From: an uncultured Bacteroidales bacterium
GTDB lineage: Bacteria; Bacteroidota; Bacteroidia; Bacteroidales; Paludibacteraceae
Direction: 5' to 3'
Length of the DNA: 64,000 nucleotides
NCBI GenBank assembly: GCA_902784585.1
Contig: CACZVM010000006.1
Coordinates: forward strand, 1 to 64,000
Position numbers and translations under genes: made by a program
Notes under the pieces: model-generated
What the model saw: the letters and a program-made list of their open reading frames with translations, nothing else
What the model was told of the DNA's origin: nothing
Databases searched by the model: none
Part shown: one piece after another, positions 1 through 64,000 of the stretch
Layout: every line of letters starts with the position of its first letter
How positions within the stretch are numbered: position 1 is the stretch's first letter

Positions 1-324
1 CAATATCAAGAGACCACCATCAATGCTTCGCAATTATTGGATGACGCCAACAAGTACATGCTGGAGCAGTTAAAGCATCGTGTGGCAGAACTGGAGAGCA
101 GGCTGAAATATTTACAGGCTCATCCGGAAGCAATCGCTGAGTTGCCACCGCTGCCGGAGTTCAACTTGATTGTTCCATACGCACAAGGTGTTGGAGAGCC
201 GACAGTATATACGAATCTGACTGCGGCGCAAAAGCGTCAGAATAAGATTCACAAAAAATACCAAAAGAAAGTTATCGAACCGCAGATCAAAGAGACCCTT
301 GAGGATCTCGATAGTGAAAAATAG
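1..324 (+). CDS. C-terminal end of an unknown protein (5' truncated by window edge)
   Basis: The frame is open from base 1, so this is the last 107 residues of a longer gene, ending at TAG 322-324. The visible part starts with a charged, heptad-like helical stretch (LEQLKHRVAELESRLKYL) that probably forms a coiled coil, then a proline-rich turn (ELPPLPEF), then a very basic segment (KRQNKIHKKYQKK). I do not recognise the family. A basic tail after a coiled coil would fit a nucleic-acid-binding or mobile-element protein, but that is only inference. A strong hairpin terminator follows 7 bases after the stop, so the gene ends its own transcript and is not joined to the convergent RloA/RloB pair. 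Confidence 0.6.
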   Translation, partial: QYQETTINASQLLDDANKYMLEQLKHRVAELESRLKYLQAHPEAIAELPPLPEFNLIVPYAQGVGEPTVYTNLTAAQKRQNKIHKKYQKKVIEPQIKETLEDLDSEK

Positions 325-330
325 AAATAG

Positions 331-358
331 AAAATGCAGGCTCAAAAACCTGCATTTT
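331..358. terminator. Bidirectional intrinsic terminator
   Basis: A perfect 10-bp stem (AAAATGCAGG / CCTGCATTTT) with an 8-base loop. The A-run and T-run on the two sides let it work in both directions. It lies between the plus-strand gene ending at 324 and the minus-strand rloB gene ending at 416. Confidence 0.85.
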
Positions 359-415
359 TGCATTTTATTTGGGGTATAGTGCTCCACTGATGGGGTAAGT
401 GCCAAATATAAAGTA

Positions 416-1006
416 CTATTTTTTACTTTTATTTTCTAAAAGTTCTAATTTTTTAAAGAGTTGATACATCTGTGAATAAGAGATTTCTGCTCCTTCATCA
501 TGCAGTTCAACGGACCGTTTGGCTAAGTTCAATGCTTTTTCAAGGTCACCATGCTGGGACAGAAATTCATAGAGCCTGATACGCTGAAAGTACTTCTTGG
601 TTTTCTCGTATCCAGGCATGTACTTGCATAGCTCTTTTGCTACTGCTTCATAATCTGCATACTTCCGGTGCGAAGGTTTGGGCATAAAGTGCATTAGGAA
701 CCAATATTCAGTACACGGATCTGTCTCTATAAATGTTACCTTTTGAAAGATCCTTTGTTGTTTGGCTCTATGGTAAGCTTGCTTCTCTGAAGGATGCGTA
801 TTCAATCTATCCATGTCTAATAGACAGATAATCTCATCATACCCCTCGGTGACACATTGTCTCGCTTCTGCAAGTAAATGCTTTATATCCGAGTGCTGCG
901 GAATAGAAGGACGCATTTTAAATGGATAATGACCAACTATACGTAGAGAGTCAATATAAAACCATTCAGTTATTCCTTCGCCAAAGATTGCGATACTCTT
1001 TTTCAT
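416..1006 (-). CDS. rloB: RloB/AbiLii family protein
   Basis: 196 residues, matching the RloB family (PF13707), which includes AbiLii of the lactococcal AbiL abortive-infection system. Visible marks are GEGITE at residues 9-14, an acidic pair LLDMDR near 62-67, and the family motif TEYWFLMHF near 99-107. A Glu in a first-strand loop followed by DxD recalls a Toprim-like nuclease or primase fold; that fold reading is inference. Its start codon overlaps the stop of the upstream ATPase by 4 bases (ATGA), so the two are translated together. Family knowledge links such pairs to phage defence by growth arrest. The gene is clearly more AT-rich than the housekeeping genes that follow, which suits horizontal gain. 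Confidence 0.85.
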   Translation of the reverse strand: MKKSIAIFGEGITEWFYIDSLRIVGHYPFKMRPSIPQHSDIKHLLAEARQCVTEGYDEIICLLDMDRLNTHPSEKQAYHRAKQQRIFQKVTFIETDPCTEYWFLMHFMPKPSHRKYADYEAVAKELCKYMPGYEKTKKYFQRIRLYEFLSQHGDLEKALNLAKRSVELHDEGAEISYSQMYQLFKKLELLENKSKK

Positions 1007-2217
1007 TGCATGTCCTCCGTTGACTCGTCCAGATATATCGCTCCTGTAAATGGCAGTTTGACCAATTTACCTTGACGATACGCGTTATATGGCGATATGT
1101 TTTTGTGTAAACCAAGGTCTGAGAGGCGAACCAATTCCGTTTCGGCCTCTTCGTTCTTATCCGTAAACCAGATAGTATCACGGCGAACAAAATCTTCATT
1201 CAGCAAATTGATGTCATGCGTAGCTATCAATAATTGCGATGTGCCAGTATTATTTGCAAGATATACACGCAGGAAATAGGATAGCAACTCGTAATGCAAA
1301 CTCGTCTCTATCTCGTCAATGATAATGAATTGATTGTCTTGCACGAGATACTTCATAATGGCTGCAATGCCCATGAAGCGCAAAGTACCATGTGATTCCA
1401 ATTCTTCCGGCAAAGTACCTATACCGTTTAGCGTCTCATGCGAAAAGATAATAGAAGATGCATCTGAAGAAAGGTGGAATTCGTTGATGTTGAAATCTGA
1501 TTTCTGCAGGAATTGGATGATAAACTGTTTGAGTTTACCATCCTTATCGTTCTTCAGCTCCTTATGGAGGAAAAACGACAAATCAATGGATGGCCTTAAT
1601 ACTTCAGAGAAATTACTATCAATCCACGTATAAACCGTATTTAAGCGAGTGCTGACTACATTTGATTTACCAAAGGCTGCAATCACAGAGCAGTTATTGA
1701 GCGTATTTCCTGCAACGAACTCCTGGTCGCGACGAGACAAACCAAGATTCTTGCCAAACTCAACTTGCGTACTATCAGTTTCCGGGATATATTTGCGTTC
1801 GTAAAGCATGGATGGACGCACCGAGGAATAAACCATCAGTTTCTCCTCCAGAATACGCTCGTTGTTGAATAGCAGATTCAGATTGTACTTCTCACCTTCG
1901 AGATAAAAATTCATCTGCATGTGGGTCGGCTCGTTCTTGCTGTGATCATCCAGCAGGAAAGGTACGACATCTATTTCCTCCGTCTTGCTCTGAGGATAAT
2001 GAAGCAACGTATGCACAAAGGTCTCAAAAGCATTCAATACTTTCGTTTTTCCTGAGGCATTAGCACCATAAATGACACCCATCTTTAGAAGGCGCACTTC
2101 GGGTTTTACCTCCACGGTGTACTCATCAGATAGAACCTTATCAGTTGTCGGAACAAAACTGAGCGTTTGTTGCGAACGGATGGAATAGTAATTCTCTACT
2201 GAAAAATCAGCTACCAT
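1003..2217 (-). CDS. rloA: RloA/AbiLi-type AAA ATPase
   Basis: 404 residues. Walker A is GANASGKT (residues 51-58), Walker B is FIIIDEIETSLH in the last third, followed by LLIATHD, the switch His region of SMC/ABC-like ATPases of the AAA_15/AAA_21 type. It is the ATPase partner of the RloB protein it overlaps. The frame stays open for 18 more codons upstream, to 2271, but those codons lie inside the promoter (2240-2273), so the ATG at 2217 is the start. In OLD, AbiL and related defence pairs such an ATPase controls a toxic partner; the trigger here is unknown. Confidence 0.88.
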   Translation of the reverse strand: MVADFSVENYYSIRSQQTLSFVPTTDKVLSDEYTVEVKPEVRLLKMGVIYGANASGKTKVLNAFETFVHTLLHYPQSKTEEIDVVPFLLDDHSKNEPTHMQMNFYLEGEKYNLNLLFNNERILEEKLMVYSSVRPSMLYERKYIPETDSTQVEFGKNLGLSRRDQEFVAGNTLNNCSVIAAFGKSNVVSTRLNTVYTWIDSNFSEVLRPSIDLSFFLHKELKNDKDGKLKQFIIQFLQKSDFNINEFHLSSDASSIIFSHETLNGIGTLPEELESHGTLRFMGIAAIMKYLVQDNQFIIIDEIETSLHYELLSYFLRVYLANNTGTSQLLIATHDINLLNEDFVRRDTIWFTDKNEEAETELVRLSDLGLHKNISPYNAYRQGKLVKLPFTGAIYLDESTEDMQ

Positions 2218-2239
2218 AGTTGTAAATCTTAAATTTGCT

Positions 2240-2273
2240 GCAAAATTACAAATAAAAATTGAATTATACAAAT
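2240..2273 (-). promoter_or_regulatory. Promoter of rloAB
   Basis: Read on the minus strand: TTTGT, about 20 bases, then TAATTTTGC, the Bacteroidota -33/-7 arrangement. It ends about 22 bases before the rloA ATG at 2217 and decides that start. Confidence 0.75.
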
Positions 2274-2570
2274 TTTATTTTAGTTTTTTGTAATTTTCCT
2301 ACGTTTTTCTGTGTTATAAACATAAATTTTATTATTTAGTCAATCGAAACGCTCAATATCTTATGCCAGCGGGGTATCTATTTTCTGTTATATACCTTGA
2401 ATAAAATTGCGCGCATAGCGGGCACGTTCATACGCACCTGCGCACACGAATTTTGAGCTTTCCGAGAAGATGGTTTAAACGGGATAAGGGGAATTTATAT
2501 GATTCTTAAACTCAAAAAAGTGCTCGATTTTATGAAAAATCGTGCTAAAATTGCATTTTATTGCCAAAAA

Positions 2571-2604
2571 ATTTGCATAATTCAAAAAAAAGCAGTACCT
2601 TTGC
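2571..2604 (+). promoter_or_regulatory. Promoter of the tRNA-like / tRNA-Arg transcript
   Basis: TTTGC at 2572-2576, 19 bases including an A-run and GCAG, then TACCTTTGC at 2596-2604. It is nearly identical to the promoters at 48645 and 27387 (minus strand), which drive tRNA genes. The nearest complete gene downstream is tRNA-Arg at 2962, so the predicted leader is about 350 bases long. Confidence 0.8.
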
Positions 2605-2639
2605 ACTCGCTTTTGAAAAGAAGAAAAAACTGCCCGAAA

Positions 2640-2761
2640 TCGGCACAAGCCGTCCTAAGGTAGAATGGTATTTGAAATTGCTAACCAACTGATTGATAAT
2701 CAGGAAGAAAGTTAATAGCTGGGCGAGGGTTTCTCGCGAGTTCGAGTCTCGTCCGCACCGC
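2640..2761 (+). ncRNA. tRNA-like structured RNA; only a tRNA 3' half is recognisable
   Basis: Bases 2736-2760 read as a T-arm and acceptor strand: stem GCGAG, loop TTCGAGT, stem CTCGT, then CCGCACC and a discriminator-like G. Just before it is a hairpin that could be a long variable arm (GCGAG GGTTT CTCGC), and at 2687-2704 a stem-loop with loop TTGATAA. No 5' acceptor strand of the type GGTGCGG exists between the promoter and this point, so no complete cloverleaf forms. It may be a tRNA remnant, an attachment-site copy of a tRNA 3' end, or a tRNA-mimicking RNA. It lies directly downstream of a strong promoter and is therefore probably transcribed. Confidence 0.35.
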
Positions 2762-2796
2762 TTCTCTTTCAAAGAGAAAGAACCAGCGCAAGCTGG

Positions 2797-2844
2797 TTAA
2801 CTTTTCAAAACTAAGGGGAATGCCCCTTCCGGCGGAGGCCGGTT
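2797..2844. repeat. 48-bp direct repeat, copy 1
   Basis: Identical over 48 bp to 2889-2936, offset 92 bp. Each copy holds two hairpins, AAGGGG-AATG-CCCCTT and CCGGC-GGAG-GCCGG. Upstream are two more hairpins, TTCTCTT/AAGAGAA and AACCAGC-GCAA-GCTGGTT (2781-2798, with a GNRA-type loop). Confidence 0.9.
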
Positions 2845-2888
2845 AACATAGCGGAAGCGCGTTATAAGCCCTTTTGGGCGGAGGCCGC

Positions 2889-2936
2889 TTAACTTTTCAA
2901 AACTAAGGGGAATGCCCCTTCCGGCGGAGGCCGGTT
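2889..2936. repeat. 48-bp direct repeat, copy 2
   Basis: Exact copy of 2797-2844. It runs straight into the CCCCG-attaa-CGGGG hairpin at 2938-2952, just before tRNA-Arg. Between the two copies is a larger hairpin, AGCGG...CCGCT with inner GCCC-tttt-GGGC. Confidence 0.9.
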
Positions 2937-2957
2937 TCCCCGATTAACGGGGACACC
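2913..2957. repeat. Dispersed hairpin element, copy A
   Basis: TGCCCCTTCCG, a short spacer, GGTTTCCCCG, TAACGGGGACACC. The same order of blocks recurs at 25301-25340 and, shorter, at 18385-18410. It ends 5 bases before tRNA-Arg. Confidence 0.7.
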
Positions 2958-2961
2958 TCCG

Positions 2962-3035
2962 GGTCCATTAGCTCAACTGAATAGAGTACCACACTACGGA
3001 TGTGGGGGTTGCAGGTTTGAATCCTGCATGGATCA
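2962..3035 (+). tRNA. tRNA-Arg (ACG)
   Basis: A full cloverleaf: acceptor GGTCCAT/ATGGATC (one G-U pair), D-arm GCTC/GAGT, anticodon stem CCACA/TGTGG with loop CTACGGA (anticodon ACG), T-arm GCAGG/CCTGC with loop TTTGAAT, discriminator A. CCA is not encoded. It is followed by a strong terminator. Confidence 0.95.
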
Positions 3036-3048
3036 CAAGGTTAAAATT

Positions 3049-3090
3049 AAAATCGCATCTGAGAGCTTGTTCTCAAGTGCGATTTTTGTT
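3049..3090. terminator. Terminator after tRNA-Arg
   Basis: Stem AAAATCGCA / TGCGATTTT with inner GAGA/TCTC pairing, then a T-rich run. The A-run on the left makes it usable from the minus strand too, where the long operon ending at 3192 would stop. Confidence 0.85.
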
Positions 3091-3135
3091 TTAAACTTGT
3101 AAGACGTCACACCGAAGGGTGACGGATTACGTAGA

Positions 3136-3199
3136 AATCCTGCATGGCTCCGTAGCAATCCTGCATGGCTCCGAAGAAATCCGATTAAGGATCACAAGG
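3136..3199. repeat. Repeated fragments of the tRNA-Arg 3' end
   Basis: AATCCTGCATGG, the T-stem/acceptor part of tRNA-Arg (also at 3020-3031), recurs at 3136-3147 and 3157-3168. GGATCACAAGG, the tRNA end plus its flank (3030-3040), recurs at 3189-3199. Such partial tRNA ends are what repeated integration and excision at a tRNA 3' end can leave; slippage during replication would also explain them. Confidence 0.7.
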
Positions 3200-3974
3200 A
3201 AGTCGCCTTATGGGCGGCTTTCTGCGTTAAACGGCGTTGCTTGCACGTCATCTGCGGATTTTTGTAGCGATTCTTCCGGACATCTTTTCCGGTGATCATC
3301 TCATACCAGACGCAGGCTGCCGTATAACGGCCGTATACATAATTAAGATGGTAACCATCACGACAGAGGGAATCTCCTAATCTGGTTTGACGCGCCAGTT
3401 GAATAGCCGTGCCACACGGAATGACCGGTAACTGATGATTGGTCATCGGTATTTGCAGACACGCCATAATACTGTCGTACATCTCCGTCTGAGAATTATG
3501 ATAACGCGGATAGGCGGGATGCTTGGCATCTTGGCTATACGCCCAAGTCTGCATCCAACAGAGTTGAGCCTTCGGCTGATAGGCCCGAACAGTGTCGATC
3601 AGCATCGTGAGCCAAGGTTCGTAACTGCTCCGGATACCGCTGTCATGGCTGGCTTGCTGCAAAGAGATATAATCGTATTGACCATCTCGTAGTGCCTGTC
3701 TAAGGGTGATGGTATCTCTGATGACGCGTGGCGCATCGTTGGTGCAGACGCGATGGGAATAAGCAGCCGTATCTGCCAGCAGGAACGCGGCATGTTGCTG
3801 CAGCGAACAACCGCCGTAGTAGAGGTTATGTATCTCCACCTCTACGCCTTGTTCTGCGCATAGAGGCACGAGTTCCTGCTCCACGGCATCCCAGGAGAAG
3901 CTGTTTCCGATGCATAATACTCGAATGACGAGTATTATAGTTGAAAGTTGAAAGTTGAAAGTTGAAAGAAACAT
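3192..3974 (-). CDS. DUF4886 (SGNH-hydrolase-like) protein
   Basis: 260 residues. The core starts at RVLCIGNSFSWDAVEQ (GNSFS, the block I serine of SGNH hydrolases), continues with DYISLQQASHDSG and ends with DGYHLN, where Asp and His would complete the catalytic site. DUF4886 members are predicted esterases or lipases, often exported and acting on carbohydrate esters; the substrate is unknown. The only ATG (3974) lies just outside four GTTGAAA heptamers, which encode the odd N-terminus LSTFNFQLST, so translation may really begin at a later non-ATG codon near 3930. A small heptamer-like insert gives MTNHQ in the middle. It is the last gene of the long minus-strand run, 31 bases after polA. 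Confidence 0.8.
   Translation of the reverse strand: MFLSTFNFQLSTIILVIRVLCIGNSFSWDAVEQELVPLCAEQGVEVEIHNLYYGGCSLQQHAAFLLADTAAYSHRVCTNDAPRVIRDTITLRQALRDGQYDYISLQQASHDSGIRSSYEPWLTMLIDTVRAYQPKAQLCWMQTWAYSQDAKHPAYPRYHNSQTEMYDSIMACLQIPMTNHQLPVIPCGTAIQLARQTRLGDSLCRDGYHLNYVYGRYTAACVWYEMITGKDVRKNRYKNPQMTCKQRRLTQKAAHKATSL
3940..3967. repeat. Heptamer array (GTTGAAA)4
   Basis: Four exact 7-bp units at the 5' end of the DUF4886 gene. On the coding strand they are TTTCAAC units and encode part of its predicted N-terminus. Confidence 0.9.
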
Positions 3975-4005
3975 TAATTCATTAAATCTTTAACTCTTTC
4001 ATTCT

Positions 4006-6333
4006 TTAGTGTGCTTCAAGCCAGTTGTTGCCTACTCCACATTCGGCGATAAGAGGGATAGAGAGATGAACGGCATTCTGCATCTCCGACACCACTATCT
4101 CACGTACGCGATCCACCTCAGCAGCAGGTACGTTGAAGTTAAGTTCGTCATGTACCTGCATGATCATCTGCGCCCGGAGTTTTTCTTCTTTTAGCCGACG
4201 ATGGATGGAGACCATCGCCATCTTGATGATGTCCGCCGCCGTGCCCTGGATAGGTGCGTTGACGGCATTGCGCTCGGCGAAGGAGCGGACCGTAGCATTC
4301 TGCGAGTTGATATCCGGCAGATACCGTTTGCGACCGAAAAGCGTCTCGGCATAGCCACGCTGACGGGCCAGTTCTTTTTGTGATTCTATATATTGTATCA
4401 CGCGCGGGAATGCCGCAAAATAATCATCGATGAGCTGTTTCGCCTCGGCACGACTGCAGTCGAGTTGTTGTGCCAGACCGAAAGCCGATATACCATAGAT
4501 GATACCGAAGTTAGCCGTCTTTGCCTTTCTCCGTTGGTCTTTGGAGATTTGTTCTATGGGCAAGCCGTATATCTTCGCAGCCGTAGCCGCATGGATATCC
4601 TGTCCGGAGCGGAAGGCGGCTAACATATGTTCGTCTTGAGAGAAATGCGCCATCAGCCGTAGCTCGATCTGGCTATAGTCGGCACTGAGGAACAAGCAGC
4701 CCTCGTCAGGGATGACGGCTTGGCGGATCAGCTTGCCGCGTTCGCTGCGGATAGGTAAGTTCTGCAAGTTCGGGTTGCTACTACTGAGTCGTCCCGTAGC
4801 TGTCACGGTCTGATTGTAGGTAGTATGGATCTTACCGTCCGCCGCCATATAGCCCGGAAGCGCAGAGATGTAGGTTGAGATTAGTTTGCTGAGTGCCCGA
4901 TAGTCGAGAATAGCTCCTACCACCTCATGACGATCTTTGATCGCCACCAGCACTTCTTCGGATGTAGAATATTGTCCCGTCTTCGATTTTTTGGCCTTGG
5001 CATCGAGTTTGAGTTTGTCGAACAGCAACTCACCAACCTGCCTCGGACTATTGATATTGAACGACTCTCCGGCCAACTCATAGATCCGTTGTTCAAGTGC
5101 TTTGAGTTCTTCCGTCAGCGTAGCTTCCGCCTCCTTAAGCCGACTGACGTCAATACGCACACCAGCGGCTTCCATCTCGCGCAAGATAGGCACGAGCGGC
5201 AGTTCCACTTCGTTGTATAGATTCCAGAGGTCCGTATCAGCTTTCAGCGCTTCCCAGTTAGGCTCTTTATTGGGATTGAAGGCCACCTCGGGGTTAAGGA
5301 GATATTGACATAATCGAGCCTCGATTGTGTCATTGGTGATTGGTGATGGGTGATTGGTGATTTGAGGTTGCTCTTCCTCGAAGCCGCCGAAGAGGTCGAG
5401 TTGGTTGGGATCAGCGGGCTTAATTGGCTTACTAGGTTTACTAGACGGCCTAGGTTGACTAGGCTGCTCTGCGGGCTCTAGTTTCCTCAGCAGGGTGTTG
5501 AATTCGAGTTCACGATAGAGGGCTGCGAGGGCGTCGATATTCGGCTCTTTCTTCGACAGGAGCTCTTCATCCAACGCGATGGGCACATCGGTACGGATAG
5601 TAGCCAGAAAGCGGGAGAAACGGATCTCTTCTGTCTGGCTCTCTACTTTCTGTCGCAGAGCCCCTTTGATCTCATCTGTGCGGGCGAGCATGTTGTCAAT
5701 TGAGCCGAACTGTTGCAACAATGCTACAGCGGTCTTCTCACCTACTCCTTTGCATCCGGGGATGTTATCGCTGGCGTCGCCCATAAGTCCCAACAGGTCA
5801 ATGACTTGTGCCTGCGACTGCAGTCCGTATTTCTCGCAAACCTCTTGCGGACCGAGGATCTCAAATCCTCCAGTATGCCGCGGACGGTACATGCGCACAT
5901 GCTCGGTAACCAACTGACCGTAGTCCTTGTCCGGCGTGGCCATGAAGACCTCATAGCCGGCCTTCTCCGCTTGTCCGGAGAGCGTACCGATGACATCATC
6001 GGCTTCGAAACCATCCACTTCCAATACGGGGATGTTCATCGCCTCGAGCAGACGTTTGATGACCGGTACGGCACGGCGTATATCTTCCGGCGTCTCTTCG
6101 CGCTGCGCCTTGTATTGCTCGAATGCCTCATGACGGAACGTCGGTCCATGAGGATCGAAAGCCACACCCACGTGCGTGGGATTGACCTTGCGCAAGAGGT
6201 CGTCGAGCGTGACCACAAAGCCGAAGATGGCGGATGTATTCTCACCACGACTGTTCATGCGCGGCGTACGGATAAAAGCATAGTACGCGCGATAGATCAT
6301 CGCATAAGCATCTATTAGAAGGAGGGTCTTCAT
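4006..6333 (-). CDS. polA: DNA polymerase I lacking the 3'-5' exonuclease domain
   Basis: 775 residues, against about 930 in E. coli. The N-terminal 5' nuclease is intact (DAYAMIYRAYYAF; DGFEADDVIG; GDASDNIPGCKGVGEKTA, residues 1 to about 285). The polymerase part begins near residue 370 (ELPLVPILREMEAAGV) and has motif A DYSQIELRLMAHF, motif B around RRKAKTANFGIIYG, and motif C QVHDEL near 728. Between them lie only about 85 residues: a Ser/Pro/Lys linker with a 9-bp repeat, then ITNHPSPITND coded by a GATTGGT heptamer array (5334-5367), then a short helical remnant. The roughly 190-residue proofreading domain with its DxE motif is missing. The ATG at 6333 is chosen because it opens the conserved start MKTLLLIDAYAM; 13 extra codons upstream would overlap ung. 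Confidence 0.93.
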   Translation of the reverse strand: MKTLLLIDAYAMIYRAYYAFIRTPRMNSRGENTSAIFGFVVTLDDLLRKVNPTHVGVAFDPHGPTFRHEAFEQYKAQREETPEDIRRAVPVIKRLLEAMNIPVLEVDGFEADDVIGTLSGQAEKAGYEVFMATPDKDYGQLVTEHVRMYRPRHTGGFEILGPQEVCEKYGLQSQAQVIDLLGLMGDASDNIPGCKGVGEKTAVALLQQFGSIDNMLARTDEIKGALRQKVESQTEEIRFSRFLATIRTDVPIALDEELLSKKEPNIDALAALYRELEFNTLLRKLEPAEQPSQPRPSSKPSKPIKPADPNQLDLFGGFEEEQPQITNHPSPITNDTIEARLCQYLLNPEVAFNPNKEPNWEALKADTDLWNLYNEVELPLVPILREMEAAGVRIDVSRLKEAEATLTEELKALEQRIYELAGESFNINSPRQVGELLFDKLKLDAKAKKSKTGQYSTSEEVLVAIKDRHEVVGAILDYRALSKLISTYISALPGYMAADGKIHTTYNQTVTATGRLSSSNPNLQNLPIRSERGKLIRQAVIPDEGCLFLSADYSQIELRLMAHFSQDEHMLAAFRSGQDIHAATAAKIYGLPIEQISKDQRRKAKTANFGIIYGISAFGLAQQLDCSRAEAKQLIDDYFAAFPRVIQYIESQKELARQRGYAETLFGRKRYLPDINSQNATVRSFAERNAVNAPIQGTAADIIKMAMVSIHRRLKEEKLRAQMIMQVHDELNFNVPAAEVDRVREIVVSEMQNAVHLSIPLIAECGVGNNWLEAH
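5334..5367. repeat. Heptamer array (GATTGGT type) inside polA
   Basis: About five units (CATTGGT, GATTGGT, GATGGGT, GATTGGT, GATTTGA). On the coding strand it encodes ITNHPSPITND, a seven-residue repeat, at the point where the exonuclease domain should begin. Confidence 0.88.
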
Positions 6334-6361
6334 TATTGATGTTAGATTTAAGATTTCAAAT

Positions 6362-7024
6362 TTACCACTCAACAGGCGGCAAGCCGTGTTGGATTAGATA
6401 GTTGTTGGCAGCGCTGAAGTGTCCGCAGCCCTCAAAACCGCGATAGACAGAGAGAGGAGATGGGTGAGAGGTCTGGAGCACAAGGTTTCTGCGTCGATCG
6501 ATGAACTGCCCTTTGCGTTGAGCGTATGATCCCCAAAGCATATACACGATATGTTCTCGTTCACGATTGAGGGCGGCGATAGCCGCATCCGTCAGTTCTT
6601 CCCATCCTTTACCCTGATGGCTACCGGCACGGTGCGCTTCGACAGTCAGCGTGGCGTTGAGTAGCAGCACCCCCTGTTCCGCCCATCGACGCAGATCGCC
6701 GCTCGCAGGGATAGGCGTACCCAAATCGCGATGAATCTCTTTGTATATATTGACAAGCGAAGGCGGGATCTGCACGCCTTCGGGCACGGAGAAACTCAAT
6801 CCCATCGCTTGTCCCGGTTCGTGATACGGATCTTGTCCGATGATGACCACGCGCACTTTGTCGAAAGGGCAGGAGTCGAAGGCATTAAAAATAAGTCCTG
6901 CCGGCGGGAAGCACCGACAGGTCTTATATTGCTGGCGCACATATTGGGTGAGGAGTTCGAAATAAGGCTTGTCAAACTCCGTCTGCAATACGCGTTGCCA
7001 AGATGGGTCTATACGAACAGTCAT
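6362..7024 (-). CDS. ung: Uracil-DNA glycosylase, family 1
   Basis: 220 residues, normal length. It removes uracil from DNA in base-excision repair. The water-activating motif GQDPYH is at 63-68 (Asp65), the Phe/Asn uracil pocket region includes FNAF and LLNATLTV, and the DNA-intercalating loop HPSPLS is at 187-192. It lies 12 bases after queA and 28 bases before polA, so glycosylase and gap-filling polymerase are made from one transcript, which suits a shared repair role. Confidence 0.96.
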   Translation of the reverse strand: MTVRIDPSWQRVLQTEFDKPYFELLTQYVRQQYKTCRCFPPAGLIFNAFDSCPFDKVRVVIIGQDPYHEPGQAMGLSFSVPEGVQIPPSLVNIYKEIHRDLGTPIPASGDLRRWAEQGVLLLNATLTVEAHRAGSHQGKGWEELTDAAIAALNREREHIVYMLWGSYAQRKGQFIDRRRNLVLQTSHPSPLSVYRGFEGCGHFSAANNYLIQHGLPPVEW

Positions 7025-7036
7025 TAGTGATTGGTG

Positions 7037-8158
7037 TTAGTCCACGATCAACATTGCGTCACCATAATCGCCAAATCGGTATCCTTCCTTCACCGCCTCT
7101 TCGTAGGCATGCATTGTCTCTTCGAAGCCTGCGAAAGCAGCGACCATGATCATCTGGCTGGACTGCGGCAAGTAGAAATTGACGAAGAACGCGTTCGCCA
7201 CTGTGAAGTTATACGGCGGGAAGATGAATTTGTTGGTCCATCCATCGTACGCCTTGAGCTGGCCGTTGGTGCCCACCACGTGCTCCATCGCACGCATCAC
7301 CTCTGTACCTACCGCACAAACACGGCGTTGCTGTTCGTGTGCGTTGTTGACGGCATTAGCCAGACGCTCAGAGAGGATGATCTGCTCCGACTCCATCTTA
7401 TTCTTCGTCAGGTCTTCTACATCAATGTCCTTAAACACACCCAACGACACGTGGCTGGTCAGGAACTCCGTCTCAATGCCGCGGATCTCCATGCGCTTGA
7501 GCAACTGCTTGGAGAAATGGAGACCTGCTGCCGGTGCAGCCACAGCGCCTATCTTATCTGCAAAAATAGTCTGATAACGCTCATTATCCAGTTCGCGCAC
7601 AGGCTGGTTGTGGAAGATCTCCTCATACTTAGCCTGAGTCTCTGCATCCATCGGACGGCGGATATATTTGGGGAGCGGAGCACTACCCAGCGCGTACAGA
7701 CGAGGCACAAACTCCTCATTGTCATAATCGGTCAAGAAACGGAATGTACGTCCACGGCTGGTGGTATTGTCGATCACCTCAGCCACGATAGAGGGGTCGT
7801 CATCGAAAGTCAGCTTGTTACCAATACGGATCTTACGGGCCGGATCGACCAGCACATCCCAGAAACGCGCACGATGGTTGAGTTCGCGAAGCAGAAAGAC
7901 CTCAATCAACGCGTTGGTCTTCTCCTTGTGTCCCCACAGACGAGCAGGGAAAACCTTGGTATCATTAAACACGCAAAGATCACCCTCATCGAAATAGGAG
8001 ACCATATCGCTCACCATCTTATGCTCGATCTCGCCTGTTTTGCGATGCAACACCAAGAGGCGCGCATCATCACGATAGGGCGTCGGGAACTGAGCTATCT
8101 GTTCTTCAGGTAGTTGGAAACGAAACTGGCTGAGTCGTATGTCATTCGTCTTGTACAT
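7037..8158 (-). CDS. queA: S-adenosylmethionine:tRNA ribosyltransferase-isomerase
   Basis: 373 residues, typical for QueA. It transfers and isomerises the ribosyl group of SAM onto preQ1 at tRNA position 34 to make epoxyqueuosine. Family blocks seen are PTPYRDDARLLVLHR, VFNDTKVFPARLWG, AAPAAGLHFSKQLL and YEEAVKEGYRFGDYGDAMLI at the end. The start overlaps the end of truB by 17 bases. Together with truB it forms a tRNA-modification pair inside the long minus-strand run. Confidence 0.96.
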   Translation of the reverse strand: MYKTNDIRLSQFRFQLPEEQIAQFPTPYRDDARLLVLHRKTGEIEHKMVSDMVSYFDEGDLCVFNDTKVFPARLWGHKEKTNALIEVFLLRELNHRARFWDVLVDPARKIRIGNKLTFDDDPSIVAEVIDNTTSRGRTFRFLTDYDNEEFVPRLYALGSAPLPKYIRRPMDAETQAKYEEIFHNQPVRELDNERYQTIFADKIGAVAAPAAGLHFSKQLLKRMEIRGIETEFLTSHVSLGVFKDIDVEDLTKNKMESEQIILSERLANAVNNAHEQQRRVCAVGTEVMRAMEHVVGTNGQLKAYDGWTNKFIFPPYNFTVANAFFVNFYLPQSSQMIMVAAFAGFEETMHAYEEAVKEGYRFGDYGDAMLIVD

Positions 8159-8852
8159 AGTTGTAATCCTTCAATTGATCAAGGAATTGATCTATAGTAT
8201 AACAATCGTTTACATTTATCTGCCCCACTCTAGTGCGGCGGAGGGCTGTCAAGTAGGCACCCGACCGGAGTCGCTCACCAATGTCGCGGGCCAAGGCACG
8301 GATGTATGTTCCCTTGGAACAGACCACCCGAATCGTCAGTTGCATCTTTTCGGCATCGAAGCGGAGCACCTCTATTGCATCTATGACCAGCAACTTGGGT
8401 TTGAGTTCCACCGTCTCCCCCTTGCGTGCCAACTCATATGCCCGTTTGCCATTGATCTGCACAGCGGAGAACATCGGTGGCACTTGCCATTGTTCCCCAA
8501 GAAAAAGCGGGAGTGTCTGGTCAATCAACTCGCGTGTGATATGCGCCGTCGGATAGGTGGCATCCACCTCTTTCTCCATGTCGTAACTCGGCGTAGTGGC
8601 TCCTAACTGGAGCGTCGCCTCGTACTCCTTGACATCATATTGCAACTGGTCGATCAGTTTGGTTTTCTTACCTGTACATATGACCACCACTCCTGTAGCC
8701 AGAGGATCCAACGTGCCCGTATGACCGACCTTCAACTTCTTCTTTCCTAGCTTGCGGCACAAGGCGTATCGCACTTTAGCTACCAAATCGAACGAAGTCC
8801 AATGAAGCGGCTTATCAAACGCCAGCACTTCTCCCTCAGCGAAATCCCACAT
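8142..8852 (-). CDS. truB: tRNA pseudouridine-55 synthase
   Basis: 236 residues. It makes pseudouridine 55 in the T-loop of tRNAs. The catalytic block HTGTLDPLATGV is at 44-55 with Asp49 as nucleophile; KPLHWTSFDLV and CSKGTYIRALARDIG are the other family motifs. Like other Bacteroidota forms it is short and lacks the C-terminal PUA extension found in E. coli (about 314 residues). It lies 3 bases after uppP and overlaps queA. Confidence 0.95.
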   Translation of the reverse strand: MWDFAEGEVLAFDKPLHWTSFDLVAKVRYALCRKLGKKKLKVGHTGTLDPLATGVVVICTGKKTKLIDQLQYDVKEYEATLQLGATTPSYDMEKEVDATYPTAHITRELIDQTLPLFLGEQWQVPPMFSAVQINGKRAYELARKGETVELKPKLLVIDAIEVLRFDAEKMQLTIRVVCSKGTYIRALARDIGERLRSGAYLTALRRTRVGQINVNDCYTIDQFLDQLKDYNYVQDE

Positions 8853-8855
8853 AGC

Positions 8856-9662
8856 TTAGCACAAGGTAGTGATAATCGCCATTGAACCTACAATCGCGCA
8901 ATAGACAGCAAACCAAACCAAACGCTGACGACGCACGACCTCCAGCATGAAGCGGCAAGCCAAACAACCGGTTACAAATGCAGCTATAAAACCGACCATA
9001 GCGGGAAGAACGTCTATATTGACCGTCACCTCGCCCTTGATCAACTTCAATCCGTCCAGCATGGCTTCCCCCAGAATAGGAATCAGCACCATCAGGAAGC
9101 TGAACTGCGCCACGCTCTCTTTTTTCACGCCACAGAGCAAACCGGTAGCAATCGTCGTACCGGAGCGGCTCAGGCCGGGCAGCACGGCACAAGCCTGTGC
9201 AATACCAATGATGATCGCATCGCGGTAACTCACTTCATGTCCGCTGTTCTGACGCTTCTTCTGCAACCACTCGCTCAGCGCCAACAAAGCGGCTGTGACA
9301 AGCAAACAGATGCCCACCAGCAGCAATCCATTTCCAAAGAAAGATTCCACCTGATCCTTGAAGAACATCCCCACCACAAACACGGGAATCATCGACACGA
9401 AGATCTTAGCGACATAGTCTTTCTCCGCATTCCACCGGAAGGTAGTGAGAGTACCGTTAAAGAGCGACAATACCTCTCGCCACAAAACCACCAGTGTAGA
9501 GAGCACAGTGGCTACATGCACGATGATAGCGAACGACAGGTTCTCCTCACCGGAAGTGTCCAATAAGGCGTGACCTATCTCCAGATGACCGGACGAAGAA
9601 ACCGGCAGGAACTCGGTCAGTCCCTGCACGATGCCCAGTATAAGTGCTTGAAACCAACTCAT
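8856..9662 (-). CDS. uppP: Undecaprenyl-diphosphatase
   Basis: 268 residues and about eight hydrophobic segments. It recycles undecaprenyl pyrophosphate, the lipid carrier for peptidoglycan and other envelope polymers, and its loss raises sensitivity to bacitracin. Family motifs are [11 protein letters not shown] (residues 17-27) and [13 protein letters not shown] (near 170), which form the phosphatase site. Its ATG overlaps the stop of the DUF3098 gene by 4 bases. Confidence 0.96.
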
Positions 9663-9874
9663 TTCTTCTTACCGCGGAACAAGATGGCAAACAGCATAAA
9701 CACAAACCCGAACAAAGAGATCATCGGTCCTACCGTGATACGACGGAAGGAGAAGATATCCGGATTATACACCTCACCTGAGGGTTCGCCTACCATCAGG
9801 CAAAAGCCCACCACGATAATAAGCACCGAGATCGCAATCAGGATGAGGTTGAGCGTAGGAAGAGTATGTTTCAT
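9659..9874 (-). CDS. DUF3098 small membrane protein
   Basis: 71 residues with two hydrophobic helices, a conserved middle [21 protein letters not shown] and RRITVGP, and a basic end RGKKK. The family (DUF3098) is confined to Bacteroidota and always small; its function is not known. The ATG at 9874 is preferred over an upstream frame extension because it starts 1 base after ftsX and matches family length. The fixed position between ftsX and uppP suggests a part in envelope growth or division (inference). Confidence 0.88.
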
Positions 9875-9875
9875 A

Positions 9876-10736
9876 TCAAATCTCGTATAAGGAGTTATTA
9901 TCCATGCGGATGTAGCGACCAGTGGCAATCATCGAAGCCAACCAGGTGATTAACAGACCTGTAGCCAATACGACAACCAACACAAAAGTGACATTCTGCC
10001 ACGTCAGCGGGAAGAGCAGCACGCCAAGGCGCACATCCACATAATAAACAATAGCGCTCAGGATAGCCAATGCTACCAGACCGGACACAAAGCCCATGAG
10101 CATGTTACGCCAAACGAAGGGACGACGCGTCACCCAGGCCGTAGCCCCGACCAAAGTCATCGTGTTGATCAGAAAACGCTTAGCGTATATCTGCAGACGG
10201 ATGGTATTGATAATAAGCGCCATCGCTACCAGCAGCAACACACCGGCCACGATGAGCAAGGCCAGCGACAACTCACTCACATTGCGACTCATCAGGTCTG
10301 CCAAGTCACGCTGATAGATCACTTCGGTCACATAAGGCAAGTTCTGCAACTTATCTGCCAACACTGCCAAACTATCCGGACTGCTGTATGCATCCGAGGG
10401 ATGAATCTCATAACTTGCCGAGAGCGGATTATAACCAAGAAAGACCGTAGGATCTTCCCCTAAGGAGGAGATATGCTCTTGCAGAGCCTCCTCACGAGAC
10501 ACAAACGCGTAACCGCAGCAAGCAGGACTAGCCTCTAATATCTGCTCCAGACGTGCATAATGCGTAGTATCCGCCTCTTGCGACAAAACGGCTGTGATGG
10601 TCATCTTCTCGCGCATGCGTGTAACAAGCGCCCCTGCTGAAAGCAGGAGCACACATTCCAAGCCAATCAGGCACAGCACAAGCGAAACGCTGACGGCGGA
10701 AGTCAGATACGAATTACGGAAACGATGTTTACGCAT
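9876..10736 (-). CDS. ftsX: FtsX-like permease
   Basis: 286 residues with the FtsX layout: one N-terminal helix (about 13-36), an extracytoplasmic domain (about 40-160), then three helices. FtsX pairs with the ATPase FtsE to control peptidoglycan hydrolases at division. No ftsE is visible in this window; in many Bacteroidota it lies elsewhere. It lies 3 bases downstream of gldN, so it is cotranscribed with the T9SS genes. Confidence 0.9.
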   Translation of the reverse strand: MRKHRFRNSYLTSAVSVSLVLCLIGLECVLLLSAGALVTRMREKMTITAVLSQEADTTHYARLEQILEASPACCGYAFVSREEALQEHISSLGEDPTVFLGYNPLSASYEIHPSDAYSSPDSLAVLADKLQNLPYVTEVIYQRDLADLMSRNVSELSLALLIVAGVLLLVAMALIINTIRLQIYAKRFLINTMTLVGATAWVTRRPFVWRNMLMGFVSGLVALAILSAIVYYVDVRLGVLLFPLTWQNVTFVLVVVLATGLLITWLASMIATGRYIRMDNNSLYEI

Positions 10737-10739
10737 GTA

Positions 10740-11687
10740 TTAATATTCCCAGAGGTCTTGCTCGAAATTAAGCAACTCGGTAGCAATACGTTCTTGCTCT
10801 TTCTTAACCTGCTCCACCGTCCCAGAGTAATCCGGGATCCAACGGTTGTACATGTTACCCTCACCCACGATATAACTGGTGAAGAGATGCTTCTGGAAGA
10901 ACTCATCGAAGGTCACACGTTTCACCTCGTTGCGGTTAGGGATAGCATACTGCATAGCCAGGTACGGACGCAACGCATCGAACGGAATCCAGAACATAAT
11001 AGACTCGCGCAGCGAATTCATGATGTTGGAATCGTCACGTGTGGAGATCTTGTCTGACTGCATCGGAGCAATACCCATGATCTTGGTATGCATACGAGAC
11101 GTGTGTTTGTCGAAGAAGACCACTTCCTGAATCAAGTATTTCAACTGGTTCTTAACCAGTTTCTCGAACGGGTAGAAGTGGAACGACAACTCGTCGGAGA
11201 TGCTGTCATAGTGCACCAACATAGCATCCGAACTGGTGATATCGAAGTGCGTGGGATCGTCGGAATAGTCAGCCAGAGGATCATCAGCCATAAACATCGT
11301 CGGAATCACATCGCGCGAGATAGGCTCTTGCTGGAAGTCGGGCTTGATGGTCTCCATATTCTTCTCATAGATAGGCAGGCCATCCACAACAGCGTCGGTG
11401 ATCACCTTGAACAGGTTACGATAATCCGCATCGTCCGATTTGGTCGGGAAATAGAGCTGGTAGTTCTGCTTGTAGCGCATATCAATGATACGATATACAT
11501 AGCGTGCCCAAATCACGTCATCAATGCGGTGATCAACCATCACAATCGTGTCGTGAGCCTGGGAGAACTCCTCGGTCTGGATACGTGCACTACCCATCTC
11601 ATCGAAGAAGGATGTAACCTTATGCTGCGCCTGAACCGTAGTAAATCCAAGCACCAAGCATGCGATAATACTGAGTTTCTTTATCAT
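10740..11687 (-). CDS. gldN: T9SS protein GldN/PorN
   Basis: 315 residues with a signal peptide (cleavage after about VQAQ, residue 21). GldN binds GldK in the periplasm and outer membrane as part of the T9SS ring. Family marks are DDVIWARYVYRIIDMRYKQN and YQLYFP near residues 56-80, and a conserved middle with WIPFDALRPYL. It lies 12 bases downstream of gldM in the standard K-L-M-N order. Confidence 0.95.
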   Translation of the reverse strand: MIKKLSIIACLVLGFTTVQAQHKVTSFFDEMGSARIQTEEFSQAHDTIVMVDHRIDDVIWARYVYRIIDMRYKQNYQLYFPTKSDDADYRNLFKVITDAVVDGLPIYEKNMETIKPDFQQEPISRDVIPTMFMADDPLADYSDDPTHFDITSSDAMLVHYDSISDELSFHFYPFEKLVKNQLKYLIQEVVFFDKHTSRMHTKIMGIAPMQSDKISTRDDSNIMNSLRESIMFWIPFDALRPYLAMQYAIPNRNEVKRVTFDEFFQKHLFTSYIVGEGNMYNRWIPDYSGTVEQVKKEQERIATELLNFEQDLWEY

Positions 11688-11699
11688 ACGTGTAAAATA

Positions 11700-13268
11700 T
11701 TAATTCAGTGAAAGCGGAATAGGTGACAAACGAACCTCCTTACCATCGGGACCTTTGGCGCGGATGTCAGTAATAACGACGATAGCACCCATTTTCAGTT
11801 TCTCCAAACGGCTACGTTGATCCGCCGTAAAGCGGTTGCCTCGAGCCTCGGTCAACACACCGTTGATGTTCACCTTGAAGCTGGTGATCTGGAACGGCAG
11901 GTCCAACAGACCATCCGGGCCATAAGATGCGATCACGGTAGCGCCACCGTTAAGCAATGCTCCACGAGAGATGTTACCATCTGAATACTCGTTCTCTCCG
12001 GACTTGAAGTAAGCACCCGGTTTCGGCAGTGCCTTTACGCGATATTCCTTGCTACCCATAGACTGCATACGACCGTCTAATTCGGCAGACACAGAGATTG
12101 TCACGTTGCGTGCTCCATCGCCCGGCTTGATGATCCAAAGACCACCCTGCTGACGTACGGAAGCACCGCTAACGTTCACTTTTACCTTGTCGTTGGACAC
12201 ACCCGGTACCGAGATAGAGAACTTGTTGTCATAGCCGCGGTACATGATGTTGAGGTCGGTATTGGAGATCGTTACAGCAGGCTCGCCCACACTATACTCA
12301 CTCTGAAACTCCAGATTCTCTATCTCACCCGACGAGGGGTTTTGATATGCGATCCAACCGGAGTATTTCTTCAGACCAATTCCTGTAGCTGCCACTTCAT
12401 ACAGACCGCTCTCGTCAATTTTCTGTCCCTCCACATAATAGTCAGGACGTTGCGTTGAGTCGATAGCGGCCAAGATGATTTGAGCCGAATAACGACCACC
12501 ACGGATTACATAATTGGACTTCGGAATCACATATGCGTTCAGTTTATTCACGCGCAAGTCACCTGCGTCTGTACGATCCATGAGGTACTGAATCAACTGA
12601 CTCTCGGTAGAACGCACATCATTCTGCATCTTGGTAAGGATTGTGACAGACGCGCCTACAGGCATGCCGTCAAATACAGCCACTTCCCAATCGCATGAGT
12701 CTTTCTCATGTGCATTCCATCCACGTTCGGTAGCCAGATTCTGACGAATAGAGGTACGCAGTTCGGCATCATGATCGCACAAATCAGCGGCATAGTCGCG
12801 ATAGTACGCAACAAGGGCCTTGAGTTCGCTACCATGACCCTGTACAATAGCGTACTGGCCGGTGACATCCAGATTGGAATTACCCTCAATATGCGTAGTA
12901 GGATCTTCGCCCATTGCTTTACGTTCTTCCACCGCTTTCTGACCGTCCGCCAGAATAGCTATCTGCTCCTTGAAATTCTGGATATAGTTGAACAGCGAGT
13001 CGGCACGTTTCTGAACCTCGACCGACTTATCGAACCACTCTTTGGTCTTCTCGGGGTTGTCTCTATAGGCTGCCTGGAAATCGCGGTACAACTTAGCATT
13101 GCGTACATCTGAAGCCGCGATAGAAGAATGCAGACTATTGTCCACCAACGTAAAACCGTTGAGGATATCCGTACTTACGTTCAACGCCAACATGGCGGTG
13201 AGCACCAAGTACATCATACCGATCATTTTTTGTCTCGGGGTTTCCGGACAGTTTTTTGCTCCACCCAT
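11700..13268 (-). CDS. gldM: T9SS motor protein GldM/PorM
   Basis: 522 residues. It starts MGGAKNCPETPRQKMIGMMYLVLTAM..., with the single membrane helix around residues 14-35 that enters the GldL motor, then a long periplasmic rod of repeated beta domains ending LSPIPLSLN. GldL and GldM form the proton-driven rotary motor of T9SS, and GldM reaches up to the GldK/N ring. Spacing to gldL is 24 bases. Confidence 0.96.
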   Translation of the reverse strand: MGGAKNCPETPRQKMIGMMYLVLTAMLALNVSTDILNGFTLVDNSLHSSIAASDVRNAKLYRDFQAAYRDNPEKTKEWFDKSVEVQKRADSLFNYIQNFKEQIAILADGQKAVEERKAMGEDPTTHIEGNSNLDVTGQYAIVQGHGSELKALVAYYRDYAADLCDHDAELRTSIRQNLATERGWNAHEKDSCDWEVAVFDGMPVGASVTILTKMQNDVRSTESQLIQYLMDRTDAGDLRVNKLNAYVIPKSNYVIRGGRYSAQIILAAIDSTQRPDYYVEGQKIDESGLYEVAATGIGLKKYSGWIAYQNPSSGEIENLEFQSEYSVGEPAVTISNTDLNIMYRGYDNKFSISVPGVSNDKVKVNVSGASVRQQGGLWIIKPGDGARNVTISVSAELDGRMQSMGSKEYRVKALPKPGAYFKSGENEYSDGNISRGALLNGGATVIASYGPDGLLDLPFQITSFKVNINGVLTEARGNRFTADQRSRLEKLKMGAIVVITDIRAKGPDGKEVRLSPIPLSLN

Positions 13269-13292
13269 TACTGAAGTGTTTAGAGATTAAAC

Positions 13293-14222
13293 TTATGCGA
13301 GTGCATTCAACATATTGCCGTAAATAGCATTCAGGTCAGCCACCTGCTTCTGCAGTTGCTTAGCACCGTTAGCGTAAGCCAACTGAGCCTCTGCAGCCTC
13401 TTTGGCCGAAGCCGTTACGCTCTTCTGAGCCTCTACCTGTGCATTAACAGCCTGGAGTTGCAATTCGTAAACCGAGTTGAGGGAAGCCAGTTTCTTGCCC
13501 ATCTCCTCTACACTCTCCTTATATGCACGGGTCTCACCGGCTACGCTCTTGATATCCTCGCCCACTTGCGCATAGGTAGCGCTCAGACCATTGGTTGTCT
13601 GAGTGAAGGAATCAGTAGCAACACCTGCAGCAGACAATTTGTTGGTGTAGTTCTCTGTAGCCACCTCAGCAGCAGCCAGTTTCTCGCCCAACTTAACGCC
13701 CGTCTGAGCCACCTTATCCAGTTCGCTCAACTGAGAAGCCGTCTTAGCCAAATTAGCGATACCCTCTTTCAGCGCCTTTACGTCATCCTCTTTGAGGGAA
13801 GGAACCTGTGCTCCCGGAGTGGTTTGACCCGTCGTAGGTTGCGGGGTAGGATTGACAACGGTAGTCTGTCCACCTGCGACACCTGCACCTAACAAGGTAG
13901 GACGCGGTTGTTTGGCTTTCTCTTCCAACAGCTCAGGCTTCGTACCATATTCCAGCAATTGCGGGAACACGTTCTCCCAATGGAACTCGGGATGCGGATG
14001 CTCGAGAGTACCGATGAGGAACAGGAATGCTTCGGTAAACATACCTATCATCAGCACCTGGCTGGCACCCGGCCAGTGCAGAATCTTAAACAACGCACCA
14101 ATGATAACGACAGATGCACCTGCCGAATAAATGATGTTTACGATAGTTTTACCTTGGTAGGATTCATACCAATGGAAGAACTTTGCGCCAAAACCTTGCT
14201 TTGCAGCGTTTTCAGTAGCCAT
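13293..14222 (-). CDS. gldL: T9SS motor protein GldL/PorL
   Basis: 309 residues. Two membrane helices lie near the N-terminus (about residues 25-75) and contain KILHWPGAS and FLIGTLEHPHPE, the glutamate-bearing region thought to carry protons. A long cytoplasmic coiled coil follows, rich in Ala, Lys and Glu, with a Pro/Thr linker (PTPQPTTGQTTPGAQ). The start is ATG 14222 (MATENAAKQGFGAKFF); the 53 further open codons upstream run into the gldK stop region and are not family-like. Confidence 0.95.
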   Translation of the reverse strand: MATENAAKQGFGAKFFHWYESYQGKTIVNIIYSAGASVVIIGALFKILHWPGASQVLMIGMFTEAFLFLIGTLEHPHPEFHWENVFPQLLEYGTKPELLEEKAKQPRPTLLGAGVAGGQTTVVNPTPQPTTGQTTPGAQVPSLKEDDVKALKEGIANLAKTASQLSELDKVAQTGVKLGEKLAAAEVATENYTNKLSAAGVATDSFTQTTNGLSATYAQVGEDIKSVAGETRAYKESVEEMGKKLASLNSVYELQLQAVNAQVEAQKSVTASAKEAAEAQLAYANGAKQLQKQVADLNAIYGNMLNALA

Positions 14223-14262
14223 AATATTTGTGTATTTAAATTTTTTCTTTGTTGTTAGTTGA

Positions 14263-15609
14263 TTAATCGCCGATGTAAGCACGAACGCAACGGAAACCGA
14301 TGTACGGACGGCTCTCATATTGGTACTCATAAGTACGAACACCGCACTGCATGAAATAGCTGATATCCTTCCAGCTACCACCCTTTACCACCTTACGTTT
14401 CAAGATGTCGGGGTCGGCCTTACGAGCCATATAGCTATAATCCGGATTCAAGTCGTGGATATTCGTATTGGCAGCACTCTGATAAGCCGAGTTGGTCCAC
14501 TCGGATACGTTTCCGGCCATATCGAACAGACCGAAGTCGTTCGGACGGAACTGAGCCACCTTCATCGTGGTAGTACCGGTATCATCGTTGTAGGCACCGC
14601 GATACGGCTTGAAGTTAGCAAAGAAGCAGCCCTTACCGTCGCGGGCATAATTGCTACCCCACGGATACATCGCCATCTTGCGGCCGCCACGGGCAGCATA
14701 CTCCCACTGTGCCTCCGAAGGCAAACGATAAGCATTGGCCTCGGTAGCCGAGTACATATTAAACAGTTTGGTACGCCAGTTGCAGAATGCATGTGCCTGC
14801 TCCCAAGTAACACCCACTACCGGATACTCCGCATAGCCCGGGTGCTTGAAATACATATGCAGCAACGGATCGTTGTACGAGAACTGGAAGTCACGTGCCC
14901 AAACCAAGGTATCCGGGTAGATACTGATGATCTTCTCGGTCAACAGGTCTTTCGGCTCACGCAACGGGCGGAAGATCGTAGAATCCTTGATCTCATTACG
15001 CTCGTTCACCCAGAACGTATCTACACGTGCCGTAGCTCCCGGAGGATAAGTACTGGTGGCCACATCGAACTTGTTACGTTGCGGCAGCGCCTCGTCCATA
15101 TTCACCCAGCTATAACGATAGTGCAGGTTGTTGGTATTGAGCGAACCGTCGGAGTAGTACATCGGAGCCAATGCGTCTACGACGTCCTCCTCCTTGCTAT
15201 TCCAAGGCACTTTCTTACGCCAGTTGATGCGGAAATTCTCCTCATCAAAGTCTTCATCCTTGGGCTGCAAAGCATAATCCGTCATACCGGCAGCAATCAG
15301 GTTGGTCAAAGCGATTGAATCGCGCACCCAATTCACAAACTGATGGTACTCATTGTTGGTGATTTCGGTCTCGTCCATCCAGAACGCATCCACCGTAACC
15401 ATCACAATGTTGTCCGGCTGCTCAAACACAGCAGACTGCGTGTTTGCGCCCATCATGAAACTACCCTTCTTGATAAACAACATACCATAGGGGTTAGCCT
15501 CTTTGAAATTAACAGACTTACGAGCTCCTACGAGTTCGCCAGCCGGCTTGTTACAACTCGCCAGTGCAATCGCGAAAACGATCAAAGGCAAAATCTTTGT
15601 TACTTTCAT
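14263..15609 (-). CDS. gldK: T9SS lipoprotein GldK/PorK
   Basis: 448 residues. A lipobox ends at Cys19 (IALASC), then comes a formylglycine-generating-enzyme-like (FGE-sulfatase) fold: FMMGANTQ, MDETEITNNEYHQFVNWV, YPVVGVTWEQAHAFCNWR, RLPSEAQWEYAARGG, GNVSEWTNSAY, VKGGSWKD and IGFRCVRAYI. GldK forms the periplasmic ring with GldN. It lies 13 bases downstream of porP and is the first of the four core genes. Confidence 0.96.
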   Translation of the reverse strand: MKVTKILPLIVFAIALASCNKPAGELVGARKSVNFKEANPYGMLFIKKGSFMMGANTQSAVFEQPDNIVMVTVDAFWMDETEITNNEYHQFVNWVRDSIALTNLIAAGMTDYALQPKDEDFDEENFRINWRKKVPWNSKEEDVVDALAPMYYSDGSLNTNNLHYRYSWVNMDEALPQRNKFDVATSTYPPGATARVDTFWVNERNEIKDSTIFRPLREPKDLLTEKIISIYPDTLVWARDFQFSYNDPLLHMYFKHPGYAEYPVVGVTWEQAHAFCNWRTKLFNMYSATEANAYRLPSEAQWEYAARGGRKMAMYPWGSNYARDGKGCFFANFKPYRGAYNDDTGTTTMKVAQFRPNDFGLFDMAGNVSEWTNSAYQSAANTNIHDLNPDYSYMARKADPDILKRKVVKGGSWKDISYFMQCGVRTYEYQYESRPYIGFRCVRAYIGD

Positions 15610-15622
15610 ATTTGATCAAATA

Positions 15623-16573
15623 TTATAAATATCTAATTGATTTATATTTGTTGGTCCGTTTGGGTTTGAGTATATCAAAACTATAGGACAAGTATAATTC
15701 GTGGCTTCCATAACTCTCTGCCAGCAGTTTATTGGTCGGTAGTTCGCAACTATAGCCCAACTGCAATCCAGAGATAATATCAACGCCCAGCAGTATATTC
15801 ACACTTCCGTCGATGCGGTAGCCTAATCCCCAGCGATAGCGATCCTTGAAGTCACACATCAACGTCAGGTTGATATCCCAACTGATAAAGTCGCTCATCA
15901 CCTGTGCGCTGGGAGTCAGCACCCACTCTTTGTAGTGCTTGAGGCGGAAGTGGTATCCACCGACGATGTACATCGTACCCACCACTTTCACAGCCGTCTT
16001 ATCGTCCCAGTCCACTACAGGACGCGTCACGTGGCTGTAACTAGCACCGACCCACCAAACAGGAGTGCAGTAATACAAGCCGACGCCCATATCAAATTTC
16101 ATTCCCGACTTGCTTCCCGTAGGGATGGCCTCATCGTTGGCATCATGGTAGTCATCCCCCATCTTGCTCAGGTTGACTGAATCACCACGGAAGCCCACAT
16201 TGATAAATCCCAGATCTACTCCTGCGCTCAGGTAACCGTTTCCCAGTTTCTGCCTATACGCGTATTGCGCGTACAATGCTTGCGTAGAGAACAATCCAAA
16301 GCGATCGTTCAGAAAACGCAAACCAGCGCCGTGTCGGGTCTTGGCTATTACAAAGGGCGAACTAAAGCAAAACCATGTACTCATTGGCGCATTGGAAATA
16401 TCCACATATTGCATGCGGTGTAATCCTGCCACTTTCATCATGTCGCCTTCTCCTGCCGCTGCAGGATTATAGCCAGTTGTCATATACATATATTGTCCCA
16501 TCTGCGGGTCAAATTGCCCGTAGGCAGACCCGATGGCCATAAGCCCCAACAAGAGAACAATATATCGTTTCAA
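15623..16573 (-). CDS. porP: PorP/SprF family outer membrane protein
   Basis: 316 residues. A signal peptide (cleavage near residue 19-20, GSAYGQ) is followed by FDPQMGQYMYMTTGYNPAAAG, the hallmark start of PorP/SprF proteins, and an aromatic-rich beta-barrel pattern to the end. PorP members work with the T9SS and anchor or assist export of particular substrates. It directly precedes gldK, as in many Bacteroidota T9SS loci. The spacer to the gene upstream consists of AATTGTC-like heptamers and shows no promoter. Confidence 0.93.
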   Translation of the reverse strand: MKRYIVLLLGLMAIGSAYGQFDPQMGQYMYMTTGYNPAAAGEGDMMKVAGLHRMQYVDISNAPMSTWFCFSSPFVIAKTRHGAGLRFLNDRFGLFSTQALYAQYAYRQKLGNGYLSAGVDLGFINVGFRGDSVNLSKMGDDYHDANDEAIPTGSKSGMKFDMGVGLYYCTPVWWVGASYSHVTRPVVDWDDKTAVKVVGTMYIVGGYHFRLKHYKEWVLTPSAQVMSDFISWDINLTLMCDFKDRYRWGLGYRIDGSVNILLGVDIISGLQLGYSCELPTNKLLAESYGSHELYLSYSFDILKPKRTNKYKSIRYL

Positions 16574-16606
16574 TTTTCAATTGTCAATTAGTCAATTCGT
16601 CAATAT
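16573..16606. repeat. Heptamer-like spacer (TCAATT type)
   Basis: Imperfect 7-8 bp units (CAATTGT, CAATTAG, TCAATTC) fill the gap between porP and the DUF2795 gene. Confidence 0.6.
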
Positions 16607-16827
16607 TCCTCTTCGTTGAAGAAGAAATCGTCATCTTGGGTCGGATAGTCAGGCCAAATATCCAATATACTCTCATATTGCTCTTCGTCCTCATCCTCCA
16701 ACTCCTCCAGGTTCTCAATCACCTCTGCCGGAGCACCTATACGGTTGGCGTAATCCAACAATTCATCCTTCGTTGCGGGCCAAGGTGCGTCCTCTAATTT
16801 TGAAGCCAATTCCAATGTCCAATACAT
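16600..16827 (-). CDS. DUF2795 small acidic protein
   Basis: 75 residues. It begins MYWTLELASKLEDAPWPATKDELLDYANRIGAP, the strongly conserved start of this Bacteroidota protein, and ends in a very acidic tail (LEELEDEDEEQYE, DDDFFFNEEEY). Function is not known. It has its own promoter at 16883-16915 and appears to be the first gene of the 14-gene minus-strand run that carries the T9SS core. Confidence 0.88.
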   Translation of the reverse strand: MYWTLELASKLEDAPWPATKDELLDYANRIGAPAEVIENLEELEDEDEEQYESILDIWPDYPTQDDDFFFNEEEY

Positions 16828-16882
16828 AATTCAATCCAATAGCAAAATCTACCCAATACGGGCACACTTTTTCAAAAATCGT

Positions 16883-16915
16883 GCAAAAATAGTAAAAAGA
16901 TTCGATTCGTGCAAG
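16883..16915 (-). promoter_or_regulatory. Promoter of the DUF2795-T9SS-polA run
   Basis: Minus strand: CTTGC at 16911-16915, 19 bases, then TATTTTTGC at 16883-16891. I see no other clear promoter on this strand down to 3192. Confidence 0.65.
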
Positions 16916-16933
16916 TTTTTTTACTATTATTTA

Positions 16934-17461
16934 TCAATTTTCGCCATTTTTTTGCCAAATTGCCATTTTTTCACCATTTTGGTGTCCAATAAAACGTGAC
17001 AAAACGAACAAGTAGTCGCTCAACCGGTTGATCCATTTCAACTCGGTCGTGGAGGCACATTCCACCATCAGTCGTTCGGCCCTTCGGCAGACCGTTCGAC
17101 AGAGATGACATCGGCACACGGTCTCACTTCCGGCAGGCAACAAAAAAGCTGTTTGTCGGGGCAATTGTGCCTGCATGGCATCGATCCATTGCTCCAGTTG
17201 CAACACATCGGATTCCACGATCCACTCTCCCGGTGCCAGACTCAAAGAAGCGCCAAGGTCAAACAGTTTGTTCTGGATCCACACCAGTTGATCATTGGTC
17301 ATTGGTAATTGGTGATTGGTCATTTGTGCACGCAGCAGTCCCACCCAACTATTGAGTTCATCCACGGTGCCATAGGCTTCGATACGGACATCTGTCTTGG
17401 GTACACGCTGACCGTTAGCCAGCGAAGTCTCTCCTTTGTCCCCTGTCTTGGTATAAATCAT
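16934..17461 (-). CDS. PduO-type cob(I)alamin adenosyltransferase
   Basis: 175 residues. It moves the adenosyl group of ATP to cob(I)alamin. The ATP site YTKTGDKGETSL is at 3-14, then YGTVDELNSWVGLL, CRTVCRRAERLM and the C-terminal LSDYLFVLSRF. Between the first and second helices a heptamer array (17293-17327) encodes MTNHQLPMTNDQL, a seven-residue repeat in a loop position. The end of the gene (AIWQKNGEN) is also built from repeated GCCATTTTT-like units. It lies 19 bases after the methyltransferase and shares its promoter. Confidence 0.93.
   Translation of the reverse strand: MIYTKTGDKGETSLANGQRVPKTDVRIEAYGTVDELNSWVGLLRAQMTNHQLPMTNDQLVWIQNKLFDLGASLSLAPGEWIVESDVLQLEQWIDAMQAQLPRQTAFLLPAGSETVCRCHLCRTVCRRAERLMVECASTTELKWINRLSDYLFVLSRFIGHQNGEKMAIWQKNGEN
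17293..17327. repeat. Heptamer array inside the adenosyltransferase gene
   Basis: Five units: CATTGGT, CATTGGT, AATTGGT, GATTGGT, CATTTGT. Its coding-strand reading gives MTNHQLPMTNDQ. Confidence 0.92.
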
Positions 17462-17480
17462 ATTAGTTAATTGTCAGTTG

Positions 17481-18293
17481 TCAGATTCTAATTTTATAAT
17501 GTCGCTTCAAATAATGCGGATCGACAAAAAGCAAACCTATATGGTAAAGATCCATGCTGGTAGTTACCCGAGGATCCGCCTTCAGTTGTGTCCAAGCCTG
17601 TGCCATCTCACGCGAATAGTGGATATCATCGATGATGAGCACTCCCCTCTCCGCGAGTTGCGGCAGCAACCAGTCGGCATATCGCATCGTGGCCTCAAAG
17701 GTATGATTCGCATCCACAAACGCCATATCTATTTCCGCGCGCGCGTGTTTAAATAAGGTGTCCTCGATACGTCCTTCCACACATTGGATGTTCTCCAGTC
17801 TCAGTGCGCGCCACTGCTGGCACGCCATTTGTGCGACAGCCCGGCTTCCCTCGAAGGTCAGCACATGGTTGCCACTATGCGCCGAAGCCATATAGGCGGT
17901 GGTAATACCCAGCGACGTACCCAGTTCTATCAGCTCCAGCGGCCTATCCTGATCATGTCGCATATGCACCAACAGGCGGAAAAGGACTTGTCCTACACGC
18001 GGACTCTCCAAGTGGGTACGCGCGATGTCGCACACGCGACGCTGCACGAGTCGGCCTTCAGGCGAGCCCTGCGAACCGTAGTCAGTCACGTTAAGCACGC
18101 GTGTGTCGGAGAGCAAGATCTCGCGACGACGCTCGATATCCGCAAAGCAATAGTAGTTGTTCTCATCGCGCAGCAAGAGACGCACAATATAGAACAAGTT
18201 AGGCGAATGAATGCCTTCCCCCGTCGTATTCCATGCGCTGAGCATATGCCATACAAACGACCACGCGCGATATATAGCGTCTTTCCACTGCAT
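17481..18293 (-). CDS. Class I SAM-dependent methyltransferase
   Basis: 270 residues. The SAM-binding motif I ELIELGTSLGITTAYMA is near residues 118-134, an acidic residue follows in VLTFEGS, then DMAFVDANHTFEATMRYADWLLP and GVLIIDDIHYS, a pattern like the Methyltransf_24/O-methyltransferase group. The substrate cannot be told. The first 100 residues (YRAWSFVWHML... HSPNLFYIVRLLLRDE) are conserved in Bacteroidota relatives but without a named function. It is the first gene after a minus-strand promoter and is followed by the cobalamin adenosyltransferase. Confidence 0.85.
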   Translation of the reverse strand: MQWKDAIYRAWSFVWHMLSAWNTTGEGIHSPNLFYIVRLLLRDENNYYCFADIERRREILLSDTRVLNVTDYGSQGSPEGRLVQRRVCDIARTHLESPRVGQVLFRLLVHMRHDQDRPLELIELGTSLGITTAYMASAHSGNHVLTFEGSRAVAQMACQQWRALRLENIQCVEGRIEDTLFKHARAEIDMAFVDANHTFEATMRYADWLLPQLAERGVLIIDDIHYSREMAQAWTQLKADPRVTTSMDLYHIGLLFVDPHYLKRHYKIRI

Positions 18294-18300
18294 TTATGCC

Positions 18301-18333
18301 GCAAAATTACAAAAATATTTGCACATAACAAAA
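18301..18333 (-). promoter_or_regulatory. Promoter of the methyltransferase operon
   Basis: Minus strand: TTTTG at 18329-18333, 19 bases, TAATTTTGC at 18301-18309. The start codon at 18293 lies only about 8 bases downstream of the -7 element, so the leader must be extremely short or absent. It overlaps the divergent plus-strand promoter. Confidence 0.75.
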
Positions 18334-18350
18334 TTTTTTCATAACTTTGC
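18318..18350 (+). promoter_or_regulatory. Promoter of the SpmA/B fusion gene
   Basis: TTTGC at 18318-18322, 19 bases, TAACTTTGC at 18342-18350. The leader of about 60 bases carries hairpin element copy B. Confidence 0.8.
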
Positions 18351-18384
18351 AGTCGATTTTTTAACAAAACCCTTTCCCTGTAGC

Positions 18385-18410
18385 GGTTTTCCCGCTTCAA
18401 CGGGACACCC
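18385..18410. repeat. Dispersed hairpin element, copy B (short)
   Basis: GGTTTTCCCG, cttcaa, CGGGACACC: the same blocks as copies A and C with a one-base-shorter stem. It ends about 10 bases before the start codon at 18420. Confidence 0.6.
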
Positions 18411-18419
18411 TAGTGCACC

Positions 18420-19652
18420 ATGATTTTGAATTATATCTGGATTTCGCTTATTCTGCTGGCCGTGATTTTTGGCCTGGTACAGGCTGTCTGTTTTGGTCAG
18501 ACGGACATTTTCTCTGAGATTCTCAATTCCACTTTTGCAAATGCAAAGACGGGTTTTGAGTTGTCGCTGGGTCTGACGGGCGTGTTAGCCCTCTGGATGG
18601 GTATTATGAAGATCGGCGAACGTGCCGGCGCGGTGAACACGCTCGGCAAGGGCGTGGCGCCATTCATGAAACGCATCTTCCCGGGCATCCCGAAAGATCA
18701 TCCCGTGTTCGGCACCATGACGATGAACTTCGCAGCTAACATGCTGGGCCTGGACAATGCAGCTACGCCGATGGGGTTGAAGGCGATGAGCGAGTTGCAA
18801 GAGCTGAACGACGACAAGGAGCGGGCGAGCAACGCAATGATCATGTTCGTGGTATTGGGAGCCAGCGGACTGACGCTGATCCCCACCACTATCATGGCTT
18901 ATCGCGCCCAACTGGGTGCAGCTAATCCCGCCGACATCTTCCTGCCTATACTGATTGCCACATATGTAGCCACGCTGGTTGGCTTGATCTGCGTCTGTGT
19001 AGCGCAGAAGATACGCCTGACGGACAAAGTGGTGCTGGGTACGCTGACCGGCTTGACCGCTTTGGTCGGCTTGCTGGTATGGGGTGCCACCTTACTGCCA
19101 CCGCAACTACTCTCCTCACTATCGGCCGCTATCGCCGCTATCTTGTTACTGGGTGTCATCTGCTGGTTCATCATCCAAGCGATGGCAAAGAAGGTCAATG
19201 TATATGATGCCTTCATCGACGGTGCGAAAGGCGGTTTTCAGACGGCTATCGGCATCATCCCGTACCTGATTGCCATACTTGTGGCGGTAGGTATGTTCCG
19301 TGCCTGCGGTGCGATGGATTTGCTGGAACGCGGCATCGCCTGGTGTTTCGCCGCTTGCGGCATCAACCCAGACCTGGCGGGAGCTGTACCGACAGCGCTG
19401 ATGAAGCCACTGAGCGGCAGCGGGGCACGCGGACTGATGCTGGAGGCAATGACCACGCACGGCGCAGACAGCATGGTTGGCCGGTTGTGCTGTATTCTGC
19501 AGGGCACAACGGACACCACATTCTATGTACTGGCTGTTTATTTCGGAAGTGTGAATATCAAGGACACGCGTCACGCTGTGGCTTGCTGCCTGCTGGCTGA
19601 CTTGGCCGGAGCGGTGGCCGCATTCGCCATCGCGCCAATCTTCTTTGGGTAA
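18420..19652 (+). CDS. Fused SpmA/SpmB-type membrane protein (nucleoside-recognition domains)
   Basis: 410 residues, about ten hydrophobic helices. The N-terminal half resembles spore maturation protein A (FANAKTGFELSLGLTGVLALWMGIMKIGERAG; MNFAANMLGLDNAATPMGLKAM) and the C-terminal half SpmB (GAKGGFQTAIGIIPYLIAILVAVGMFRACG; PTALMKPLSGSGARGLMLEAM). Both carry the Gate (nucleoside recognition) fold. The fused form is usual in non-sporing Bacteroidota; its cargo is unknown, and a transport role is inferred from the fold. Confidence 0.9.
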   Translation: MILNYIWISLILLAVIFGLVQAVCFGQTDIFSEILNSTFANAKTGFELSLGLTGVLALWMGIMKIGERAGAVNTLGKGVAPFMKRIFPGIPKDHPVFGTMTMNFAANMLGLDNAATPMGLKAMSELQELNDDKERASNAMIMFVVLGASGLTLIPTTIMAYRAQLGAANPADIFLPILIATYVATLVGLICVCVAQKIRLTDKVVLGTLTGLTALVGLLVWGATLLPPQLLSSLSAAIAAILLLGVICWFIIQAMAKKVNVYDAFIDGAKGGFQTAIGIIPYLIAILVAVGMFRACGAMDLLERGIAWCFAACGINPDLAGAVPTALMKPLSGSGARGLMLEAMTTHGADSMVGRLCCILQGTTDTTFYVLAVYFGSVNIKDTRHAVACCLLADLAGAVAAFAIAPIFFG

Positions 19653-19698
19653 ATCAGACTAACGAGACACTATCGAGAGAGAATCGGATCGAGCGTAT

Positions 19699-20115
19699 AT
19701 GCTGACATTTAACGTCCAAGATACAGAGATGCCTGCGCTGGACGAGCGCAAGACAGGCAGATGGATCAGAGCCGTGGCGGCAGACTACGGGTTCACCGTA
19801 GGAAACATCAATTATATCTTCTGCTCCGACGAGCGGGAACTGGAGGTGAACCGCCAGTTCCTCGGGCATGATTACTATACGGACGTCATCACTTTCGATT
19901 ATTCGACGGCGGCTACGCTAAACGGTGACATCTTTATCTCGCTGGACACCGTACGCAGCAATGCAGAGATGGTGGGTACGAGTTTTGACGAAGAACTCCG
20001 CCGAATCATCATCCACGGTGTACTACATCTGACCGGTCAAGGCGACAAGACGCCTGAGACCAAAGCGGAGATGACAGAAAAAGAGAACCGCGCTCTCGCA
20101 CAGTTCTCTCTATGA
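19699..20115 (+). CDS. ybeY: Endoribonuclease YbeY
   Basis: 138 residues. YbeY is a metal-dependent RNase for 16S rRNA 3' maturation and ribosome quality control. The site block HGVLHLTGQGD is at residues 106-116: His106 and His110 are present, while the third ligand, His in E. coli (HxxxHxxxxxH), is Asp116 here. To my knowledge the Asp form is common in Bacteroidota, so the enzyme is probably active. It starts 46 bases after the SpmA/B gene with no promoter between, so the two are likely cotranscribed. Confidence 0.93.
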   Translation: MLTFNVQDTEMPALDERKTGRWIRAVAADYGFTVGNINYIFCSDERELEVNRQFLGHDYYTDVITFDYSTAATLNGDIFISLDTVRSNAEMVGTSFDEELRRIIIHGVLHLTGQGDKTPETKAEMTEKENRALAQFSL

Positions 20116-20144
20116 GGATTTCTTTTCTTAAGAATATACTGACT

Positions 20145-21167
20145 TTACAAGCGTTGACCGGTGATGGTATAGACCTCATCGCCGCGGATGATAACAATCT
20201 GTCCGTGGCGTATTTCTTTTTTGGCCGCAGGCCGTGTCTCCACCGTCTCTATGTCCGTACTATATTCGCCCAGACGCATTCCGACCATGACTGCGTCATG
20301 ATCTGAATAACGGTTGGCATAGTAGGTAGAAGTGTTGGTATGCCATACGGCCGCACCGGTGATCTGCTGTCCCATGGTGGAGTTGGCGAACGCATGATCG
20401 ATAAACTCACGCGTACCCTTGTATATATAGGAATATGCCGTGGCATCAAAACGGAGCAACTGCTCTTGGTAGCCGTTATTCTGAATGATAGTGATCGCAC
20501 CTTCGTCCATCTGGCAGTTGAGATCACCTACGATGAGGATGTCCGAGTCTTTTACCTTGGACGCCGTGGACAGACCATTCATCAGCCAAGTGGCATTGTC
20601 GATGCGTTTATCCTTATCCGAATCGTTCTGACCTGCTTTGAAGTGGTTCATCGAGAGGGTGAACGATTCACCCGTGGCTATTTCGGTCCACGCCTGGATG
20701 CGCATGACGTTCTTATAGTAGGTGACATTGGTCGCCGCATAATTACTACCAAGCGGTTGGACGGTAGCGCGCTTATAGACAAAACCGGATTTGATAGCGT
20801 TGTCGTAGGAGTCTGTCGCCACGTTGATACCGTCAGAAACGGCGGCATAACATTCGTAGCCGAGTGTAGCGTTGAGCGAATCGACGAGCTGCTGCAGCAC
20901 GATGGGTTTCGCCTCCACTTCACAGAACGCAAAGATGTCGGCATTGGAGGCGAGCATCATCTCCACAATCTTCTGCGTCTTTTCAGCACGTCCTTCATCC
21001 GTACTATAAGACGGACGCTCGGACTCCTGATAGTTATAATAATAGTTCTGGAGGTTGTTGGCCAGCACTACTATACGCGGGTTTCCGAGGTTAGGTACGG
21101 CAGGCAAGGCGGCTTGCACAATGAGTGCAGCCGCCAAACCTAACCATATCAACAGATGACGCTTCAT
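20145..21167 (-). CDS. Secreted endonuclease/exonuclease/phosphatase family protein
   Basis: 340 residues with a signal peptide ([20 protein letters not shown]). The EEP fold is marked by IVVLANNLQNYY, FAFCEVEAKPIVLQQL (metal-binding Glu), LSMNHFKAGQN (catalytic His), ILIVGDLNCQMDE and ANRYSDHDAVMVGM. It therefore probably cleaves DNA, or a phosphodiester or phosphomonoester, outside the cell. The last 30 residues (KKEIRHGQIVIIRGDEVYTITGQRL) resemble a short C-terminal tag seen on exported Bacteroidales proteins and may be a sorting signal; that is inference. Its start shares a base with the frdB stop, so it is coupled to the fumarate reductase operon. Confidence 0.87.
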   Translation of the reverse strand: MKRHLLIWLGLAAALIVQAALPAVPNLGNPRIVVLANNLQNYYYNYQESERPSYSTDEGRAEKTQKIVEMMLASNADIFAFCEVEAKPIVLQQLVDSLNATLGYECYAAVSDGINVATDSYDNAIKSGFVYKRATVQPLGSNYAATNVTYYKNVMRIQAWTEIATGESFTLSMNHFKAGQNDSDKDKRIDNATWLMNGLSTASKVKDSDILIVGDLNCQMDEGAITIIQNNGYQEQLLRFDATAYSYIYKGTREFIDHAFANSTMGQQITGAAVWHTNTSTYYANRYSDHDAVMVGMRLGEYSTDIETVETRPAAKKEIRHGQIVIIRGDEVYTITGQRL

Positions 21168-21889
21168 CAGTCTTGGAATTTAGCGCAGAGGAACTCGCGG
21201 TTAAGGCGAGCGATGTTAGCGAGGCTAACGGATTTGGGGCACTCAGCGGCACAAGCACCGGTGTTGGTACAGTTACCGAAGCCAAGTTCGTCCATCTTAG
21301 CTACCATCGCTTTTGCACGCGCAGCCGCTTCGATCTTACCTTGCGGCAGGAGAGCGAGCGAACCGTTCTTACAAGCTGCCGCACACGCACCGCAACCGAT
21401 ACAGGACGCAGCGTCCATCGCCTCGTCAGCAACGGGCTTCGGAATGGGAATTGCGTTCGCGTCAGGTACGCCACCTGTGTTGACGGAAACGAAACCGCCT
21501 GCTTGCATGATCTTGTCGTACGCACCGCGATCGACCATGAGGTCCTTGATTACAGGGAACGCACGGCTACGCCACGGCTCGACGGTGATGGTCTCGCCGT
21601 CGTGGAACTTACGCATGTGGAGCTGGCAGGTCGTGATGGCGCTGTCAGGTCCGTGCGGGTGACCGTTGACGTACATGGAGCACATACCGCAGATACCCTC
21701 GCGGCAGTCGTGATCATAGGTAACGGGGTCTTTGTGCTCTGCAACGAGTTGCTCGTTGAGGATGTCGATCATCTCCAAGAACGAAGCACCTTGGAAGACG
21801 TGCTTGAGATCATATGTCTCGAAATGGCCTTGCGCCTTCGGGCCAGCCTGACGCCAAACCCTTACTTTGATATCAATATACTGATCCAT
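21167..21889 (-). CDS. frdB: Fumarate reductase/succinate dehydrogenase iron-sulfur subunit
   Basis: 240 residues. It carries electrons from menaquinol to the flavin. The [2Fe-2S] ligands are in CREGICGMC...C (about 62-75), and the [4Fe-4S] and [3Fe-4S] ligands are in [12 protein letters not shown] and [13 protein letters not shown]. Order frdC-frdA-frdB on the minus strand matches the Bacteroides-type di-heme, menaquinone enzyme, which reduces fumarate during anaerobic growth. The stop overlaps the start of the exported nuclease gene. Confidence 0.96.
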
Positions 21890-21893
21890 AATT

Positions 21894-21925
21894 TAATTAC
21901 GAATTAAAAATTAAAAATTAAGAAT
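21894..21925. repeat. Heptamer array (TTAAAAA type)
   Basis: Units TTAAAAA, TTAAAAA, TTAAGAA between frdA and frdB. Confidence 0.85.
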
Positions 21926-24033
21926 TAATTCTTGTAATTACGCGTCTTCCTTTCGGTGAACTCGTAGTCGAGCGGCTCCTTGATGAGTTGGGGCTCTTTG
22001 TCCTCACCCATATATTTCCAGCAGCCTACGTACGAGAACTTATCGTCCTGACGGAGTGCCTCGCCTTCCGGTGTCTGGTATTCCTCGCGGAAGTGACCAC
22101 CGCAAGACTCCTCACGATGGAGGGCATCGACAGCCATCAGACGGCCGATCTCGATGAAGTCAGCCAGGCGGAGGGCTTTCTCCAACTCGTTGTTGAGGTG
22201 GTCAGCCGTACCCGGGATATACACGTTGGTCCAGAACTCTTTCTTGATCGCGTCGATCTTCTTGATACCTTCCTTGAGGCCCTCAGCGGTACGACCCATT
22301 CCGACGAAGTCCCACATGATGAGACCCAGCTCTTTATGGATCGAATCAACCGAACGCTTGCCCTGAATAGCCATCAGGCGGTCGATCTTGTCCTGAACAG
22401 CTTTCTCTGCCTCTGCGAACTCGGGCAGGTCGGTGGACATACGCGGTACACCAATCTGGTCGCTCAGGTAGTTCTGGATCGTATACGGCAGTACGAAATA
22501 GCCGTCTGCGAGACCTTGCATGAGGGCCGAAGCACCGAGGCGGTTTGCACCGTGGTCGGAGAAGTTGGCCTCACCGATACAGAACAGACCCTTGACGGTC
22601 GTCTGGAGCTCATAGTCTACCCAGATACCACCCATGGTGTAGTGGATAGCCGGGAAGATCATCATCGGATTCTCATACGGATCTTCGTCCACGATCTTCT
22701 CATACATCTGGAAGAGGTTACCATATTTCTGTGCTACTACGTCCTTGCCCAGACGCTGGATAGCGTCGCTGAAGTCGAGGAACACAGCCAGGCCGGTGTT
22801 GTTCACGCCGTAGCCCTTGTCGCAACGCTCCTTGGCAGCACGCGAAGCCACGTCACGCGGAACGAGATTACCGAATGCCGGATAGCGACGCTCGAGATAG
22901 TAATCGCGATCCTCTTCGGGGATGTCACGACCCTTGATCTCACCTGCTTGCAGACGCTTAGCGTCTTCGAGTTTCTTCGGAACCCAGATACGTCCATCGT
23001 TACGGAGCGACTCCGACATCAGCGTCAGCTTGCTCTGGAAGTCACCGTGCTTCGGAATACAGGTCGGGTGGATCTGTGCGTAGCAGGGGTTAGCGAAGAG
23101 GGCGCCGTGGCGGTACATCTGCATAGCAGCGGAACCGTTGCTGGCCATAGCGTTGGTCGAGAGGAAGAAGGTGTTGCCGTAGCCACCGGAACCTACAACG
23201 ACTGCGTGCGCGAAGAAGCGCTCGATGCGACCCGTAACGAGGTTACGCGCGATGATACCACGTGCACGTTGCTCGCCGTTCTCATCCTTGATGAGCACGA
23301 TGTCCAGCATCTCGTAGCGGGTGTACATCTTCACCTTGCCCTTGCCGATCTGGCGGCTCAGTGCGCTGTAAGCGCCGAGCAGCAACTGCTGACCGGTCTG
23401 ACCCTTGGCATAGAACGTACGGCTCACCTGTGCGCCACCGAAGGAACGGTTGTCGAGCAGACCGCCGTATTCGCGTGCGAAGGGAACGCCTTGTGCCACG
23501 CACTGGTCGATGATGTTATTGGATACCTCGGCGAGACGATACACGTTCGCTTCGCGAGCGCGGTAGTCACCACCCTTGATGGTGTCGTAGTACAGACGAT
23601 AAACGGAGTCGCCGTCGTTCTGGTAGTTCTTCGCAGCGTTGATACCGCCCTGCGCAGCAATCGAGTGCGCACGACGCGGCGAGTCTTGGATACAGAAGTT
23701 GAGTACGTTAAAGCCCATCTCTGCGAGGGAAGCCGCAGCCGAAGCACCGGCCAGACCCGTACCGATAACGATGACGTCCAGACGACGTTTGTTGGCGGGG
23801 TTAACGAGTTTCTGATGGTTCTTATAGTTGGTCCACTTCAACTCCAGCGGGCCCTCGGGAATCTTTGCGTCCTTCGGAGTAATCACGGGGATATTCGCCT
23901 CCTGGATTTTCTCTGCAGCGGCATTCACTACTGCTTCTGCAGCGTCCAGTGCCACCTGAGCAGCCTTAACGGCTACTTTCTTAGCGGTTTTCTTAGCCGC
24001 TTCTACTATCTCTTCAGTTTTCTTAGTTGCCAT
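21925..24033 (-). CDS. frdA: Fumarate reductase/succinate dehydrogenase flavoprotein with Lys/Ala-rich N-terminal extension
   Basis: 702 residues. It holds the covalent FAD and the dicarboxylate site: FAD-binding [17 protein letters not shown] (about 88-104), [15 protein letters not shown] with the FAD-linked His, HPTCIP, and [12 protein letters not shown]. The C-terminal part is normal ([20 protein letters not shown]). Relatives start close to the segment [16 protein letters not shown]; here about 52 more residues precede it, rich in Lys, Ala, Glu and Val ([20 protein letters not shown] and on), predicted to be one amphipathic helix and resembling histone-H1-like tails. No other Met lies before the FAD motif, so the extension is likely real. 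Confidence 0.96.
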
Positions 24034-24046
24034 AACTTTTTCAAAT

Positions 24047-24085
24047 TAAAAATTCATAATTCAAAATTCAAAATTCAAAATTATA
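24047..24085. repeat. Heptamer array (CAAAATT type)
   Basis: Units CAAAATT repeated after a TTAAAAA stretch, filling the frdC-frdA gap. Confidence 0.85.
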
Positions 24086-24773
24086 GCATAGCGATACCCA
24101 TGCCGAGGTAATACAACACAACGATTGCGAACGGAGCCACAGCCAGCGAAGCGACAATGACGCCGATCACTTTGATACGCTTCATCCAAACGAGGTTGTT
24201 CCAACCGATGGTGTGCAATGCCGACCAAACGCCGTGACGAAGATGGAACCAGAGTGCGCAGAGCCAGATGAGGTAGAGCACACAGTAGATCTGGCCGCTA
24301 ACGGGAGTGGTGAACAGGGCGATCACATAGGAAGCGCCATCTTGCGGATCAAACGCACCAGCGGTAGCACCGTGCGTGATCTCAGCCAGCTGCATGCGGA
24401 ACCAGAAGTTGTAGAGGTGGAGCACCAGAAAACCGATAACGATAATACCCAGCACGAGCATGTTCTCCGATTCCCATTCCACGCCTTCTTTCTTACCCGT
24501 TACCGCATAGCGGTCGTTACCACGCGCTGCACGGTTTTGGATGGTCAGATAGATGGCATAGCTGAAATGCACCAATACCAAGAAAGCCAGACCAAGGGTG
24601 CCGACGAGGGCATACCAGTTAGCTCCCAGCAAACGACAAATCGTGTTGTAGGCCTCTTCCGAGAAAACCACAGCCAGGTTCATACAGCCGTGGAAAAGCA
24701 GGAAGAAGACCAACGCGAGGCCGCTAATCGACATAACGAATTTACGGCCGATAGAAGAGTCTTTTAACCACAT
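24081..24773 (-). CDS. frdC: Fumarate reductase/succinate dehydrogenase cytochrome b subunit
   Basis: 230 residues, five membrane helices with several His residues placed for two b hemes (LFHGCMNLAV, LVHFSYAIY, LVLHLYNFWFRMQ, ALWFHLRHGVWSALHTIGW). It anchors FrdAB and oxidises menaquinol. The start ATG 24773 (MWLKDSSIGRKFVMSISG) is chosen because it opens the conserved region and lies downstream of the promoter; 21 further open codons upstream lie in the leader. Confidence 0.95.
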   Translation of the reverse strand: MWLKDSSIGRKFVMSISGLALVFFLLFHGCMNLAVVFSEEAYNTICRLLGANWYALVGTLGLAFLVLVHFSYAIYLTIQNRAARGNDRYAVTGKKEGVEWESENMLVLGIIVIGFLVLHLYNFWFRMQLAEITHGATAGAFDPQDGASYVIALFTTPVSGQIYCVLYLIWLCALWFHLRHGVWSALHTIGWNNLVWMKRIKVIGVIVASLAVAPFAIVVLYYLGMGIAML

Positions 24774-24854
24774 AAATAGTGAATTGTTAATAATGAATAA
24801 TGAATATTTTATTGTAATCGTTTCAAATTGGAACAAGTGTTTTTCATTCCGGCT

Positions 24855-24887
24855 GCAAAGTTACTACAAAAATTGCATATATGCAAA
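24855..24887 (-). promoter_or_regulatory. Promoter of the frdCAB operon
   Basis: Minus strand: TTTGC at 24883-24887, 19 bases, TAACTTTGC at 24855-24863. The -33 region overlaps a palindrome TTGCATATATGCAA (24873-24886), a possible regulator site. Confidence 0.8.
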
Positions 24888-24892
24888 TTTTT

Positions 24893-24925
24893 TTTGCGTA
24901 TTTCAAAAAAAAGCAGTAATTTTGC
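24893..24925 (+). promoter_or_regulatory. Promoter of the DUF59 gene
   Basis: TTTGC at 24893-24897, 19 bases, TAATTTTGC at 24917-24925. The ATG follows only 14 bases later (24940), so the leader is about ten bases at most. Confidence 0.82.
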
Positions 24926-24939
24926 AGCCGATTTGCGTT

Positions 24940-25254
24940 ATGAACGAGTTTTTAGAGAAAGAAGAAGCCATACTCAAGATGCTCAAGACCGTGTTTGATC
25001 CGGAGATTCCGGTGAATGTTTACGACCTTGGGCTGATCTACGGCATTGAGTTGAAAGACGACGGTGTATGCGATATCACGATGACGCTGACTGCGCCATC
25101 TTGTCCGGCGGGCGATTTCATCGTAGAAGACATCCGCCAGAAAGTAGGTAGTGTGGAAGGCGTGAAGGACGTGAACGTACAACTGGTGTTTGAGCCCGAG
25201 TGGACCAAAGACATGATGTCGGAAGAAGCAAAATTGGAACTGGGGTTCCTGTGA
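24940..25254 (+). CDS. DUF59/MIP18 family iron-sulfur assembly protein
   Basis: 104 residues. The DUF59 fold is marked by DPEIPVNVYDLGLIYGIEL and MTLTAPSCPAGDFI with the conserved Cys55. Members (SufT, Mrp N-domain, MIP18) help put Fe-S clusters into target proteins; this one is a stand-alone SufT-like form. The frame is open farther upstream, but that part is promoter DNA, so ATG 24940 is the start. It is divergent from the Fe-S-rich fumarate reductase operon, which is suggestive but not proof of a link. Confidence 0.9.
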   Translation: MNEFLEKEEAILKMLKTVFDPEIPVNVYDLGLIYGIELKDDGVCDITMTLTAPSCPAGDFIVEDIRQKVGSVEGVKDVNVQLVFEPEWTKDMMSEEAKLELGFL

Positions 25255-25358
25255 TTGGTGATTGGTGATTGGTGATTGGTAATTGGTAATTGGAGATAGG
25301 TGCCCCTTCCGTCTAGGGTTTCCCCGCTAACGGGGACACCGTCAGGTAATTGGTGATT
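25252..25358. repeat. Heptamer array (GATTGGT/AATTGGT) interrupted by hairpin element copy C
   Basis: Several GATTGGT and AATTGGT units from 25252 to about 25292, then the hairpin element (25301-25340), then AATTGGT GATT again. GGTAATTGG occurs on both sides of the interruption. Confidence 0.85.
25301..25340. repeat. Dispersed hairpin element, copy C
   Basis: TGCCCCTTCCG, 5 bases, GGGTTTCCCCG, CTAA, CGGGGACACC; stem CCCCG/CGGGG at 25322-25335. Same block order as copy A (2913-2957). It ends 22 bases before the lpxH ATG. Confidence 0.75.
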
Positions 25359-25362
25359 TTTT

Positions 25363-26151
25363 ATGATATATTTTTTGAGTGACGCCCATCTGGGTAGTTG
25401 GGCCATGGAGCGCGGTTATGCGCAGCAGAAGAAATTGATCGACATGCTGGAGATGATGAGCAAGGATGCCGTCTCCATCTATATGTTGGGTGATATGTTT
25501 GATTTCTGGATGGAATATTTCATCCACGACAAGCAGAAACACCAATATTCGCCGTTTTTCAAAGAGATCAGGAAACTGGTTAAGCAGGGAATCCACGTAC
25601 ATATGTTTGTCGGCAATCACGACATGTGGACCTTCGGCGGCATAGAGAAACTATGCGGTGCGGAAGTACACTATGAGCCCTGCACCATCATCCGTTACGG
25701 CAGGTCACTCTACCTGAGTCACGGCGACGGACTGATGCCGGAAAAATGGGAACAGCTCTACACCGTCAGGGAGAAGAAGCAGATCAGACGATTTATGAAA
25801 CTGCGCAAGATATTCCAGAGTCCGTTCCTGCAGTTCTGTTTCCGCTGCCTGCCACCGGCCTGGGGCAACAAGTTAGGCTACGGATGGGCCAAGCGCAGCC
25901 GCGAGAAGGAATTGGCCAACCCCTGTCCGTACAAAGGCGAGAACAAAGAGGAACTGGTGCTCTTCGCCAAAGAGCAGGAGAAACTGAACAACCACCGCGA
26001 TTACTACCTGTTCGGCCATCGGCATATCGAACTGGATCTGCAACTGGAGACCGGCAGTCGCGTCCTTATCCTGGGTGACTGCTTCCGCCAGTGGACCTAC
26101 GCCAAACTGGACCATCACGGCGTGCTGACGATGCACAACTATGAGAATTAA
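25363..26151 (+). CDS. lpxH: UDP-2,3-diacylglucosamine pyrophosphatase (LpxH-like)
   Basis: 262 residues, calcineurin-like phosphoesterase fold. Metal ligands lie in DAHLG (Asp7, His9), GDMFDFW, GNHDMW, SHGDG and GHRH. LpxH removes UMP from UDP-2,3-diacylglucosamine in lipid A synthesis at the membrane surface. Length and the FDFW/GNHD pattern match the Bacteroidota LpxH form. It lies downstream of the DUF59 gene without a clear promoter of its own, behind a heptamer array and a hairpin. Confidence 0.9.
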   Translation: MIYFLSDAHLGSWAMERGYAQQKKLIDMLEMMSKDAVSIYMLGDMFDFWMEYFIHDKQKHQYSPFFKEIRKLVKQGIHVHMFVGNHDMWTFGGIEKLCGAEVHYEPCTIIRYGRSLYLSHGDGLMPEKWEQLYTVREKKQIRRFMKLRKIFQSPFLQFCFRCLPPAWGNKLGYGWAKRSREKELANPCPYKGENKEELVLFAKEQEKLNNHRDYYLFGHRHIELDLQLETGSRVLILGDCFRQWTYAKLDHHGVLTMHNYEN

Positions 26152-26275
26152 GAATTCAAAATTCAAAATTCATAATTAAGAATTCAAAATTCTTATCCCC
26201 AAAGGGGAACGATTATTTCAAAATTCAAAATTAAGAATTCAAAATTAAGAATTCAAAGTTCAAAATTCAAAGTTA
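26152..26275. repeat. Long heptamer array (CAAAATT/TTAAGAA) with internal CCCC/GGGG hairpin
   Basis: About 120 bases of CAAAATT, CATAATT, TAAGAATT and CAAAGTT units between lpxH and mazG. At 26195-26206 the array is broken by TCCCC-aaa-GGGGA, a reduced relative of the dispersed hairpin element. Confidence 0.88.
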
Positions 26276-27135
26276 TGCATACAAGGGAAGAACAGCTGAA
26301 GGCGTTCGGGCGGCTGCTGGACATCATGGATGACCTGAGGGAAAAATGTCCATGGGACAGAAAGCAGACTTTCGACAGTCTGCGCCAGAACACCATCGAG
26401 GAGACATATGAGTTGGCGACAGCCATCAGCAGGCAGGACATGAACGAGATATGCAAAGAACTCGGAGATGTGCTGCTGCACGTGGTTTTCTACGCGAAGA
26501 TGGGAAGCGAAACGAAAGAGTTTGACATAGCCGATGTATGCAACCGAATATGCGACAAGTTGATTTTCCGTCATCCGCACGTGTACGGGACACAGACCGC
26601 TTCGCTGACAGAAGACAGACCGGCTTCGCCTGACAGAGTACAGACAGCTGATGATGTCAGCCATCTATGGGAGCAGGTGAAGCTGAAGGAAAAGGGCGGC
26701 AACAAGACCGTGCTGGGCGGCATTCCCGACAGTCTGCCAAGCCTCGTCAAGGCCTATCGGATACAGGACAAAGTGGCCAATGTAGGCTTCGACTGGGAGA
26801 AGAGAGAGGATGTATGGGAGAAAGTGAAGGAAGAGATCAGGGAGTTCGAGGAAGAACTCCGAAAGAATGATGAAATGAGCGCTTCGCTCAATGGTGACGC
26901 TTCTCTTAATGATGGAATCACAGCGGAGTTTGGAGATTTGCTGTTCGCGCTGATCAATGCCGCGCGCCTATATAAAATCAAGCCGGACAATGCGCTGGAA
27001 CAGACGAATCTGAAGTTCATTCGGCGTTTTAATTACTTAGAAGCGGAGGCTAAAAAGCAGGGTAAGGAACTGAAAGAGATGACGCTGGAGGAGATGGACG
27101 CACTATGGAACGAGGCGAAGAGAGGGGAAAATTAA
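26275..27135 (+). CDS. mazG: Nucleoside triphosphate pyrophosphohydrolase MazG
   Basis: 286 residues, two MazG domains. It cleaves (d)NTPs to NMP and pyrophosphate for pool cleaning. Motifs are CPWDRKQTFDSLRQNTIEETYE, ELGDVLLHVVFYAK and, in the second domain, EFGDLLFALINAARL. It is longer than the usual 260-270 because of two low-complexity inserts: TEDRPASPDRVQT (from repeated GACAGA) in the linker and NDEMSASLNGDASLNDG just before the second metal-binding helix. Reading frame is kept through both. Confidence 0.93.
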   Translation: MHTREEQLKAFGRLLDIMDDLREKCPWDRKQTFDSLRQNTIEETYELATAISRQDMNEICKELGDVLLHVVFYAKMGSETKEFDIADVCNRICDKLIFRHPHVYGTQTASLTEDRPASPDRVQTADDVSHLWEQVKLKEKGGNKTVLGGIPDSLPSLVKAYRIQDKVANVGFDWEKREDVWEKVKEEIREFEEELRKNDEMSASLNGDASLNDGITAEFGDLLFALINAARLYKIKPDNALEQTNLKFIRRFNYLEAEAKKQGKELKEMTLEEMDALWNEAKRGEN

Positions 27136-27172
27136 AAATTCAAAATTCAAAATTCAAAATTCAAAATTAAAC
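27133..27172. repeat. Heptamer array (CAAAATT type)
   Basis: Four to five CAAAATT units directly after the mazG stop, before the tRNA-Leu terminator. Confidence 0.88.
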
Positions 27173-27193
27173 GAGCCCGAATGGACTCGTTTG
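27172..27193 (-). terminator. Terminator of tRNA-Leu
   Basis: Stem AAACGAG/CTCGTTT with a 9-10 base loop; on the minus strand it directly follows the tRNA and is followed by a T-rich stretch from the heptamer array. Confidence 0.75.
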
Positions 27194-27275
27194 TGCGGCA
27201 TAAAAGACTCGAACTTTCACTCCTCTCGGAACCAGATCCTAAGTCTGGCGCGTCTACCAATTCCGCCAATGCCGC
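27194..27275 (-). tRNA. tRNA-Leu (TAG)
   Basis: Acceptor GCGGCAT/ATGCCGC, D-loop AATTGGTAGAC, anticodon stem CCAGA/TCTGG with loop CTTAGGA (anticodon TAG), long variable arm, T-loop TTCGAGT, discriminator A. CCA is not encoded. Confidence 0.95.
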
Positions 27276-27276
27276 T

Positions 27277-27365
27277 CGTCGCAACTCGCTTGCGACGAAG
27301 AAATGCGCTCCACGCATTTAGGTCGCCGCGGTTGCTCCTCTCCCCAAAAATTAAAATTTTCGGGG
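27277..27365 (-). other. Hairpin-rich leader of tRNA-Leu
   Basis: Three strong hairpins lie between promoter and tRNA: CGTCGCAA-ctcgc-TTGCGACG (27277-27297), AAATGCG-ctcca-CGCATTT (27301-27319), and CCCC-A-AAAATT/AATTTT-C-GGGG (about 27342-27365). They start 1 base from the tRNA 5' end, so they may guide 5' processing. Confidence 0.7.
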
Positions 27366-27386
27366 GCCCCATTTTGGAAAAGCCGC

Positions 27387-27419
27387 GCAAAGGTACTGCT
27401 TTTTTTTGAATTATGCAAG
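27387..27419 (-). promoter_or_regulatory. Promoter of tRNA-Leu
   Basis: Minus strand: CTTGC at 27415-27419, 19 bases with an A-run and GCAG, TACCTTTGC at 27387-27395. It overlaps the first codons of the divergent M16 peptidase gene (27413). Confidence 0.82.
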
Positions 27420-28807
27420 AAAATTCGCAAACTTTTTATCATAAACTGCCAAATGGCATCCAAATTGTACACCGCAGGACACCCAGTCCGGTGGCATATG
27501 TGGGTGTGATGGTAGGTGCAGGTACGAGGGATGAAGCGGCGGAAGAGAACGGCATGGCGCATTATATCGAGCACTGCGTATTCAAGGGCACAGCGCATCG
27601 CACGGCACGGCAGTTGATTCGTTCGATAGAGGGCATCGGCGGTGAGATCAACGCGTACACCACCAAGGAAGAGACCACCTTCTATGCCGCCATCACGACC
27701 GAGCATGTGCGGCTGACGATGCATCTGCTGGCCGAGCTGGTCAGCGAACCGGCATTCCGCAAGGAAGAGACCGACAAGGAACGGATGGTGATACTCGACG
27801 AGATTGACAGCTATAACGACCAGCCGAGTGAGTTGATCTACGACGATTTTGAGGGGCTCGTCTTCGCGCACACGCCTCTCGCGCAGCCGATATTAGGTAC
27901 GCGCAAGACACTACGGCATATCAGTAGCAAGCCCGAATACGCGCGGCGATGGATGGAGATGCACTACCGGCCGGAGCGGATGGTGGTGTTCTGTCAGGGC
28001 GACGTAGCGCCCGAGGTATTCTTCCGAATAGCAGAAAAAGAGTTCGGTGGTACCCATTGGACGGGTAGCAATCTCGATAATGTCTCGTTTCAATCAGGTA
28101 ATAGCCAGGTAATAGTCAGGGAATGCTCTCGAGATGCCCTCGAAAGCACCTCGCTAAAGTCCTGTAAATGTTTCGATAATGTCTCGATAAAGTTTCGTGA
28201 GTGTTTCGATAATGTCTCGATAAAGTCTCGTGAGTGTCTCGATAATGTCTCGTTCACACCGAAGGAGGCACATTACCGCCGTCATACGCACCAGGTGCAT
28301 GCGATGTTGGGCGGAAAAGCGTATGCGTTAGGGCATGAGAAACAATTGGCGACGTACCTGCTTAACAATTTGTTGGGCGGCGGCAGTCTGAACAGCCGAT
28401 TGAACCTGAGTTTACGAGAGGCAAAGGGACTGGTTTACACCGTGGAATCGACCTATACGCCGCTGAGCGACACGGGTTACTGGTGCGTCTATTGGGCCTG
28501 CGAGCCGGAACATTACGAGGAGAGTCTGAGGCTGGTGAAGGCAGAACTGGAGCGGCTTTGTACGCAGCCGCTGAGCGAGGCGGCGTTACGCAATGCCATG
28601 CGTCAGTTGCGCGGGCAGATGGCTATCTCGGCCCAGAACCAAGAGAACACGGCACTAAGTATGGCGAAATCGATGCTCTATTTCGGCCATGCGCCGAGTT
28701 GGGAGGAGACGTACAGGAGGATTGAGCAGACGACGACGGAAGCGTTGCTGGAAATCAGCCGAGAAACGCTGAGTCCGGAAAATGTATACACATTGACCTA
28801 CGAATAA
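27413..28807 (+). CDS. M16 family zinc peptidase with in-frame repeat insertion
   Basis: 464 residues. The zinc motif HYIEH (HxxEH) sits in AEENGMAHYIEHCVFKG with the distal Glu in ETDKERMVILDEI. The C-terminal M16 domain is recognisable from LLNNLLGGGSLNSRLNLSLREAKGLVYTVES. Such proteins process or degrade peptides, in the periplasm or cytoplasm; no clear signal peptide is seen, so it is probably cytoplasmic. Between the two domains (about residues 220-285) is a stretch without family likeness, including CFDNVSIKFRE CFDNVSIKSRE CLDNVSF, coded by a 33-bp tandem repeat. I found no canonical promoter upstream. Confidence 0.9.
   Translation: MQENSQTFYHKLPNGIQIVHRRTPSPVAYVGVMVGAGTRDEAAEENGMAHYIEHCVFKGTAHRTARQLIRSIEGIGGEINAYTTKEETTFYAAITTEHVRLTMHLLAELVSEPAFRKEETDKERMVILDEIDSYNDQPSELIYDDFEGLVFAHTPLAQPILGTRKTLRHISSKPEYARRWMEMHYRPERMVVFCQGDVAPEVFFRIAEKEFGGTHWTGSNLDNVSFQSGNSQVIVRECSRDALESTSLKSCKCFDNVSIKFRECFDNVSIKSRECLDNVSFTPKEAHYRRHTHQVHAMLGGKAYALGHEKQLATYLLNNLLGGGSLNSRLNLSLREAKGLVYTVESTYTPLSDTGYWCVYWACEPEHYEESLRLVKAELERLCTQPLSEAALRNAMRQLRGQMAISAQNQENTALSMAKSMLYFGHAPSWEETYRRIEQTTTEALLEISRETLSPENVYTLTYE
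28170..28252 (+). repeat. 33-bp tandem repeat (2.5 copies) inside the M16 gene
   Basis: Units 28170-28202, 28203-28235 and a partial 28236-28252, differing at few bases; core GATAATGTCTCGATAAAGT. A further partial copy lies at 28072-28087. The 33-bp unit equals 11 codons, so copy changes keep the frame. A 17-base core is shared with trmN6 (62396-62412). Confidence 0.9.
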
Positions 28808-28838
28808 GCCAAAAATCTTTCATTTTGTCACAATTTGG

Positions 28839-28866
28839 GCCAAAGAGTTAACTTTTTGGCTCTTTT
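28839..28866 (+). terminator. Terminator after the M16 peptidase gene
   Basis: A nearly perfect 22-base palindrome (GCCAAAGAGTT/AACTTTTTGGC) followed by TCTTTTTA. Confidence 0.75.
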
Positions 28867-28898
28867 TATACATTTTTTTGCTAATTTTTCATAAAATA

Positions 28899-28931
28899 TT
28901 TGCTTATATAAAAAAAAAGTTGTAATTTTGC
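28899..28931 (+). promoter_or_regulatory. Promoter of the susC/susD locus
   Basis: TTTGC at 28899-28903, 19 bases, TAATTTTGC at 28923-28931; leader about 55 bases. Confidence 0.85.
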
Positions 28932-28990
28932 GCGATTTTTCGTTTTTATACGCAAACTATAACAAACAAAAATAACAATAACAAACAATT

Positions 28991-31900
28991 ATGAAGAAGA
29001 TTTTTACACTATTGTTTCTTGCGTGTCTGAGCGTCGCAATGTACGCTGAGAAGCAGGTAAACGGTGTAGTGGTCGATGCCAATGGTGACCCGGTGATCGG
29101 TGCCAGCATTCAGGCAAAAGGCTCTACACAGGGTACAATCTCGGATTACGATGGTAAGTTTGAGATGGACGTACCGGAGTCGGTGAAGACCCTGGTCGTT
29201 AGTTTCGTCGGTATGGCTACTCAGGAAGTGGCAGCCGGCAAGAACCTCCGCATCGTTATGAAAGAGAACAGCGAGGTAATCCAGGAAGTTGTCGTTACCG
29301 GTTACGGAACGGTGGCCAAGGGTGCTTACGCCGGTTCGGCTCAAGCGGTAAAGGCAGAGGACGTTGAGAAGAAGAACCCTTCGGATATTACCAAAGCCCT
29401 GGCGGGTGAGGTAGCCGGTGTACAGGTGGTAACCTCGAGTGGTCAGCCGGGTACAGTAGCCGATATCCGTATCCGTGGTATCGGTTCGATCTCGGCCAGC
29501 ACGGCCCCTCTCTACGTAGTAGACGGTATTCCATTGGAGGCCGGCGCGGTCAGCTCGATCGACCCGAGCGATATCGCCAGCACCACTATCTTGAAAGACG
29601 CTACCGCAACTTCGCTCTATGGTAGCCGTGGTGCAAACGGTGTGATCCTGATCACCACTAAGAAAGGTAGCTCGAACGGCGATGACGGCAAGATTGAGAT
29701 TGACGTCAAGGCCGGAACCAACGTGCGCCTGCTGCCGATGTATGACGTGATTGACTCGCCTGAGGACTTCGCTGTACTGGCATGGCAGAGCTTGTACAAC
29801 CAATATAGATTGGCCGGAAACAAGACGGAGAAGCAGTCGATTGACTACGCCAACAAGAACCTATTTGGTGCAGGCGGTATTCCCGAGATCTATAACCTGT
29901 GGGACAAGCCGGGCAACAAGCTCATCAACCACTATGATGCTGCCGGCAATGTAAAGCCGACTTTCGACTATGCCAATGCAAGTCGTCTGCCCATGTTTAA
30001 GAAGATGGGCAGCTGGTATAACGCCCTGTTCCACAGCGGACTGAAGTTTGAGGCTACTGCCAAGATCAGCGGCGGTAACGAGAAACTGAACTACTACACC
30101 AGCTTCGGTTACCTGAAAGATCAAGGTTACTATACGGGTTCGGACTTCCAGCGTTTCAATGTTCGTGCCAATGTCAACTACCAAGCCAAGAAATGGCTGA
30201 AAGGTGGTTTGAATATCCAATATGCATATTCTAAAATGAATGATCCGGGCCAGACGAGTGCCGCCAACAACGGTTTCAGCTTCGTGAACGAAATCCCGCC
30301 TATCTATCCGGTGTATGTATATGATCCTGCCACCGGCAAACCGAAGATTGATCCCAAAACGGGCCGTAATATGTATGACTACGGAGATAACGGCAATGAG
30401 AATATCGGTGAAGAGGGCGGTCGTCCCTACTCGTTCGGTATCAACCCTGCCGGTGCACTGGAGTGGGACAAGAACCGCACTGTTCGTCATCAGACAGTGG
30501 CTAATGCCTTCTTGGAGTTCAAACTCTATGAAGGCCTGAAGCTCACGGTGAATGCCGGTCTTCAATTTCAGAATCTCCGCAACAACCAGTTAACCAACCC
30601 GTACTACGGTGATGCAGCAGGCGTAGGACGTATCAACAATTCAACGTACAACTACTTGTACTTCATGAGCAACCAACTCTTGGAATACAACAAAACGATT
30701 GACGAGCACTCAATTCGCGTGATGGCCGGTCATGAGGTTAGTTACTCCAATGCGAACTACCAATATGGAGAACAGAAGTATATCGTACTGGATGACGTAC
30801 CCGAGCTGAGCAATGCCGTAAGCATGGACGCAATATCCGGTTCTGCCACCAAAGAAGCTCTGCAGTCTGCCATTGCTACTGCTACCTACGAATACGACAA
30901 CCGCTATTTGGTAACCGCCAACTACCGTGCTGACGGTTCGTCGAAGTTTGCTAAGGGTCACCGCTGGGGTCATTTCGGCTCGATCGGTGGCGCATGGAAC
31001 TTCACCAACGAGCACTTCATGGAAGGAACGACGGCTGCCGACTGGCTCAAGAACGGTAAACTGCGTTTGAGTTGGGGTGTGCTGGGTAACCAAGAGATTG
31101 GTAATTTACGCTATACAGACCAATACATCATTGACATCGGAAATGGCTTACAATCTACGCCATGGAGTTCTCGCGGTAACGCAGACCTGACCTGGGAGCG
31201 TACCAGCCAATTGGACCTCGGTTTGGAACTTTCGATCAGCAAATGGCTGGATGTAGAGATCGACTATTTCTACAAGAAGACCGACAACATGCTCTTCCCG
31301 CGCCACGTAGCACCTTCGCTGGGTTACGGAAGCTTCTACGTGAACGACGCTGCCATGGAGAACCAAGGTCTGGAGTTTGACCTGAAGGCTCACCTCGTGG
31401 ATATGCGTAACATCAAGCTGGATGTCCGCTTCAACGGTGGTTTCTATCGCAACAAGATGTTGCAGATGCCAATCGATGGTTATGACGAGAATGGTAATCC
31501 TGTTCGCCAGATCATGTCGGGCGGTATGGCACTTGGTCACTCTATTGCAGACTGGTATATGGTACACTATGAGGGTGTGAATGACGAAGGTCAAGCCATG
31601 TATACCGGCTACTACGATGCGAACAAGGGCGGTTGGGGTCACACCTCTGCTGACCTGATTGAGGAAGGCGATCCTGAGACCGGCAACTACATCGGTTCTG
31701 TATATGAATACAAGCAGAAGAACCCGAATGCAGACATCCGCACCGTTTCTATCCCCGATGCAGAATATACTTACGTTGGTAGCAACTACACCGGCAAAAG
31801 CTTTATGCCTGATTTGGACGGCGGTTTCGGCGTTGACTTCGAGGCTTACGGCGTAACGCTGAGCATCAGCTGCAGCTACCGCATCGGTGGTTACGGCTAC

Positions 31901-32296
31901 GACAATATGTACGCCAGCCTCATGCACAGCGAAAGAATCGGTAAACGCAACTGGCACAAAGACATGCTCAACAGCTGGACCGAGTGCAATACGAACACTA
32001 ACATTCCTCGTCTGTCCAACGGATCGGACCGGTATGCCAATGCTGCTTCTGACCGTTTCTTGACAAGCAACTCGTTCCTCAGCCTGAACAACATCAACTT
32101 GGGCTACAAGTTCCCGAAGAAATTGATCGAGAAGGCGAAGATGAACATGCTGCACATCTGGGTAGCTGCCGACAACCTGGGTATGATCACTGCCCGCAAG
32201 GGTTACAACCCGATGATGTCAATCGACGGTTCCAACGGATATAACGACTACAGCCCGCTGACCACTATCATGGCCGGTGTGAAAGTTGAATTCTAA
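28991..32296 (+). CDS. SusC/RagA-type TonB-linked outer membrane transporter
   Basis: 1101 residues. Signal peptide (about 1-19), then a carboxypeptidase-regulatory-like domain (VNGVVVDANGDPVIGASIQAKG..., about 22-95), the TonB plug (VVVTGYGTVAKGAYAGS; VADIRIRGIGSISAS; PLYVVDGIP; LKDATATSLYGSRGANGVILITTKKG) and a 22-strand barrel ending in VKVEF. It imports large oligosaccharides or peptides with the SusD lipoprotein encoded 45 bases downstream. The substrate is not evident, because no glycoside hydrolase, sensor or sigma/anti-sigma pair is adjacent. Confidence 0.96.
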   Translation: MKKIFTLLFLACLSVAMYAEKQVNGVVVDANGDPVIGASIQAKGSTQGTISDYDGKFEMDVPESVKTLVVSFVGMATQEVAAGKNLRIVMKENSEVIQEVVVTGYGTVAKGAYAGSAQAVKAEDVEKKNPSDITKALAGEVAGVQVVTSSGQPGTVADIRIRGIGSISASTAPLYVVDGIPLEAGAVSSIDPSDIASTTILKDATATSLYGSRGANGVILITTKKGSSNGDDGKIEIDVKAGTNVRLLPMYDVIDSPEDFAVLAWQSLYNQYRLAGNKTEKQSIDYANKNLFGAGGIPEIYNLWDKPGNKLINHYDAAGNVKPTFDYANASRLPMFKKMGSWYNALFHSGLKFEATAKISGGNEKLNYYTSFGYLKDQGYYTGSDFQRFNVRANVNYQAKKWLKGGLNIQYAYSKMNDPGQTSAANNGFSFVNEIPPIYPVYVYDPATGKPKIDPKTGRNMYDYGDNGNENIGEEGGRPYSFGINPAGALEWDKNRTVRHQTVANAFLEFKLYEGLKLTVNAGLQFQNLRNNQLTNPYYGDAAGVGRINNSTYNYLYFMSNQLLEYNKTIDEHSIRVMAGHEVSYSNANYQYGEQKYIVLDDVPELSNAVSMDAISGSATKEALQSAIATATYEYDNRYLVTANYRADGSSKFAKGHRWGHFGSIGGAWNFTNEHFMEGTTAADWLKNGKLRLSWGVLGNQEIGNLRYTDQYIIDIGNGLQSTPWSSRGNADLTWERTSQLDLGLELSISKWLDVEIDYFYKKTDNMLFPRHVAPSLGYGSFYVNDAAMENQGLEFDLKAHLVDMRNIKLDVRFNGGFYRNKMLQMPIDGYDENGNPVRQIMSGGMALGHSIADWYMVHYEGVNDEGQAMYTGYYDANKGGWGHTSADLIEEGDPETGNYIGSVYEYKQKNPNADIRTVSIPDAEYTYVGSNYTGKSFMPDLDGGFGVDFEAYGVTLSISCSYRIGGYGYDNMYASLMHSERIGKRNWHKDMLNSWTECNTNTNIPRLSNGSDRYANAASDRFLTSNSFLSLNNINLGYKFPKKLIEKAKMNMLHIWVAADNLGMITARKGYNPMMSIDGSNGYNDYSPLTTIMAGVKVEF

Positions 32297-32341
32297 CGGA
32301 TAACGAGTGAACGAATTAACGAATTAAAGAATGAACGTATT

Positions 32342-33958
32342 ATGAAAAAGATTCAATATTTGTTTGCAACAATCATTCTAGGCCTGGCCTTCACGTCTTG
32401 CTTGGATCAATCTCCAGAAGGAGGCATCCTGACTGAAGAACAACATCAGGGTGTGCCTAACCGTTTGGAGTATGATCTCCGCGGTATCTACACGAAGATT
32501 TATGAGTACGGCGGACACGGCACGTTCGGTCTACGTTCCATTGATATGTACGGCGACATCCAGTGCGGCGACATGGCGATGAAGCGTAATAGTTACGGCT
32601 GGTTTGAAGACTATGAGCGTGGTTATTTCTATGCTTATGCCCGCAGTTATATATGGTCATACAACTATGAGATTATCCACTTGACCAACCTTTCTGAGCG
32701 CTCGATTGAGAACGAAGTGGACTCTATTATGAAAATAATGGCAGACGAAAGTACGCCAGACGAAGTCTACGCGCTAACCGGCTACTGCTACGGTCAGATT
32801 CTGGCCTTGCGCGGTTGGGCATATGCTAACCTGCTGAATGTATATTGCGACGCCCGCGATGCTAATTCTACCGACCTAGACCAGGTAAATGCAATGCCAA
32901 TCTATACCGGCAAGGATCTGAAGACCGAAGACGGTCGCGACACTTTGGGCGCACCGCTCTCGACAGTAGCCGAGGTATATTCTCGCGTTTATGAGGATCT
33001 CTCCGAAGCCATCGACCTGCTGGAGTACTACGGCAAATACAATGCGCGTGAGTCGAAGCTGAACATCGATGCCGATGTGGCTCGTTTGATCTTGGCGTAT
33101 GCGATGCTGAACCATGGCGACAAGAACGAGATCATTGCCGACGGTAAGAACTGCTACACGATCGCTCAAGAGTTAGCAGAAACTGTTATTCCCAAATATC
33201 CGATTCTAAAGTTTGAGGATCTGACCTCCACCGGTTTTGCAAATATTCAGGCTACCAACTGGCTGTGGGGTGAGGAAGTGACCGTAGAGAACTCCACCGC
33301 ATTGGGTTCGTTCTTCGGCCAGGTGGACATTCACTCCTACAGTTATGCAGCAGCAGGCGATACCAAAGGTATTGACAGCAAACTCTACGATGAGATTGTT
33401 GCTACCGGTTGGGATGCCCGCAAGAACTGGTTCCGTTCCGGCACTGAGAAATTCCCCTATTGTCCGGACGGCAAGTTCTACAGCCCAAAGTACAAAAATG
33501 TGACTGATCTGACGAAGGTAGACCGCGAATGGCTATGTGACCAAGTGTTCATGCGCGTGGAGGTAGCCTACCTGATTGCTGCCGAAGCCGCTTGGAACAA
33601 CGGAAATGACGCCGTTCCTTACATAGAGGCTCTTTGCAACGAACGCGTTGACAAGAACGATTCTACCGCCTATGCCAATTACCAGACTTGGCTTGGCAAC
33701 TTGAATAGTTCGGATGCAGTGAAAGACGCTTTGGTTTATAACTGGCGTGTGGAGATGTGGGGCGAAGGCTACGGTCTGCAGACCCTCCGCCGCTTAGCGA
33801 AGAAAGTTACGCTGGGCAAAAACCACTTGAGCCGTGCTGACGCTGAGATTAATACCGAAGATGCATCTACTGCTCAACAGTTCATGTGCGAGATCCCTGC
33901 ATCTGAGATTCGCTACAACCCGACGCTGAGCTCGATGTACAACTTGCAACACCAATAA
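32342..33958 (+). CDS. SusD/RagB family nutrient-binding lipoprotein
   Basis: 538 residues, lipobox ending at Cys20 (LAFTSC). SusD-type alpha-helical fold: TPDEVYALTGYCYGQILALRGWAYANLLNVYC is the TPR-like RagB/SusD core, and the C-terminal AYLIAAEAAWNNG...VYNWRVEMWGEGYGLQTLRR is the family end. It forms the lid of the upstream SusC transporter at the cell surface. Confidence 0.95.
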   Translation: MKKIQYLFATIILGLAFTSCLDQSPEGGILTEEQHQGVPNRLEYDLRGIYTKIYEYGGHGTFGLRSIDMYGDIQCGDMAMKRNSYGWFEDYERGYFYAYARSYIWSYNYEIIHLTNLSERSIENEVDSIMKIMADESTPDEVYALTGYCYGQILALRGWAYANLLNVYCDARDANSTDLDQVNAMPIYTGKDLKTEDGRDTLGAPLSTVAEVYSRVYEDLSEAIDLLEYYGKYNARESKLNIDADVARLILAYAMLNHGDKNEIIADGKNCYTIAQELAETVIPKYPILKFEDLTSTGFANIQATNWLWGEEVTVENSTALGSFFGQVDIHSYSYAAAGDTKGIDSKLYDEIVATGWDARKNWFRSGTEKFPYCPDGKFYSPKYKNVTDLTKVDREWLCDQVFMRVEVAYLIAAEAAWNNGNDAVPYIEALCNERVDKNDSTAYANYQTWLGNLNSSDAVKDALVYNWRVEMWGEGYGLQTLRRLAKKVTLGKNHLSRADAEINTEDASTAQQFMCEIPASEIRYNPTLSSMYNLQHQ

Positions 33959-34023
33959 AAAAATAAGAGACGTAAAGTCTGTTTATATAAACATTAATTA
34001 TCACATCAAAACTAACAATTGTT

Positions 34024-35091
34024 ATGAAAAAGTATCTGATTGTTTTGGCAGCTGCCGTCATGGCATTGGCAAGCTGCAGCAATGGTGGTGGCTCGAAGTA
34101 CACCAGCATTAAGTTCAAAAACGCAGAAATGACGATGGCTTTGGGCGCAACCGACAAGTTGCAGGTGCTCTATGAGCCGACCAGCCTTGATGCTCCGGTA
34201 TGCGTATGGGCATCGAGCAACGCTGAGGTTGTTGCTGTTGACCAGAACGGTAACATTGAGGCTCTCGAAATTGGCGAAGCTAACATCACCGCCACTTATG
34301 GTGAGGGCGAAGACCAGCTGAAAGCTGTCTGCAAAATCATCGTAAAAGATCCGCTGGATATGCTTCAGTGGGGTGGTTGGAGCGTCTGGAATCTTGACAG
34401 GAGCACGATCCTGAGCAACGACACCGTTAAGGCAACTCTTAGCACCGGTCAGGAAGTTAGCTGCGTGATGATTCCGGCTACCTACAAGATCTGGAGTAGT
34501 GATGTTTATCTGGATGTTGACCACTTGGCAGGTGCAGGTTACGTAGTTGACCTGGAGGGTACTGTTCTGTTGATCACCGACGACCTCGGCAAGGGCCCGA
34601 ACTACCACTATCTGGGAGCCAGCCATCTGAAGATCGTTCCGGCAAAGACCTTCAACTGGAACGACACCGCATTCGCATACTGCGCTGTGGCAGGTGCTCT
34701 GGGTGACGCAGCAACACACTTCGAGTGGTTGAACGACACCGTTGGTGATGTCGAGGCACAATTCACCGGTCGTATGTATGCTGCTGACTTGGACGCTGGC
34801 AAATTCATCGATCCTTTCAGCGGAATCATCGGCGAAGGTATCTTCGTAGGTGACGAGACCGAGACTCTGTACAAGAGCAACGTTTCCTGGTTCGGTGAGC
34901 CGCAAATCTGGGGCTTGGTTGCTACTGAGGATTATAAAGACTTCGTTCAGCCGTACGCTTGGGCTCCGCTGCAACAGAAGTACTATGAGTACCTCGGCGA
35001 AGAGACAGCTCCTCGCAAGTACACCGTTAAGGAGTACGTAGAGAAGAAAGAGACCAAGATTGCTCGTCCGGACGTACTGACCCACAAGTAA
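34024..35091 (+). CDS. Lipoprotein with Ig-like (BIG2) domain in SusE/F position
   Basis: 355 residues, lipobox at Cys18 (MALASC). An Ig-like BIG2-type domain follows (about 30-105: LGATDKLQVLYEPTSLDAPVCVWASSNAEVVAVDQNGNIEAL). The remaining 240 residues are rich in aromatic and acidic residues and match no family I know. By position (third gene after susC/susD) it may be a surface glycan- or peptide-binding accessory like SusE/F. It ends at a strong terminator. Confidence 0.8.
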   Translation: MKKYLIVLAAAVMALASCSNGGGSKYTSIKFKNAEMTMALGATDKLQVLYEPTSLDAPVCVWASSNAEVVAVDQNGNIEALEIGEANITATYGEGEDQLKAVCKIIVKDPLDMLQWGGWSVWNLDRSTILSNDTVKATLSTGQEVSCVMIPATYKIWSSDVYLDVDHLAGAGYVVDLEGTVLLITDDLGKGPNYHYLGASHLKIVPAKTFNWNDTAFAYCAVAGALGDAATHFEWLNDTVGDVEAQFTGRMYAADLDAGKFIDPFSGIIGEGIFVGDETETLYKSNVSWFGEPQIWGLVATEDYKDFVQPYAWAPLQQKYYEYLGEETAPRKYTVKEYVEKKETKIARPDVLTHK

Positions 35092-35110
35092 TCAAGTACT
35101 AAAAATTCAA

Positions 35111-35150
35111 AAAAAATCCTGCATACTCTTGCGTATGTGGGATTTTTTTT
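35111..35150 (+). terminator. Terminator after the susCD locus, overlapping the next promoter
   Basis: Stem AAAAAATCCTGCATAC / GTATGTGGGATTTTTT (16 pairs, two G-U) with a 6-base loop, then more T. The loop and right arm contain the -33 TTGC of the next promoter. Confidence 0.9.
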
Positions 35151-35160
35151 GTACTTTTGC
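35129..35160 (+). promoter_or_regulatory. Promoter of the M6 metalloprotease gene
   Basis: TTGC at 35129-35132, 19 bases, TACTTTTGC at 35152-35160. It is embedded in the terminator just described. Confidence 0.75.
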
Positions 35161-35188
35161 GGCCTAATTTGGATAAATCTACATTGTT

Positions 35189-37951
35189 ATGAAAAAAATA
35201 GGCTTATTGATTAGTGCATGTCTATGCTGTATCGCCGCGTTTGCCGTGATGGCTACGCCGGAGCCGATACAAGTGGTTCAAGCAGACGGAAGCACCCGTA
35301 TGGTGCGTCTGGTGGGCGATGAGTTCCACAGTTACTACACCGACCTGCAAGGTACACCGCTGCGCCGCAACGCGCAGGGGATGTGGGTGGCAGATCCGAC
35401 GGTGGCAGAGGTTCCCTCCGCTGCGCAACAGGCTCGTCGTGCGGCCCGTATGCCGAAGACCGGCAACAACGGTTTCCCTCTGACCGGCTCGCCCAAGAGC
35501 GTTGTGATTCTCGTTAACTTCAGCGACCTGAAATTCCAATTCACGCTCAACGACTATGAGCGCATGCTGAACGAGAGCGGCTATAGCACCAACGGCGGTG
35601 TAGGCTCGGCACGCGACTATTTCATCGCATGCTCGGACAGCCTGTTCCAGCCGCAGTTTGACTGCTACGGTCCCGTTAACCTGAGCAAAGGCTATGCCTA
35701 TTACGACCAATATACATCCAAGATGGTAGTGGAGGCCTGCAACAAGGTGGCTGATAACGGCGTGGATATGGCACAATACGACACCGACGGTGATGGCAAA
35801 CTGGACAACGTGTTCATCTACTACGCCGGACACAACGAGGCTGAAGGCGGACCGTCCAGTTCGATCTGGCCACACCGCAGCGTAGTGACCACCGGCGACC
35901 GCGTAGACGGCAAACTGATCTACGACTACGCTTGTACGTCCGAGCTGCGTGGCTCGAGCGGTAAGGCGATGTGCGGTATCGGTACGTTCTGCCATGAGTT
36001 CGGCCACGTACTCGGTCTGCCCGACTACTACGACACAGGCTACACCCAATACACCGTCGGCACCTGGGACATCATGTGCTCGGGAAGCTATAACGGCAAT
36101 GGCAAGACGCCGCCGAGCTACACCGCCGGCGAGCGCTTCCAACTGGGTTGGCTCACACCTGTTCAGTTGAGCAAGGCAGGCACTTATACACTGGAGCCGC
36201 TAACCAACGGTAAGCATCAAGCGTACCTAATTGCCAAAGGTGATCACAACCTGAGCTTCGGAAGCGCCTCGCCCAGCGAGTACTGGCTGCTGGAGAACCG
36301 TCAACGCGTGGGATGGGACGCACCATCGACCTGCCTGCCGGGTACGGGTATGCTCATTTGGCATATCGACTATCTCTCTTCGGCATGGAGTCGCAATGAG
36401 CCCAACAACTATATCCCGCTGCGCTACCACGTGGAAGAAGCCGGCGGACGCAAAGGCTACTCAGTCGACAGCGACCCCTACCCCGGAACGAAGAATATAA
36501 CCACCTTCACTCCGGAACTGCATAACGGCGAGATGCTGGAGCAGCCACTGACCGACATCGCACAATCGGGACAGAACATTACCTTTACCTACAAAGCGAA
36601 CGGATTTATGTTCCTGCCGGCCGCGATGCCTGTGATCGCAAGCACCTACAACAAAGACACCAAGAAAGCCTATACTCCGGGCTATAAACTGCGTATCGCA
36701 GGAGAACATCTTGATCCGAACCTGGCAGCAACCATCAGCGTCTCCGGAAGCGGTTTCTACATCTCGGCGGATAGCATCAGCTGGACATCCCAACTAAGTG
36801 CCACGGTGGATGCCGACTCCGTATTAGAGCAGACCATCTGGGTGCGTTATGCGCCTAAGAAACAAGTCTGCGACGAACAACGCGGCACTATCTCCGTGCG
36901 TCAAGGCAACGCCGTCGGTACACTAGTGGTGTTTGGCACCAGTCCGCGGCCCGTGTTGATTGATATACCCGACATCACCACCATAGAGAATGTAACGCCA
37001 ACCACCTTCACTGTCAACTGGACACCGCAAGAGGATGCCGAATACTACTACGTGACGATGTATCACATGGAGGAAGGCACGGAATCGACCGTAGAGAGTT
37101 TTGAGGGCTTTGACGACGAAGCAGTGGTGGCGGAAAGCGGCTGGAGCACCAGCTTCTATCGCACTACCACCAAGGCGAAAGAGCTGGGGGCTGTGTCGAT
37201 GTGGTTTAAGGAGAACTACGAATGGATGCTTACACCTATCTACTCCAACCCGGTAGTAGAACTGAGTATGTGGCTGAACGCGCCCGCTACCACCGACAGC
37301 GATGTCGGACTGATCTATCTGGTAGGCTATAGCGATACCAGCATCGATACCCTCGACATCATTCATATCACCAAGAACACCAAGAAATATACCTACCGCA
37401 AAACGTTCACCGAGGAGCAGGGCTACCGTCGCTTCCGTCTGGACTACGCACAAGTAGGCGGCGAAGGTGTATGTCTGGATGCGTTCACCACCACCTTCAA
37501 CCAGAAGACCGTTTATACCTACAAAGGACGCGAGCGCACTATCCTCGCAGAAGAGGGCTATGAACAGTTATATGCCTATGACCTGATTCCGAACACCACG
37601 TACTACGTACGTCTGCAGTGCTCGGAGGAGAAGGGGTGCGAAGAGCATCTGAGCGAGCTGAGCATGCCTGTGGCCATCACCACCAAAGAGGGTTCGGGCA
37701 TAGACGGCAACCGACTGACATACGATCCGGAACTACATGCGGTTTATCTGCCACAGTCGCTCACACCGGGTAGCGTAGGTATCTACACGACGGAAGGACA
37801 ACTGGTGAAGACCATACCCGTTTCGGCCACCATCAACATCGTACCGCTGCCCGTCAACGAGATGCAGCACGGCGCCATCTATATCATTAAATATCTTCCG
37901 AACGATAACATGCGCCGCGGACAACCGTGGATCAAGATACTATTCCGCTAA
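35189..37951 (+). CDS. Secreted M6 family metalloprotease with T9SS-type C-terminus
   Basis: 920 residues. Signal peptide 1-22; a propeptide-like N-domain; the M6 zinc site HEFGHVLGLPDYYD with His269, Glu270 and His273 and the downstream DIMCSGSY Met-turn. Then come an Ig-like region, a fibronectin-III-like segment (TTIENVTPTTFTVNWTPQEDAEYYYV), a jelly-roll adhesion-type part (ESFEGFDDEAVVAESGW) and a final 75 residues (VGIYTTEGQLVKT...GAIYIIKY...IKILFR) that fit the type A T9SS sorting domain. So it is probably exported by the T9SS encoded at 10740-16573 and bound at the surface. Its relatives digest host or dietary proteins. Confidence 0.93.
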   Translation: MKKIGLLISACLCCIAAFAVMATPEPIQVVQADGSTRMVRLVGDEFHSYYTDLQGTPLRRNAQGMWVADPTVAEVPSAAQQARRAARMPKTGNNGFPLTGSPKSVVILVNFSDLKFQFTLNDYERMLNESGYSTNGGVGSARDYFIACSDSLFQPQFDCYGPVNLSKGYAYYDQYTSKMVVEACNKVADNGVDMAQYDTDGDGKLDNVFIYYAGHNEAEGGPSSSIWPHRSVVTTGDRVDGKLIYDYACTSELRGSSGKAMCGIGTFCHEFGHVLGLPDYYDTGYTQYTVGTWDIMCSGSYNGNGKTPPSYTAGERFQLGWLTPVQLSKAGTYTLEPLTNGKHQAYLIAKGDHNLSFGSASPSEYWLLENRQRVGWDAPSTCLPGTGMLIWHIDYLSSAWSRNEPNNYIPLRYHVEEAGGRKGYSVDSDPYPGTKNITTFTPELHNGEMLEQPLTDIAQSGQNITFTYKANGFMFLPAAMPVIASTYNKDTKKAYTPGYKLRIAGEHLDPNLAATISVSGSGFYISADSISWTSQLSATVDADSVLEQTIWVRYAPKKQVCDEQRGTISVRQGNAVGTLVVFGTSPRPVLIDIPDITTIENVTPTTFTVNWTPQEDAEYYYVTMYHMEEGTESTVESFEGFDDEAVVAESGWSTSFYRTTTKAKELGAVSMWFKENYEWMLTPIYSNPVVELSMWLNAPATTDSDVGLIYLVGYSDTSIDTLDIIHITKNTKKYTYRKTFTEEQGYRRFRLDYAQVGGEGVCLDAFTTTFNQKTVYTYKGRERTILAEEGYEQLYAYDLIPNTTYYVRLQCSEEKGCEEHLSELSMPVAITTKEGSGIDGNRLTYDPELHAVYLPQSLTPGSVGIYTTEGQLVKTIPVSATINIVPLPVNEMQHGAIYIIKYLPNDNMRRGQPWIKILFR

Positions 37952-37962
37952 ATCCACGTCAT

Positions 37963-40155
37963 ATGATCCGTATGGCATGTCTGAGCGCCCTGGTGGCGCT
38001 CATGACAGCTTGTCATTCGTTCTCGGCTGACAGTCGTCGCCTGCAAAGGCAGGTGGTGGAACGTGAGAACTATGCAGAGCAGCAGATAGCCGAACTATCC
38101 GCTGCTTTGCAACGTCATGCAAGCATGGACACCATTCGCGCAATAGCCGAAGCTGATCCTACCCTGCTCTTCTACGTCTTCGATGCCACGCAGCTGCTCT
38201 ACTGGTCGGACAACTGGCTTGCGTCGGGCGAGGTGCTGCTGACCGGATACGACAAATGGCGTTACGCCTTTTTTCGTAACGCGCACACGCTTGTACGATG
38301 GACCAAAGCCGCCGACTACAACATCATGACGGTGATCCCCATCCGTTATGCCTATCCGCTGCAGACCCGGCTGATGCGCAACACGTTCGTACCGCCATTC
38401 AACATCACCGACCGTCGTGGCGTGACCCGCTACCGCCGCGATGACTATGCGCCTATCTATTCCGCCGACGGCGATTATCTGTTCTCGCTGATGAGCGAAG
38501 CGGAGGCAACGGACAACACCGAGGGCTATGCGATTGCCAACCAGACCTTCTCCTTCCGCACGCTGCTGGAAGCAGACGAAGCCGAGGATACTGCCTGGTG
38601 GCGCTCCGGAGGCTTGCACGGGCGACTCTATTATATCCTATGCATCGCGCTCTTTGCCCTACTGCTGGCTATAGGCATAGGCGGACTGATCGCACATCGC
38701 GGCATACGCAACATGCGTCTATCGACCCGTATCATGTACGTCATCGTGGCCTGCGTGCTGGCGGTGTTTGCCTATCTATTCATCATCTCCGTGCGCTATG
38801 TGCGCACCAACTACGAGGAGCGGCAACGTGAACAACTGCTGACGCGCTCGGAATATATCCAGTCGTATCTGCGTTCGCTATACTACTGGGACGTGGCGCT
38901 CAGTTCCGCACAGTCGCAAGGACTCGGCGTGGACCTGCACGACCTAGGATATGACCTGCATCAGGACATCCACGTCTATTCACTCACAGGCGAACTAATT
39001 GCCACCTCGTCCAGCACCCTCTTCCGTAACGGCGTACTATCGCTGCGCATGGCTCCGGAGGCTCTCTTCGGCAACGAGCACAGCCTGGTATGCTACGAAC
39101 AGCTGGCCACCCACCCTTACCTGGTATCCTATGTGCCGTTCTATAATGGTTCGTTCGTACCTATCGGCTACATCGCCATGCCGTATTTCCTGAGCGAACA
39201 GACGCGCAATGAGGAGGTGGACAGACTGCTGGCACGTCAGCTGCCGCCATACATCATCGTGCTACTGCTGGCACTGGTCTTCTCGTTTGCCGCTGCGCGT
39301 AGCATGACCGCACCTATCCTACTGCTGACAGATAAGATGCGTCGCTTCCAGATAGGCGCCAAAGACAACCACGTCACCTATCCGTATCATGACGAGGTAG
39401 GTATGCTCGTAGAACGATACAACCACCTGGTGGACCGTGTGGAACGCTCTGCCGAACAACTGGCTAAAGCAGAACGCGAAGGCGCATGGCAGACCATGGC
39501 ACGACAGATAGCACACGAGATCAACAACCCGCTCACACCGATGAAACTATCGGTACAGAAACTACAACGCTTGCACGGTACGGAGCAGTTTGACGCCTAC
39601 TTCGACAAAGCCACACGTATGCTGGTGTCGGAGATAGACAACCTGTCGCACATAGCTCACTCGTTCTCCACCTTCGCCAAACAGCCGGAAGTCATCACCT
39701 CGGAAGTGGATGTGGCGCAGAAACTATCGGATGTGATTACCCTGCAACGCGCGAACGATGCAGAGATACCTATTCGCTATGTAGGTCCGGACAGCGGCGT
39801 CATCGTCCATACCGACCGCGAACAGATCAGCCAGGTGTTCGTCAATATCCTACGCAATGCACTTCAAGCACTGAGCAGCGACTCTATCGCCGACAGCGGA
39901 CGCACACCGGACATCATCGTTGTACTGAATGCCGCCTATGCCGAAGACGAGATATGCATCTCCTTCTCCGACAACGGCCCCGGCATACCCGCTGACATAC
40001 AGCCCTCTATTTTCCGCCCCTCTTTCACCACAAAATCCAACGGAAACGGACTTGGTCTGGCCATCTCGAAACGCATCGTAGAGGGCACCGGAGGACGCAT
40101 CCGCTTCGAAAGTAACGAAAAAGGTACTACTTTTTATATTTATCTAAAAAAATAA
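37963..40155 (+). CDS. Membrane sensor histidine kinase, orphan, possibly lipid-anchored
   Basis: 730 residues from ATG 37963, 11 bases after the protease gene; a GTG start at 37927 would overlap it. The N-terminus LVALMTAC at about residue 17 looks like a lipobox. A periplasmic region follows, then helices near 222-245 and 256-277, a second sensory region, a helix near 427-445, HAMP, HisKA with His518 (QIAHEINNPLTPMKLSVQKL), and HATPase_c (NILRNALQAL; DNGPGIP; GNGLGLAISKRIVEGTGG). The HisKA and HATPase parts are NtrY-like. No response regulator is adjacent. What it senses is unknown; the neighbours are a surface protease and an export operon. Confidence 0.92.
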   Translation: MIRMACLSALVALMTACHSFSADSRRLQRQVVERENYAEQQIAELSAALQRHASMDTIRAIAEADPTLLFYVFDATQLLYWSDNWLASGEVLLTGYDKWRYAFFRNAHTLVRWTKAADYNIMTVIPIRYAYPLQTRLMRNTFVPPFNITDRRGVTRYRRDDYAPIYSADGDYLFSLMSEAEATDNTEGYAIANQTFSFRTLLEADEAEDTAWWRSGGLHGRLYYILCIALFALLLAIGIGGLIAHRGIRNMRLSTRIMYVIVACVLAVFAYLFIISVRYVRTNYEERQREQLLTRSEYIQSYLRSLYYWDVALSSAQSQGLGVDLHDLGYDLHQDIHVYSLTGELIATSSSTLFRNGVLSLRMAPEALFGNEHSLVCYEQLATHPYLVSYVPFYNGSFVPIGYIAMPYFLSEQTRNEEVDRLLARQLPPYIIVLLLALVFSFAAARSMTAPILLLTDKMRRFQIGAKDNHVTYPYHDEVGMLVERYNHLVDRVERSAEQLAKAEREGAWQTMARQIAHEINNPLTPMKLSVQKLQRLHGTEQFDAYFDKATRMLVSEIDNLSHIAHSFSTFAKQPEVITSEVDVAQKLSDVITLQRANDAEIPIRYVGPDSGVIVHTDREQISQVFVNILRNALQALSSDSIADSGRTPDIIVVLNAAYAEDEICISFSDNGPGIPADIQPSIFRPSFTTKSNGNGLGLAISKRIVEGTGGRIRFESNEKGTTFYIYLKK

Positions 40156-40222
40156 GGCATTATATGTTCGATTTGGCATGATTTTTGCTGAGGAATATCG
40201 GGTATTTGAAATATATTAGTTT

Positions 40223-41695
40223 ATGAACTATAAGTCAACTATTTTTGCGGCTGCATTACTGTGCCTAACCAGCATGGTATCGGCCCAAGACACGCTGCGC
40301 TGTTCGCTAGCAGACTGCAGGCAGATGGCCTTGGAGCTTAGCCAGTCGGGTAAAGCACAAGAAGAGATGCGCAAAGCGGCCGAATACAACCGCAAAGCGG
40401 CTCTGGCGGCGATGTTCCCCCGCGTGTCGGCCAACGGCGGCTACCGCTGGAACTCCAAGAACGCTCATTTGCTGGGCGACCAGACCGAACTGGGTTTCGG
40501 CACCGTCAGCACAGGCAACGAGTTCAGTTGGAATCCGAACAGCCTATTAGGCCAACTGGAGCAACATACTGCCGGCACCATCTTCCATCAGCCCATCGTC
40601 AACCTGGAGAACAACGTGGGACAAGTCATCTCTAATGCTTATCAGCAGGCGTACGATGTACTGACTGTGGATATTGAGCACGTGCTGGTGGCACAAGTGG
40701 GGGTGATACAACCTATCTACACCGGCGGACGTCTCACACAACTCTACAAGATCGCCAAATCAACCGAACAGATTGCCAATATCCGCTCCACAGCCAACCA
40801 TGCCGACATCATCATGGCAGTGGATGAGGCCTACTGGCGCGTCGTATCGGTGGCTGAGAAAAAAGCGCTGGCCGAGGAATACTACCGGCTGCTATGCAAA
40901 CTGGAGGACGACGTGCGCAACGCCGTAGAAGAAGGTATGGCTACGCAGTCGGACCTGCTGAAGGTATGCGCCAAACGCGGCGATGCAGAAGTGAAGAAAC
41001 TGCAGGCTGAGAACGGCTTGACACTCTCCAGTATGGCACTGGCGCAGGTGTGCGGACTGCCATTGCGCACTGTGTTCCTTACCGATACAGAAGGACTGAG
41101 CGAGACCATGCTCACCTCTGACTCGCTCGACGCAGAGAGCATCACTGCTGCGCGAAGCGAGATGCAGATGATGCACGAGGTGGAGAAGATAGCCCGCAGC
41201 AATGCCAAACTGGCATCCGCAGGGCTACAACCCAACATCATCGCTTCAGCCAGTTATATCTACACCAACCCCTCGGTGGAGAACGGTGTTCACTCCGACT
41301 GGCAGGGCCGCGGCTTCTTCACAGCAGGTGTGACGGTGAATGTACCTATCGCACACGCCGATGCTATCCTGCGCTACAAGGCTGCACGTCATGCAGCTAA
41401 CGCCGTATCACTAAAAGTGGACGAGATGCGTGAGAAACTGACGCTTCAGACCACTCAGGCCAACCAGCGACTGTTGGAAGCGCAGCAGAAGATAGCCATG
41501 GCACAACTCAACAAAGCGAATGCCACCGAGGTGCTACGCATGGCAGAGGAGTCGTTTGAGGCCGGCATGATCACCGCCTCGGATCTGATGATGGCGCAGA
41601 CGGCATGGCTGTCGGCTGCCTCCGAACTGGTGGACGCGCAGACAGAAGCCAAGACCAACGAGACGCAACTGCGCAAATATTTAGGACAACTATAA
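40223..41695 (+). CDS. TolC-family outer membrane efflux protein
   Basis: 490 residues, signal peptide (cut near VSAQ, residue 22). Two TolC-type repeats are visible with the PIYTGGRL...L turn (about 173-182) and long coiled helices (EMREKLTLQTTQANQRLLEAQQKIA; SFEAGMITASDLMMAQTAWLSAASELVDAQTEA). It forms the outer membrane duct for the HlyD/ABC exporter encoded next. No clear promoter of the usual form lies in the 67-base gap after the kinase gene, so it may be read from upstream. Confidence 0.93.
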   Translation: MNYKSTIFAAALLCLTSMVSAQDTLRCSLADCRQMALELSQSGKAQEEMRKAAEYNRKAALAAMFPRVSANGGYRWNSKNAHLLGDQTELGFGTVSTGNEFSWNPNSLLGQLEQHTAGTIFHQPIVNLENNVGQVISNAYQQAYDVLTVDIEHVLVAQVGVIQPIYTGGRLTQLYKIAKSTEQIANIRSTANHADIIMAVDEAYWRVVSVAEKKALAEEYYRLLCKLEDDVRNAVEEGMATQSDLLKVCAKRGDAEVKKLQAENGLTLSSMALAQVCGLPLRTVFLTDTEGLSETMLTSDSLDAESITAARSEMQMMHEVEKIARSNAKLASAGLQPNIIASASYIYTNPSVENGVHSDWQGRGFFTAGVTVNVPIAHADAILRYKAARHAANAVSLKVDEMREKLTLQTTQANQRLLEAQQKIAMAQLNKANATEVLRMAEESFEAGMITASDLMMAQTAWLSAASELVDAQTEAKTNETQLRKYLGQL

Positions 41696-41717
41696 GACAC
41701 AAAGAGACAACACGCAC

Positions 41718-42716
41718 ATGAAAAAAGAAGAAGGACAAGGCAGTCTGCTGCTGGGTATCATCGCCCTCTTGGCTGTCGTCATCATCGTAGCATTGGTGGG
41801 TGCACTGGCACTGAAGCCGGAGGACACCCTTATCCAAGGAGAGGCTGTAGCCTCTGAGTACCGCGTTTCCGGCAAAGTACCGGGACGTATAGAGAAGTAT
41901 CTGTTTGAAGAAGGCGATCTGGTACACAAGGGCGACACCCTCGTCATCATCTATTCGCCGGAGGTGGAGGCTAAGAAAGAGCAAGCACTCGCGGCACGTG
42001 AGATGGCCGAAGCCGTCAACCGTAAGGCTAAGAACGGTGCGCAGCCTCAGCAGATAGAAGGTGCGTATGAACTCTATCAGAAAGCACTGGCCGGCGAAGA
42101 GATCTATCGCAAGAGTTACGAGCGCGTATCTCGTCTGTATGAGAAGGGAGTGGTCAGCGCACAGAAGCGCGATGAGGTAGAGGCGCAATACAAGGCCGCT
42201 TCGGCTACCGTCAAGGCTGCAAAGAGCCAATACGACATGGCAGTGGCCGGTGCACGCGCCGAAGACAAAGATGCGGCGCAGGCTCAGGTGGCACGCGTGG
42301 ATGCCATCCTCAAGGAAGTAGCAGCTGCGGAAGTGGAGCGTTATCTGCTCTCGCCCTGCGACGGCGAGGTGAGCGAACAGTTCCCCAAGGTGGGTGAACT
42401 GGTAGGACAAGGTAGCCCTGTGATGGCCATCGTCGACCTGACCGACATCTGGTTTACCTTCTCCGTTCGTGAAGACATGCTGGCACGATTTGCCAAAGGC
42501 AGTCAACTGAACGTACGCATCCCCGCGCTGGGAGACGACGGCAAGACCTATCCGGTGGTAGTCACTTATCTGAAAGTGATGGGTACATACGCCACATGGC
42601 GTTCCACCAAGCAGAACGGCGGTTATGACGTGCGCACGTTCGACGTCAAGTGCCGTCCGCTTGCCCCGATTGAGGGTCTGCGTCCCGGCATGACGGCTCT
42701 GGTTGTTAACGAATAA
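41718..42716 (+). CDS. HlyD-family membrane fusion protein
   Basis: 332 residues. One N-terminal membrane helix (about 9-31), lipoyl/barrel-sandwich halves (EYRVSGKVPGRIEKYLFEEGDLVHKGDTLV and LLSPCDGEVSEQFPKVGELVGQGSPVMAIVD), a coiled-coil hairpin between (about 75-195, AAREMAEAVNRKAKNG... AKSQYDMAVAGARAEDKDAAQAQ) and a C-terminal beta domain. It links the inner membrane permeases to the TolC-type channel. It lies 22 bases after tolC. Confidence 0.93.
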   Translation: MKKEEGQGSLLLGIIALLAVVIIVALVGALALKPEDTLIQGEAVASEYRVSGKVPGRIEKYLFEEGDLVHKGDTLVIIYSPEVEAKKEQALAAREMAEAVNRKAKNGAQPQQIEGAYELYQKALAGEEIYRKSYERVSRLYEKGVVSAQKRDEVEAQYKAASATVKAAKSQYDMAVAGARAEDKDAAQAQVARVDAILKEVAAAEVERYLLSPCDGEVSEQFPKVGELVGQGSPVMAIVDLTDIWFTFSVREDMLARFAKGSQLNVRIPALGDDGKTYPVVVTYLKVMGTYATWRSTKQNGGYDVRTFDVKCRPLAPIEGLRPGMTALVVNE

Positions 42717-42721
42717 GAGCG

Positions 42722-43897
42722 TTGAAAGAGATTTTCTTCAATATATGGCAGGTGATGCGTCGTGAGAACCGTCGTATCGTGTCGCGTCCGTTGTATCTGG
42801 GTGCGTCGGTGGGAGCTTTCCTATTCTCACTATTCTTCTATATGACGCTGATGATCCGCGGTGCTGCCGAGAACATGCCTGTGGCTGTAGTGGATCTGGA
42901 TCAGAGTTCGATCTCGCGCCGTCTGGCACATGAGATGCAATCGACTCCGTCAGTGGGCATCAGACTGGTGACCAACAACTATGCCGAAGCGCGTCAGGCG
43001 ATGCAGCGAGGTGAGATATATGGTATCTTCGTCATCCCTGACGGTTTCTATCGCGACTTGGCCTCCTTCAAGCGTCCGCGACTGGATTTCTACATCACCA
43101 ACGCCTACACCGTAGGCGGCAACACCGCCTACAAGCAGATGCTGACTGTGACCAACCTGGTCAGCGGCGCCTTCCAGCGAGAGGTGCTCCGTAAGATGGG
43201 ACTGACGGACAACATCATCATGCGCCGTATCCAGCCACTCGTCATCGAATCGCATATGCTGGTTAATCCATGGGGTAACTATACGATCTATCTGGTCAGC
43301 ACCATCCTACCCGGTACGCTCGGACTGATCGCACTGATGCTGACGATCTTTGCTATAGGTTATGAACTGAAGTCACGCTCTTCGCGCGAGTGGCTGCGTA
43401 CGGCCGGCGACAACTACACAGTCGCCATGATCGGCAAACTGATTCCCTATACGATCATCTATTTGATCTTAGGTCTGGTATGCTACTTCGTCATGTACAG
43501 CATCGCCGGCTTCCCCGTGCTGGGCAGCCATATGCGCCTGCTGCTCGGACTGCTGCTTTTCATCATGGCCATGGAGACGATGGGTATCGTCATGATCGGA
43601 TGTCTGCCTACGCTTCGCGATGCGCTGTCGGTGGGTGCTCTCTACGCCATGCTTGGTTTCTCGCTTTCCGGCTTCACCTACCCCAATATGGCAATGATGC
43701 CGTTCGTGCGCGGACTGAGCAATCTAGAACCGCTCCGCCACTACTATCTTATCTATGTCAACGAGGCTCTGATGGGAGCTCCGGCTATCAACTCGACACC
43801 ACACGGACTGGCACTGGCTGCGTTTATGATCCTGGCGATGCTCGTCGCGCCGCGTCTGCACCATGCTCTCAAATATCAGAACTATCGGCTTAAATAA
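42722..43897 (+). CDS. ABC-2 type permease, first of pair (YhhJ/YbhR-like)
   Basis: 391 residues beginning with a TTG codon 5 bases after the HlyD stop; the next Met is 11 codons in. One N-terminal helix, a large periplasmic domain (VAVVDLDQSSISRRLAHEMQSTP... YGIFVIPDGFYRDL), then five to six helices with the ABC-2 motif region MLGFSLSGFTYPNMAMMPFVRGLSNLEPLRHYY. Such permeases export drugs, lipids or polymers when paired with an ATPase; no ATPase gene is in this operon. Confidence 0.9.
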   Translation: MKEIFFNIWQVMRRENRRIVSRPLYLGASVGAFLFSLFFYMTLMIRGAAENMPVAVVDLDQSSISRRLAHEMQSTPSVGIRLVTNNYAEARQAMQRGEIYGIFVIPDGFYRDLASFKRPRLDFYITNAYTVGGNTAYKQMLTVTNLVSGAFQREVLRKMGLTDNIIMRRIQPLVIESHMLVNPWGNYTIYLVSTILPGTLGLIALMLTIFAIGYELKSRSSREWLRTAGDNYTVAMIGKLIPYTIIYLILGLVCYFVMYSIAGFPVLGSHMRLLLGLLLFIMAMETMGIVMIGCLPTLRDALSVGALYAMLGFSLSGFTYPNMAMMPFVRGLSNLEPLRHYYLIYVNEALMGAPAINSTPHGLALAAFMILAMLVAPRLHHALKYQNYRLK

Positions 43898-43903
43898 ATC
43901 GCT

Positions 43904-45163
43904 ATGTCGCATTTCCTTCAACATCACTGGTTGCAACTCAAACAGTCCGGTTGGATCTTCATCAACGAACTGAATCGTATCTTCCACGACCCAGGAGTGA
44001 TGATCATCTTCTTCCTCGCTACACTGGTCTACCCGTTCCTCTACAAAGCCATGTACTGGAATGAGCAGATCACCGACATACCGGTAGCCGTGGTGGACTT
44101 GAGCCACTCACCCGAAAGCCGTGATTTTCTGCATAAATGGGAAGCCACGCCGGATGTTGTTTTAGCCTACTACTGCACCTCGATGGACGAAGCAGAGGTA
44201 CTGCTACGCGACCAGAAAGTGCATGGCATCATCTATTTCCCGCGTGATTTTTCCGCCCAACTGGCCGACCCGCTGGGTCAAGCGCACCTCTCGCTCTACT
44301 GCGACATGTCGTCCTTCCTCTATATGAAGGGCATCTTCCTGAGTTGTAACATGGTCATGCTGGAGTCGATGTGTAACATTCAGATAGATCGCTACGAACA
44401 GATGGGCTATGGTCATGAGTTCGCCTGGGAACTGGTGCAAGAAGCGCCCTATACCGAAACGGCCCTCTTTACCCCGACAGGTGGCTACGGATCGTTCCTG
44501 ATTCCAGCGGTACTCGTTATGATTTTGCATCAGACGCTCTTCTTCGGTATCTGCATGATGGCCGGTACTATTCGCGAAGAGAAAAACGAACTTTACCGTA
44601 TTCCCGGACGACGCCGCGGCTACTCGGCTTTCCGTATCATTTGCGGTAGAGGTGCCGCCTATTTTGTGATCTACTATGCCCTGGCAGCCATCCTACTGGG
44701 CCTGTTGCCCCGCCTGTTCGACCTACCGCATATCGGTGCCATCTCGGATATACTATGGTTTAACGTGCCCTTCATACTCTCAGTCATCTTCATGGCCATG
44801 TGCGTAGGTTTCTTCATCCTCAACCGCGAGACCGGCATGGTACTGCTCATCACCAGTTCGCTCATCTTCCTCTTCGTCGCAGGTATATCGTGGCCGAAAG
44901 AGATGGTGCCGGACGGATGGCGCTACTTCTCCTACTTTATTCCATACACCTGGGCGGCAAACGGCTTCATTCACATCAATTCGATGGGGGCCACACTCGC
45001 CACCACCCGCACCGATTTTCTGGCACTGTGGGGACTGACCATCCTCTATTTCTCTATCGCCGTGCTGATGTTTATCATCGCCGGCTATCGCGAAGAGATG
45101 AAAGAATTGCAGCAACACGAAGCGATGATGCAAGAAGCGCAGCAACCGGCTCAACCATCGTAA
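43904..45163 (+). CDS. ABC-2 type permease, second of pair
   Basis: 419 residues, same layout as the preceding gene: N-terminal helix, periplasmic domain (IPVAVVDLSHSPESRDFLHKW...VHGIIYFPRDFSAQL), then a C-terminal helix bundle with FLFVAGISWPKEMVPDGWRYFSYFIPYTWAANGFIHINSMGA. The two permeases probably form a heterodimer. A His/Gln/Glu-rich tail (QQHEAMMQEAQQPAQ) ends it. It starts 6 bases after the first permease; the AraC gene follows 3 bases later. Confidence 0.9.
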   Translation: MSHFLQHHWLQLKQSGWIFINELNRIFHDPGVMIIFFLATLVYPFLYKAMYWNEQITDIPVAVVDLSHSPESRDFLHKWEATPDVVLAYYCTSMDEAEVLLRDQKVHGIIYFPRDFSAQLADPLGQAHLSLYCDMSSFLYMKGIFLSCNMVMLESMCNIQIDRYEQMGYGHEFAWELVQEAPYTETALFTPTGGYGSFLIPAVLVMILHQTLFFGICMMAGTIREEKNELYRIPGRRRGYSAFRIICGRGAAYFVIYYALAAILLGLLPRLFDLPHIGAISDILWFNVPFILSVIFMAMCVGFFILNRETGMVLLITSSLIFLFVAGISWPKEMVPDGWRYFSYFIPYTWAANGFIHINSMGATLATTRTDFLALWGLTILYFSIAVLMFIIAGYREEMKELQQHEAMMQEAQQPAQPS

Positions 45164-45166
45164 TCT

Positions 45167-46027
45167 ATGCAATTTCGTATACTCCTCCCCAACGAGGCAC
45201 TCCGACCTTATATATGTCGTTACGTATACGTGCGTGCGGACGGGTCGACCGACACGATGATGCCACCGACCGATGATCCGCGTTTTGTCAACGGCAAGCA
45301 TGTACAGCCCTTGCTGCCCAATTACGGCAGCTTCGTTTTTATGCGAGATGTAAGGGTGGATGTCAGTGGTGTGGCTGCCGACAGTTTGACGCTGCTGGGA
45401 GCCAACCAGACCACAATTGGTCTCACGACGCTCAGCGGATGGTTCAACGGCATGTTGCTTGATTTTGAACCCGGCGGCCTGCACACTCTGATGCATATCG
45501 ACCTACAAGATCTGGCCGGCAAGGTTCTGACGGCACAAGCTTATGGCGACCCAGGCTTGCTGCAACTCGACAGCCTCTTCAAGTCAACTCAGGATTCCGC
45601 TGAGATTACGCATCTTATCGATGCCTTCTTCCTTGGTCACCTGCCACGCAAAGAGGACTACAACTATACACGGCTATGCAAAGTGATTGCGGCGTGCGAC
45701 GAGGCGAAAGGGAATATATCCGCTGCCGAGATGGCTTCTGTAGCTTGTCTGGGCGAACGGCAGTTCCTGCGCATCTTTCGCCAGTATGTAGGCATGCCTC
45801 CCAAGCAATTCATTCGTCTGCGCCGTTTCCATAAGGCCCTGCAGGCGATGCAGCGCGAAGCTGCAGCCGGAAAACAGGTCGATCTGATGCACATTGCCTT
45901 GCAGCACGGTTATTATGATCTTAGCCACATGGCACTGGAGTTTCAGCAGATGGGGTGCTTATCGCCGAGCCATTTCCGCATGTTGGGTATCCCTCTGACG
46001 GACGATTTCTCCGTCTTTTTTGCATAG
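45167..46027 (+). CDS. AraC-family transcriptional regulator
   Basis: 286 residues. An N-terminal AraC-binding-like beta domain (FRILLPNEALRPYICRYVYV... LLDFEPGGLHTLM) and a C-terminal double helix-turn-helix (NISAAEMASVACLGERQFLRIFRQYVGMPPKQFIRLRRFHKAL ... DLSHMALEFQQMGCLSPSHFRML). It is the last gene of the export operon (3-base gap). Two direct repeats that look like its binding sites straddle its stop codon and the promoter of the next gene, so it likely activates the TonB-type receptor and perhaps its own operon; its ligand is unknown. Confidence 0.9.
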   Translation: MQFRILLPNEALRPYICRYVYVRADGSTDTMMPPTDDPRFVNGKHVQPLLPNYGSFVFMRDVRVDVSGVAADSLTLLGANQTTIGLTTLSGWFNGMLLDFEPGGLHTLMHIDLQDLAGKVLTAQAYGDPGLLQLDSLFKSTQDSAEITHLIDAFFLGHLPRKEDYNYTRLCKVIAACDEAKGNISAAEMASVACLGERQFLRIFRQYVGMPPKQFIRLRRFHKALQAMQREAAAGKQVDLMHIALQHGYYDLSHMALEFQQMGCLSPSHFRMLGIPLTDDFSVFFA

Positions 46028-46069
46028 TTTTATATGGAAAGTCCGTTTTTTCATAGTTCAGGTTGGAAA
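46023..46069 (+). promoter_or_regulatory. Candidate AraC-type operator: two direct repeats
   Basis: CATAGTT-N5-TGGAAA occurs at 46023-46040 and 46052-46069, same orientation, 29 bp offset. The second copy occupies the place of the -33 box. Confidence 0.65.
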
Positions 46070-46076
46070 AAAGCAG

Positions 46077-46085
46077 TACTTTTGC
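46077..46085 (+). promoter_or_regulatory. -7 element of the TonB-type receptor gene
   Basis: TACTTTTGC preceded by AAAAAAGCAG as in strong promoters here, but at -33 there is ATAGT instead of TTTGC. This suits a promoter that needs an activator. Confidence 0.75.
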
Positions 46086-46124
46086 ACCGGAATTTTGAAA
46101 TAAACGGACAAACATAAAGCAAAA

Positions 46125-48605
46125 ATGAAAAAAACATTCTTTTTTAGTATCCTTTTAACGGTACTGGTAATCATGCCGGCTTCGGCAGAAACGATTAAAG
46201 GAAATGTCATTGACACAAAAGGTGACGCCATGCCATTTGTGACCATCTCGGTATTGTCGCAGGACTCTGCACTCCTCACAGGAGCGATTACGGATGATAA
46301 CGGTCATTATTCTATAGAGGTTTCTGCCAGCACGTATATCATTCAGGCATCGTATATCGGCTATCATACCGCCTTTGGCGGACCGGACTTCGTGTTGCAT
46401 GAAGAGACGGAACGGCTGCAAGAGGTGGAAGTGAAAGCCAAGAAACCGCTCATCGAGCGGCAGATGGACAAACTGGTGGTCAACGTGAGTGCCTCACCGC
46501 TGTCGGCCGGCAGCAACGGTAATGATATCCTGCGCCGTGCCCCGGGCGTGCGCATCGACAAAGACGGCAACATCACCGTCAACGGTAAATCAGTGGAGAT
46601 ATACGTGGACGGCAAACCTTCCTACCTGAGCGGCCAACAACTCAAGGCAATGCTGGACGGCACCGACGGCAACACCATCGAAAAGATAGAAATCATCTCA
46701 AACCCATCGGCCAAATATGATGCCAGCGGACAAGGAGGCATCATCAATATCAAGACCAAACGCAACATGATGCGCGGACTGAACGGTATGCTCTCGGCGG
46801 CCTATGGAGGCATGTACTTCAGCGATGTCAAACGCTGGCTGCAGATGGACATGTTCTCGCTCAACCTCAACTACCGCGGAGAAAAAACCTACACCTTCGG
46901 TCAGTTGACGCAGGTGTACGCCCAGAACGATATTGACCTAGAGACTTATAGGCAGACCCCTACGCTGAAGAACTACTCCCGATCGGGTTACAACCTTGGT
47001 TTCCAATATTATATGCTGAAGGTAGGCAACGACTGGTACATCGACTCCACCAATACTCTGGGATTTATCCTGCAGGTGCCGTATATGAATGTCCGCCAGT
47101 CGATTGTCCCCGGACGCAACTACGCCTGGACCATCGAGGGCAATGACACCATCAACAGCATAACCGAGTCGAGCAACCGACTGCAGGCACCGCAACACAC
47201 GGCTAACATCAACTATACACACACTTTCTCGGAGGCGAAAGAGCGTGAACTGACTGTCAATGTAGATTACAACCGCTACAACAATCGTTCGCACAACCTT
47301 CAGGAGACCCGTTATACGCCGGCTTATATGAGTAACTCCCAACTCGGACTGGACATCAACAGTCGTCAGACAGTAAATATCTATAGTGCGAAGATGGATT
47401 TCCAGACCAAGTTCTGGCAGACGGCGATGCTGGAGTGTGGTATCAAGTACGCACTTTCCTCGACCGACAATAATATGACCACCGACTCCACGCGCAACGA
47501 CCAGCCACGTCCAAGTGTGGAGAGTGCGTTCCGATATGACGAACACGTGGCTGCCGCCTATGTGTCGGTGGGCAAACAGTTCGGAGAACACTGGTCAGTC
47601 AAACTCGGTCTGCGCGGAGAATTCACCTACAGCCATGGCAACTGGAAGACAGCTGACTCGCTGACCAACAAGTCCTACTTCAATCCCTTCCCCACAGCCT
47701 ATATCGGTTATACTACGCGCCCGCTCGGTAAGATAGGTCAACCTATCTCCGTCAGCGCCAGTTACACCCGACGTATCAAACGACCGAACTACTACATGCT
47801 CAATCCCTTCGTTACTTATATAGATGCCTATTCCTACCAGGTGGGTAACACCGAACTGACGCCGGAGTTTAACAACGATGTGGAAATCCATTTCTCCTGG
47901 ACTCAATATCTCAACCTGACATTCAACTTCGCCCACACCCAGGACATGTTCTCTCAGAAAGTCAACATTTTGCCTAATGGTATGGGGTCTATCCAGTGGA
48001 GCAATTTCGGTACATGCACCACCCACGGCGGCAACCTCTCGCTCACCGAACTGCCTATCGTGCCGAAGTATATGACAATGGAAGACGGCACCCGTTCGCT
48101 GCAAGGAGCATGGTTGGCACTCACCGTCAATGCCGGTTTCTATCATTTTCTGAACAAGTCGTACGAGCGTCAGGCAGACGGCAGTCCCGTTTACCAACTC
48201 GGCAGTCACTATACCTACGCGGGAGGTACGTTGTCCGCCTATCTACCCAAAGACTGGACTCTCACGTTTGACGGCAACTGGTCGTCACCTATGACCACCG
48301 GTTACGACCAACAAGGAAGTACGTATTACCTGAGCTTCGGTGTGCGCAAGATGTGGATGCAGAAAGGTCTGATCTTCAATCTCAACGTACAAGACCTGGC
48401 CCGTTCACTCCGCTTCCACACTGTTGATAAGGGACAGCAGGAGGGCTATACAAGTTGGTACACCAACACCGTTCGCCAGCAGCGCGTGACGCTCTCTATC
48501 ACCTGGATGTTCGGACAACATCAGCAACACAAGAACCGTAAAGTGGGTAACATGGATGAACTCAACCGTCTCGGCGGAGGCGGAAGCGTACAGACAGGAA
48601 AGTAA
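46125..48605 (+). CDS. TonB-dependent receptor-like outer membrane beta-barrel protein
   Basis: 826 residues. Signal peptide (about 1-21), carboxypeptidase-regulatory-like domain (TIKGNVIDTKGDAMPFVTISVL), short plug (DILRRAPGVRIDKDGNITVNGKSVEIYVDGKPSYLSG; IEIISNPSAKYDASGQGGIINIKTK) and an OMP_b-brl_3-type barrel. This family differs from SusC and has no SusD partner. Members are linked to iron, peptide or unknown uptake. The end is unusual, with a charged tail after the barrel (QQHKNRKVGNMDELNRLGGGGSVQTGK). An AraC operator precedes it. Confidence 0.92.
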   Translation: MKKTFFFSILLTVLVIMPASAETIKGNVIDTKGDAMPFVTISVLSQDSALLTGAITDDNGHYSIEVSASTYIIQASYIGYHTAFGGPDFVLHEETERLQEVEVKAKKPLIERQMDKLVVNVSASPLSAGSNGNDILRRAPGVRIDKDGNITVNGKSVEIYVDGKPSYLSGQQLKAMLDGTDGNTIEKIEIISNPSAKYDASGQGGIINIKTKRNMMRGLNGMLSAAYGGMYFSDVKRWLQMDMFSLNLNYRGEKTYTFGQLTQVYAQNDIDLETYRQTPTLKNYSRSGYNLGFQYYMLKVGNDWYIDSTNTLGFILQVPYMNVRQSIVPGRNYAWTIEGNDTINSITESSNRLQAPQHTANINYTHTFSEAKERELTVNVDYNRYNNRSHNLQETRYTPAYMSNSQLGLDINSRQTVNIYSAKMDFQTKFWQTAMLECGIKYALSSTDNNMTTDSTRNDQPRPSVESAFRYDEHVAAAYVSVGKQFGEHWSVKLGLRGEFTYSHGNWKTADSLTNKSYFNPFPTAYIGYTTRPLGKIGQPISVSASYTRRIKRPNYYMLNPFVTYIDAYSYQVGNTELTPEFNNDVEIHFSWTQYLNLTFNFAHTQDMFSQKVNILPNGMGSIQWSNFGTCTTHGGNLSLTELPIVPKYMTMEDGTRSLQGAWLALTVNAGFYHFLNKSYERQADGSPVYQLGSHYTYAGGTLSAYLPKDWTLTFDGNWSSPMTTGYDQQGSTYYLSFGVRKMWMQKGLIFNLNVQDLARSLRFHTVDKGQQEGYTSWYTNTVRQQRVTLSITWMFGQHQQHKNRKVGNMDELNRLGGGGSVQTGK

Positions 48606-48608
48606 GCA

Positions 48609-48626
48609 AAAAGCGGGCTTTTTCGA
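48609..48626 (+). terminator. Terminator after the TonB-type receptor gene
   Basis: AAAAAGC-GG-GCTTTTT, a short symmetrical hairpin followed by T residues, 3 bases past the stop. Confidence 0.6.
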
Positions 48627-48644
48627 AAAAAAATGCAGAAATAT

Positions 48645-48676
48645 TTGCGTATATCAAAAAAAAGCAGTACTTTTGC
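48645..48676 (+). promoter_or_regulatory. Promoter of tRNA-Gln
   Basis: TTTGC at 48645-48649, 18 bases with A-run and GCAG, TACTTTTGC at 48668-48676. The leader of about 60 bases holds GGCAC-tt-GTGCC and ACGGTT-aaa-AACCG hairpins. Confidence 0.85.
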
Positions 48677-48741
48677 ACCCGCTTTTTAATCGAAGGCACT
48701 TGTGCCAAGAAAAAACGGTTAAAAACCGCTTTTAAAAGTGC

Positions 48742-48812
48742 TGTCCACTCGTATATCGGTATTACACCGGATTTTGGTTCCGAGAAGCGAGGTTCGACTC
48801 CTCGGTGGACAA
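48742..48812 (+). tRNA. tRNA-Gln (TTG)
   Basis: Acceptor TGTCCAC/GTGGACA, anticodon loop TTTTGGT (anticodon TTG), T-arm CGAGG/CCTCG with loop TTCGACT, discriminator A. CCA not encoded. Confidence 0.95.
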
Positions 48813-48813
48813 C

Positions 48814-48840
48814 AAGGCTGCTTCGGCGGCCTTTATTTTC
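48814..48840 (+). terminator. Terminator after tRNA-Gln
   Basis: AAGGCTGC-TTCG-GCGGCCTT, an 8-bp stem with a stable UUCG loop, then TATTTTC. Some read-through into rplY is likely, since rplY has no clear promoter of its own. Confidence 0.85.
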
Positions 48841-48903
48841 CGCAAAGGCGGAGACGTGTGATGGAATACACGGTATTAAGTAACACAAAACAATTTTATT
48901 CAA

Positions 48904-49461
48904 ATGAAAGAATTCGCATTAGTAGGTACTCCGCGTAGCGAGTACGGCAAGAAAGCCGCTAAGGCTTTCCGCGCAGAGGAATTGATTCCTTGCAACATCT
49001 ATGGTTGTGGTCTGAGCCTCACCTTCACCGTAGCAGCAGCTGACGTTCGTAAGTTGATCTATAGCCCGGACACGCAGATTGTTGACCTGACCGTTGGTGA
49101 CACCAAGACCAAAGCTATCGTTAAAGAGTTGCAGTTCCACCCGATTGATGGTAAGACCCTGCACATTGACTTCCTCGCCGTTGACGAGAAGAAGCCGGTG
49201 GTAGTTGAGATTCCTGTTCAACTGAATGGTCTCGCTGAGGGTGTGAAAGCCGGTGGTAAACTGGTTCAGAACATGCGCAAACTGAAAGCTCAGGGTATCT
49301 ACACCGCATTCCCCGATCGTATCAACATCGACGTTACCGAACTTGGTCTGGCCAAGAAGATCGCCGTTGCAGACGTGAAGGTAGATGGCTTGAAGTTCGT
49401 TAACCCCGCTGACGCTTGCGTCGCTGAGGTAAAGGCAACACGCCAGAGCAAACAGGCCTAA
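48904..49461 (+). CDS. rplY: Ribosomal protein bL25, long (CTC) form
   Basis: 185 residues: the N-terminal L25 domain that binds 5S rRNA (GKKAAKAFRAEELIPCNIYG; VKELQFHPIDGKTLHIDFLAV) plus the C-terminal TL5/CTC beta domain (VNPADACVAEVKA end). It lies between tRNA-Gln and pth; the rplY-pth pairing is widely conserved. A terminator follows at 49498. Confidence 0.96.
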   Translation: MKEFALVGTPRSEYGKKAAKAFRAEELIPCNIYGCGLSLTFTVAAADVRKLIYSPDTQIVDLTVGDTKTKAIVKELQFHPIDGKTLHIDFLAVDEKKPVVVEIPVQLNGLAEGVKAGGKLVQNMRKLKAQGIYTAFPDRINIDVTELGLAKKIAVADVKVDGLKFVNPADACVAEVKATRQSKQA

Positions 49462-49497
49462 TCCGAAGTCACAAAGTGACGAGGTACAATGTACAAA

Positions 49498-49535
49498 GGG
49501 GCGAGGCGTTATGACGCCCCGCTCCTATTTTTCGT
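49498..49535 (+). terminator. Terminator after rplY
   Basis: GGGGCG-A-GGCGT-tatg-ACGCC-C-CGCTCC, a stem with one mismatch, then TATTTTT. It ends 8 bases before the pth start codon, so it may attenuate rather than separate. Confidence 0.75.
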
Positions 49536-49542
49536 AAAAGCA

Positions 49543-50106
49543 ATGAAATATCTTATAGTAGGTTTGGGTAATGTCGGTGACGAGTACGCAGGTACACGCC
49601 ATAACATCGGTTTTATGATGATCGATGCGTTTGCTGCGTCCGTCCGGGCCGAGTGGCAAGACAAACGGTACGGCTTCGTAGCCAAGTGTCGCGTGAAGAA
49701 TGCCGAAATGGTGCTGCTCAAGCCCTCTACCTATATGAACCTGAGTGGCAATGCCGTGCGTTATTGGCTGCAGCAGGAGAAGATACCGGTGGAGAACATG
49801 TTGGTGCTCGTGGACGATCTGAACCTGCCTTTCGGCACGATCCGTATTCGCAAACAAGGCAGCAACGGCGGACATAACGGACTTGGCAACATCCAGTCGG
49901 TATTGGGAACCGATGCGTACGCACGCGTACGTTTCGGCATCGGCAACGAGTTCACCCGTGGAACGCAGATCAACTTCGTGCTCGGTCAGTGGACGGATGA
50001 AGAGAAAGCGAAGATAGACGATCGACTGAAAGTGACGACTGAGATCATCCCGTCCTTCTGCCTGCAAGGTATCGATCGGACGATGAATCAATACAACAAC
50101 AAGTAA
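49543..50106 (+). CDS. pth: Peptidyl-tRNA hydrolase
   Basis: 187 residues. It recycles peptidyl-tRNA dropped by ribosomes. Motifs: [22 protein letters not shown] (catalytic His in TRHNIG), [43 protein letters not shown] 49543 opens the conserved start [10 protein letters not shown]; upstream codons lie in the rplY terminator. Confidence 0.96.
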
Positions 50107-50516
50107 TGGCGGAAGTTCGTATTGACAAATACCTCTGGGCGATGCGCATATACAAGACGCGCAGCATCGCGGCTGATGCGTGCAAGAACGGACGTATCAC
50201 GATGAACGGTGTACAACTCAAACCGAGCCGCACGTTCAAGGTAGGCGACATCTTCAACGTCCGCAAGGGACCTATCACCTACACCTACCGCGTGTTGCAA
50301 CTGAGCGAGAACCGTCTCGGTGCCAAACTCGTGCCGGAATATCTGCGCGACTGCACATCGCCCGAACAACTCGAACTACTCGAACTGGCACGCATGGCCG
50401 GCAACGGAACACGTGACCGCGGTCTGGGACGTCCGACCAAGAAAGATCGACGCGACATCGAGGTGTTCATGAGTGATAACTATCTGGATGAAATAGATTT
50501 TGACGATGAAGAGTAA
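50106..50516 (+). CDS. hslR: S4-domain RNA-binding protein (Hsp15/HslR-like)
   Basis: 136 residues. The S4 fold occupies about 1-90 (RIDKYLWAMRIYKTRSIAADACKNGRITMNGVQLKPSRTFKVGDIF), with a basic and then acidic tail (TRDRGLGRPTKKDRRDIEVF). Hsp15 binds stalled 50S-peptidyl-tRNA complexes; its place 1 base from pth suits ribosome rescue. The gene overlaps or abuts both neighbours. Confidence 0.92.
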   Translation: MAEVRIDKYLWAMRIYKTRSIAADACKNGRITMNGVQLKPSRTFKVGDIFNVRKGPITYTYRVLQLSENRLGAKLVPEYLRDCTSPEQLELLELARMAGNGTRDRGLGRPTKKDRRDIEVFMSDNYLDEIDFDDEE

Positions 50517-50964
50517 GAAAGATAATATTGCGGAATATATTCTCTATCTATGGCAGATGGAGGACTACCTGCGTGCCTTCCCTGCGCACGCAGAGGCCAC
50601 GCCGGAACTGCACGAACTCAATGAGATGATGCACCGCGAAGGTCTGCTGGAGGGTGGTCACTTACAGTTAGCGCAAAACGCCTTGACCGAACTGGAAGAA
50701 CTGCACTCCACCCTGCTGGAGGAAGACGCCATGTACCGCGCCGCTATCATTCGCCTCACGCCACAACTCAACCTACTCAAGGCGAAAACCGATCGTCCGA
50801 CGATGTCCGACATCGAAGCCTGTCTCACCCTGCTCTACCAGATCATGCTGCTGCACCTGCAGAAGAAAGCCGTCTCACCTCAGACAGCCGATGTGCAACA
50901 ACAAGCCACACAACTTTTGCAATTCTTAAGCAAGACCTATTATGCGAACAGCCGAACGGTTTGA
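50506..50964 (+). CDS. DUF4924 family protein
   Basis: 152 residues, predicted all-helical, no signal peptide. It begins MKSKKDNIAEYILYLWQMEDYLRAF, the conserved family start, and continues with HELNEMMHREGLLEGGHLQLAQN and LEACLTLLYQIMLLHLQKKAVS-type helices. Function unknown. ATG 50506 is preferred to a TTG two codons earlier. It overlaps the S4 gene by 11 bases and nth by 23, so it belongs to the same transcript. Confidence 0.85.
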   Translation: MKSKKDNIAEYILYLWQMEDYLRAFPAHAEATPELHELNEMMHREGLLEGGHLQLAQNALTELEELHSTLLEEDAMYRAAIIRLTPQLNLLKAKTDRPTMSDIEACLTLLYQIMLLHLQKKAVSPQTADVQQQATQLLQFLSKTYYANSRTV

Positions 50965-51574
50965 ACATATACTGAGTTGGTTTGCCGCCAACATGCCTGT
51001 AGCGGAGAGTGAGTTAGTCTTCGCCAACCCCTTCCAATGCCTTGTGGCGGTAATGCTGTCTGCACAGTGCACCGACAAGCGGGTCAACATGGTGACACCT
51101 GCTCTTTTCGCTGCTTATCCCACACCCGAAGCGATGGCAAAAGCCACTAGCGACGAGGTGTTCGAATACATCAAGTCCGTCAGTTATCCCCGTTCCAAAG
51201 CCGAACATCTAGTACAGATGGCACAAAGAGTGATCGAGACATTTAGCGGACAGATACCTGACAACATCGACGACCTGCAGACGCTGCAAGGCGTTGGTCG
51301 CAAGACGGCGAACGTGGTGTGTGCGGTAATATGGAACCAACCCACCATGGCGGTGGATACGCATATCTTCCGCGTGAGTGAACGACTTGGGCTGACCACT
51401 AACAGCAAGAACCCGCTGCAGACGGAGAAAGCACTCGTCAAGTATATTCCCGCCGAAATTATTCCAAAGGCCCATCACTGGCTCTTGCTGCATGGCCGCT
51501 ATATATGCCAAGCACGCAAACCGCTGTGCGAACAGTGCGGCTTGCGTGCTTACTGCAGATTCTATTCCAAATAG
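50942..51574 (+). CDS. nth: Endonuclease III
   Basis: 210 residues. A DNA glycosylase/AP lyase for oxidised pyrimidines. The HhH motif with the catalytic Lys is LQGVGRKTANVVCAV, the catalytic Asp lies in MAVDTHIFRVSERL, and the [4Fe-4S] ligands are C-x6-C-x2-C-x5-C in CQARKPLCEQCGLRAYC. Last gene of the run. Confidence 0.96.
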   Translation: MRTAERFEHILSWFAANMPVAESELVFANPFQCLVAVMLSAQCTDKRVNMVTPALFAAYPTPEAMAKATSDEVFEYIKSVSYPRSKAEHLVQMAQRVIETFSGQIPDNIDDLQTLQGVGRKTANVVCAVIWNQPTMAVDTHIFRVSERLGLTTNSKNPLQTEKALVKYIPAEIIPKAHHWLLLHGRYICQARKPLCEQCGLRAYCRFYSK

Positions 51575-51589
51575 TGTTTCCGCTATCGG

Positions 51590-51883
51590 TTAAACCGTTG
51601 CCTCGATATTCCAGACAAAGGCACGGACTCCTACCTCCTCGTTGCGCATGTCGAGTTTCTTCACCGACTCCAGCAACGCGGCTACTTGCTCATCCTCCAC
51701 TATGGTGATGACGCATGAGTTCATCTCAGGCCAGGCATGTGTACCACGGCGGGGTTCACCGCCGTTGGTACCACGACCTTGTACTTGCTCAAAGAACGTA
51801 AAGCCCTTGATGCCTAAGACATCCAACATATATTCGACACGGCCTGTATTCGCCTGATTGAATACGATCATTACACTCTTCAT
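51590..51883 (-). CDS. PG0541-like P-II-type transporter-associated protein
   Basis: 97 residues. It starts MKSVMIVFNQANTGRVEYMLDVLGIKGFTFFEQVQGRGTNGG, the P-II-like ferredoxin fold with a T-loop-like segment (GRGTNGGEPRRGTHAWPEMNS), and ends VRAFVWNIEATV. The family is found next to RND pumps in Bacteroidota (first noted in Porphyromonas). A role as a small sensor that gates the pump is inferred from P-II biology. It is the last gene of the RND operon, behind a heptamer array. Confidence 0.87.
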   Translation of the reverse strand: MKSVMIVFNQANTGRVEYMLDVLGIKGFTFFEQVQGRGTNGGEPRRGTHAWPEMNSCVITIVEDEQVAALLESVKKLDMRNEEVGVRAFVWNIEATV

Positions 51884-51884
51884 G

Positions 51885-51918
51885 AGAATTAAAAATTAAA
51901 AATTATAAATTACGAATT
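51885..51918. repeat. Heptamer array (TTAAAAA type)
   Basis: Units TTAAAAA, TTAAAAA, TTATAAA, TTACGAA in the gap between the RND permease and the P-II-like gene. Confidence 0.85.
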
Positions 51919-54900
51919 TTCTTTTTTCACCTTGAGATCCATGAAGATAAACTTCTTGCGGAGTGCTTCCTGCTTGTTGCGATCCCCATGTTTGGTCATC
52001 GAGCCATAGAGCACGGGGACGATGAAGAGCGTGAGGAAGGTGGAGATCGTCAGACCGCCGATGACGACGATACCGAGGGGCTGCCACATCTCTGCGCCTT
52101 CACCTTTGCTGACTGCCATCGGGATCATACCTAAGATGGTGGTGAAAGCCGTCATGAGCACAGGGCGCAGACGGGAGCGACCGGACATCTGGATAGCGTC
52201 ATTGAGCGCATATCCGCGTTCGCGCATCAGGTTGATATAGTCCACGAGCACGATACCGTTCTTCACCACAATACCGATCAGCAGTACGACACCGAGGGCA
52301 CCGACCATATCGAGTGAACGACCTGCTATCCACAGGGCAATAACCACACCCGAGAGGGCGAAAGGCACCGAGAACATGATGATGGCAGGCATACGAAGCG
52401 ACTCGAACTGCGAAGCCATCACGATATATACAAGCAGTACGATCAGGACAGCCAGCAGAACCATGTCTCTGAAGGTATCCTGTTGATCCTCATAACTACC
52501 GCCGAGGTGTACCGTATAACCGGTAGGCAGATCCAGCTGCGGCAAGACGTTTGCCTCTACCTGTTTAGCCAATTCACCCAAAGAGGTGTTGTACGGAGTG
52601 ACGCTGACGGTGACAATACGCTGACGTGCCTTACGCTCGATGGTAGGCGGTGCCCAGTATTCACCGATAGAAGCTACTTCGGAGAGTTTGACCTGTTTGC
52701 CGGTAGCCGTAGGAATAGTCATGTCCAGAACGGCGGAGATGGAGTTACGGTCTTCTTCCTGCAAACGAACCACGATATCGTATTCCGATCCGTCTTCCTT
52801 GAGGTAACCGCAAGCCATACCGGACACACGGTTTCGCAAGTAAGTGGAGATAGTAGCGGAACTGAGTCCGAGACGCGATGCTTTCTCTTTATCCACGGTG
52901 ATCTTGATATCCGGACGGTCATCCTGACGGCTGATCTTCACGTCACGGGCTCCGGGCAGCGTTGCGCTTAACTTACGGCACTGCTCTGCCAAAGAGGAGG
53001 TGAGGTCGAAATCATAACCGTAGATCTCGATATCCACCGAGTTATTACCCATACCGCCGTAACCGGAGGTGGTACACTGGTACTCAATGACTTCCGGATG
53101 ACGGCTCATCTCCTGACGCAGGGTCTCGGCTATCTGCCAAACGCTTTGATCACGTTTCCATTTCTTAGGCAGACGGATCGTCATCTGGATCGTGTTGTTC
53201 ATCGTGGAGGAGAACATAGCGGAGATAGTAGCCTCGTCGTTCGAACCGGCAGAGGTGTTGATCACCTCGATGCAAGGTACGAGTTCCAAGAAACGTGCCT
53301 CCAGTTTGCGGGCAGTCTTGAGGGTCTCCTCAATACGCGTACCGCGTTGTAACTTGATGTTCACCGTCAGACGGGCATTATCCTGTTCCTGCATGAAGTC
53401 CGTACCGATCTTGCCCATGAAGAAAGGCAGCATCGACACTACGAAGAACGCCAACAGCACGGTAAAGGTAATGAACTTGTTGTTCAGACACCAACCTAAC
53501 ATTTTTGCATACGCCTCATCGATCTTATCCAACAGATGAACGACAGTACGGTCGTACCAACTCTTCTTGCCTGCCTCATCCTCCACGAGGTTACCGTTCT
53601 CATCCACATGCACTTTCTTTGCTTTGAGCAGCTTGGAGCAGAGCATCGGAGTCAGAGAGATAGCTACTACGGTCGAAGTACAGCAAACGATGGTAACAAT
53701 CCATCCCAGTTCTTTGAACATGATACCTGCCATACCGGGAAGCATCGTCATCGGCACAAATACCGCTACGAGCACAAGGGTTGTGGCTATGACGGATACC
53801 CATACCTCGTTGGTGGCATAGATAGATGCCTCGTGCGGATCTTCACCACGTTCGATATGTCGGGTGATATTCTCCAGCACCACAATCGCATCATCCACCA
53901 CCATACCGATAGCGATAGTCAACGAACAGAGGGATATGATGTTGATCGAAGAGTCAGCCAAACCGAGGTAGATAAATGCCACAATGAGGGCAATAGGAAT
54001 CGTGATACCGATGATGATGGTAGCGCGCCATTTGCCGAGGAAGAAGAGTACCACGAGTACCACGAAGAGAAGGGCATAACCGATGGACTCCTCTAGCGAA
54101 TTGATGGAGTTTTGGATGTTCTCCGAACTCTCGAAGATCTCCTCGATCTTCACGTCGGCAGGTAACTGTTTCTGTATCTTTGCCAATTCCTTCTTGATAT
54201 CACGGCAGACCTTCACGGTGTTGGCTCCGGTCTGTTTGGAAACCACCAGACGGACAGACTCGCGTCCGTTGGTCTTCTCATCCAGAGTCAGGTCCTTGAT
54301 GGTATCTTTCACCGTCGCGATGTCGCGGATGAAGACCTGCTGACCTTGCGGAGTCATCGCTACCATCAGGTTGCCGATCTCGGAGGACTCCAAGTACTCC
54401 GAACGAACCTGCATCTGATATTGCTCCTGAGGCATCTTGATCGTACCGGAAGAGAGATTGAGGTTATTCGCTGCCACTACGTTTCCGACCTGCTCCAACG
54501 TGATACCATAGGCATCGAGTTTCTGCTGGTCGATATCGACATATACATATCGGTCCGGCGAACCGGAGAGAGAGAGGTTACCGATACCGTCCACTTGGTT
54601 GAGCTGCGGGATGACCTCGTCGTTGAGGATCTTGTCCAGACCCGGGTAGGTCTCGTCTGCCGTGATGGAGTACATACATACCGGCATAGAGGACGTCGAG
54701 AGTTTGAAGATCATCGGCGTTCCGCAGTTGTCCGGCAGGTTGTTCTTGGTCATATCGACAAACGAACGCACATCATTCACTGCCTCGTCCATGTTCGAAC
54801 CCCATTCCAGCTGAAGAGTGACCATGGAGAGATTGTCCTTGGATTGCGATGTGATATGCTTCAAGTGATCCACCGAGGTGAGGGCGTTCTCCATGTACTT

Positions 54901-55092
54901 GGTCACGTTCGTCTCTATCTCAGAAGCGGATGCTCCCGGGTAAGTCGTCATCACCGTGATGTACGGAGGATCCATTTCCGGGAACTGGTCAATCGGCAGT
55001 CTAAGGAAACTAAAGATACCGATAATAATGACCGCAATGAAGATCAGGGCGGTCGTTACCGGCTTTTCAATCGCTGTTTTGTATATTGCCAT
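51910..55092 (-). CDS. RND efflux transporter, inner membrane permease
   Basis: 1060 residues, the AcrB/MexB-like hydrophobe-amphiphile efflux layout: twelve helices and two large periplasmic loops. Seen are FLRLPIDQFPEMDPPYITVMTTYPGASASEIETNVT near the start, the proton-relay pair in GMVVDDAIVVLENI (TM4, about residue 405), and the C-terminal GVVLLIGIVVKNGIVLVDYIN and RLRPVLMTAFTTILGMIPMA. It exports toxic compounds with the adaptor and TolC genes that precede it. Confidence 0.96.
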   Translation of the reverse strand: MAIYKTAIEKPVTTALIFIAVIIIGIFSFLRLPIDQFPEMDPPYITVMTTYPGASASEIETNVTKYMENALTSVDHLKHITSQSKDNLSMVTLQLEWGSNMDEAVNDVRSFVDMTKNNLPDNCGTPMIFKLSTSSMPVCMYSITADETYPGLDKILNDEVIPQLNQVDGIGNLSLSGSPDRYVYVDIDQQKLDAYGITLEQVGNVVAANNLNLSSGTIKMPQEQYQMQVRSEYLESSEIGNLMVAMTPQGQQVFIRDIATVKDTIKDLTLDEKTNGRESVRLVVSKQTGANTVKVCRDIKKELAKIQKQLPADVKIEEIFESSENIQNSINSLEESIGYALLFVVLVVLFFLGKWRATIIIGITIPIALIVAFIYLGLADSSINIISLCSLTIAIGMVVDDAIVVLENITRHIERGEDPHEASIYATNEVWVSVIATTLVLVAVFVPMTMLPGMAGIMFKELGWIVTIVCCTSTVVAISLTPMLCSKLLKAKKVHVDENGNLVEDEAGKKSWYDRTVVHLLDKIDEAYAKMLGWCLNNKFITFTVLLAFFVVSMLPFFMGKIGTDFMQEQDNARLTVNIKLQRGTRIEETLKTARKLEARFLELVPCIEVINTSAGSNDEATISAMFSSTMNNTIQMTIRLPKKWKRDQSVWQIAETLRQEMSRHPEVIEYQCTTSGYGGMGNNSVDIEIYGYDFDLTSSLAEQCRKLSATLPGARDVKISRQDDRPDIKITVDKEKASRLGLSSATISTYLRNRVSGMACGYLKEDGSEYDIVVRLQEEDRNSISAVLDMTIPTATGKQVKLSEVASIGEYWAPPTIERKARQRIVTVSVTPYNTSLGELAKQVEANVLPQLDLPTGYTVHLGGSYEDQQDTFRDMVLLAVLIVLLVYIVMASQFESLRMPAIIMFSVPFALSGVVIALWIAGRSLDMVGALGVVLLIGIVVKNGIVLVDYINLMRERGYALNDAIQMSGRSRLRPVLMTAFTTILGMIPMAVSKGEGAEMWQPLGIVVIGGLTISTFLTLFIVPVLYGSMTKHGDRNKQEALRKKFIFMDLKVKKENS

Positions 55093-55106
55093 AATCTAAT
55101 TGTCAA

Positions 55107-56111
55107 TTAATCTACTACATTGATTTTCACGCCGTCCACAAGTTTGTGCTGACCGGTGGTGACGAGTTCTACGCCGTCAATGATCTCCGGTGCGATGATC
55201 TCGATGTTCTGATCGAAACGCTGACCGAGGGTCACAGCTACACGTTTAGCATATCCGTTCTCGTTGAGGAAGACATAACGGTCGTTCGCTCCAACGAGTT
55301 TCTCCACTGCCTGATAAGGAGCTACGATAGCTTTCTCCTTACCCAAACCGATCTGGGTCGTTACATACATACCCGGACGCAGCAACATGCTACCATTCGG
55401 AATGACGATCTTGCATTGGAAGGTGTGACTCGACGGATCAATGGTCGGGTACACGATCTCTACGGTAGCGGGGAAAATCTTATCGGGATAGATTTCCGAA
55501 GTGAGGGTTAGTTTCATCCCCTCTTTGAGTTTCGGGAAGTAGTTCTCGGGAATAGCAATCAGCGCTTTGAGACGATCAAGCTGAGTGAGCACCAAGATCG
55601 GCTGACCTCCGTAGAGCTCGCCGTCCTCGTAGTTCTTAGCCGAAATAACGCCGCTGAACGGAGCCTTGTAATACGTGTTTGCCTCAATAAACTCCAACTG
55701 CTCTTTCGTGGCGTTGTATTGCGTAGTGAGTTGATCCAACTGTTGCTGGGTAGCCGAACCGGTCTTGAGCAGCATCTCCACACGTTTCTTCTCGGTCTCT
55801 AAGTTAGCCAAATTGATCTTAGTGGTCTTGTACTGCGTCTGATCCATGTTCACCAACGACTGACCTTTGGACACTTTGTTGCCCACTTCCACAAAAATAT
55901 GCTCGATAGTACCGGTGAGCGACGGAGCTACATTGAGAGTGACGTAGCCTTGGAGGTTCGTGGAGACGCTGATCACACGCTCAATCTCTTGCGCCTTGAG
56001 AACGGTGGTGCGTACTTGTTCTACGCGCTCCTCTTTCTCTTCTGTGGTTTCTTTCTTGCCGCAAGCTACAAATGCCAATGCGGCGAGTGAATAAATTAAA
56101 ATCTTTTTCAT
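55107..56111 (-). CDS. RND efflux periplasmic adaptor lipoprotein
   Basis: 334 residues, lipobox at Cys17 (LAFVACGKK). HlyD/AcrA-type: barrel-sandwich halves (GYVTLNVAPSLTGTIEHIFVEVGNKVSKGQSLVNMD; YKAPFSGVISAKNYEDGELYGGQPILVL), a coiled hairpin between (NLETEKKRVEMLLKTGSATQQQLDQLTTQYNATKEQLE), then beta-barrel and membrane-proximal parts. 14 bases before the permease. Confidence 0.95.
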   Translation of the reverse strand: MKKILIYSLAALAFVACGKKETTEEKEERVEQVRTTVLKAQEIERVISVSTNLQGYVTLNVAPSLTGTIEHIFVEVGNKVSKGQSLVNMDQTQYKTTKINLANLETEKKRVEMLLKTGSATQQQLDQLTTQYNATKEQLEFIEANTYYKAPFSGVISAKNYEDGELYGGQPILVLTQLDRLKALIAIPENYFPKLKEGMKLTLTSEIYPDKIFPATVEIVYPTIDPSSHTFQCKIVIPNGSMLLRPGMYVTTQIGLGKEKAIVAPYQAVEKLVGANDRYVFLNENGYAKRVAVTLGQRFDQNIEIIAPEIIDGVELVTTGQHKLVDGVKINVVD

Positions 56112-56152
56112 ATAATTATTAATTCTTAATTCTTAATTTTTAATTTTATTTG
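56112..56152. repeat. Heptamer array (TTCTTAA/TTTTTAA type)
   Basis: TTAATTC, TTAATTC, TTAATTT-type units in the gap between TolC and adaptor genes; it runs up to the tolC stop codon. Confidence 0.8.
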
Positions 56153-57486
56153 TTCAAGAACTCTTCCAACTCAGATTGTGCATTGATCAGACTCAACATC
56201 GCCTGCACGTAGGTCGATTGTGCGCTGATGAGATCATTCGAAGCATTGGTCAACTCCAAGTTCGATGCGGCACCCCATTTGAATTTCTCTGCGGTGGAAT
56301 GGAACACACGTTGCGTCACCTCTATATTCTCCTTCTCATTGAGATAGGTCTCATACGCATTGGTAAGATTGAAACAAAGCTGACGATACTGGATCTCTAA
56401 ATTATCCGTGGTCTCGGAGAGGGTGTTTTTAGCCTCCTCCAAAGCGATTTTCTTCTCTACTATGCCTGCTGCGCGTTTACCGGATGACCAGAGCGGCATT
56501 TTTACACTCACTTGTATTACATTCGGCGGAGTCATACGCATTCCTCCTTCGCCGTAGTACTGCTGGTTTGTGTAGTTATATCCTACACCGATGGTCGGTC
56601 CGTATGCCCAACTTGCCATGTGTACATTTCGTTTGGCGAGTTCCACCTGTTTGGAGAGAAGCTGGTAGTTGAGGTTGTTCTCCACGGCGAAATTCTCACC
56701 CAAAAGGTTCAGCACGCGTTCCGGAGAAAGGACTTCATCGATGCTCTCGGTTAATGTCAACTCCGTTTCAGCCGGTACATCTAACAGCACTTTGAGGCTG
56801 TTGGTTGCCAATTCGATATTCCGTTTCTGTACGTTGATGGAGTTTTTGAGAGTGTTCACGCGCACATGGATCTGGTCAGCTGTGGTCTGCTCGGCAGCTC
56901 CGGCCTCTACCGCATTGCGGGTAATGGTCTCCAAATGCTCGATATTATTCAAACTCGAATCCAGCAAATTAGAGATACTACGCAGAGCCAGAACGGATAC
57001 ATAGCTGCTCAGAATACTGCTTCGAAGTTCGCTTTCCGATTTCTCCAGAGCGATTTTTTTCATGTCAATCGCTACGTTATTGAGCAGAACGCCTACGATC
57101 GCTTGTCCGTTAAGACCTACAGATGCCGTCACACCAAGAGTTCCTACATTAGGCATGTTAATCTCAATCGGCATTCCGCCCATACCTAATGTGGCGCTAT
57201 ATCCTAAATAATCACTGTAACTATACGTTCCATCTACCTGAGGCAACATCGAAGCGATGGTTTGCCAGCGGGCTGCGTAGGCTTCCTGTACTGCTAAGGA
57301 GGCATTCTTCAGCGTGCGGTTCTGCTTTACCGCGTAGTCCTGCGCCTCTTTGAGCGACAGGCTCAATGTTTTCGGTGCCCCGTCTTTGTAGATTTGGGAA
57401 CCTTTTGTGGCCGCCATCACATGGTCTTCTGCCATCATTCCGGCACTCATCAATACTACTGATAATAAAATAAGGAATTTTTTCAT
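56146..57486 (-). CDS. TolC-family outer membrane channel of the RND pump
   Basis: 446 residues from ATG 57486 (MKKFLILLSVVLMSAGMMA, a signal peptide); the 12 further open codons upstream lie in repeat DNA. Two TolC repeats with LSLSLKEAQDYAVKQNRTLKNASL at the front and VKMPLWSSGKRAAGIVEKKIALEEAKNTL and NASNDLISAQSTYVQAMLSLINAQSELEEFL at the back. It follows the tetR gene and precedes the adaptor. Confidence 0.94.
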   Translation of the reverse strand: MKKFLILLSVVLMSAGMMAEDHVMAATKGSQIYKDGAPKTLSLSLKEAQDYAVKQNRTLKNASLAVQEAYAARWQTIASMLPQVDGTYSYSDYLGYSATLGMGGMPIEINMPNVGTLGVTASVGLNGQAIVGVLLNNVAIDMKKIALEKSESELRSSILSSYVSVLALRSISNLLDSSLNNIEHLETITRNAVEAGAAEQTTADQIHVRVNTLKNSINVQKRNIELATNSLKVLLDVPAETELTLTESIDEVLSPERVLNLLGENFAVENNLNYQLLSKQVELAKRNVHMASWAYGPTIGVGYNYTNQQYYGEGGMRMTPPNVIQVSVKMPLWSSGKRAAGIVEKKIALEEAKNTLSETTDNLEIQYRQLCFNLTNAYETYLNEKENIEVTQRVFHSTAEKFKWGAASNLELTNASNDLISAQSTYVQAMLSLINAQSELEEFLNK

Positions 57487-57504
57487 ATATGTTATTTTTT
57501 CAAT

Positions 57505-57541
57505 TTTCTTTTCACCTTTCACTTTTCACCTTTCACCTTTC
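57505..57541. repeat. Heptamer array (TTTCACC type)
   Basis: TTTCACC, TTTCACT, TTTCACC, TTTCACC, TTTCAAA between tetR and tolC; the last units overlap the tetR stop and encode its final Lys-Gly-Glu-Arg. Confidence 0.88.
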
Positions 57542-58134
57542 AAATATAGTGCCAAACCTTCCTCGGAGAGAATACCGCGAACGAGGATGTCCATCGCCGT
57601 ATGTCCGAGTTGGTGCATGTTATGATTCGCCTCTAACTCTTCTATGTCGCGGATCGCACTGATATAAATACGAGCAAAAATAAGTGACGTTAATTCTATA
57701 TTAAGGTTCGCGCGCACGAGACCCTGCTCCACACCCTGCTCGATATACTGCGTCAAATAACGTTTGTGCATCTCAAAACACTCTGCCTGAAAATCCGCAA
57801 ACTGACGAGGGTAGTATTTCTTGAGGTCAAAGACCAACTGAGGTACACGACGTACGTCGTTCTTCTCTGCTGCCTGCCGTTTGATAAACAGCTTCACGAT
57901 CTGCCGAAAATCATTCAACTTCAGCAGCTCCTCCATCTTCGTACTCATGTACTTCAGGTTAGCCTGTAACATCTGCTCAATCAGTTCATCCTTTGACGCA
58001 AAATAAACGTAGAATGTCTTCTTCGACATGCCGAGTTCATGACAGATATCATCTATCGAAACACTACGGATACCAAGGCGAAAGAACATCTCGCCTGCCG
58101 TCTGGATAATATGATTTTTCTGGTCTTCCGACAT
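57526..58134 (-). CDS. TetR/AcrR-family repressor of the RND operon
   Basis: 202 residues. The N-terminal helix-turn-helix is plain (FRLGIRSVSIDDICHELGMSKKTFYVYFASKDELIEQML, about 18-55); the helical ligand domain ends at LILVRG-like ILVRGILSEEGLALYLKGER. First gene of the operon tetR-tolC-adaptor-RND-P-II, so it probably represses its own transcript and is released by pump substrates. An inverted repeat at 58191-58222 is a candidate operator. Confidence 0.93.
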   Translation of the reverse strand: MSEDQKNHIIQTAGEMFFRLGIRSVSIDDICHELGMSKKTFYVYFASKDELIEQMLQANLKYMSTKMEELLKLNDFRQIVKLFIKRQAAEKNDVRRVPQLVFDLKKYYPRQFADFQAECFEMHKRYLTQYIEQGVEQGLVRANLNIELTSLIFARIYISAIRDIEELEANHNMHQLGHTAMDILVRGILSEEGLALYLKGER

Positions 58135-58153
58135 CTTTTCAGCAAAAAAGCGT

Positions 58154-58186
58154 GCAAAAGTACAAAAAATATTTTATATACGCAAG
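58154..58186 (-). promoter_or_regulatory. Promoter of the tetR-RND operon
   Basis: Minus strand: CTTGC at 58182-58186, 19 bases, TACTTTTGC at 58154-58162; leader about 15 bases. Confidence 0.8.
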
Positions 58187-58190
58187 AAAA

Positions 58191-58222
58191 ATGGAAACTT
58201 TTTTCACTTTTGTAGTTTCCAT
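58191..58222. promoter_or_regulatory. Inverted repeat, candidate TetR operator
   Basis: ATGGAAAC, 16-base spacer, GTTTCCAT. It lies 5 bases upstream of the tetR -33 box and 34 bases upstream of the divergent DUF3078 promoter, so it could serve both. Confidence 0.55.
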
Positions 58223-58255
58223 GTGACAATAAAAAATGACTTATAAAAGAAAATA

Positions 58256-58288
58256 TTTGCGTATATCAAAAAAAAGTTGTAACTTTGC
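58256..58288 (+). promoter_or_regulatory. Promoter of the DUF3078 gene
   Basis: TTTGC at 58256-58260, 19 bases, TAACTTTGC at 58280-58288; leader about 65 bases. Confidence 0.85.
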
Positions 58289-58359
58289 AGCGGTTTTTGC
58301 AAAACCGAGCAAAGACCAAGAACAACAAACAATATAACAAACAATTTTTTTGAATAACA

Positions 58360-59586
58360 ATGAAACGAACCTTTTTATCTGTAGCGCTGTGCCTAATGGC
58401 TGCGCTGACAATGACTGCCCAAGAGGTAGATAAAGCGGTGGTAACCGATAACGCAGAGAAGGCTGCTAAAGCAGGAGACGATCTAAAGAAGTTGGAAGAG
58501 GCCGAGAAAGCCTGGAAATTCGATGGTACGGTCGGACTGAATGCCGCCGCTACCGGACTGGTAAACTGGGCTGCCGGCGGTAAGAACAATATCAACGGCA
58601 TCGTCTACGCCAAGTTGCACCTGCTCTATCACAAGAACGGCTTTGCCTGGGAGACGAACTTCGACACCGACTTCGGTATGACGTGGATTGACCAGAAAGA
58701 AGATAAATTCCAGAAATCGAGCGATAATATCAAGCTCGCTACCAAATTCGGTTGGGAATTCAAGCCGACCTGGTACCTGACGGTGCTGGGTGGATTCCAG
58801 AGCCAGTACGCTCCCGGATTTGACTACATCGACGGACACAACCCACTGATCTCCAAATGGTTGGCACCGTCATACACCGACATCTCCGTCGGTATCGACT
58901 GGAAGAAGAGTTACAAAGGAGCGGACTTCTCTATCTATCTTTCTCCTATCGCCGGACGTATCACCACAGCCTATATCGGCGACAGCTGGAACAAGAAATA
59001 CACCAAGTCGCAGTGGTTGGCCGACAACCCCGACAAGACAGAGGCTGACTGGAATGACAATATATACCAGAGCTTGGTAGACAACCATCAGGACGTACGA
59101 ACCTCGCTGCAACAGTCGATTGGCACGTATTACTACACAGAGGACAGCATGGATCCTAAGTATCGCAACTTCCGCGCTGAGTTCGGTTTGAGTTTCAAGG
59201 GTGGCATCGCCTATACCTACAAAGACCTGAAGCTGAGCACTACGCTTGCACTCTTCACCCCGTATCAGGGTAAGGGATTCAGTCTGAAGAATCAGTTCAT
59301 CAACTCCGTCGATCCCGCCACCGGCAATCCCCACACGGAGGCGGACTGGATGGCGCTGCCGCTGGAAAAGCGTTACTTTGAGTACTCTAACCGTAATCGT
59401 TTCTTCGGTATGTTCGATGTCGATTGGGATGTAGCGCTGAGTTATCAGTTCCTCAAGTGCCTGCAAGTGACGCTGCAGACCAGCCTGAAGTACTATCCGG
59501 GAACACTGATCGAGAAAGACGGTGTCATGAGCGAGCGCGTACAGTTCAAGGGTGTCATCGGTGTAGGTGTCGGATATAGTTTTTAA
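58360..59586 (+). CDS. DUF3078 outer membrane protein
   Basis: 408 residues, signal peptide (cut near TMTAQ, residue 20). Alternating aromatic/polar strands with WKFDGTVGLNAAATGLVNWAAGGKNNINGIVYAKL and a C-terminal VGVGYSF typical of outer membrane barrels; the DUF3078 family is restricted to Bacteroidota and of unknown role. A charged coiled stretch (NAEKAAKAGDDLKKLEEAEKAW) sits between signal peptide and barrel. Confidence 0.88.
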   Translation: MKRTFLSVALCLMAALTMTAQEVDKAVVTDNAEKAAKAGDDLKKLEEAEKAWKFDGTVGLNAAATGLVNWAAGGKNNINGIVYAKLHLLYHKNGFAWETNFDTDFGMTWIDQKEDKFQKSSDNIKLATKFGWEFKPTWYLTVLGGFQSQYAPGFDYIDGHNPLISKWLAPSYTDISVGIDWKKSYKGADFSIYLSPIAGRITTAYIGDSWNKKYTKSQWLADNPDKTEADWNDNIYQSLVDNHQDVRTSLQQSIGTYYYTEDSMDPKYRNFRAEFGLSFKGGIAYTYKDLKLSTTLALFTPYQGKGFSLKNQFINSVDPATGNPHTEADWMALPLEKRYFEYSNRNRFFGMFDVDWDVALSYQFLKCLQVTLQTSLKYYPGTLIEKDGVMSERVQFKGVIGVGVGYSF

Positions 59587-59612
59587 TTAAGATTAAAAAT
59601 TAAGAATTATTT
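59587..59612. repeat. Short heptamer-like spacer (TTAAAAA/TTAAGAA)
   Basis: AATTAAG, ATTAAAA, ATTAAGAA units between the DUF3078 gene and the coiled-coil gene. Confidence 0.65.
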
Positions 59613-59614
59613 GG

Positions 59615-59890
59615 ATGCAGGTTCTCGACGACCTTTCGCAAAACGTACATCTGTTGCTGGAACGCTATGAGGCGTTGCAGCAGGAGAATGCATCGCTGCG
59701 TGAGGACATCGAACGCCAGCGCGACGAATTGATCCGCACGCATAGTGAGTTGCAGAGCCTGCAGCAGCAGAACCGACGGCTGGCCATGGCCGGCGCGATG
59801 AGCAGCGCCGAAGGCAGCGAACAGGCACAGAAGCGCATCAATGCCCTGATTGCCCAAGTGGATCGGGCGATAGCAGCACTGAAAAAATAA
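59615..59890 (+). CDS. Small coiled-coil protein (ZapB-like by position)
   Basis: 91 residues, almost wholly coiled coil (LLERYEALQQENASLREDIERQRDELIRTHSELQSLQQQNRRLA), then a short flexible region and a second helix (INALIAQVDRAIAALKK). The same small gene precedes zapA in many Bacteroidota. By length and structure it could be a ZapB-type partner of ZapA in Z-ring assembly, but sequence alone does not prove this. Confidence 0.75.
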   Translation: MQVLDDLSQNVHLLLERYEALQQENASLREDIERQRDELIRTHSELQSLQQQNRRLAMAGAMSSAEGSEQAQKRINALIAQVDRAIAALKK

Positions 59891-59910
59891 AATCTAACGG
59901 CAGAAAACTG

Positions 59911-60204
59911 ATGGCTTCTATTGACAAGCAACATATCAATCTGCATCTGGATGCCCACGTAGTGGGACTGGATGTGCCGCGCGAGCAGGAACCCAACTAC
60001 CGCAAGGCGGCGGAACTGCTCAACCGTCGCTATCAGTACTACCTCAAACTGCGTCCGAACGCATCGGCCGAACAACTATGGATGTACACCGCCCTAGAGG
60101 TGGCTGTAGCCTTGCAGTCGGACGTACGCGAGAAGAGTCTGGTGCCCGTAGAAAAAGAGATCAAAGAATTGAATCAAATAATAACTGAAAAACTAACAAA
60201 ATGA
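59911..60204 (+). CDS. zapA: Cell division protein ZapA
   Basis: 97 residues. ZapA bundles FtsZ filaments. The N-terminal beta part [33 protein letters not shown] and the C-terminal helix ([15 protein letters not shown]...[14 protein letters not shown]) match the family. The rny start overlaps its stop by 4 bases, the usual Bacteroidota arrangement. Confidence 0.9.
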
Positions 60205-61733
60205 ACACAGCAATCCTAATCGTGATTAGTGCAGTCTGCGGCCTAGCATTAGGCTCCGGACTCTACTACCTCATCGCTCGCATCATCGGCGGCGGCATCA
60301 TCCGCAAGGCCACTGAGGAGGCAGAGATGGTGAAGAAGAACAAGATTGTTGAGGCAAAAGAGAAATTCATCGCCCTGAAGTTGGAGCACGACAATACTGT
60401 ACGTGAGCAGGACAAACGCATGCAGCAACAAGAGCAGCGTCTGCAGCAACGTGAGCAACAACTCAACCAGCGCCAGGGTGACGTACAACGCAGCCTCAAC
60501 GAAGTGAATCAGAAGATGCAGCAGGTGGAACAGCGCCAACAGGCCCTGGACTACAAGCAGCAAGAAGTGGAACGTCTGCACCATGAGGCAGAGAAACAAC
60601 TGGAACAACTTAGTGGCATGTCGGCCGAAGAGGCCAAGAAGCAACTGGTGGAGACCCTGAAGGACGAAGCCAAGACAGCCGCCATGAGTTACGTGAACGA
60701 GATCATGGATAACGCCCGTCTGGAGGCCAATCGCGAGGCGAAGAAGATCATCATCCAGACCATCCAACGCGTATCGTCGGAGACAGCGGCAGAGAGCACC
60801 GTCTCCGTCTTCCACATCGAGAACGACGAAGTGAAAGGTCGTATCATCGGCCGTGAGGGACGTAACATCCGCGCCTTGGAAGCCGCTACCGGAGTGGAGA
60901 TCGTAGTGGACGACACGCCGGAAGCCATCACGCTCTCCGCCTTCGATCCCGTTCGTCGTGAGATAGCTCGTCTGGCCTTGCATCAGTTGGTACAAGACGG
61001 ACGTATCCACCCCGCCCGCATCGAAGAGGTGGTAGCGAAAGTGACCAAACAGGTGGAAGAAGAGATCATCGAGGTGGGCAAACGTACCACTATCGACCTC
61101 GGTGTTCACGGTTTGCACCCCGAACTGGTACGTCTGGTAGGTAAGATGAAGTACCGTTCGTCCTATGGACAGAACCTGCTGCAGCACAGCCGCGAGACCG
61201 CCAACCTGTGTGCCGCGATGGCAGGCGAACTGGGCCTGAACGTCAAGGCAGCAAAACGTGCCGGACTGCTGCACGACATCGGTAAAGTAGCCGACGATGA
61301 TGTCGAGTTGCCGCACGCCGAACTGGGCATGAAGCTTTGCGAGAAATACGGCGAGAAACCCGATATATGCAATGCCGTAGGCGCCCACCACGACGAGTGT
61401 GAGATGAAGAGTCTGATTGCACCTATCGTACAGGCCTGCGACGCCATCTCCGGTGCCCGCCCCGGTGCCCGCCGCGAGATCGTAGAGAGCTACGTGAAAC
61501 GACTGAACGACCTGGAGAACATGGCGATGTCCTTCCCCGGCGTAGTGAAGACCTATGCCCTGCAGGCAGGTCGCGAACTGCGCGTCATTGTGGGTGCTGA
61601 CAAAATCAGCGACAAAGACACCGAACTGCTCTCGTTCGACCTGGCCAAACGTATCCAGGACGAGATGACCTACCCCGGACAGATCAAGGTGACCGTCATC
61701 CGTGAGGTACGCGCCATCAATGTGGCGAAATAA
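60201..61733 (+). CDS. rny: Ribonuclease Y
   Basis: 510 residues. N-terminal membrane helix (about 3-25), a long Gln/Glu-rich coiled coil (about 40-190), KH domain ([40 protein letters not shown]) and HD domain with metal ligands ([40 protein letters not shown]). A membrane-bound endoribonuclease that starts mRNA decay. Confidence 0.96.
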
Positions 61734-61734
61734 C

Positions 61735-61763
61735 GTTTAGCGTTTAACGTTTAGAGATTAGAG
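61735..61763. repeat. Heptamer array (GTTTAGC type)
   Basis: GTTTAGC, GTTTAAC, GTTTAGA, GATTAGA between the convergent rny and trmN6 genes. Confidence 0.85.
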
Positions 61764-62513
61764 ATAGAACTCTTGGCAGAGTTCGGAATAGGCGGCGGAA
61801 CGGCCGCCTGTTTCGTTTTCCAGAATGAGCGTGTCCTCGCAGATTTCAAATCCACTACCGGTGTTTTTTGATTTCTCAAATGCCATCAGTACCCGCTTGG
61901 CAGATTTGCCTGCCTTCGAATAGACGCGCGTCAGATGGGTCAGACGCAGGCCGTTTGCCGCTGCCAGCGTCCGTACCTGCTGCTCGGTTTCCGCGGGCAG
62001 GATCAGAGCGAGTTGGCCGTCCTCACGCAGCAGACGCACACAGTGCGTGATCAGTTCTTCGTACGACAGACTATCTGTATGGCGCGCCAACTCACGAGCC
62101 TTGTCGGGGTTCTTGAGAGAGTTCTGGAAATACGGAGGATTGGAGACGACTATGTCGTATTGATGAGAGGTGATTGGTGATTGGTGATTGGGCCAATCCT
62201 GCAAGGAAGAGCAGAAAGCAGAAAGTTGAGAACTGAATGCTGAATGCTCAAAATTCTCACGGGCCTGCTCCACCGCCGCTTCGTCGATGTCGATGGCATC
62301 TATATGCGCCATCGGAAAACGTTGAGCAAGCATCAGCGCAATGAGTCCAGAGCCTGTTCCTACGTCTAAGACAGATCCGACATCTTCTCGTGATTGTCTC
62401 GATAAAGTCTCGATAGTTTTTCCGGCCCAAGCACCCAAAAGGACACCGTCGGTGCCTACCTTCATCGCGCAACGACTATCCTCTACAAAAAATTGTTTGA
62501 ACCGAAACGACAC
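61758..62513 (-). CDS. trmN6: tRNA1(Val) adenine-37 N6-methyltransferase with repeat-derived inserts
   Basis: 251 residues. It methylates A37 of tRNA-Val. SAM motif VLDVGTGSGLIALMLAQRF, catalytic VVSNPPYFQNSL (NPPY), and family start FRFKQFFVEDSRCAMKVGTDGVLLGAWA. Two places carry repeat DNA: GKTIETLSRQSREDVGS before the SAM motif (contains the 17-base core shared with the M16 insertion) and HSAFSSQLSAFCSSLQDWPNHQSPITSHQ before NPPY (two different heptamer arrays). Both are in loops and keep the frame, so activity is plausible but uncertain. Confidence 0.9.
   Translation of the reverse strand: MSFRFKQFFVEDSRCAMKVGTDGVLLGAWAGKTIETLSRQSREDVGSVLDVGTGSGLIALMLAQRFPMAHIDAIDIDEAAVEQARENFEHSAFSSQLSAFCSSLQDWPNHQSPITSHQYDIVVSNPPYFQNSLKNPDKARELARHTDSLSYEELITHCVRLLREDGQLALILPAETEQQVRTLAAANGLRLTHLTRVYSKAGKSAKRVLMAFEKSKNTGSGFEICEDTLILENETGGRSAAYSELCQEFYL
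62171..62250. repeat. Two adjoining heptamer arrays inside trmN6
   Basis: GATTGGT x3 at 62172-62192, then on the coding strand GCATTCA x2, GTTCTCA, ACTTTCT, GCTTTCT, GCTCTTC over 62209-62250. All units are 7 bp. Confidence 0.85.
62396..62412. repeat. 17-base repeat core inside trmN6
   Basis: GTCTCGATAAAGTCTCG, identical to 28214-28230 in the M16 peptidase repeat, in the opposite orientation relative to the coding strand. Confidence 0.9.
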
Positions 62514-62519
62514 GAATTC

Positions 62520-63257
62520 TTATTTTTTTATTCTCAATTCGGTATGGTCATGTCCGCACGAGCAGCCATGTTCGTGCTCGTGTGCCTCCAAGTAACAATG
62601 TACCGCGAGATAAGCACCGAGAATCAGGAATAGGATGGCACATACATGACGGAACCATTTCTCGAAGACCTGCATCCGGCTGGTCAGCTTGCCCAGACTC
62701 ACCGCGCTATAGCTTACCAGCCACGCAATCAGCATGATAGGAAGACCCGTTCCAAGGCCAAACACCACCGGCATCAACCAGTTCCACGAGCTAGGCAAAG
62801 TAAGCGTGATGTCGATCATCGTCAAGAAATAGACCAGACGGTGGGGGCAGAAGGCGATGGCAAAGAAGATACCGAGGATGAACGACCAGAGCCAACTCTC
62901 CTTGCTATCCGTATCTTTGAGCCAACGGCTGATACCGTGATCATGCTCGTGGTGATGATGACCGCTGAAGAGCAGCACCACGCCGCAGACGAGCATGAAG
63001 CCCGCCAGGATAGGCTCGCCCCAGTGGCCCAACACATGCTGAATACCCTCGGTCTGTGCGCCCATCAGGAAGGGAATACTGAGCAACACATAGGTGGCTA
63101 ACTTGCCAAAAACGAACATCAGTCCGTTGGTCAGCACCAACCGACGGTTGTTGATTTCCTTGTCGATATATCCGATGGCCGTGATGCTAGTCATCAACGT
63201 ACAGGGGTCTAAGATGGTCAGCAGACCCAGCAGTAAGGCCGTAAGAACTTGTACCAT
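62520..63257 (-). CDS. His-rich six-helix membrane transporter (UreH/CcdA/ArsG-like)
   Basis: 245 residues, about six helices in two repeats. ILDPCTLMTSITAIGYIDKEINNRR and FAIAFCPHRLVYFLTM hold the paired Cys-Pro sites typical of the CcdA/DsbD-type fold and of the UreH/ArsG-like branch. Between helices lies HHHHEHDHG and at the C-terminus HEHEHGCSCGHDH, which should bind metal ions such as Ni, Zn or Cu. Role could be metal or thiol-compound transport or electron transfer across the membrane; I cannot choose. No partner gene is adjacent. Confidence 0.75.
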   Translation of the reverse strand: MVQVLTALLLGLLTILDPCTLMTSITAIGYIDKEINNRRLVLTNGLMFVFGKLATYVLLSIPFLMGAQTEGIQHVLGHWGEPILAGFMLVCGVVLLFSGHHHHEHDHGISRWLKDTDSKESWLWSFILGIFFAIAFCPHRLVYFLTMIDITLTLPSSWNWLMPVVFGLGTGLPIMLIAWLVSYSAVSLGKLTSRMQVFEKWFRHVCAILFLILGAYLAVHCYLEAHEHEHGCSCGHDHTELRIKK

Positions 63258-63281
63258 AAGTTAAATTCTCAAAAAACGACT

Positions 63282-63314
63282 GCAAAAGTACACTTTTTTT
63301 TGCACATGTGCAAA
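63282..63314 (-). promoter_or_regulatory. Promoter of the His-rich transporter, with palindrome at -33
   Basis: Minus strand: TTTGC at 63310-63314, 19 bases, TACTTTTGC at 63282-63290. A perfect 16-bp palindrome TTTGCACATGTGCAAA (63299-63314) covers the -33 box. Confidence 0.75.
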
Positions 63315-63409
63315 CAAAAAGAGAAAAAATCGTTCGAGCCTCTTGACGAGATGAGAAAAGTACAAAACACATAGAATTTTATTCTATCCGGCAAAAAACA
63401 GCCAAATAA

Positions 63410-63442
63410 TTTGCATATGTGCGATTTTTGTTGTAATTTTGC
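63410..63442 (+). promoter_or_regulatory. Promoter of tyrS
   Basis: TTTGC at 63410-63414, 19 bases, TAATTTTGC at 63434-63442; leader about 58 bases with no T-box-like structure that I can see. Confidence 0.82.
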
Positions 63443-63507
63443 AGCCGATTTGTGTGCGTACGTGCACACAGGCGAATGAGCGCATATAAAATATAAAAGA
63501 ATATACG

Positions 63508-64000
63508 ATGAAGAATTTTGTTGAAGAATTGCGATGGCGCGGCATGCTGCAGGACATCATGCCCGGCACGGAAGAACAGTTAATGAAAGAGATGACAACC
63601 GCTTACGTAGGTATCGACCCGACGGCGGACAGCCTGCACATCGGACACCTCTGCGGCATCATGATGCTGCGTCACCTGCAGGCTTGCGGTCATAAACCTA
63701 TCGCCCTGATAGGCGGTGCAACGGGCATGATCGGAGACCCGAGCGGCAAGAGTGCGGAACGTAACTTGCTGACCGAGGAGATCTTGCGCCATAACGTAGC
63801 GTGCATCCGCGAACAGCTGGAGCACTTCCTGGATTTCAACAGCGACGCACCCAACGCCGCCGAACTCGTGAACAACTACGACTGGATGAAGGACTACACC
63901 TTCATCAACTTCACCCGCGACATCGGCAAGCTGATCACGGTCAACTACATGATGGCTAAAGACAGCGTGAAGAAGCGTTTCAACGGTGAGTTCTCGCAGG
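63508..64000 (+). CDS. tyrS: Tyrosyl-tRNA synthetase (3' truncated by window edge)
   Basis: The first 164 codons are present. Class I synthetase: [22 protein letters not shown] contains the tyrosine-binding start and the HIGH signature (residues 44-47), followed by [23 protein letters not shown] and [36 protein letters not shown], all typical of the bacterial TyrRS. The KMSKS loop and S4 domain lie past the window. Confidence 0.95.

Follow-up and report, generated by a model that had tools for sequence, protein, structure and literature searches.

Tandem repeats with a 7-bp unit have already been described in bacterial genomes. TAACTGA direct repeats occur in Beggiatoaceae, Cyanobacteria and five Bacteroidetes (PMC4679880), and the GGGAATC and GGGGAYT heptamers of Xanthomonas and Nostoc are G-rich with quadruplex potential and lie mainly between genes, where the intragenic portion is 11% and 7% in two Xanthomonas (PMC4692102); these and the following citations refer to excerpts of the papers. 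Heptamer repeats, and the heptapeptide that they encode within open reading frames, are therefore not new as such, having been published in these two sources. The genic density of short tandem repeats is high in Bacteroidota (PMC12699852), and repeats of 4–11-base units are normal or weakly over-represented in prokaryotes (PMC4060949). Among the best-ranked literature matches, none dealt with heptamers inside Bacteroidales genes, most subscription papers being outside the scope of the search. The repeats described below probably belong to this known bacterial kind, with a density that is unusual in one Bacteroidales lineage and with arrays in genes as well as in spacers.

The window, the whole stretch of DNA that was analyzed, comprises 64,000 nucleotides of a Bacteroidales genome whose assembly (G000, hereafter this genome) is 79% complete and consists of 21 contigs. 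In 435 kb of this genome, 107 exact period-7 runs were observed, compared to 0.6 expected from five simulated copies, and the other periods up to 30, multiples of 7 apart, gave 0–19 runs. Periods 11 and 15 were also above chance, with 19 and 9 runs compared to 0.2 and 0.6 expected, respectively. In stretches of ten genomes that were not chosen by hits, 79 period-7 runs lay wholly inside called CDS, which is the highest number of periods 4 to 21; the numbers for periods 6, 9, 12, 15 and 18 were 17, 8, 22, 23 and 20, respectively, and those for the multiples 14 and 21 were 53 and 41. Repeats that break the frame would be expected to disappear from genes, but period 7 exceeds each of the frame-preserving periods from 6 to 18 in coding DNA. 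The constant feature is the 7-bp period, whatever the unit.

Genes are depleted of arrays, with a density of 0.046 per kb in CDS and 0.433 per kb outside, although this ratio is inflated because arrays partly overlapping genes were scored as outside CDS; 72 of the 141 arrays in this count were wholly in called CDS. Genes were called using our own dicodon script, and their start sites are uncertain. The preliminary description had proposed that a spacer-type repeat is accepted into essential proteins. The in-frame presence in conserved proteins stands, and several of the array-bearing proteins are essential in other bacteria. The repeat, although otherwise common between genes, is not limited to spacers: in 12 stretches selected independently of hits, 21 of the 33 arrays were wholly in called genes. 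The hosts include LeuRS, PheT, IspG, UvrA, TsaB and MiaA.

In the window, GATTGGTGATTGGT with at most one mismatch gave 10 matches, compared to 0.03 expected, and ATTGGTNATTGGT gave 9 matches, compared to 0.02 expected. All units are given here on the plus strand. The array in polA (5331-5358, in the minus-strand ORF 4006-6372) consists of CATTGGT, GATTGGT, GATGGGT and GATTGGT, four units of which one is degenerate, and its peptide, ITNHPSPITND, separates the 5' nuclease part from the Klenow-like part; the alignment with Taq polymerase ends at residue 306 and restarts at 373, and the array lies in between. The array in the gene of the ATP:cob(I)alamin adenosyltransferase CobAT (17293-17320, ORF 16934-17461) consists of four NATTGGT units, where N is C, C, A and G, and encodes MTNHQLPMTNDQ. 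The array in trmN6 (62169-62191, ORF 61758-62513) has 3.3 exact GATTGGT units encoding PNHQSPIT upstream of the NPPY motif, and two short heptamer runs are located near it, at 62210-62248 (AGCAGAA, 62210-62225; CTGAATG, 62233-62248). The earlier reading of in-frame arrays in these three genes, in which three heptamers are equal to seven codons, was confirmed together with the peptides as read from the ORFs. The fourth case, in the DUF4886 gene, was borne out only as a site: arrays with different units occur there in three congeners, whereas the window has two units, GATTGGT and a degenerate CATCGGT (3437-3450), which are weak alone and lie outside the interval in which the arrays had been placed. 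Two further arrays lie at 5' ends where the start site is uncertain, namely (AGTTGAA)4.3 of the DUF4886 ORF (3939-3968; N-terminal LSTFNFQLST) and (AATAATG)2.6 of ORF 24081-24836 (24789-24806).

Other window arrays lie between genes or at gene ends. A fifth GATTGGT array, with AATTGGT units, lies directly 3' of gene 24784-25254 at 25251-25302, and the TGA stop of that gene (25252-25254) is part of its first unit. Arrays between two minus-strand genes consist of AAATTCA (24043-24082), TAATTCT (56113-56147) and AATTAAA (21902-21928), the last abutting the end of one gene, and a second AATTAAA array (51887-51912) abuts the end of ORF 51910-55092 between genes. A compound AGAATTC/TTCAAAA array bridges the end of gene 25363-26151 and the gene that follows (26144-26271), an AAAATTC array covers the end of gene 26275-27135 as well as DNA past it (27128-27168), and a TTTCACC array covers the boundary of two minus-strand genes, at the called start of one and the end of the other (57510-57542).

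The possibility that relatives carry the same residues without the DNA repeat was checked at the four gene sites of the window. Array-bearing relatives mostly carry other residues, derived from other heptamers; one TrmN6 (L062) has nearly the same residues as that of the window and also the DNA repeat, and in another (L072) there is a brief match, SNHQ, but no period-7 run. Among the linkers at these sites, 16 of 115 showed at least 16 of 21 matches at lag 7, compared to 0–2 at the other lags from 3 to 13 and 0.0 in codon shuffles at lag 7. The length difference to the best homologue was zero in 10 and negative in 13 of 56 cases, which indicates that the arrays are not always net insertions. 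In alignments with PDB sequences, gaps were found at the array in CobAT, TrmN6 and LeuRS. In thioredoxin reductase, the array was aligned ungapped, with an 8-residue gap some residues before it; there, the array seems to replace sequence. The claim that all arrays are at loop positions thus holds in the sense of length-variable positions among relatives, but the loop structure itself was not established by the single-sequence AlphaFold model of CobAT, whose mean pLDDT was 37.8.

The favored units differ between species. In whole-genome counts, where overlapping doublets of a single array are scored more than once, this genome has 56 GATTGGT doublets on 10 of the 21 contigs (39 forward and 17 reverse), compared to 0 for three other units. 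It has no AATGGAC doublet, whereas G026, whose PolA is 89% identical, has 13 AATGGAC and 0 GATTGGT doublets. One loop of a DXS-like protein (assigned by eye) carries GGGTTAC here and CAATGGA in G026, and one loop of a carboxypeptidase-like protein carries different units in three species. Copy number differs between species as well; in an RlmB-like protein of this genome and G003, the arrays belong to one unit family and their lengths are exactly 7 residues apart. This genome, G006 and G014 are rich in arrays, and G028 is free of them. In samples of one genome per species, same-unit pairs were more frequent within than between species (0.0193 and 0.0070; permutation p 0.001), also for units with at least two G/C (0.0202 and 0.0105; p 0.028). 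The doublet counts are better evidence for unit sharing within a species than these sampled pairs. Loci of named genomes were taken among the matches listed.

The initial focus on GATTGGT and TNHQ was justified in that the arrays are real, but too narrow, as this is one unit of many. The first sample of this genome, comprising 20 stretches around GATTGGT hits and the window, contained 89 arrays headed by 29 units, and 97 units were found over all sampled genomes. The commonest were AATCACC (equivalent to GATTGGT), AATTCAC, AAAATTC and AAGAATT, and TAACTGA was absent from the 29. GATTGGT as a universal unit of this genome was rejected, since it accounted for 29 of the 89 arrays of this first sample and 1 of 33 in the 12 unchosen stretches. 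A consensus shared by all units was rejected as well: the 97 units gave 4.10 bits, whereas 40 shuffles averaged 3.68 and reached 4.01 at most, and this comparison favors the real set, which was given 20 random starts compared to 6 per shuffle. The excess is slight even so, which indicates that the main constraint is the period rather than the sequence.

The unit in this genome is composed of a six-base core, ATTGGT, and one free base at position 1. Of the 65 single substitutions, 46 were at position 1. When position 1 was left free, 44 arrays were obtained, of which 37 were mixed (16 of 21 in CDS and 21 of 23 outside); when another position was left free, 12–17 arrays were obtained, of which 0–5 were mixed (0–4 of 8–13 in CDS and 0–1 of 4–5 outside). 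This single free column in and out of genes suggests that something recognizes the other six bases, and neutral slippage does not explain it. The free bases of neighboring units were equal in 62 of 161 pairs, compared to 58.3 under independence. Simple duplication of a unit predicts that neighbors share the free base, a likeness that is present in cyanobacterial loci (166 of 215, compared to 94). In this genome, duplication alone is therefore insufficient, and the independence of neighbors constrains any model of array building. As a tentative proposal, which we regard as possible rather than probable, the arrays would be built during replication by template switching, in which the six-base core serves as primer and each step is 7 nt, and copying between sites would spread one unit through the genome.

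The same column could be read as a binding site, where a protein or an RNA chaperone recognizes the core at a 7-bp pitch, selection preserves the core but lets the seventh base drift, and arrays in genes are used or tolerated. The recurrence of one free column in independent arrays and the independence of neighboring free bases are consistent with this reading, and regulator binding has been proposed for the TAACTGA repeats, with CspB binding to heptads cited in the same excerpt (PMC4679880). Position 1 was also the most often mixed in 39 cyanobacterial loci (24 of 45) and 14 other Bacteroidales loci (7 of 12). As a general rule, however, the free base does not hold everywhere: position 7 was the most often mixed in 45 loci of other phyla (17 of 41, compared to 8 of 38 for position 1), and no position was prominent in 15 loci of other Bacteroidota. 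Small samples of other units gave 11 of 12 at one position in G035, mostly from one array, and 4 of 5 in G067; variation was spread over positions in G014 and G006, and G002 and G004 were almost invariant. The favored unit is not the same in closely related species, which would require a joint change of the binder and its many sites. Furthermore, a single genome holds many different units, and no regulatory logic is evident in the placement within enzyme genes. We therefore consider binding sites an unlikely origin.

Ordinary replication slippage starting from chance seeds, in which the footprint of the polymerase fixes the step at 7 bp (an idea that PMC4692102 attributes to Mrazek and colleagues), appears unlikely too as the sole process. 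It would fit the constant period with its many units and the excess at periods 11 and 15, as general slippage might give. In pooled non-NATTGGT arrays, neighbors shared the variable base above chance (343 of 644, compared to 268.4). The variation in non-NATTGGT arrays was concentrated in one column (z 12.5), which can be explained by the duplication of a mutated unit and is not relied on here. Slippage does not readily account for the recurrence of one unit at dozens of unrelated sites of a genome whose neighbors scarcely carry it, nor for the free bases that NATTGGT neighbors do not share, and a single added unit shifts the frame, so that stepwise growth within genes would be blocked.

A specialized activity might write the arrays across the genome in steps of seven, with a core that is specific to the species and is recognized or copied, unlike the seventh base. 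It would rewrite the same loops with a new core after speciation, and essential enzymes would record the current core; we judge this improbable. It is highly improbable that a mobile or writer system, such as a reverse transcriptase or a telomerase-like enzyme, copies a short template plus one untemplated base and inserts the arrays. The core with its free base, the species-specific units, the occurrence on both strands and the unrelated host genes would suit such a system, but many units are present per genome, and no target site, duplication or consensus marking insertion was seen at the flanks of 37 arrays, where the maximum was 0.63 bits per position, at places where degenerate units continue. 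An assembly or binning artefact, or chance similarity, is a negligible explanation even for an incomplete assembly in 21 contigs, as the chance expectation is about 0, the reversed-pattern controls in this genome gave 0, and the same loops carry arrays in several separately assembled species.

Whatever builds the arrays, we are rather confident that genes filter them by length, strand and site tolerance. The net change in length would have to be divisible by 3, and at a site already filled with units this amounts to three units, or 21 bp. The strand would have to be free of stops; as 7 is not a multiple of 3, the heptapeptide cycle is identical in all three frames of a strand, and the strand alone decides. 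Among 84 in-CDS arrays of at least 21 bp, the unit was open in sense only in 56, in antisense only in 7, in both in 15 and in neither in 6, so that 13 had a stop in sense; among 93 arrays not wholly in CDS, 36 were closed on both strands and the rest were divided 28:26:3. Finally, the site would have to tolerate additional residues, and the arrays, whose translation and loop position are predicted from sequence, may then be carried as near-neutral loop filler. Such arrays mark where core enzymes tolerate foreign sequence, and their heptapeptides should not be annotated as functional motifs unless other evidence is available. Since the lineage offers natural replicates, with many congeners having different units in the same loops, the question of why bacterial short repeats favor seven bases becomes testable.

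Rickettsia palindromic elements, with which the arrays had been compared, are selfish-looking repeats present in frame in proteins, with longer palindromic units able to form a hairpin. The likeness lies in the in-frame presence within conserved proteins; the arrays here are short and non-palindromic, as GATTGGT differs from its reverse complement ACCAATC by inspection. Because heptapeptide-coding heptamer arrays have already been described, the nearest relative is found in that literature (PMC4679880). The TAACTGA repeats likewise form tandem heptamers at many loci and recur in unrelated phyla, their arrays within ORFs give a heptapeptide (LSVISYQ), and stops in all frames of one strand leave only the other strand tolerated inside proteins. 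According to the excerpt, they differ in having one fixed unit, whose one-base variants rarely or never form direct repeats, and in being mostly intergenic near start codons; those in ORFs lie mostly at the ends of proteins or within short hypothetical ones. The Xanthomonas and Nostoc heptamers resemble the present arrays in being genome-wide with a partly degenerate unit, in 2–26 copies in Xcc (PMC4692102), whereas runs of G do not characterize the main units here. The constant-size tandem repeats of Bacillus also combine a constant period with species-specific sequences and several families per species, but their periods are 52 or 20–21 nt and their large families lie outside protein genes (PMC8161180), compared to 7 nt and often within genes here. 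The features that set the present arrays apart from the TAACTGA repeats are the large number of units, the preference of each species for certain ones, the free base and the location inside core enzymes.

According to the preliminary description, four proteins encoded in the window contain in-frame GATTGGT arrays that read as TNHQxPI-type heptapeptides. A clear array is present in PolA, in the ATP:cob(I)alamin adenosyltransferase (CobAT) and in TrmN6, and in the DUF4886 protein two units were found, although one of them is degenerate. In the 64 kb window, GATTGGTGATTGGT occurs 10 times with at most one mismatch, against 0.03 expected. A fifth array, at 25251-25302, starts where a gene ends and provides the stop codon of that gene. 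Further heptamer units in the window arrays include AGTTGAA, AAATTCA, TAATTCT and TTTCACC. The ten bases GCCCCTTCCG follow the array at 25251-25302; they are also held by each unit of a 46-bp repeat, in three degenerate copies at 2797-2933, which is perhaps a second spacer repeat.

Among 61 genomes, homologues were found in 59 for PolA, 56 for CobAT, 35 for the DUF4886 protein and 60 for TrmN6, where the count includes some genomes with distant methyltransferase matches only. When 30 loci per window protein were aligned, 115 of the 120 linkers were readable, the window's own four included, and 16 of the 115, three of them from the genome that holds the window (G000), showed at least 16 of 21 matches at lag 7. 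The other lags from 3 to 13 gave 0 to 2 linkers, and codon shuffles gave 0.0 at lag 7. The units were AATCACC, AAATCAC, AATCGTC and AAATGTC at the TrmN6 site; GCCAACA, GGTTACG and AGCGGTG at the CobAT site; and AACGACC, AACGGCT and a CCCGTMA-like unit at the PolA site. Over all samples, another sampled species or locus supplied a homologue spanning the array for 56 of 110 in-CDS arrays; some of these homologues are distant, with identity as low as 28%. In several of the 56, the homologue carries at the matching place an array built of another unit, and in one pair sharing a unit family the lengths differ by exactly seven residues. Compared with its best homologue, the array-bearing sequence is longer in 33 of the 56 cases, equally long in 10 and shorter in 13; therefore, the arrays are often, not always, net insertions.

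The favoured unit was followed by exact doublet counts over whole genomes, each overlapping doublet within one array being counted, in 61 genomes for GATTGGT and in 29 each for AATGGAC, AATCGTC and AACTCAT. GATTGGT doublets occur in 26 of the 61 genomes, with 56 in G000, 23 in G003, 12 in G032, 10 in G006 and 0 in G026. AATGGAC doublets number 37 in G035, 21 in G004, 18 in both G002 and G032, and 13 in G026; AATCGTC doublets 35 in G002 and 19 in G067; and AACTCAT doublets 10 in G014 and at most 2 in all others, with 0 in G000 for each of these three units. The reversed-pattern controls of the 29-genome searches gave 0 except for G002 (1, AATGGAC) and G027 (2, AATCGTC); that of the GATTGGT search gave 2 in G026 and 4 in G045. 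By PolA, G026 is the closest relative of G000 (89% identity), yet its doublet profile is another one, which indicates that favoured units change between close species. The nearest named relatives by DNA likeness were Bacteroidales bacterium UBA3843 (77% over 3.5 kb) and Paludibacteraceae bacterium RGIG6859 (80% over 668 bp), so that the genus probably belongs to Paludibacteraceae or close to it.

The constant is the 7-bp period, not the unit sequence. In 435 kb of G000, consisting of the window and 20 stretches picked around GATTGGT matches, exact runs with at least 10 matches numbered 107 at period 7, where simulated DNA gave 0.6. Once 7 and its multiples are set aside, period 11 is the commonest (19 runs against 0.2, 16 of the 19 outside genes), followed by period 15 with 9 runs; the remaining periods up to 20 gave 0 to 7. 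In 12 G000 stretches picked independently of such matches (197 kb), 33 arrays were found, 21 of them wholly within called genes, and exact GATTGGT accounted for only 1 of the 33. Multiples apart, periods 7, 11 and 15 are the three most in excess, the successive difference being four bases. An 11-bp unit array lies at 28150-28252 in a protease-like ORF (27413-28807), where 33 bp equal 11 codons, the same logic at another period. Near-alike TATATATAC elements of 15-bp period occur at four separate sites on other G000 stretches (L122:19154-19179, L124:8375-8401, L131:15537-15562 and L342:1028-1055).

The array density in seven congeners sampled at 169-200 kb each ranged from 0 per 100 kb (G028, no heptamer array in 200 kb, stretches L314-L323) to 13.5 (G006); thinner samples of two congeners gave 3.5 (G016) and 5.4 (G067). 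Two genomes from other families of the order had no arrays in the 100 and 62 kb sampled. In a pool of ten genomes, which G000 entered through its independently picked stretches, the runs wholly in CDS numbered 79 at period 7, 53 at period 14 and 41 at period 21, and 17, 8, 22, 23 and 20 at periods 6, 9, 12, 15 and 18, respectively. Arrays are rarer in genes, at 0.046 per kb of CDS against 0.433 elsewhere (72 wholly in CDS, 69 not).

Because a seven-base unit gives an identical peptide cycle in all three frames, the frame is irrelevant and the strand is decisive. GATTGGT in sense contains TGA, and its complement translates as (TNHQSPI)n. The pooled set has 84 in-CDS arrays that reach 21 bp or more; their unit was open in sense only in 56, in antisense only in 7, on both strands in 15 and on neither in 6. 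In 13 of the 84, the sense reading of the unit thus contains a stop, presumably because the array is imperfect, ends before the stop comes into frame, or was miscalled. The 93 arrays of this length not wholly in CDS comprised 36 closed on both strands, 54 open on one (28 and 26) and 3 open on both. That genes accept an array only if length change, strand and site all permit is well supported.

An NCBIfam scan covered 30 proteins, namely the products of two window genes and of 28 of the 29 genes with arrays elsewhere in the 435-kb sample. The hosts above their family's cut-off included leucyl-tRNA synthetase, phenylalanyl-tRNA synthetase beta, IspG, UvrA, TsaB, MiaA, TrmO, aspartate kinase, thioredoxin reductase, CinA, NrdG, a Do-family protease, a glutamate synthase fusion and a type I pullulanase; a CCA-adding enzyme was named below its cut-off, and 4 of the 30 matched no family at the E-values used. 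Several of these enzymes are essential in other bacteria. The PolA array lies between two segments matching Taq polymerase, and alignments to PDB structures place a gap at the array of 3 residues in CobAT (36zl), 4 in TrmN6 (7wm6) and 9 in leucyl-tRNA synthetase (1h3n); in thioredoxin reductase the array aligned without a gap. The PolA placement and these alignments support array positions that are probably tolerant.

Within the GATTGGT unit of G000, six bases form a core and one is free. In 35 GATTGGT arrays of this genome (200 units in register), 65 units carry a single substitution, 46 of them at position 1 and 0, 3, 2, 4, 7 and 3 at positions 2 to 7. Leaving position 1 free gave 44 arrays of at least three units, 37 of them mixed; leaving any other single position free gave 12-17, with 0-5 mixed. 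Since the mixture is present in genes (16 of 21 arrays) and outside (21 of 23) alike, this freedom is not due to codons. At least 113 stretches from other organisms contain a 19-base piece of (GATTGGT)3 without mismatch. Among the matches listed, 39 are cyanobacterial by their record titles, several from one genome, and further sources are Saprospiraceae, Chitinophagales, Xanthomonadaceae, rumen and horse-gut Bacteroidales assemblies and more phyla; of these 113 stretches, 32 have their first match within an ORF of at least 200 aa, 13 within one of 100-199 aa and 68 within neither. Again among the matches listed, position 1 is most often mixed in the 39 cyanobacterial loci (24/45; position 7, 14/34) and in 14 other Bacteroidales loci (7/12), position 7 leads in 45 loci of other phyla (17/41; position 1, 8/38), and no single position is prominent in 15 loci of other Bacteroidota.

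In the preferred account, the arrays would be built in 7-nt steps by template switching, with the core as primer; in the main rival account, a binder would recognise the core. Any account of their origin has to fit G000, where the free base varies independently from unit to unit: neighbours agree in 62 of 161 cases against 58.3 under independence. In the cyanobacterial loci among the matches listed, neighbours are alike in 166 of 215 cases against 94 expected, which is what duplication would give; therefore, simple duplication is a better fit there than in G000.

In the literature searched, no lineage with heptamer arrays in core enzymes, no species-specific heptamer units at shared loops and no core-plus-free-base repeat anatomy were found. 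The excess of heptamers in bacteria has already been published, as have heptapeptides arising from heptamers within ORFs with one strand forbidden, as parts of PMC4679880 and PMC4692102 describe. A constant size with a species-specific sequence is likewise known for repeats of other periods, as described in part of PMC8161180.
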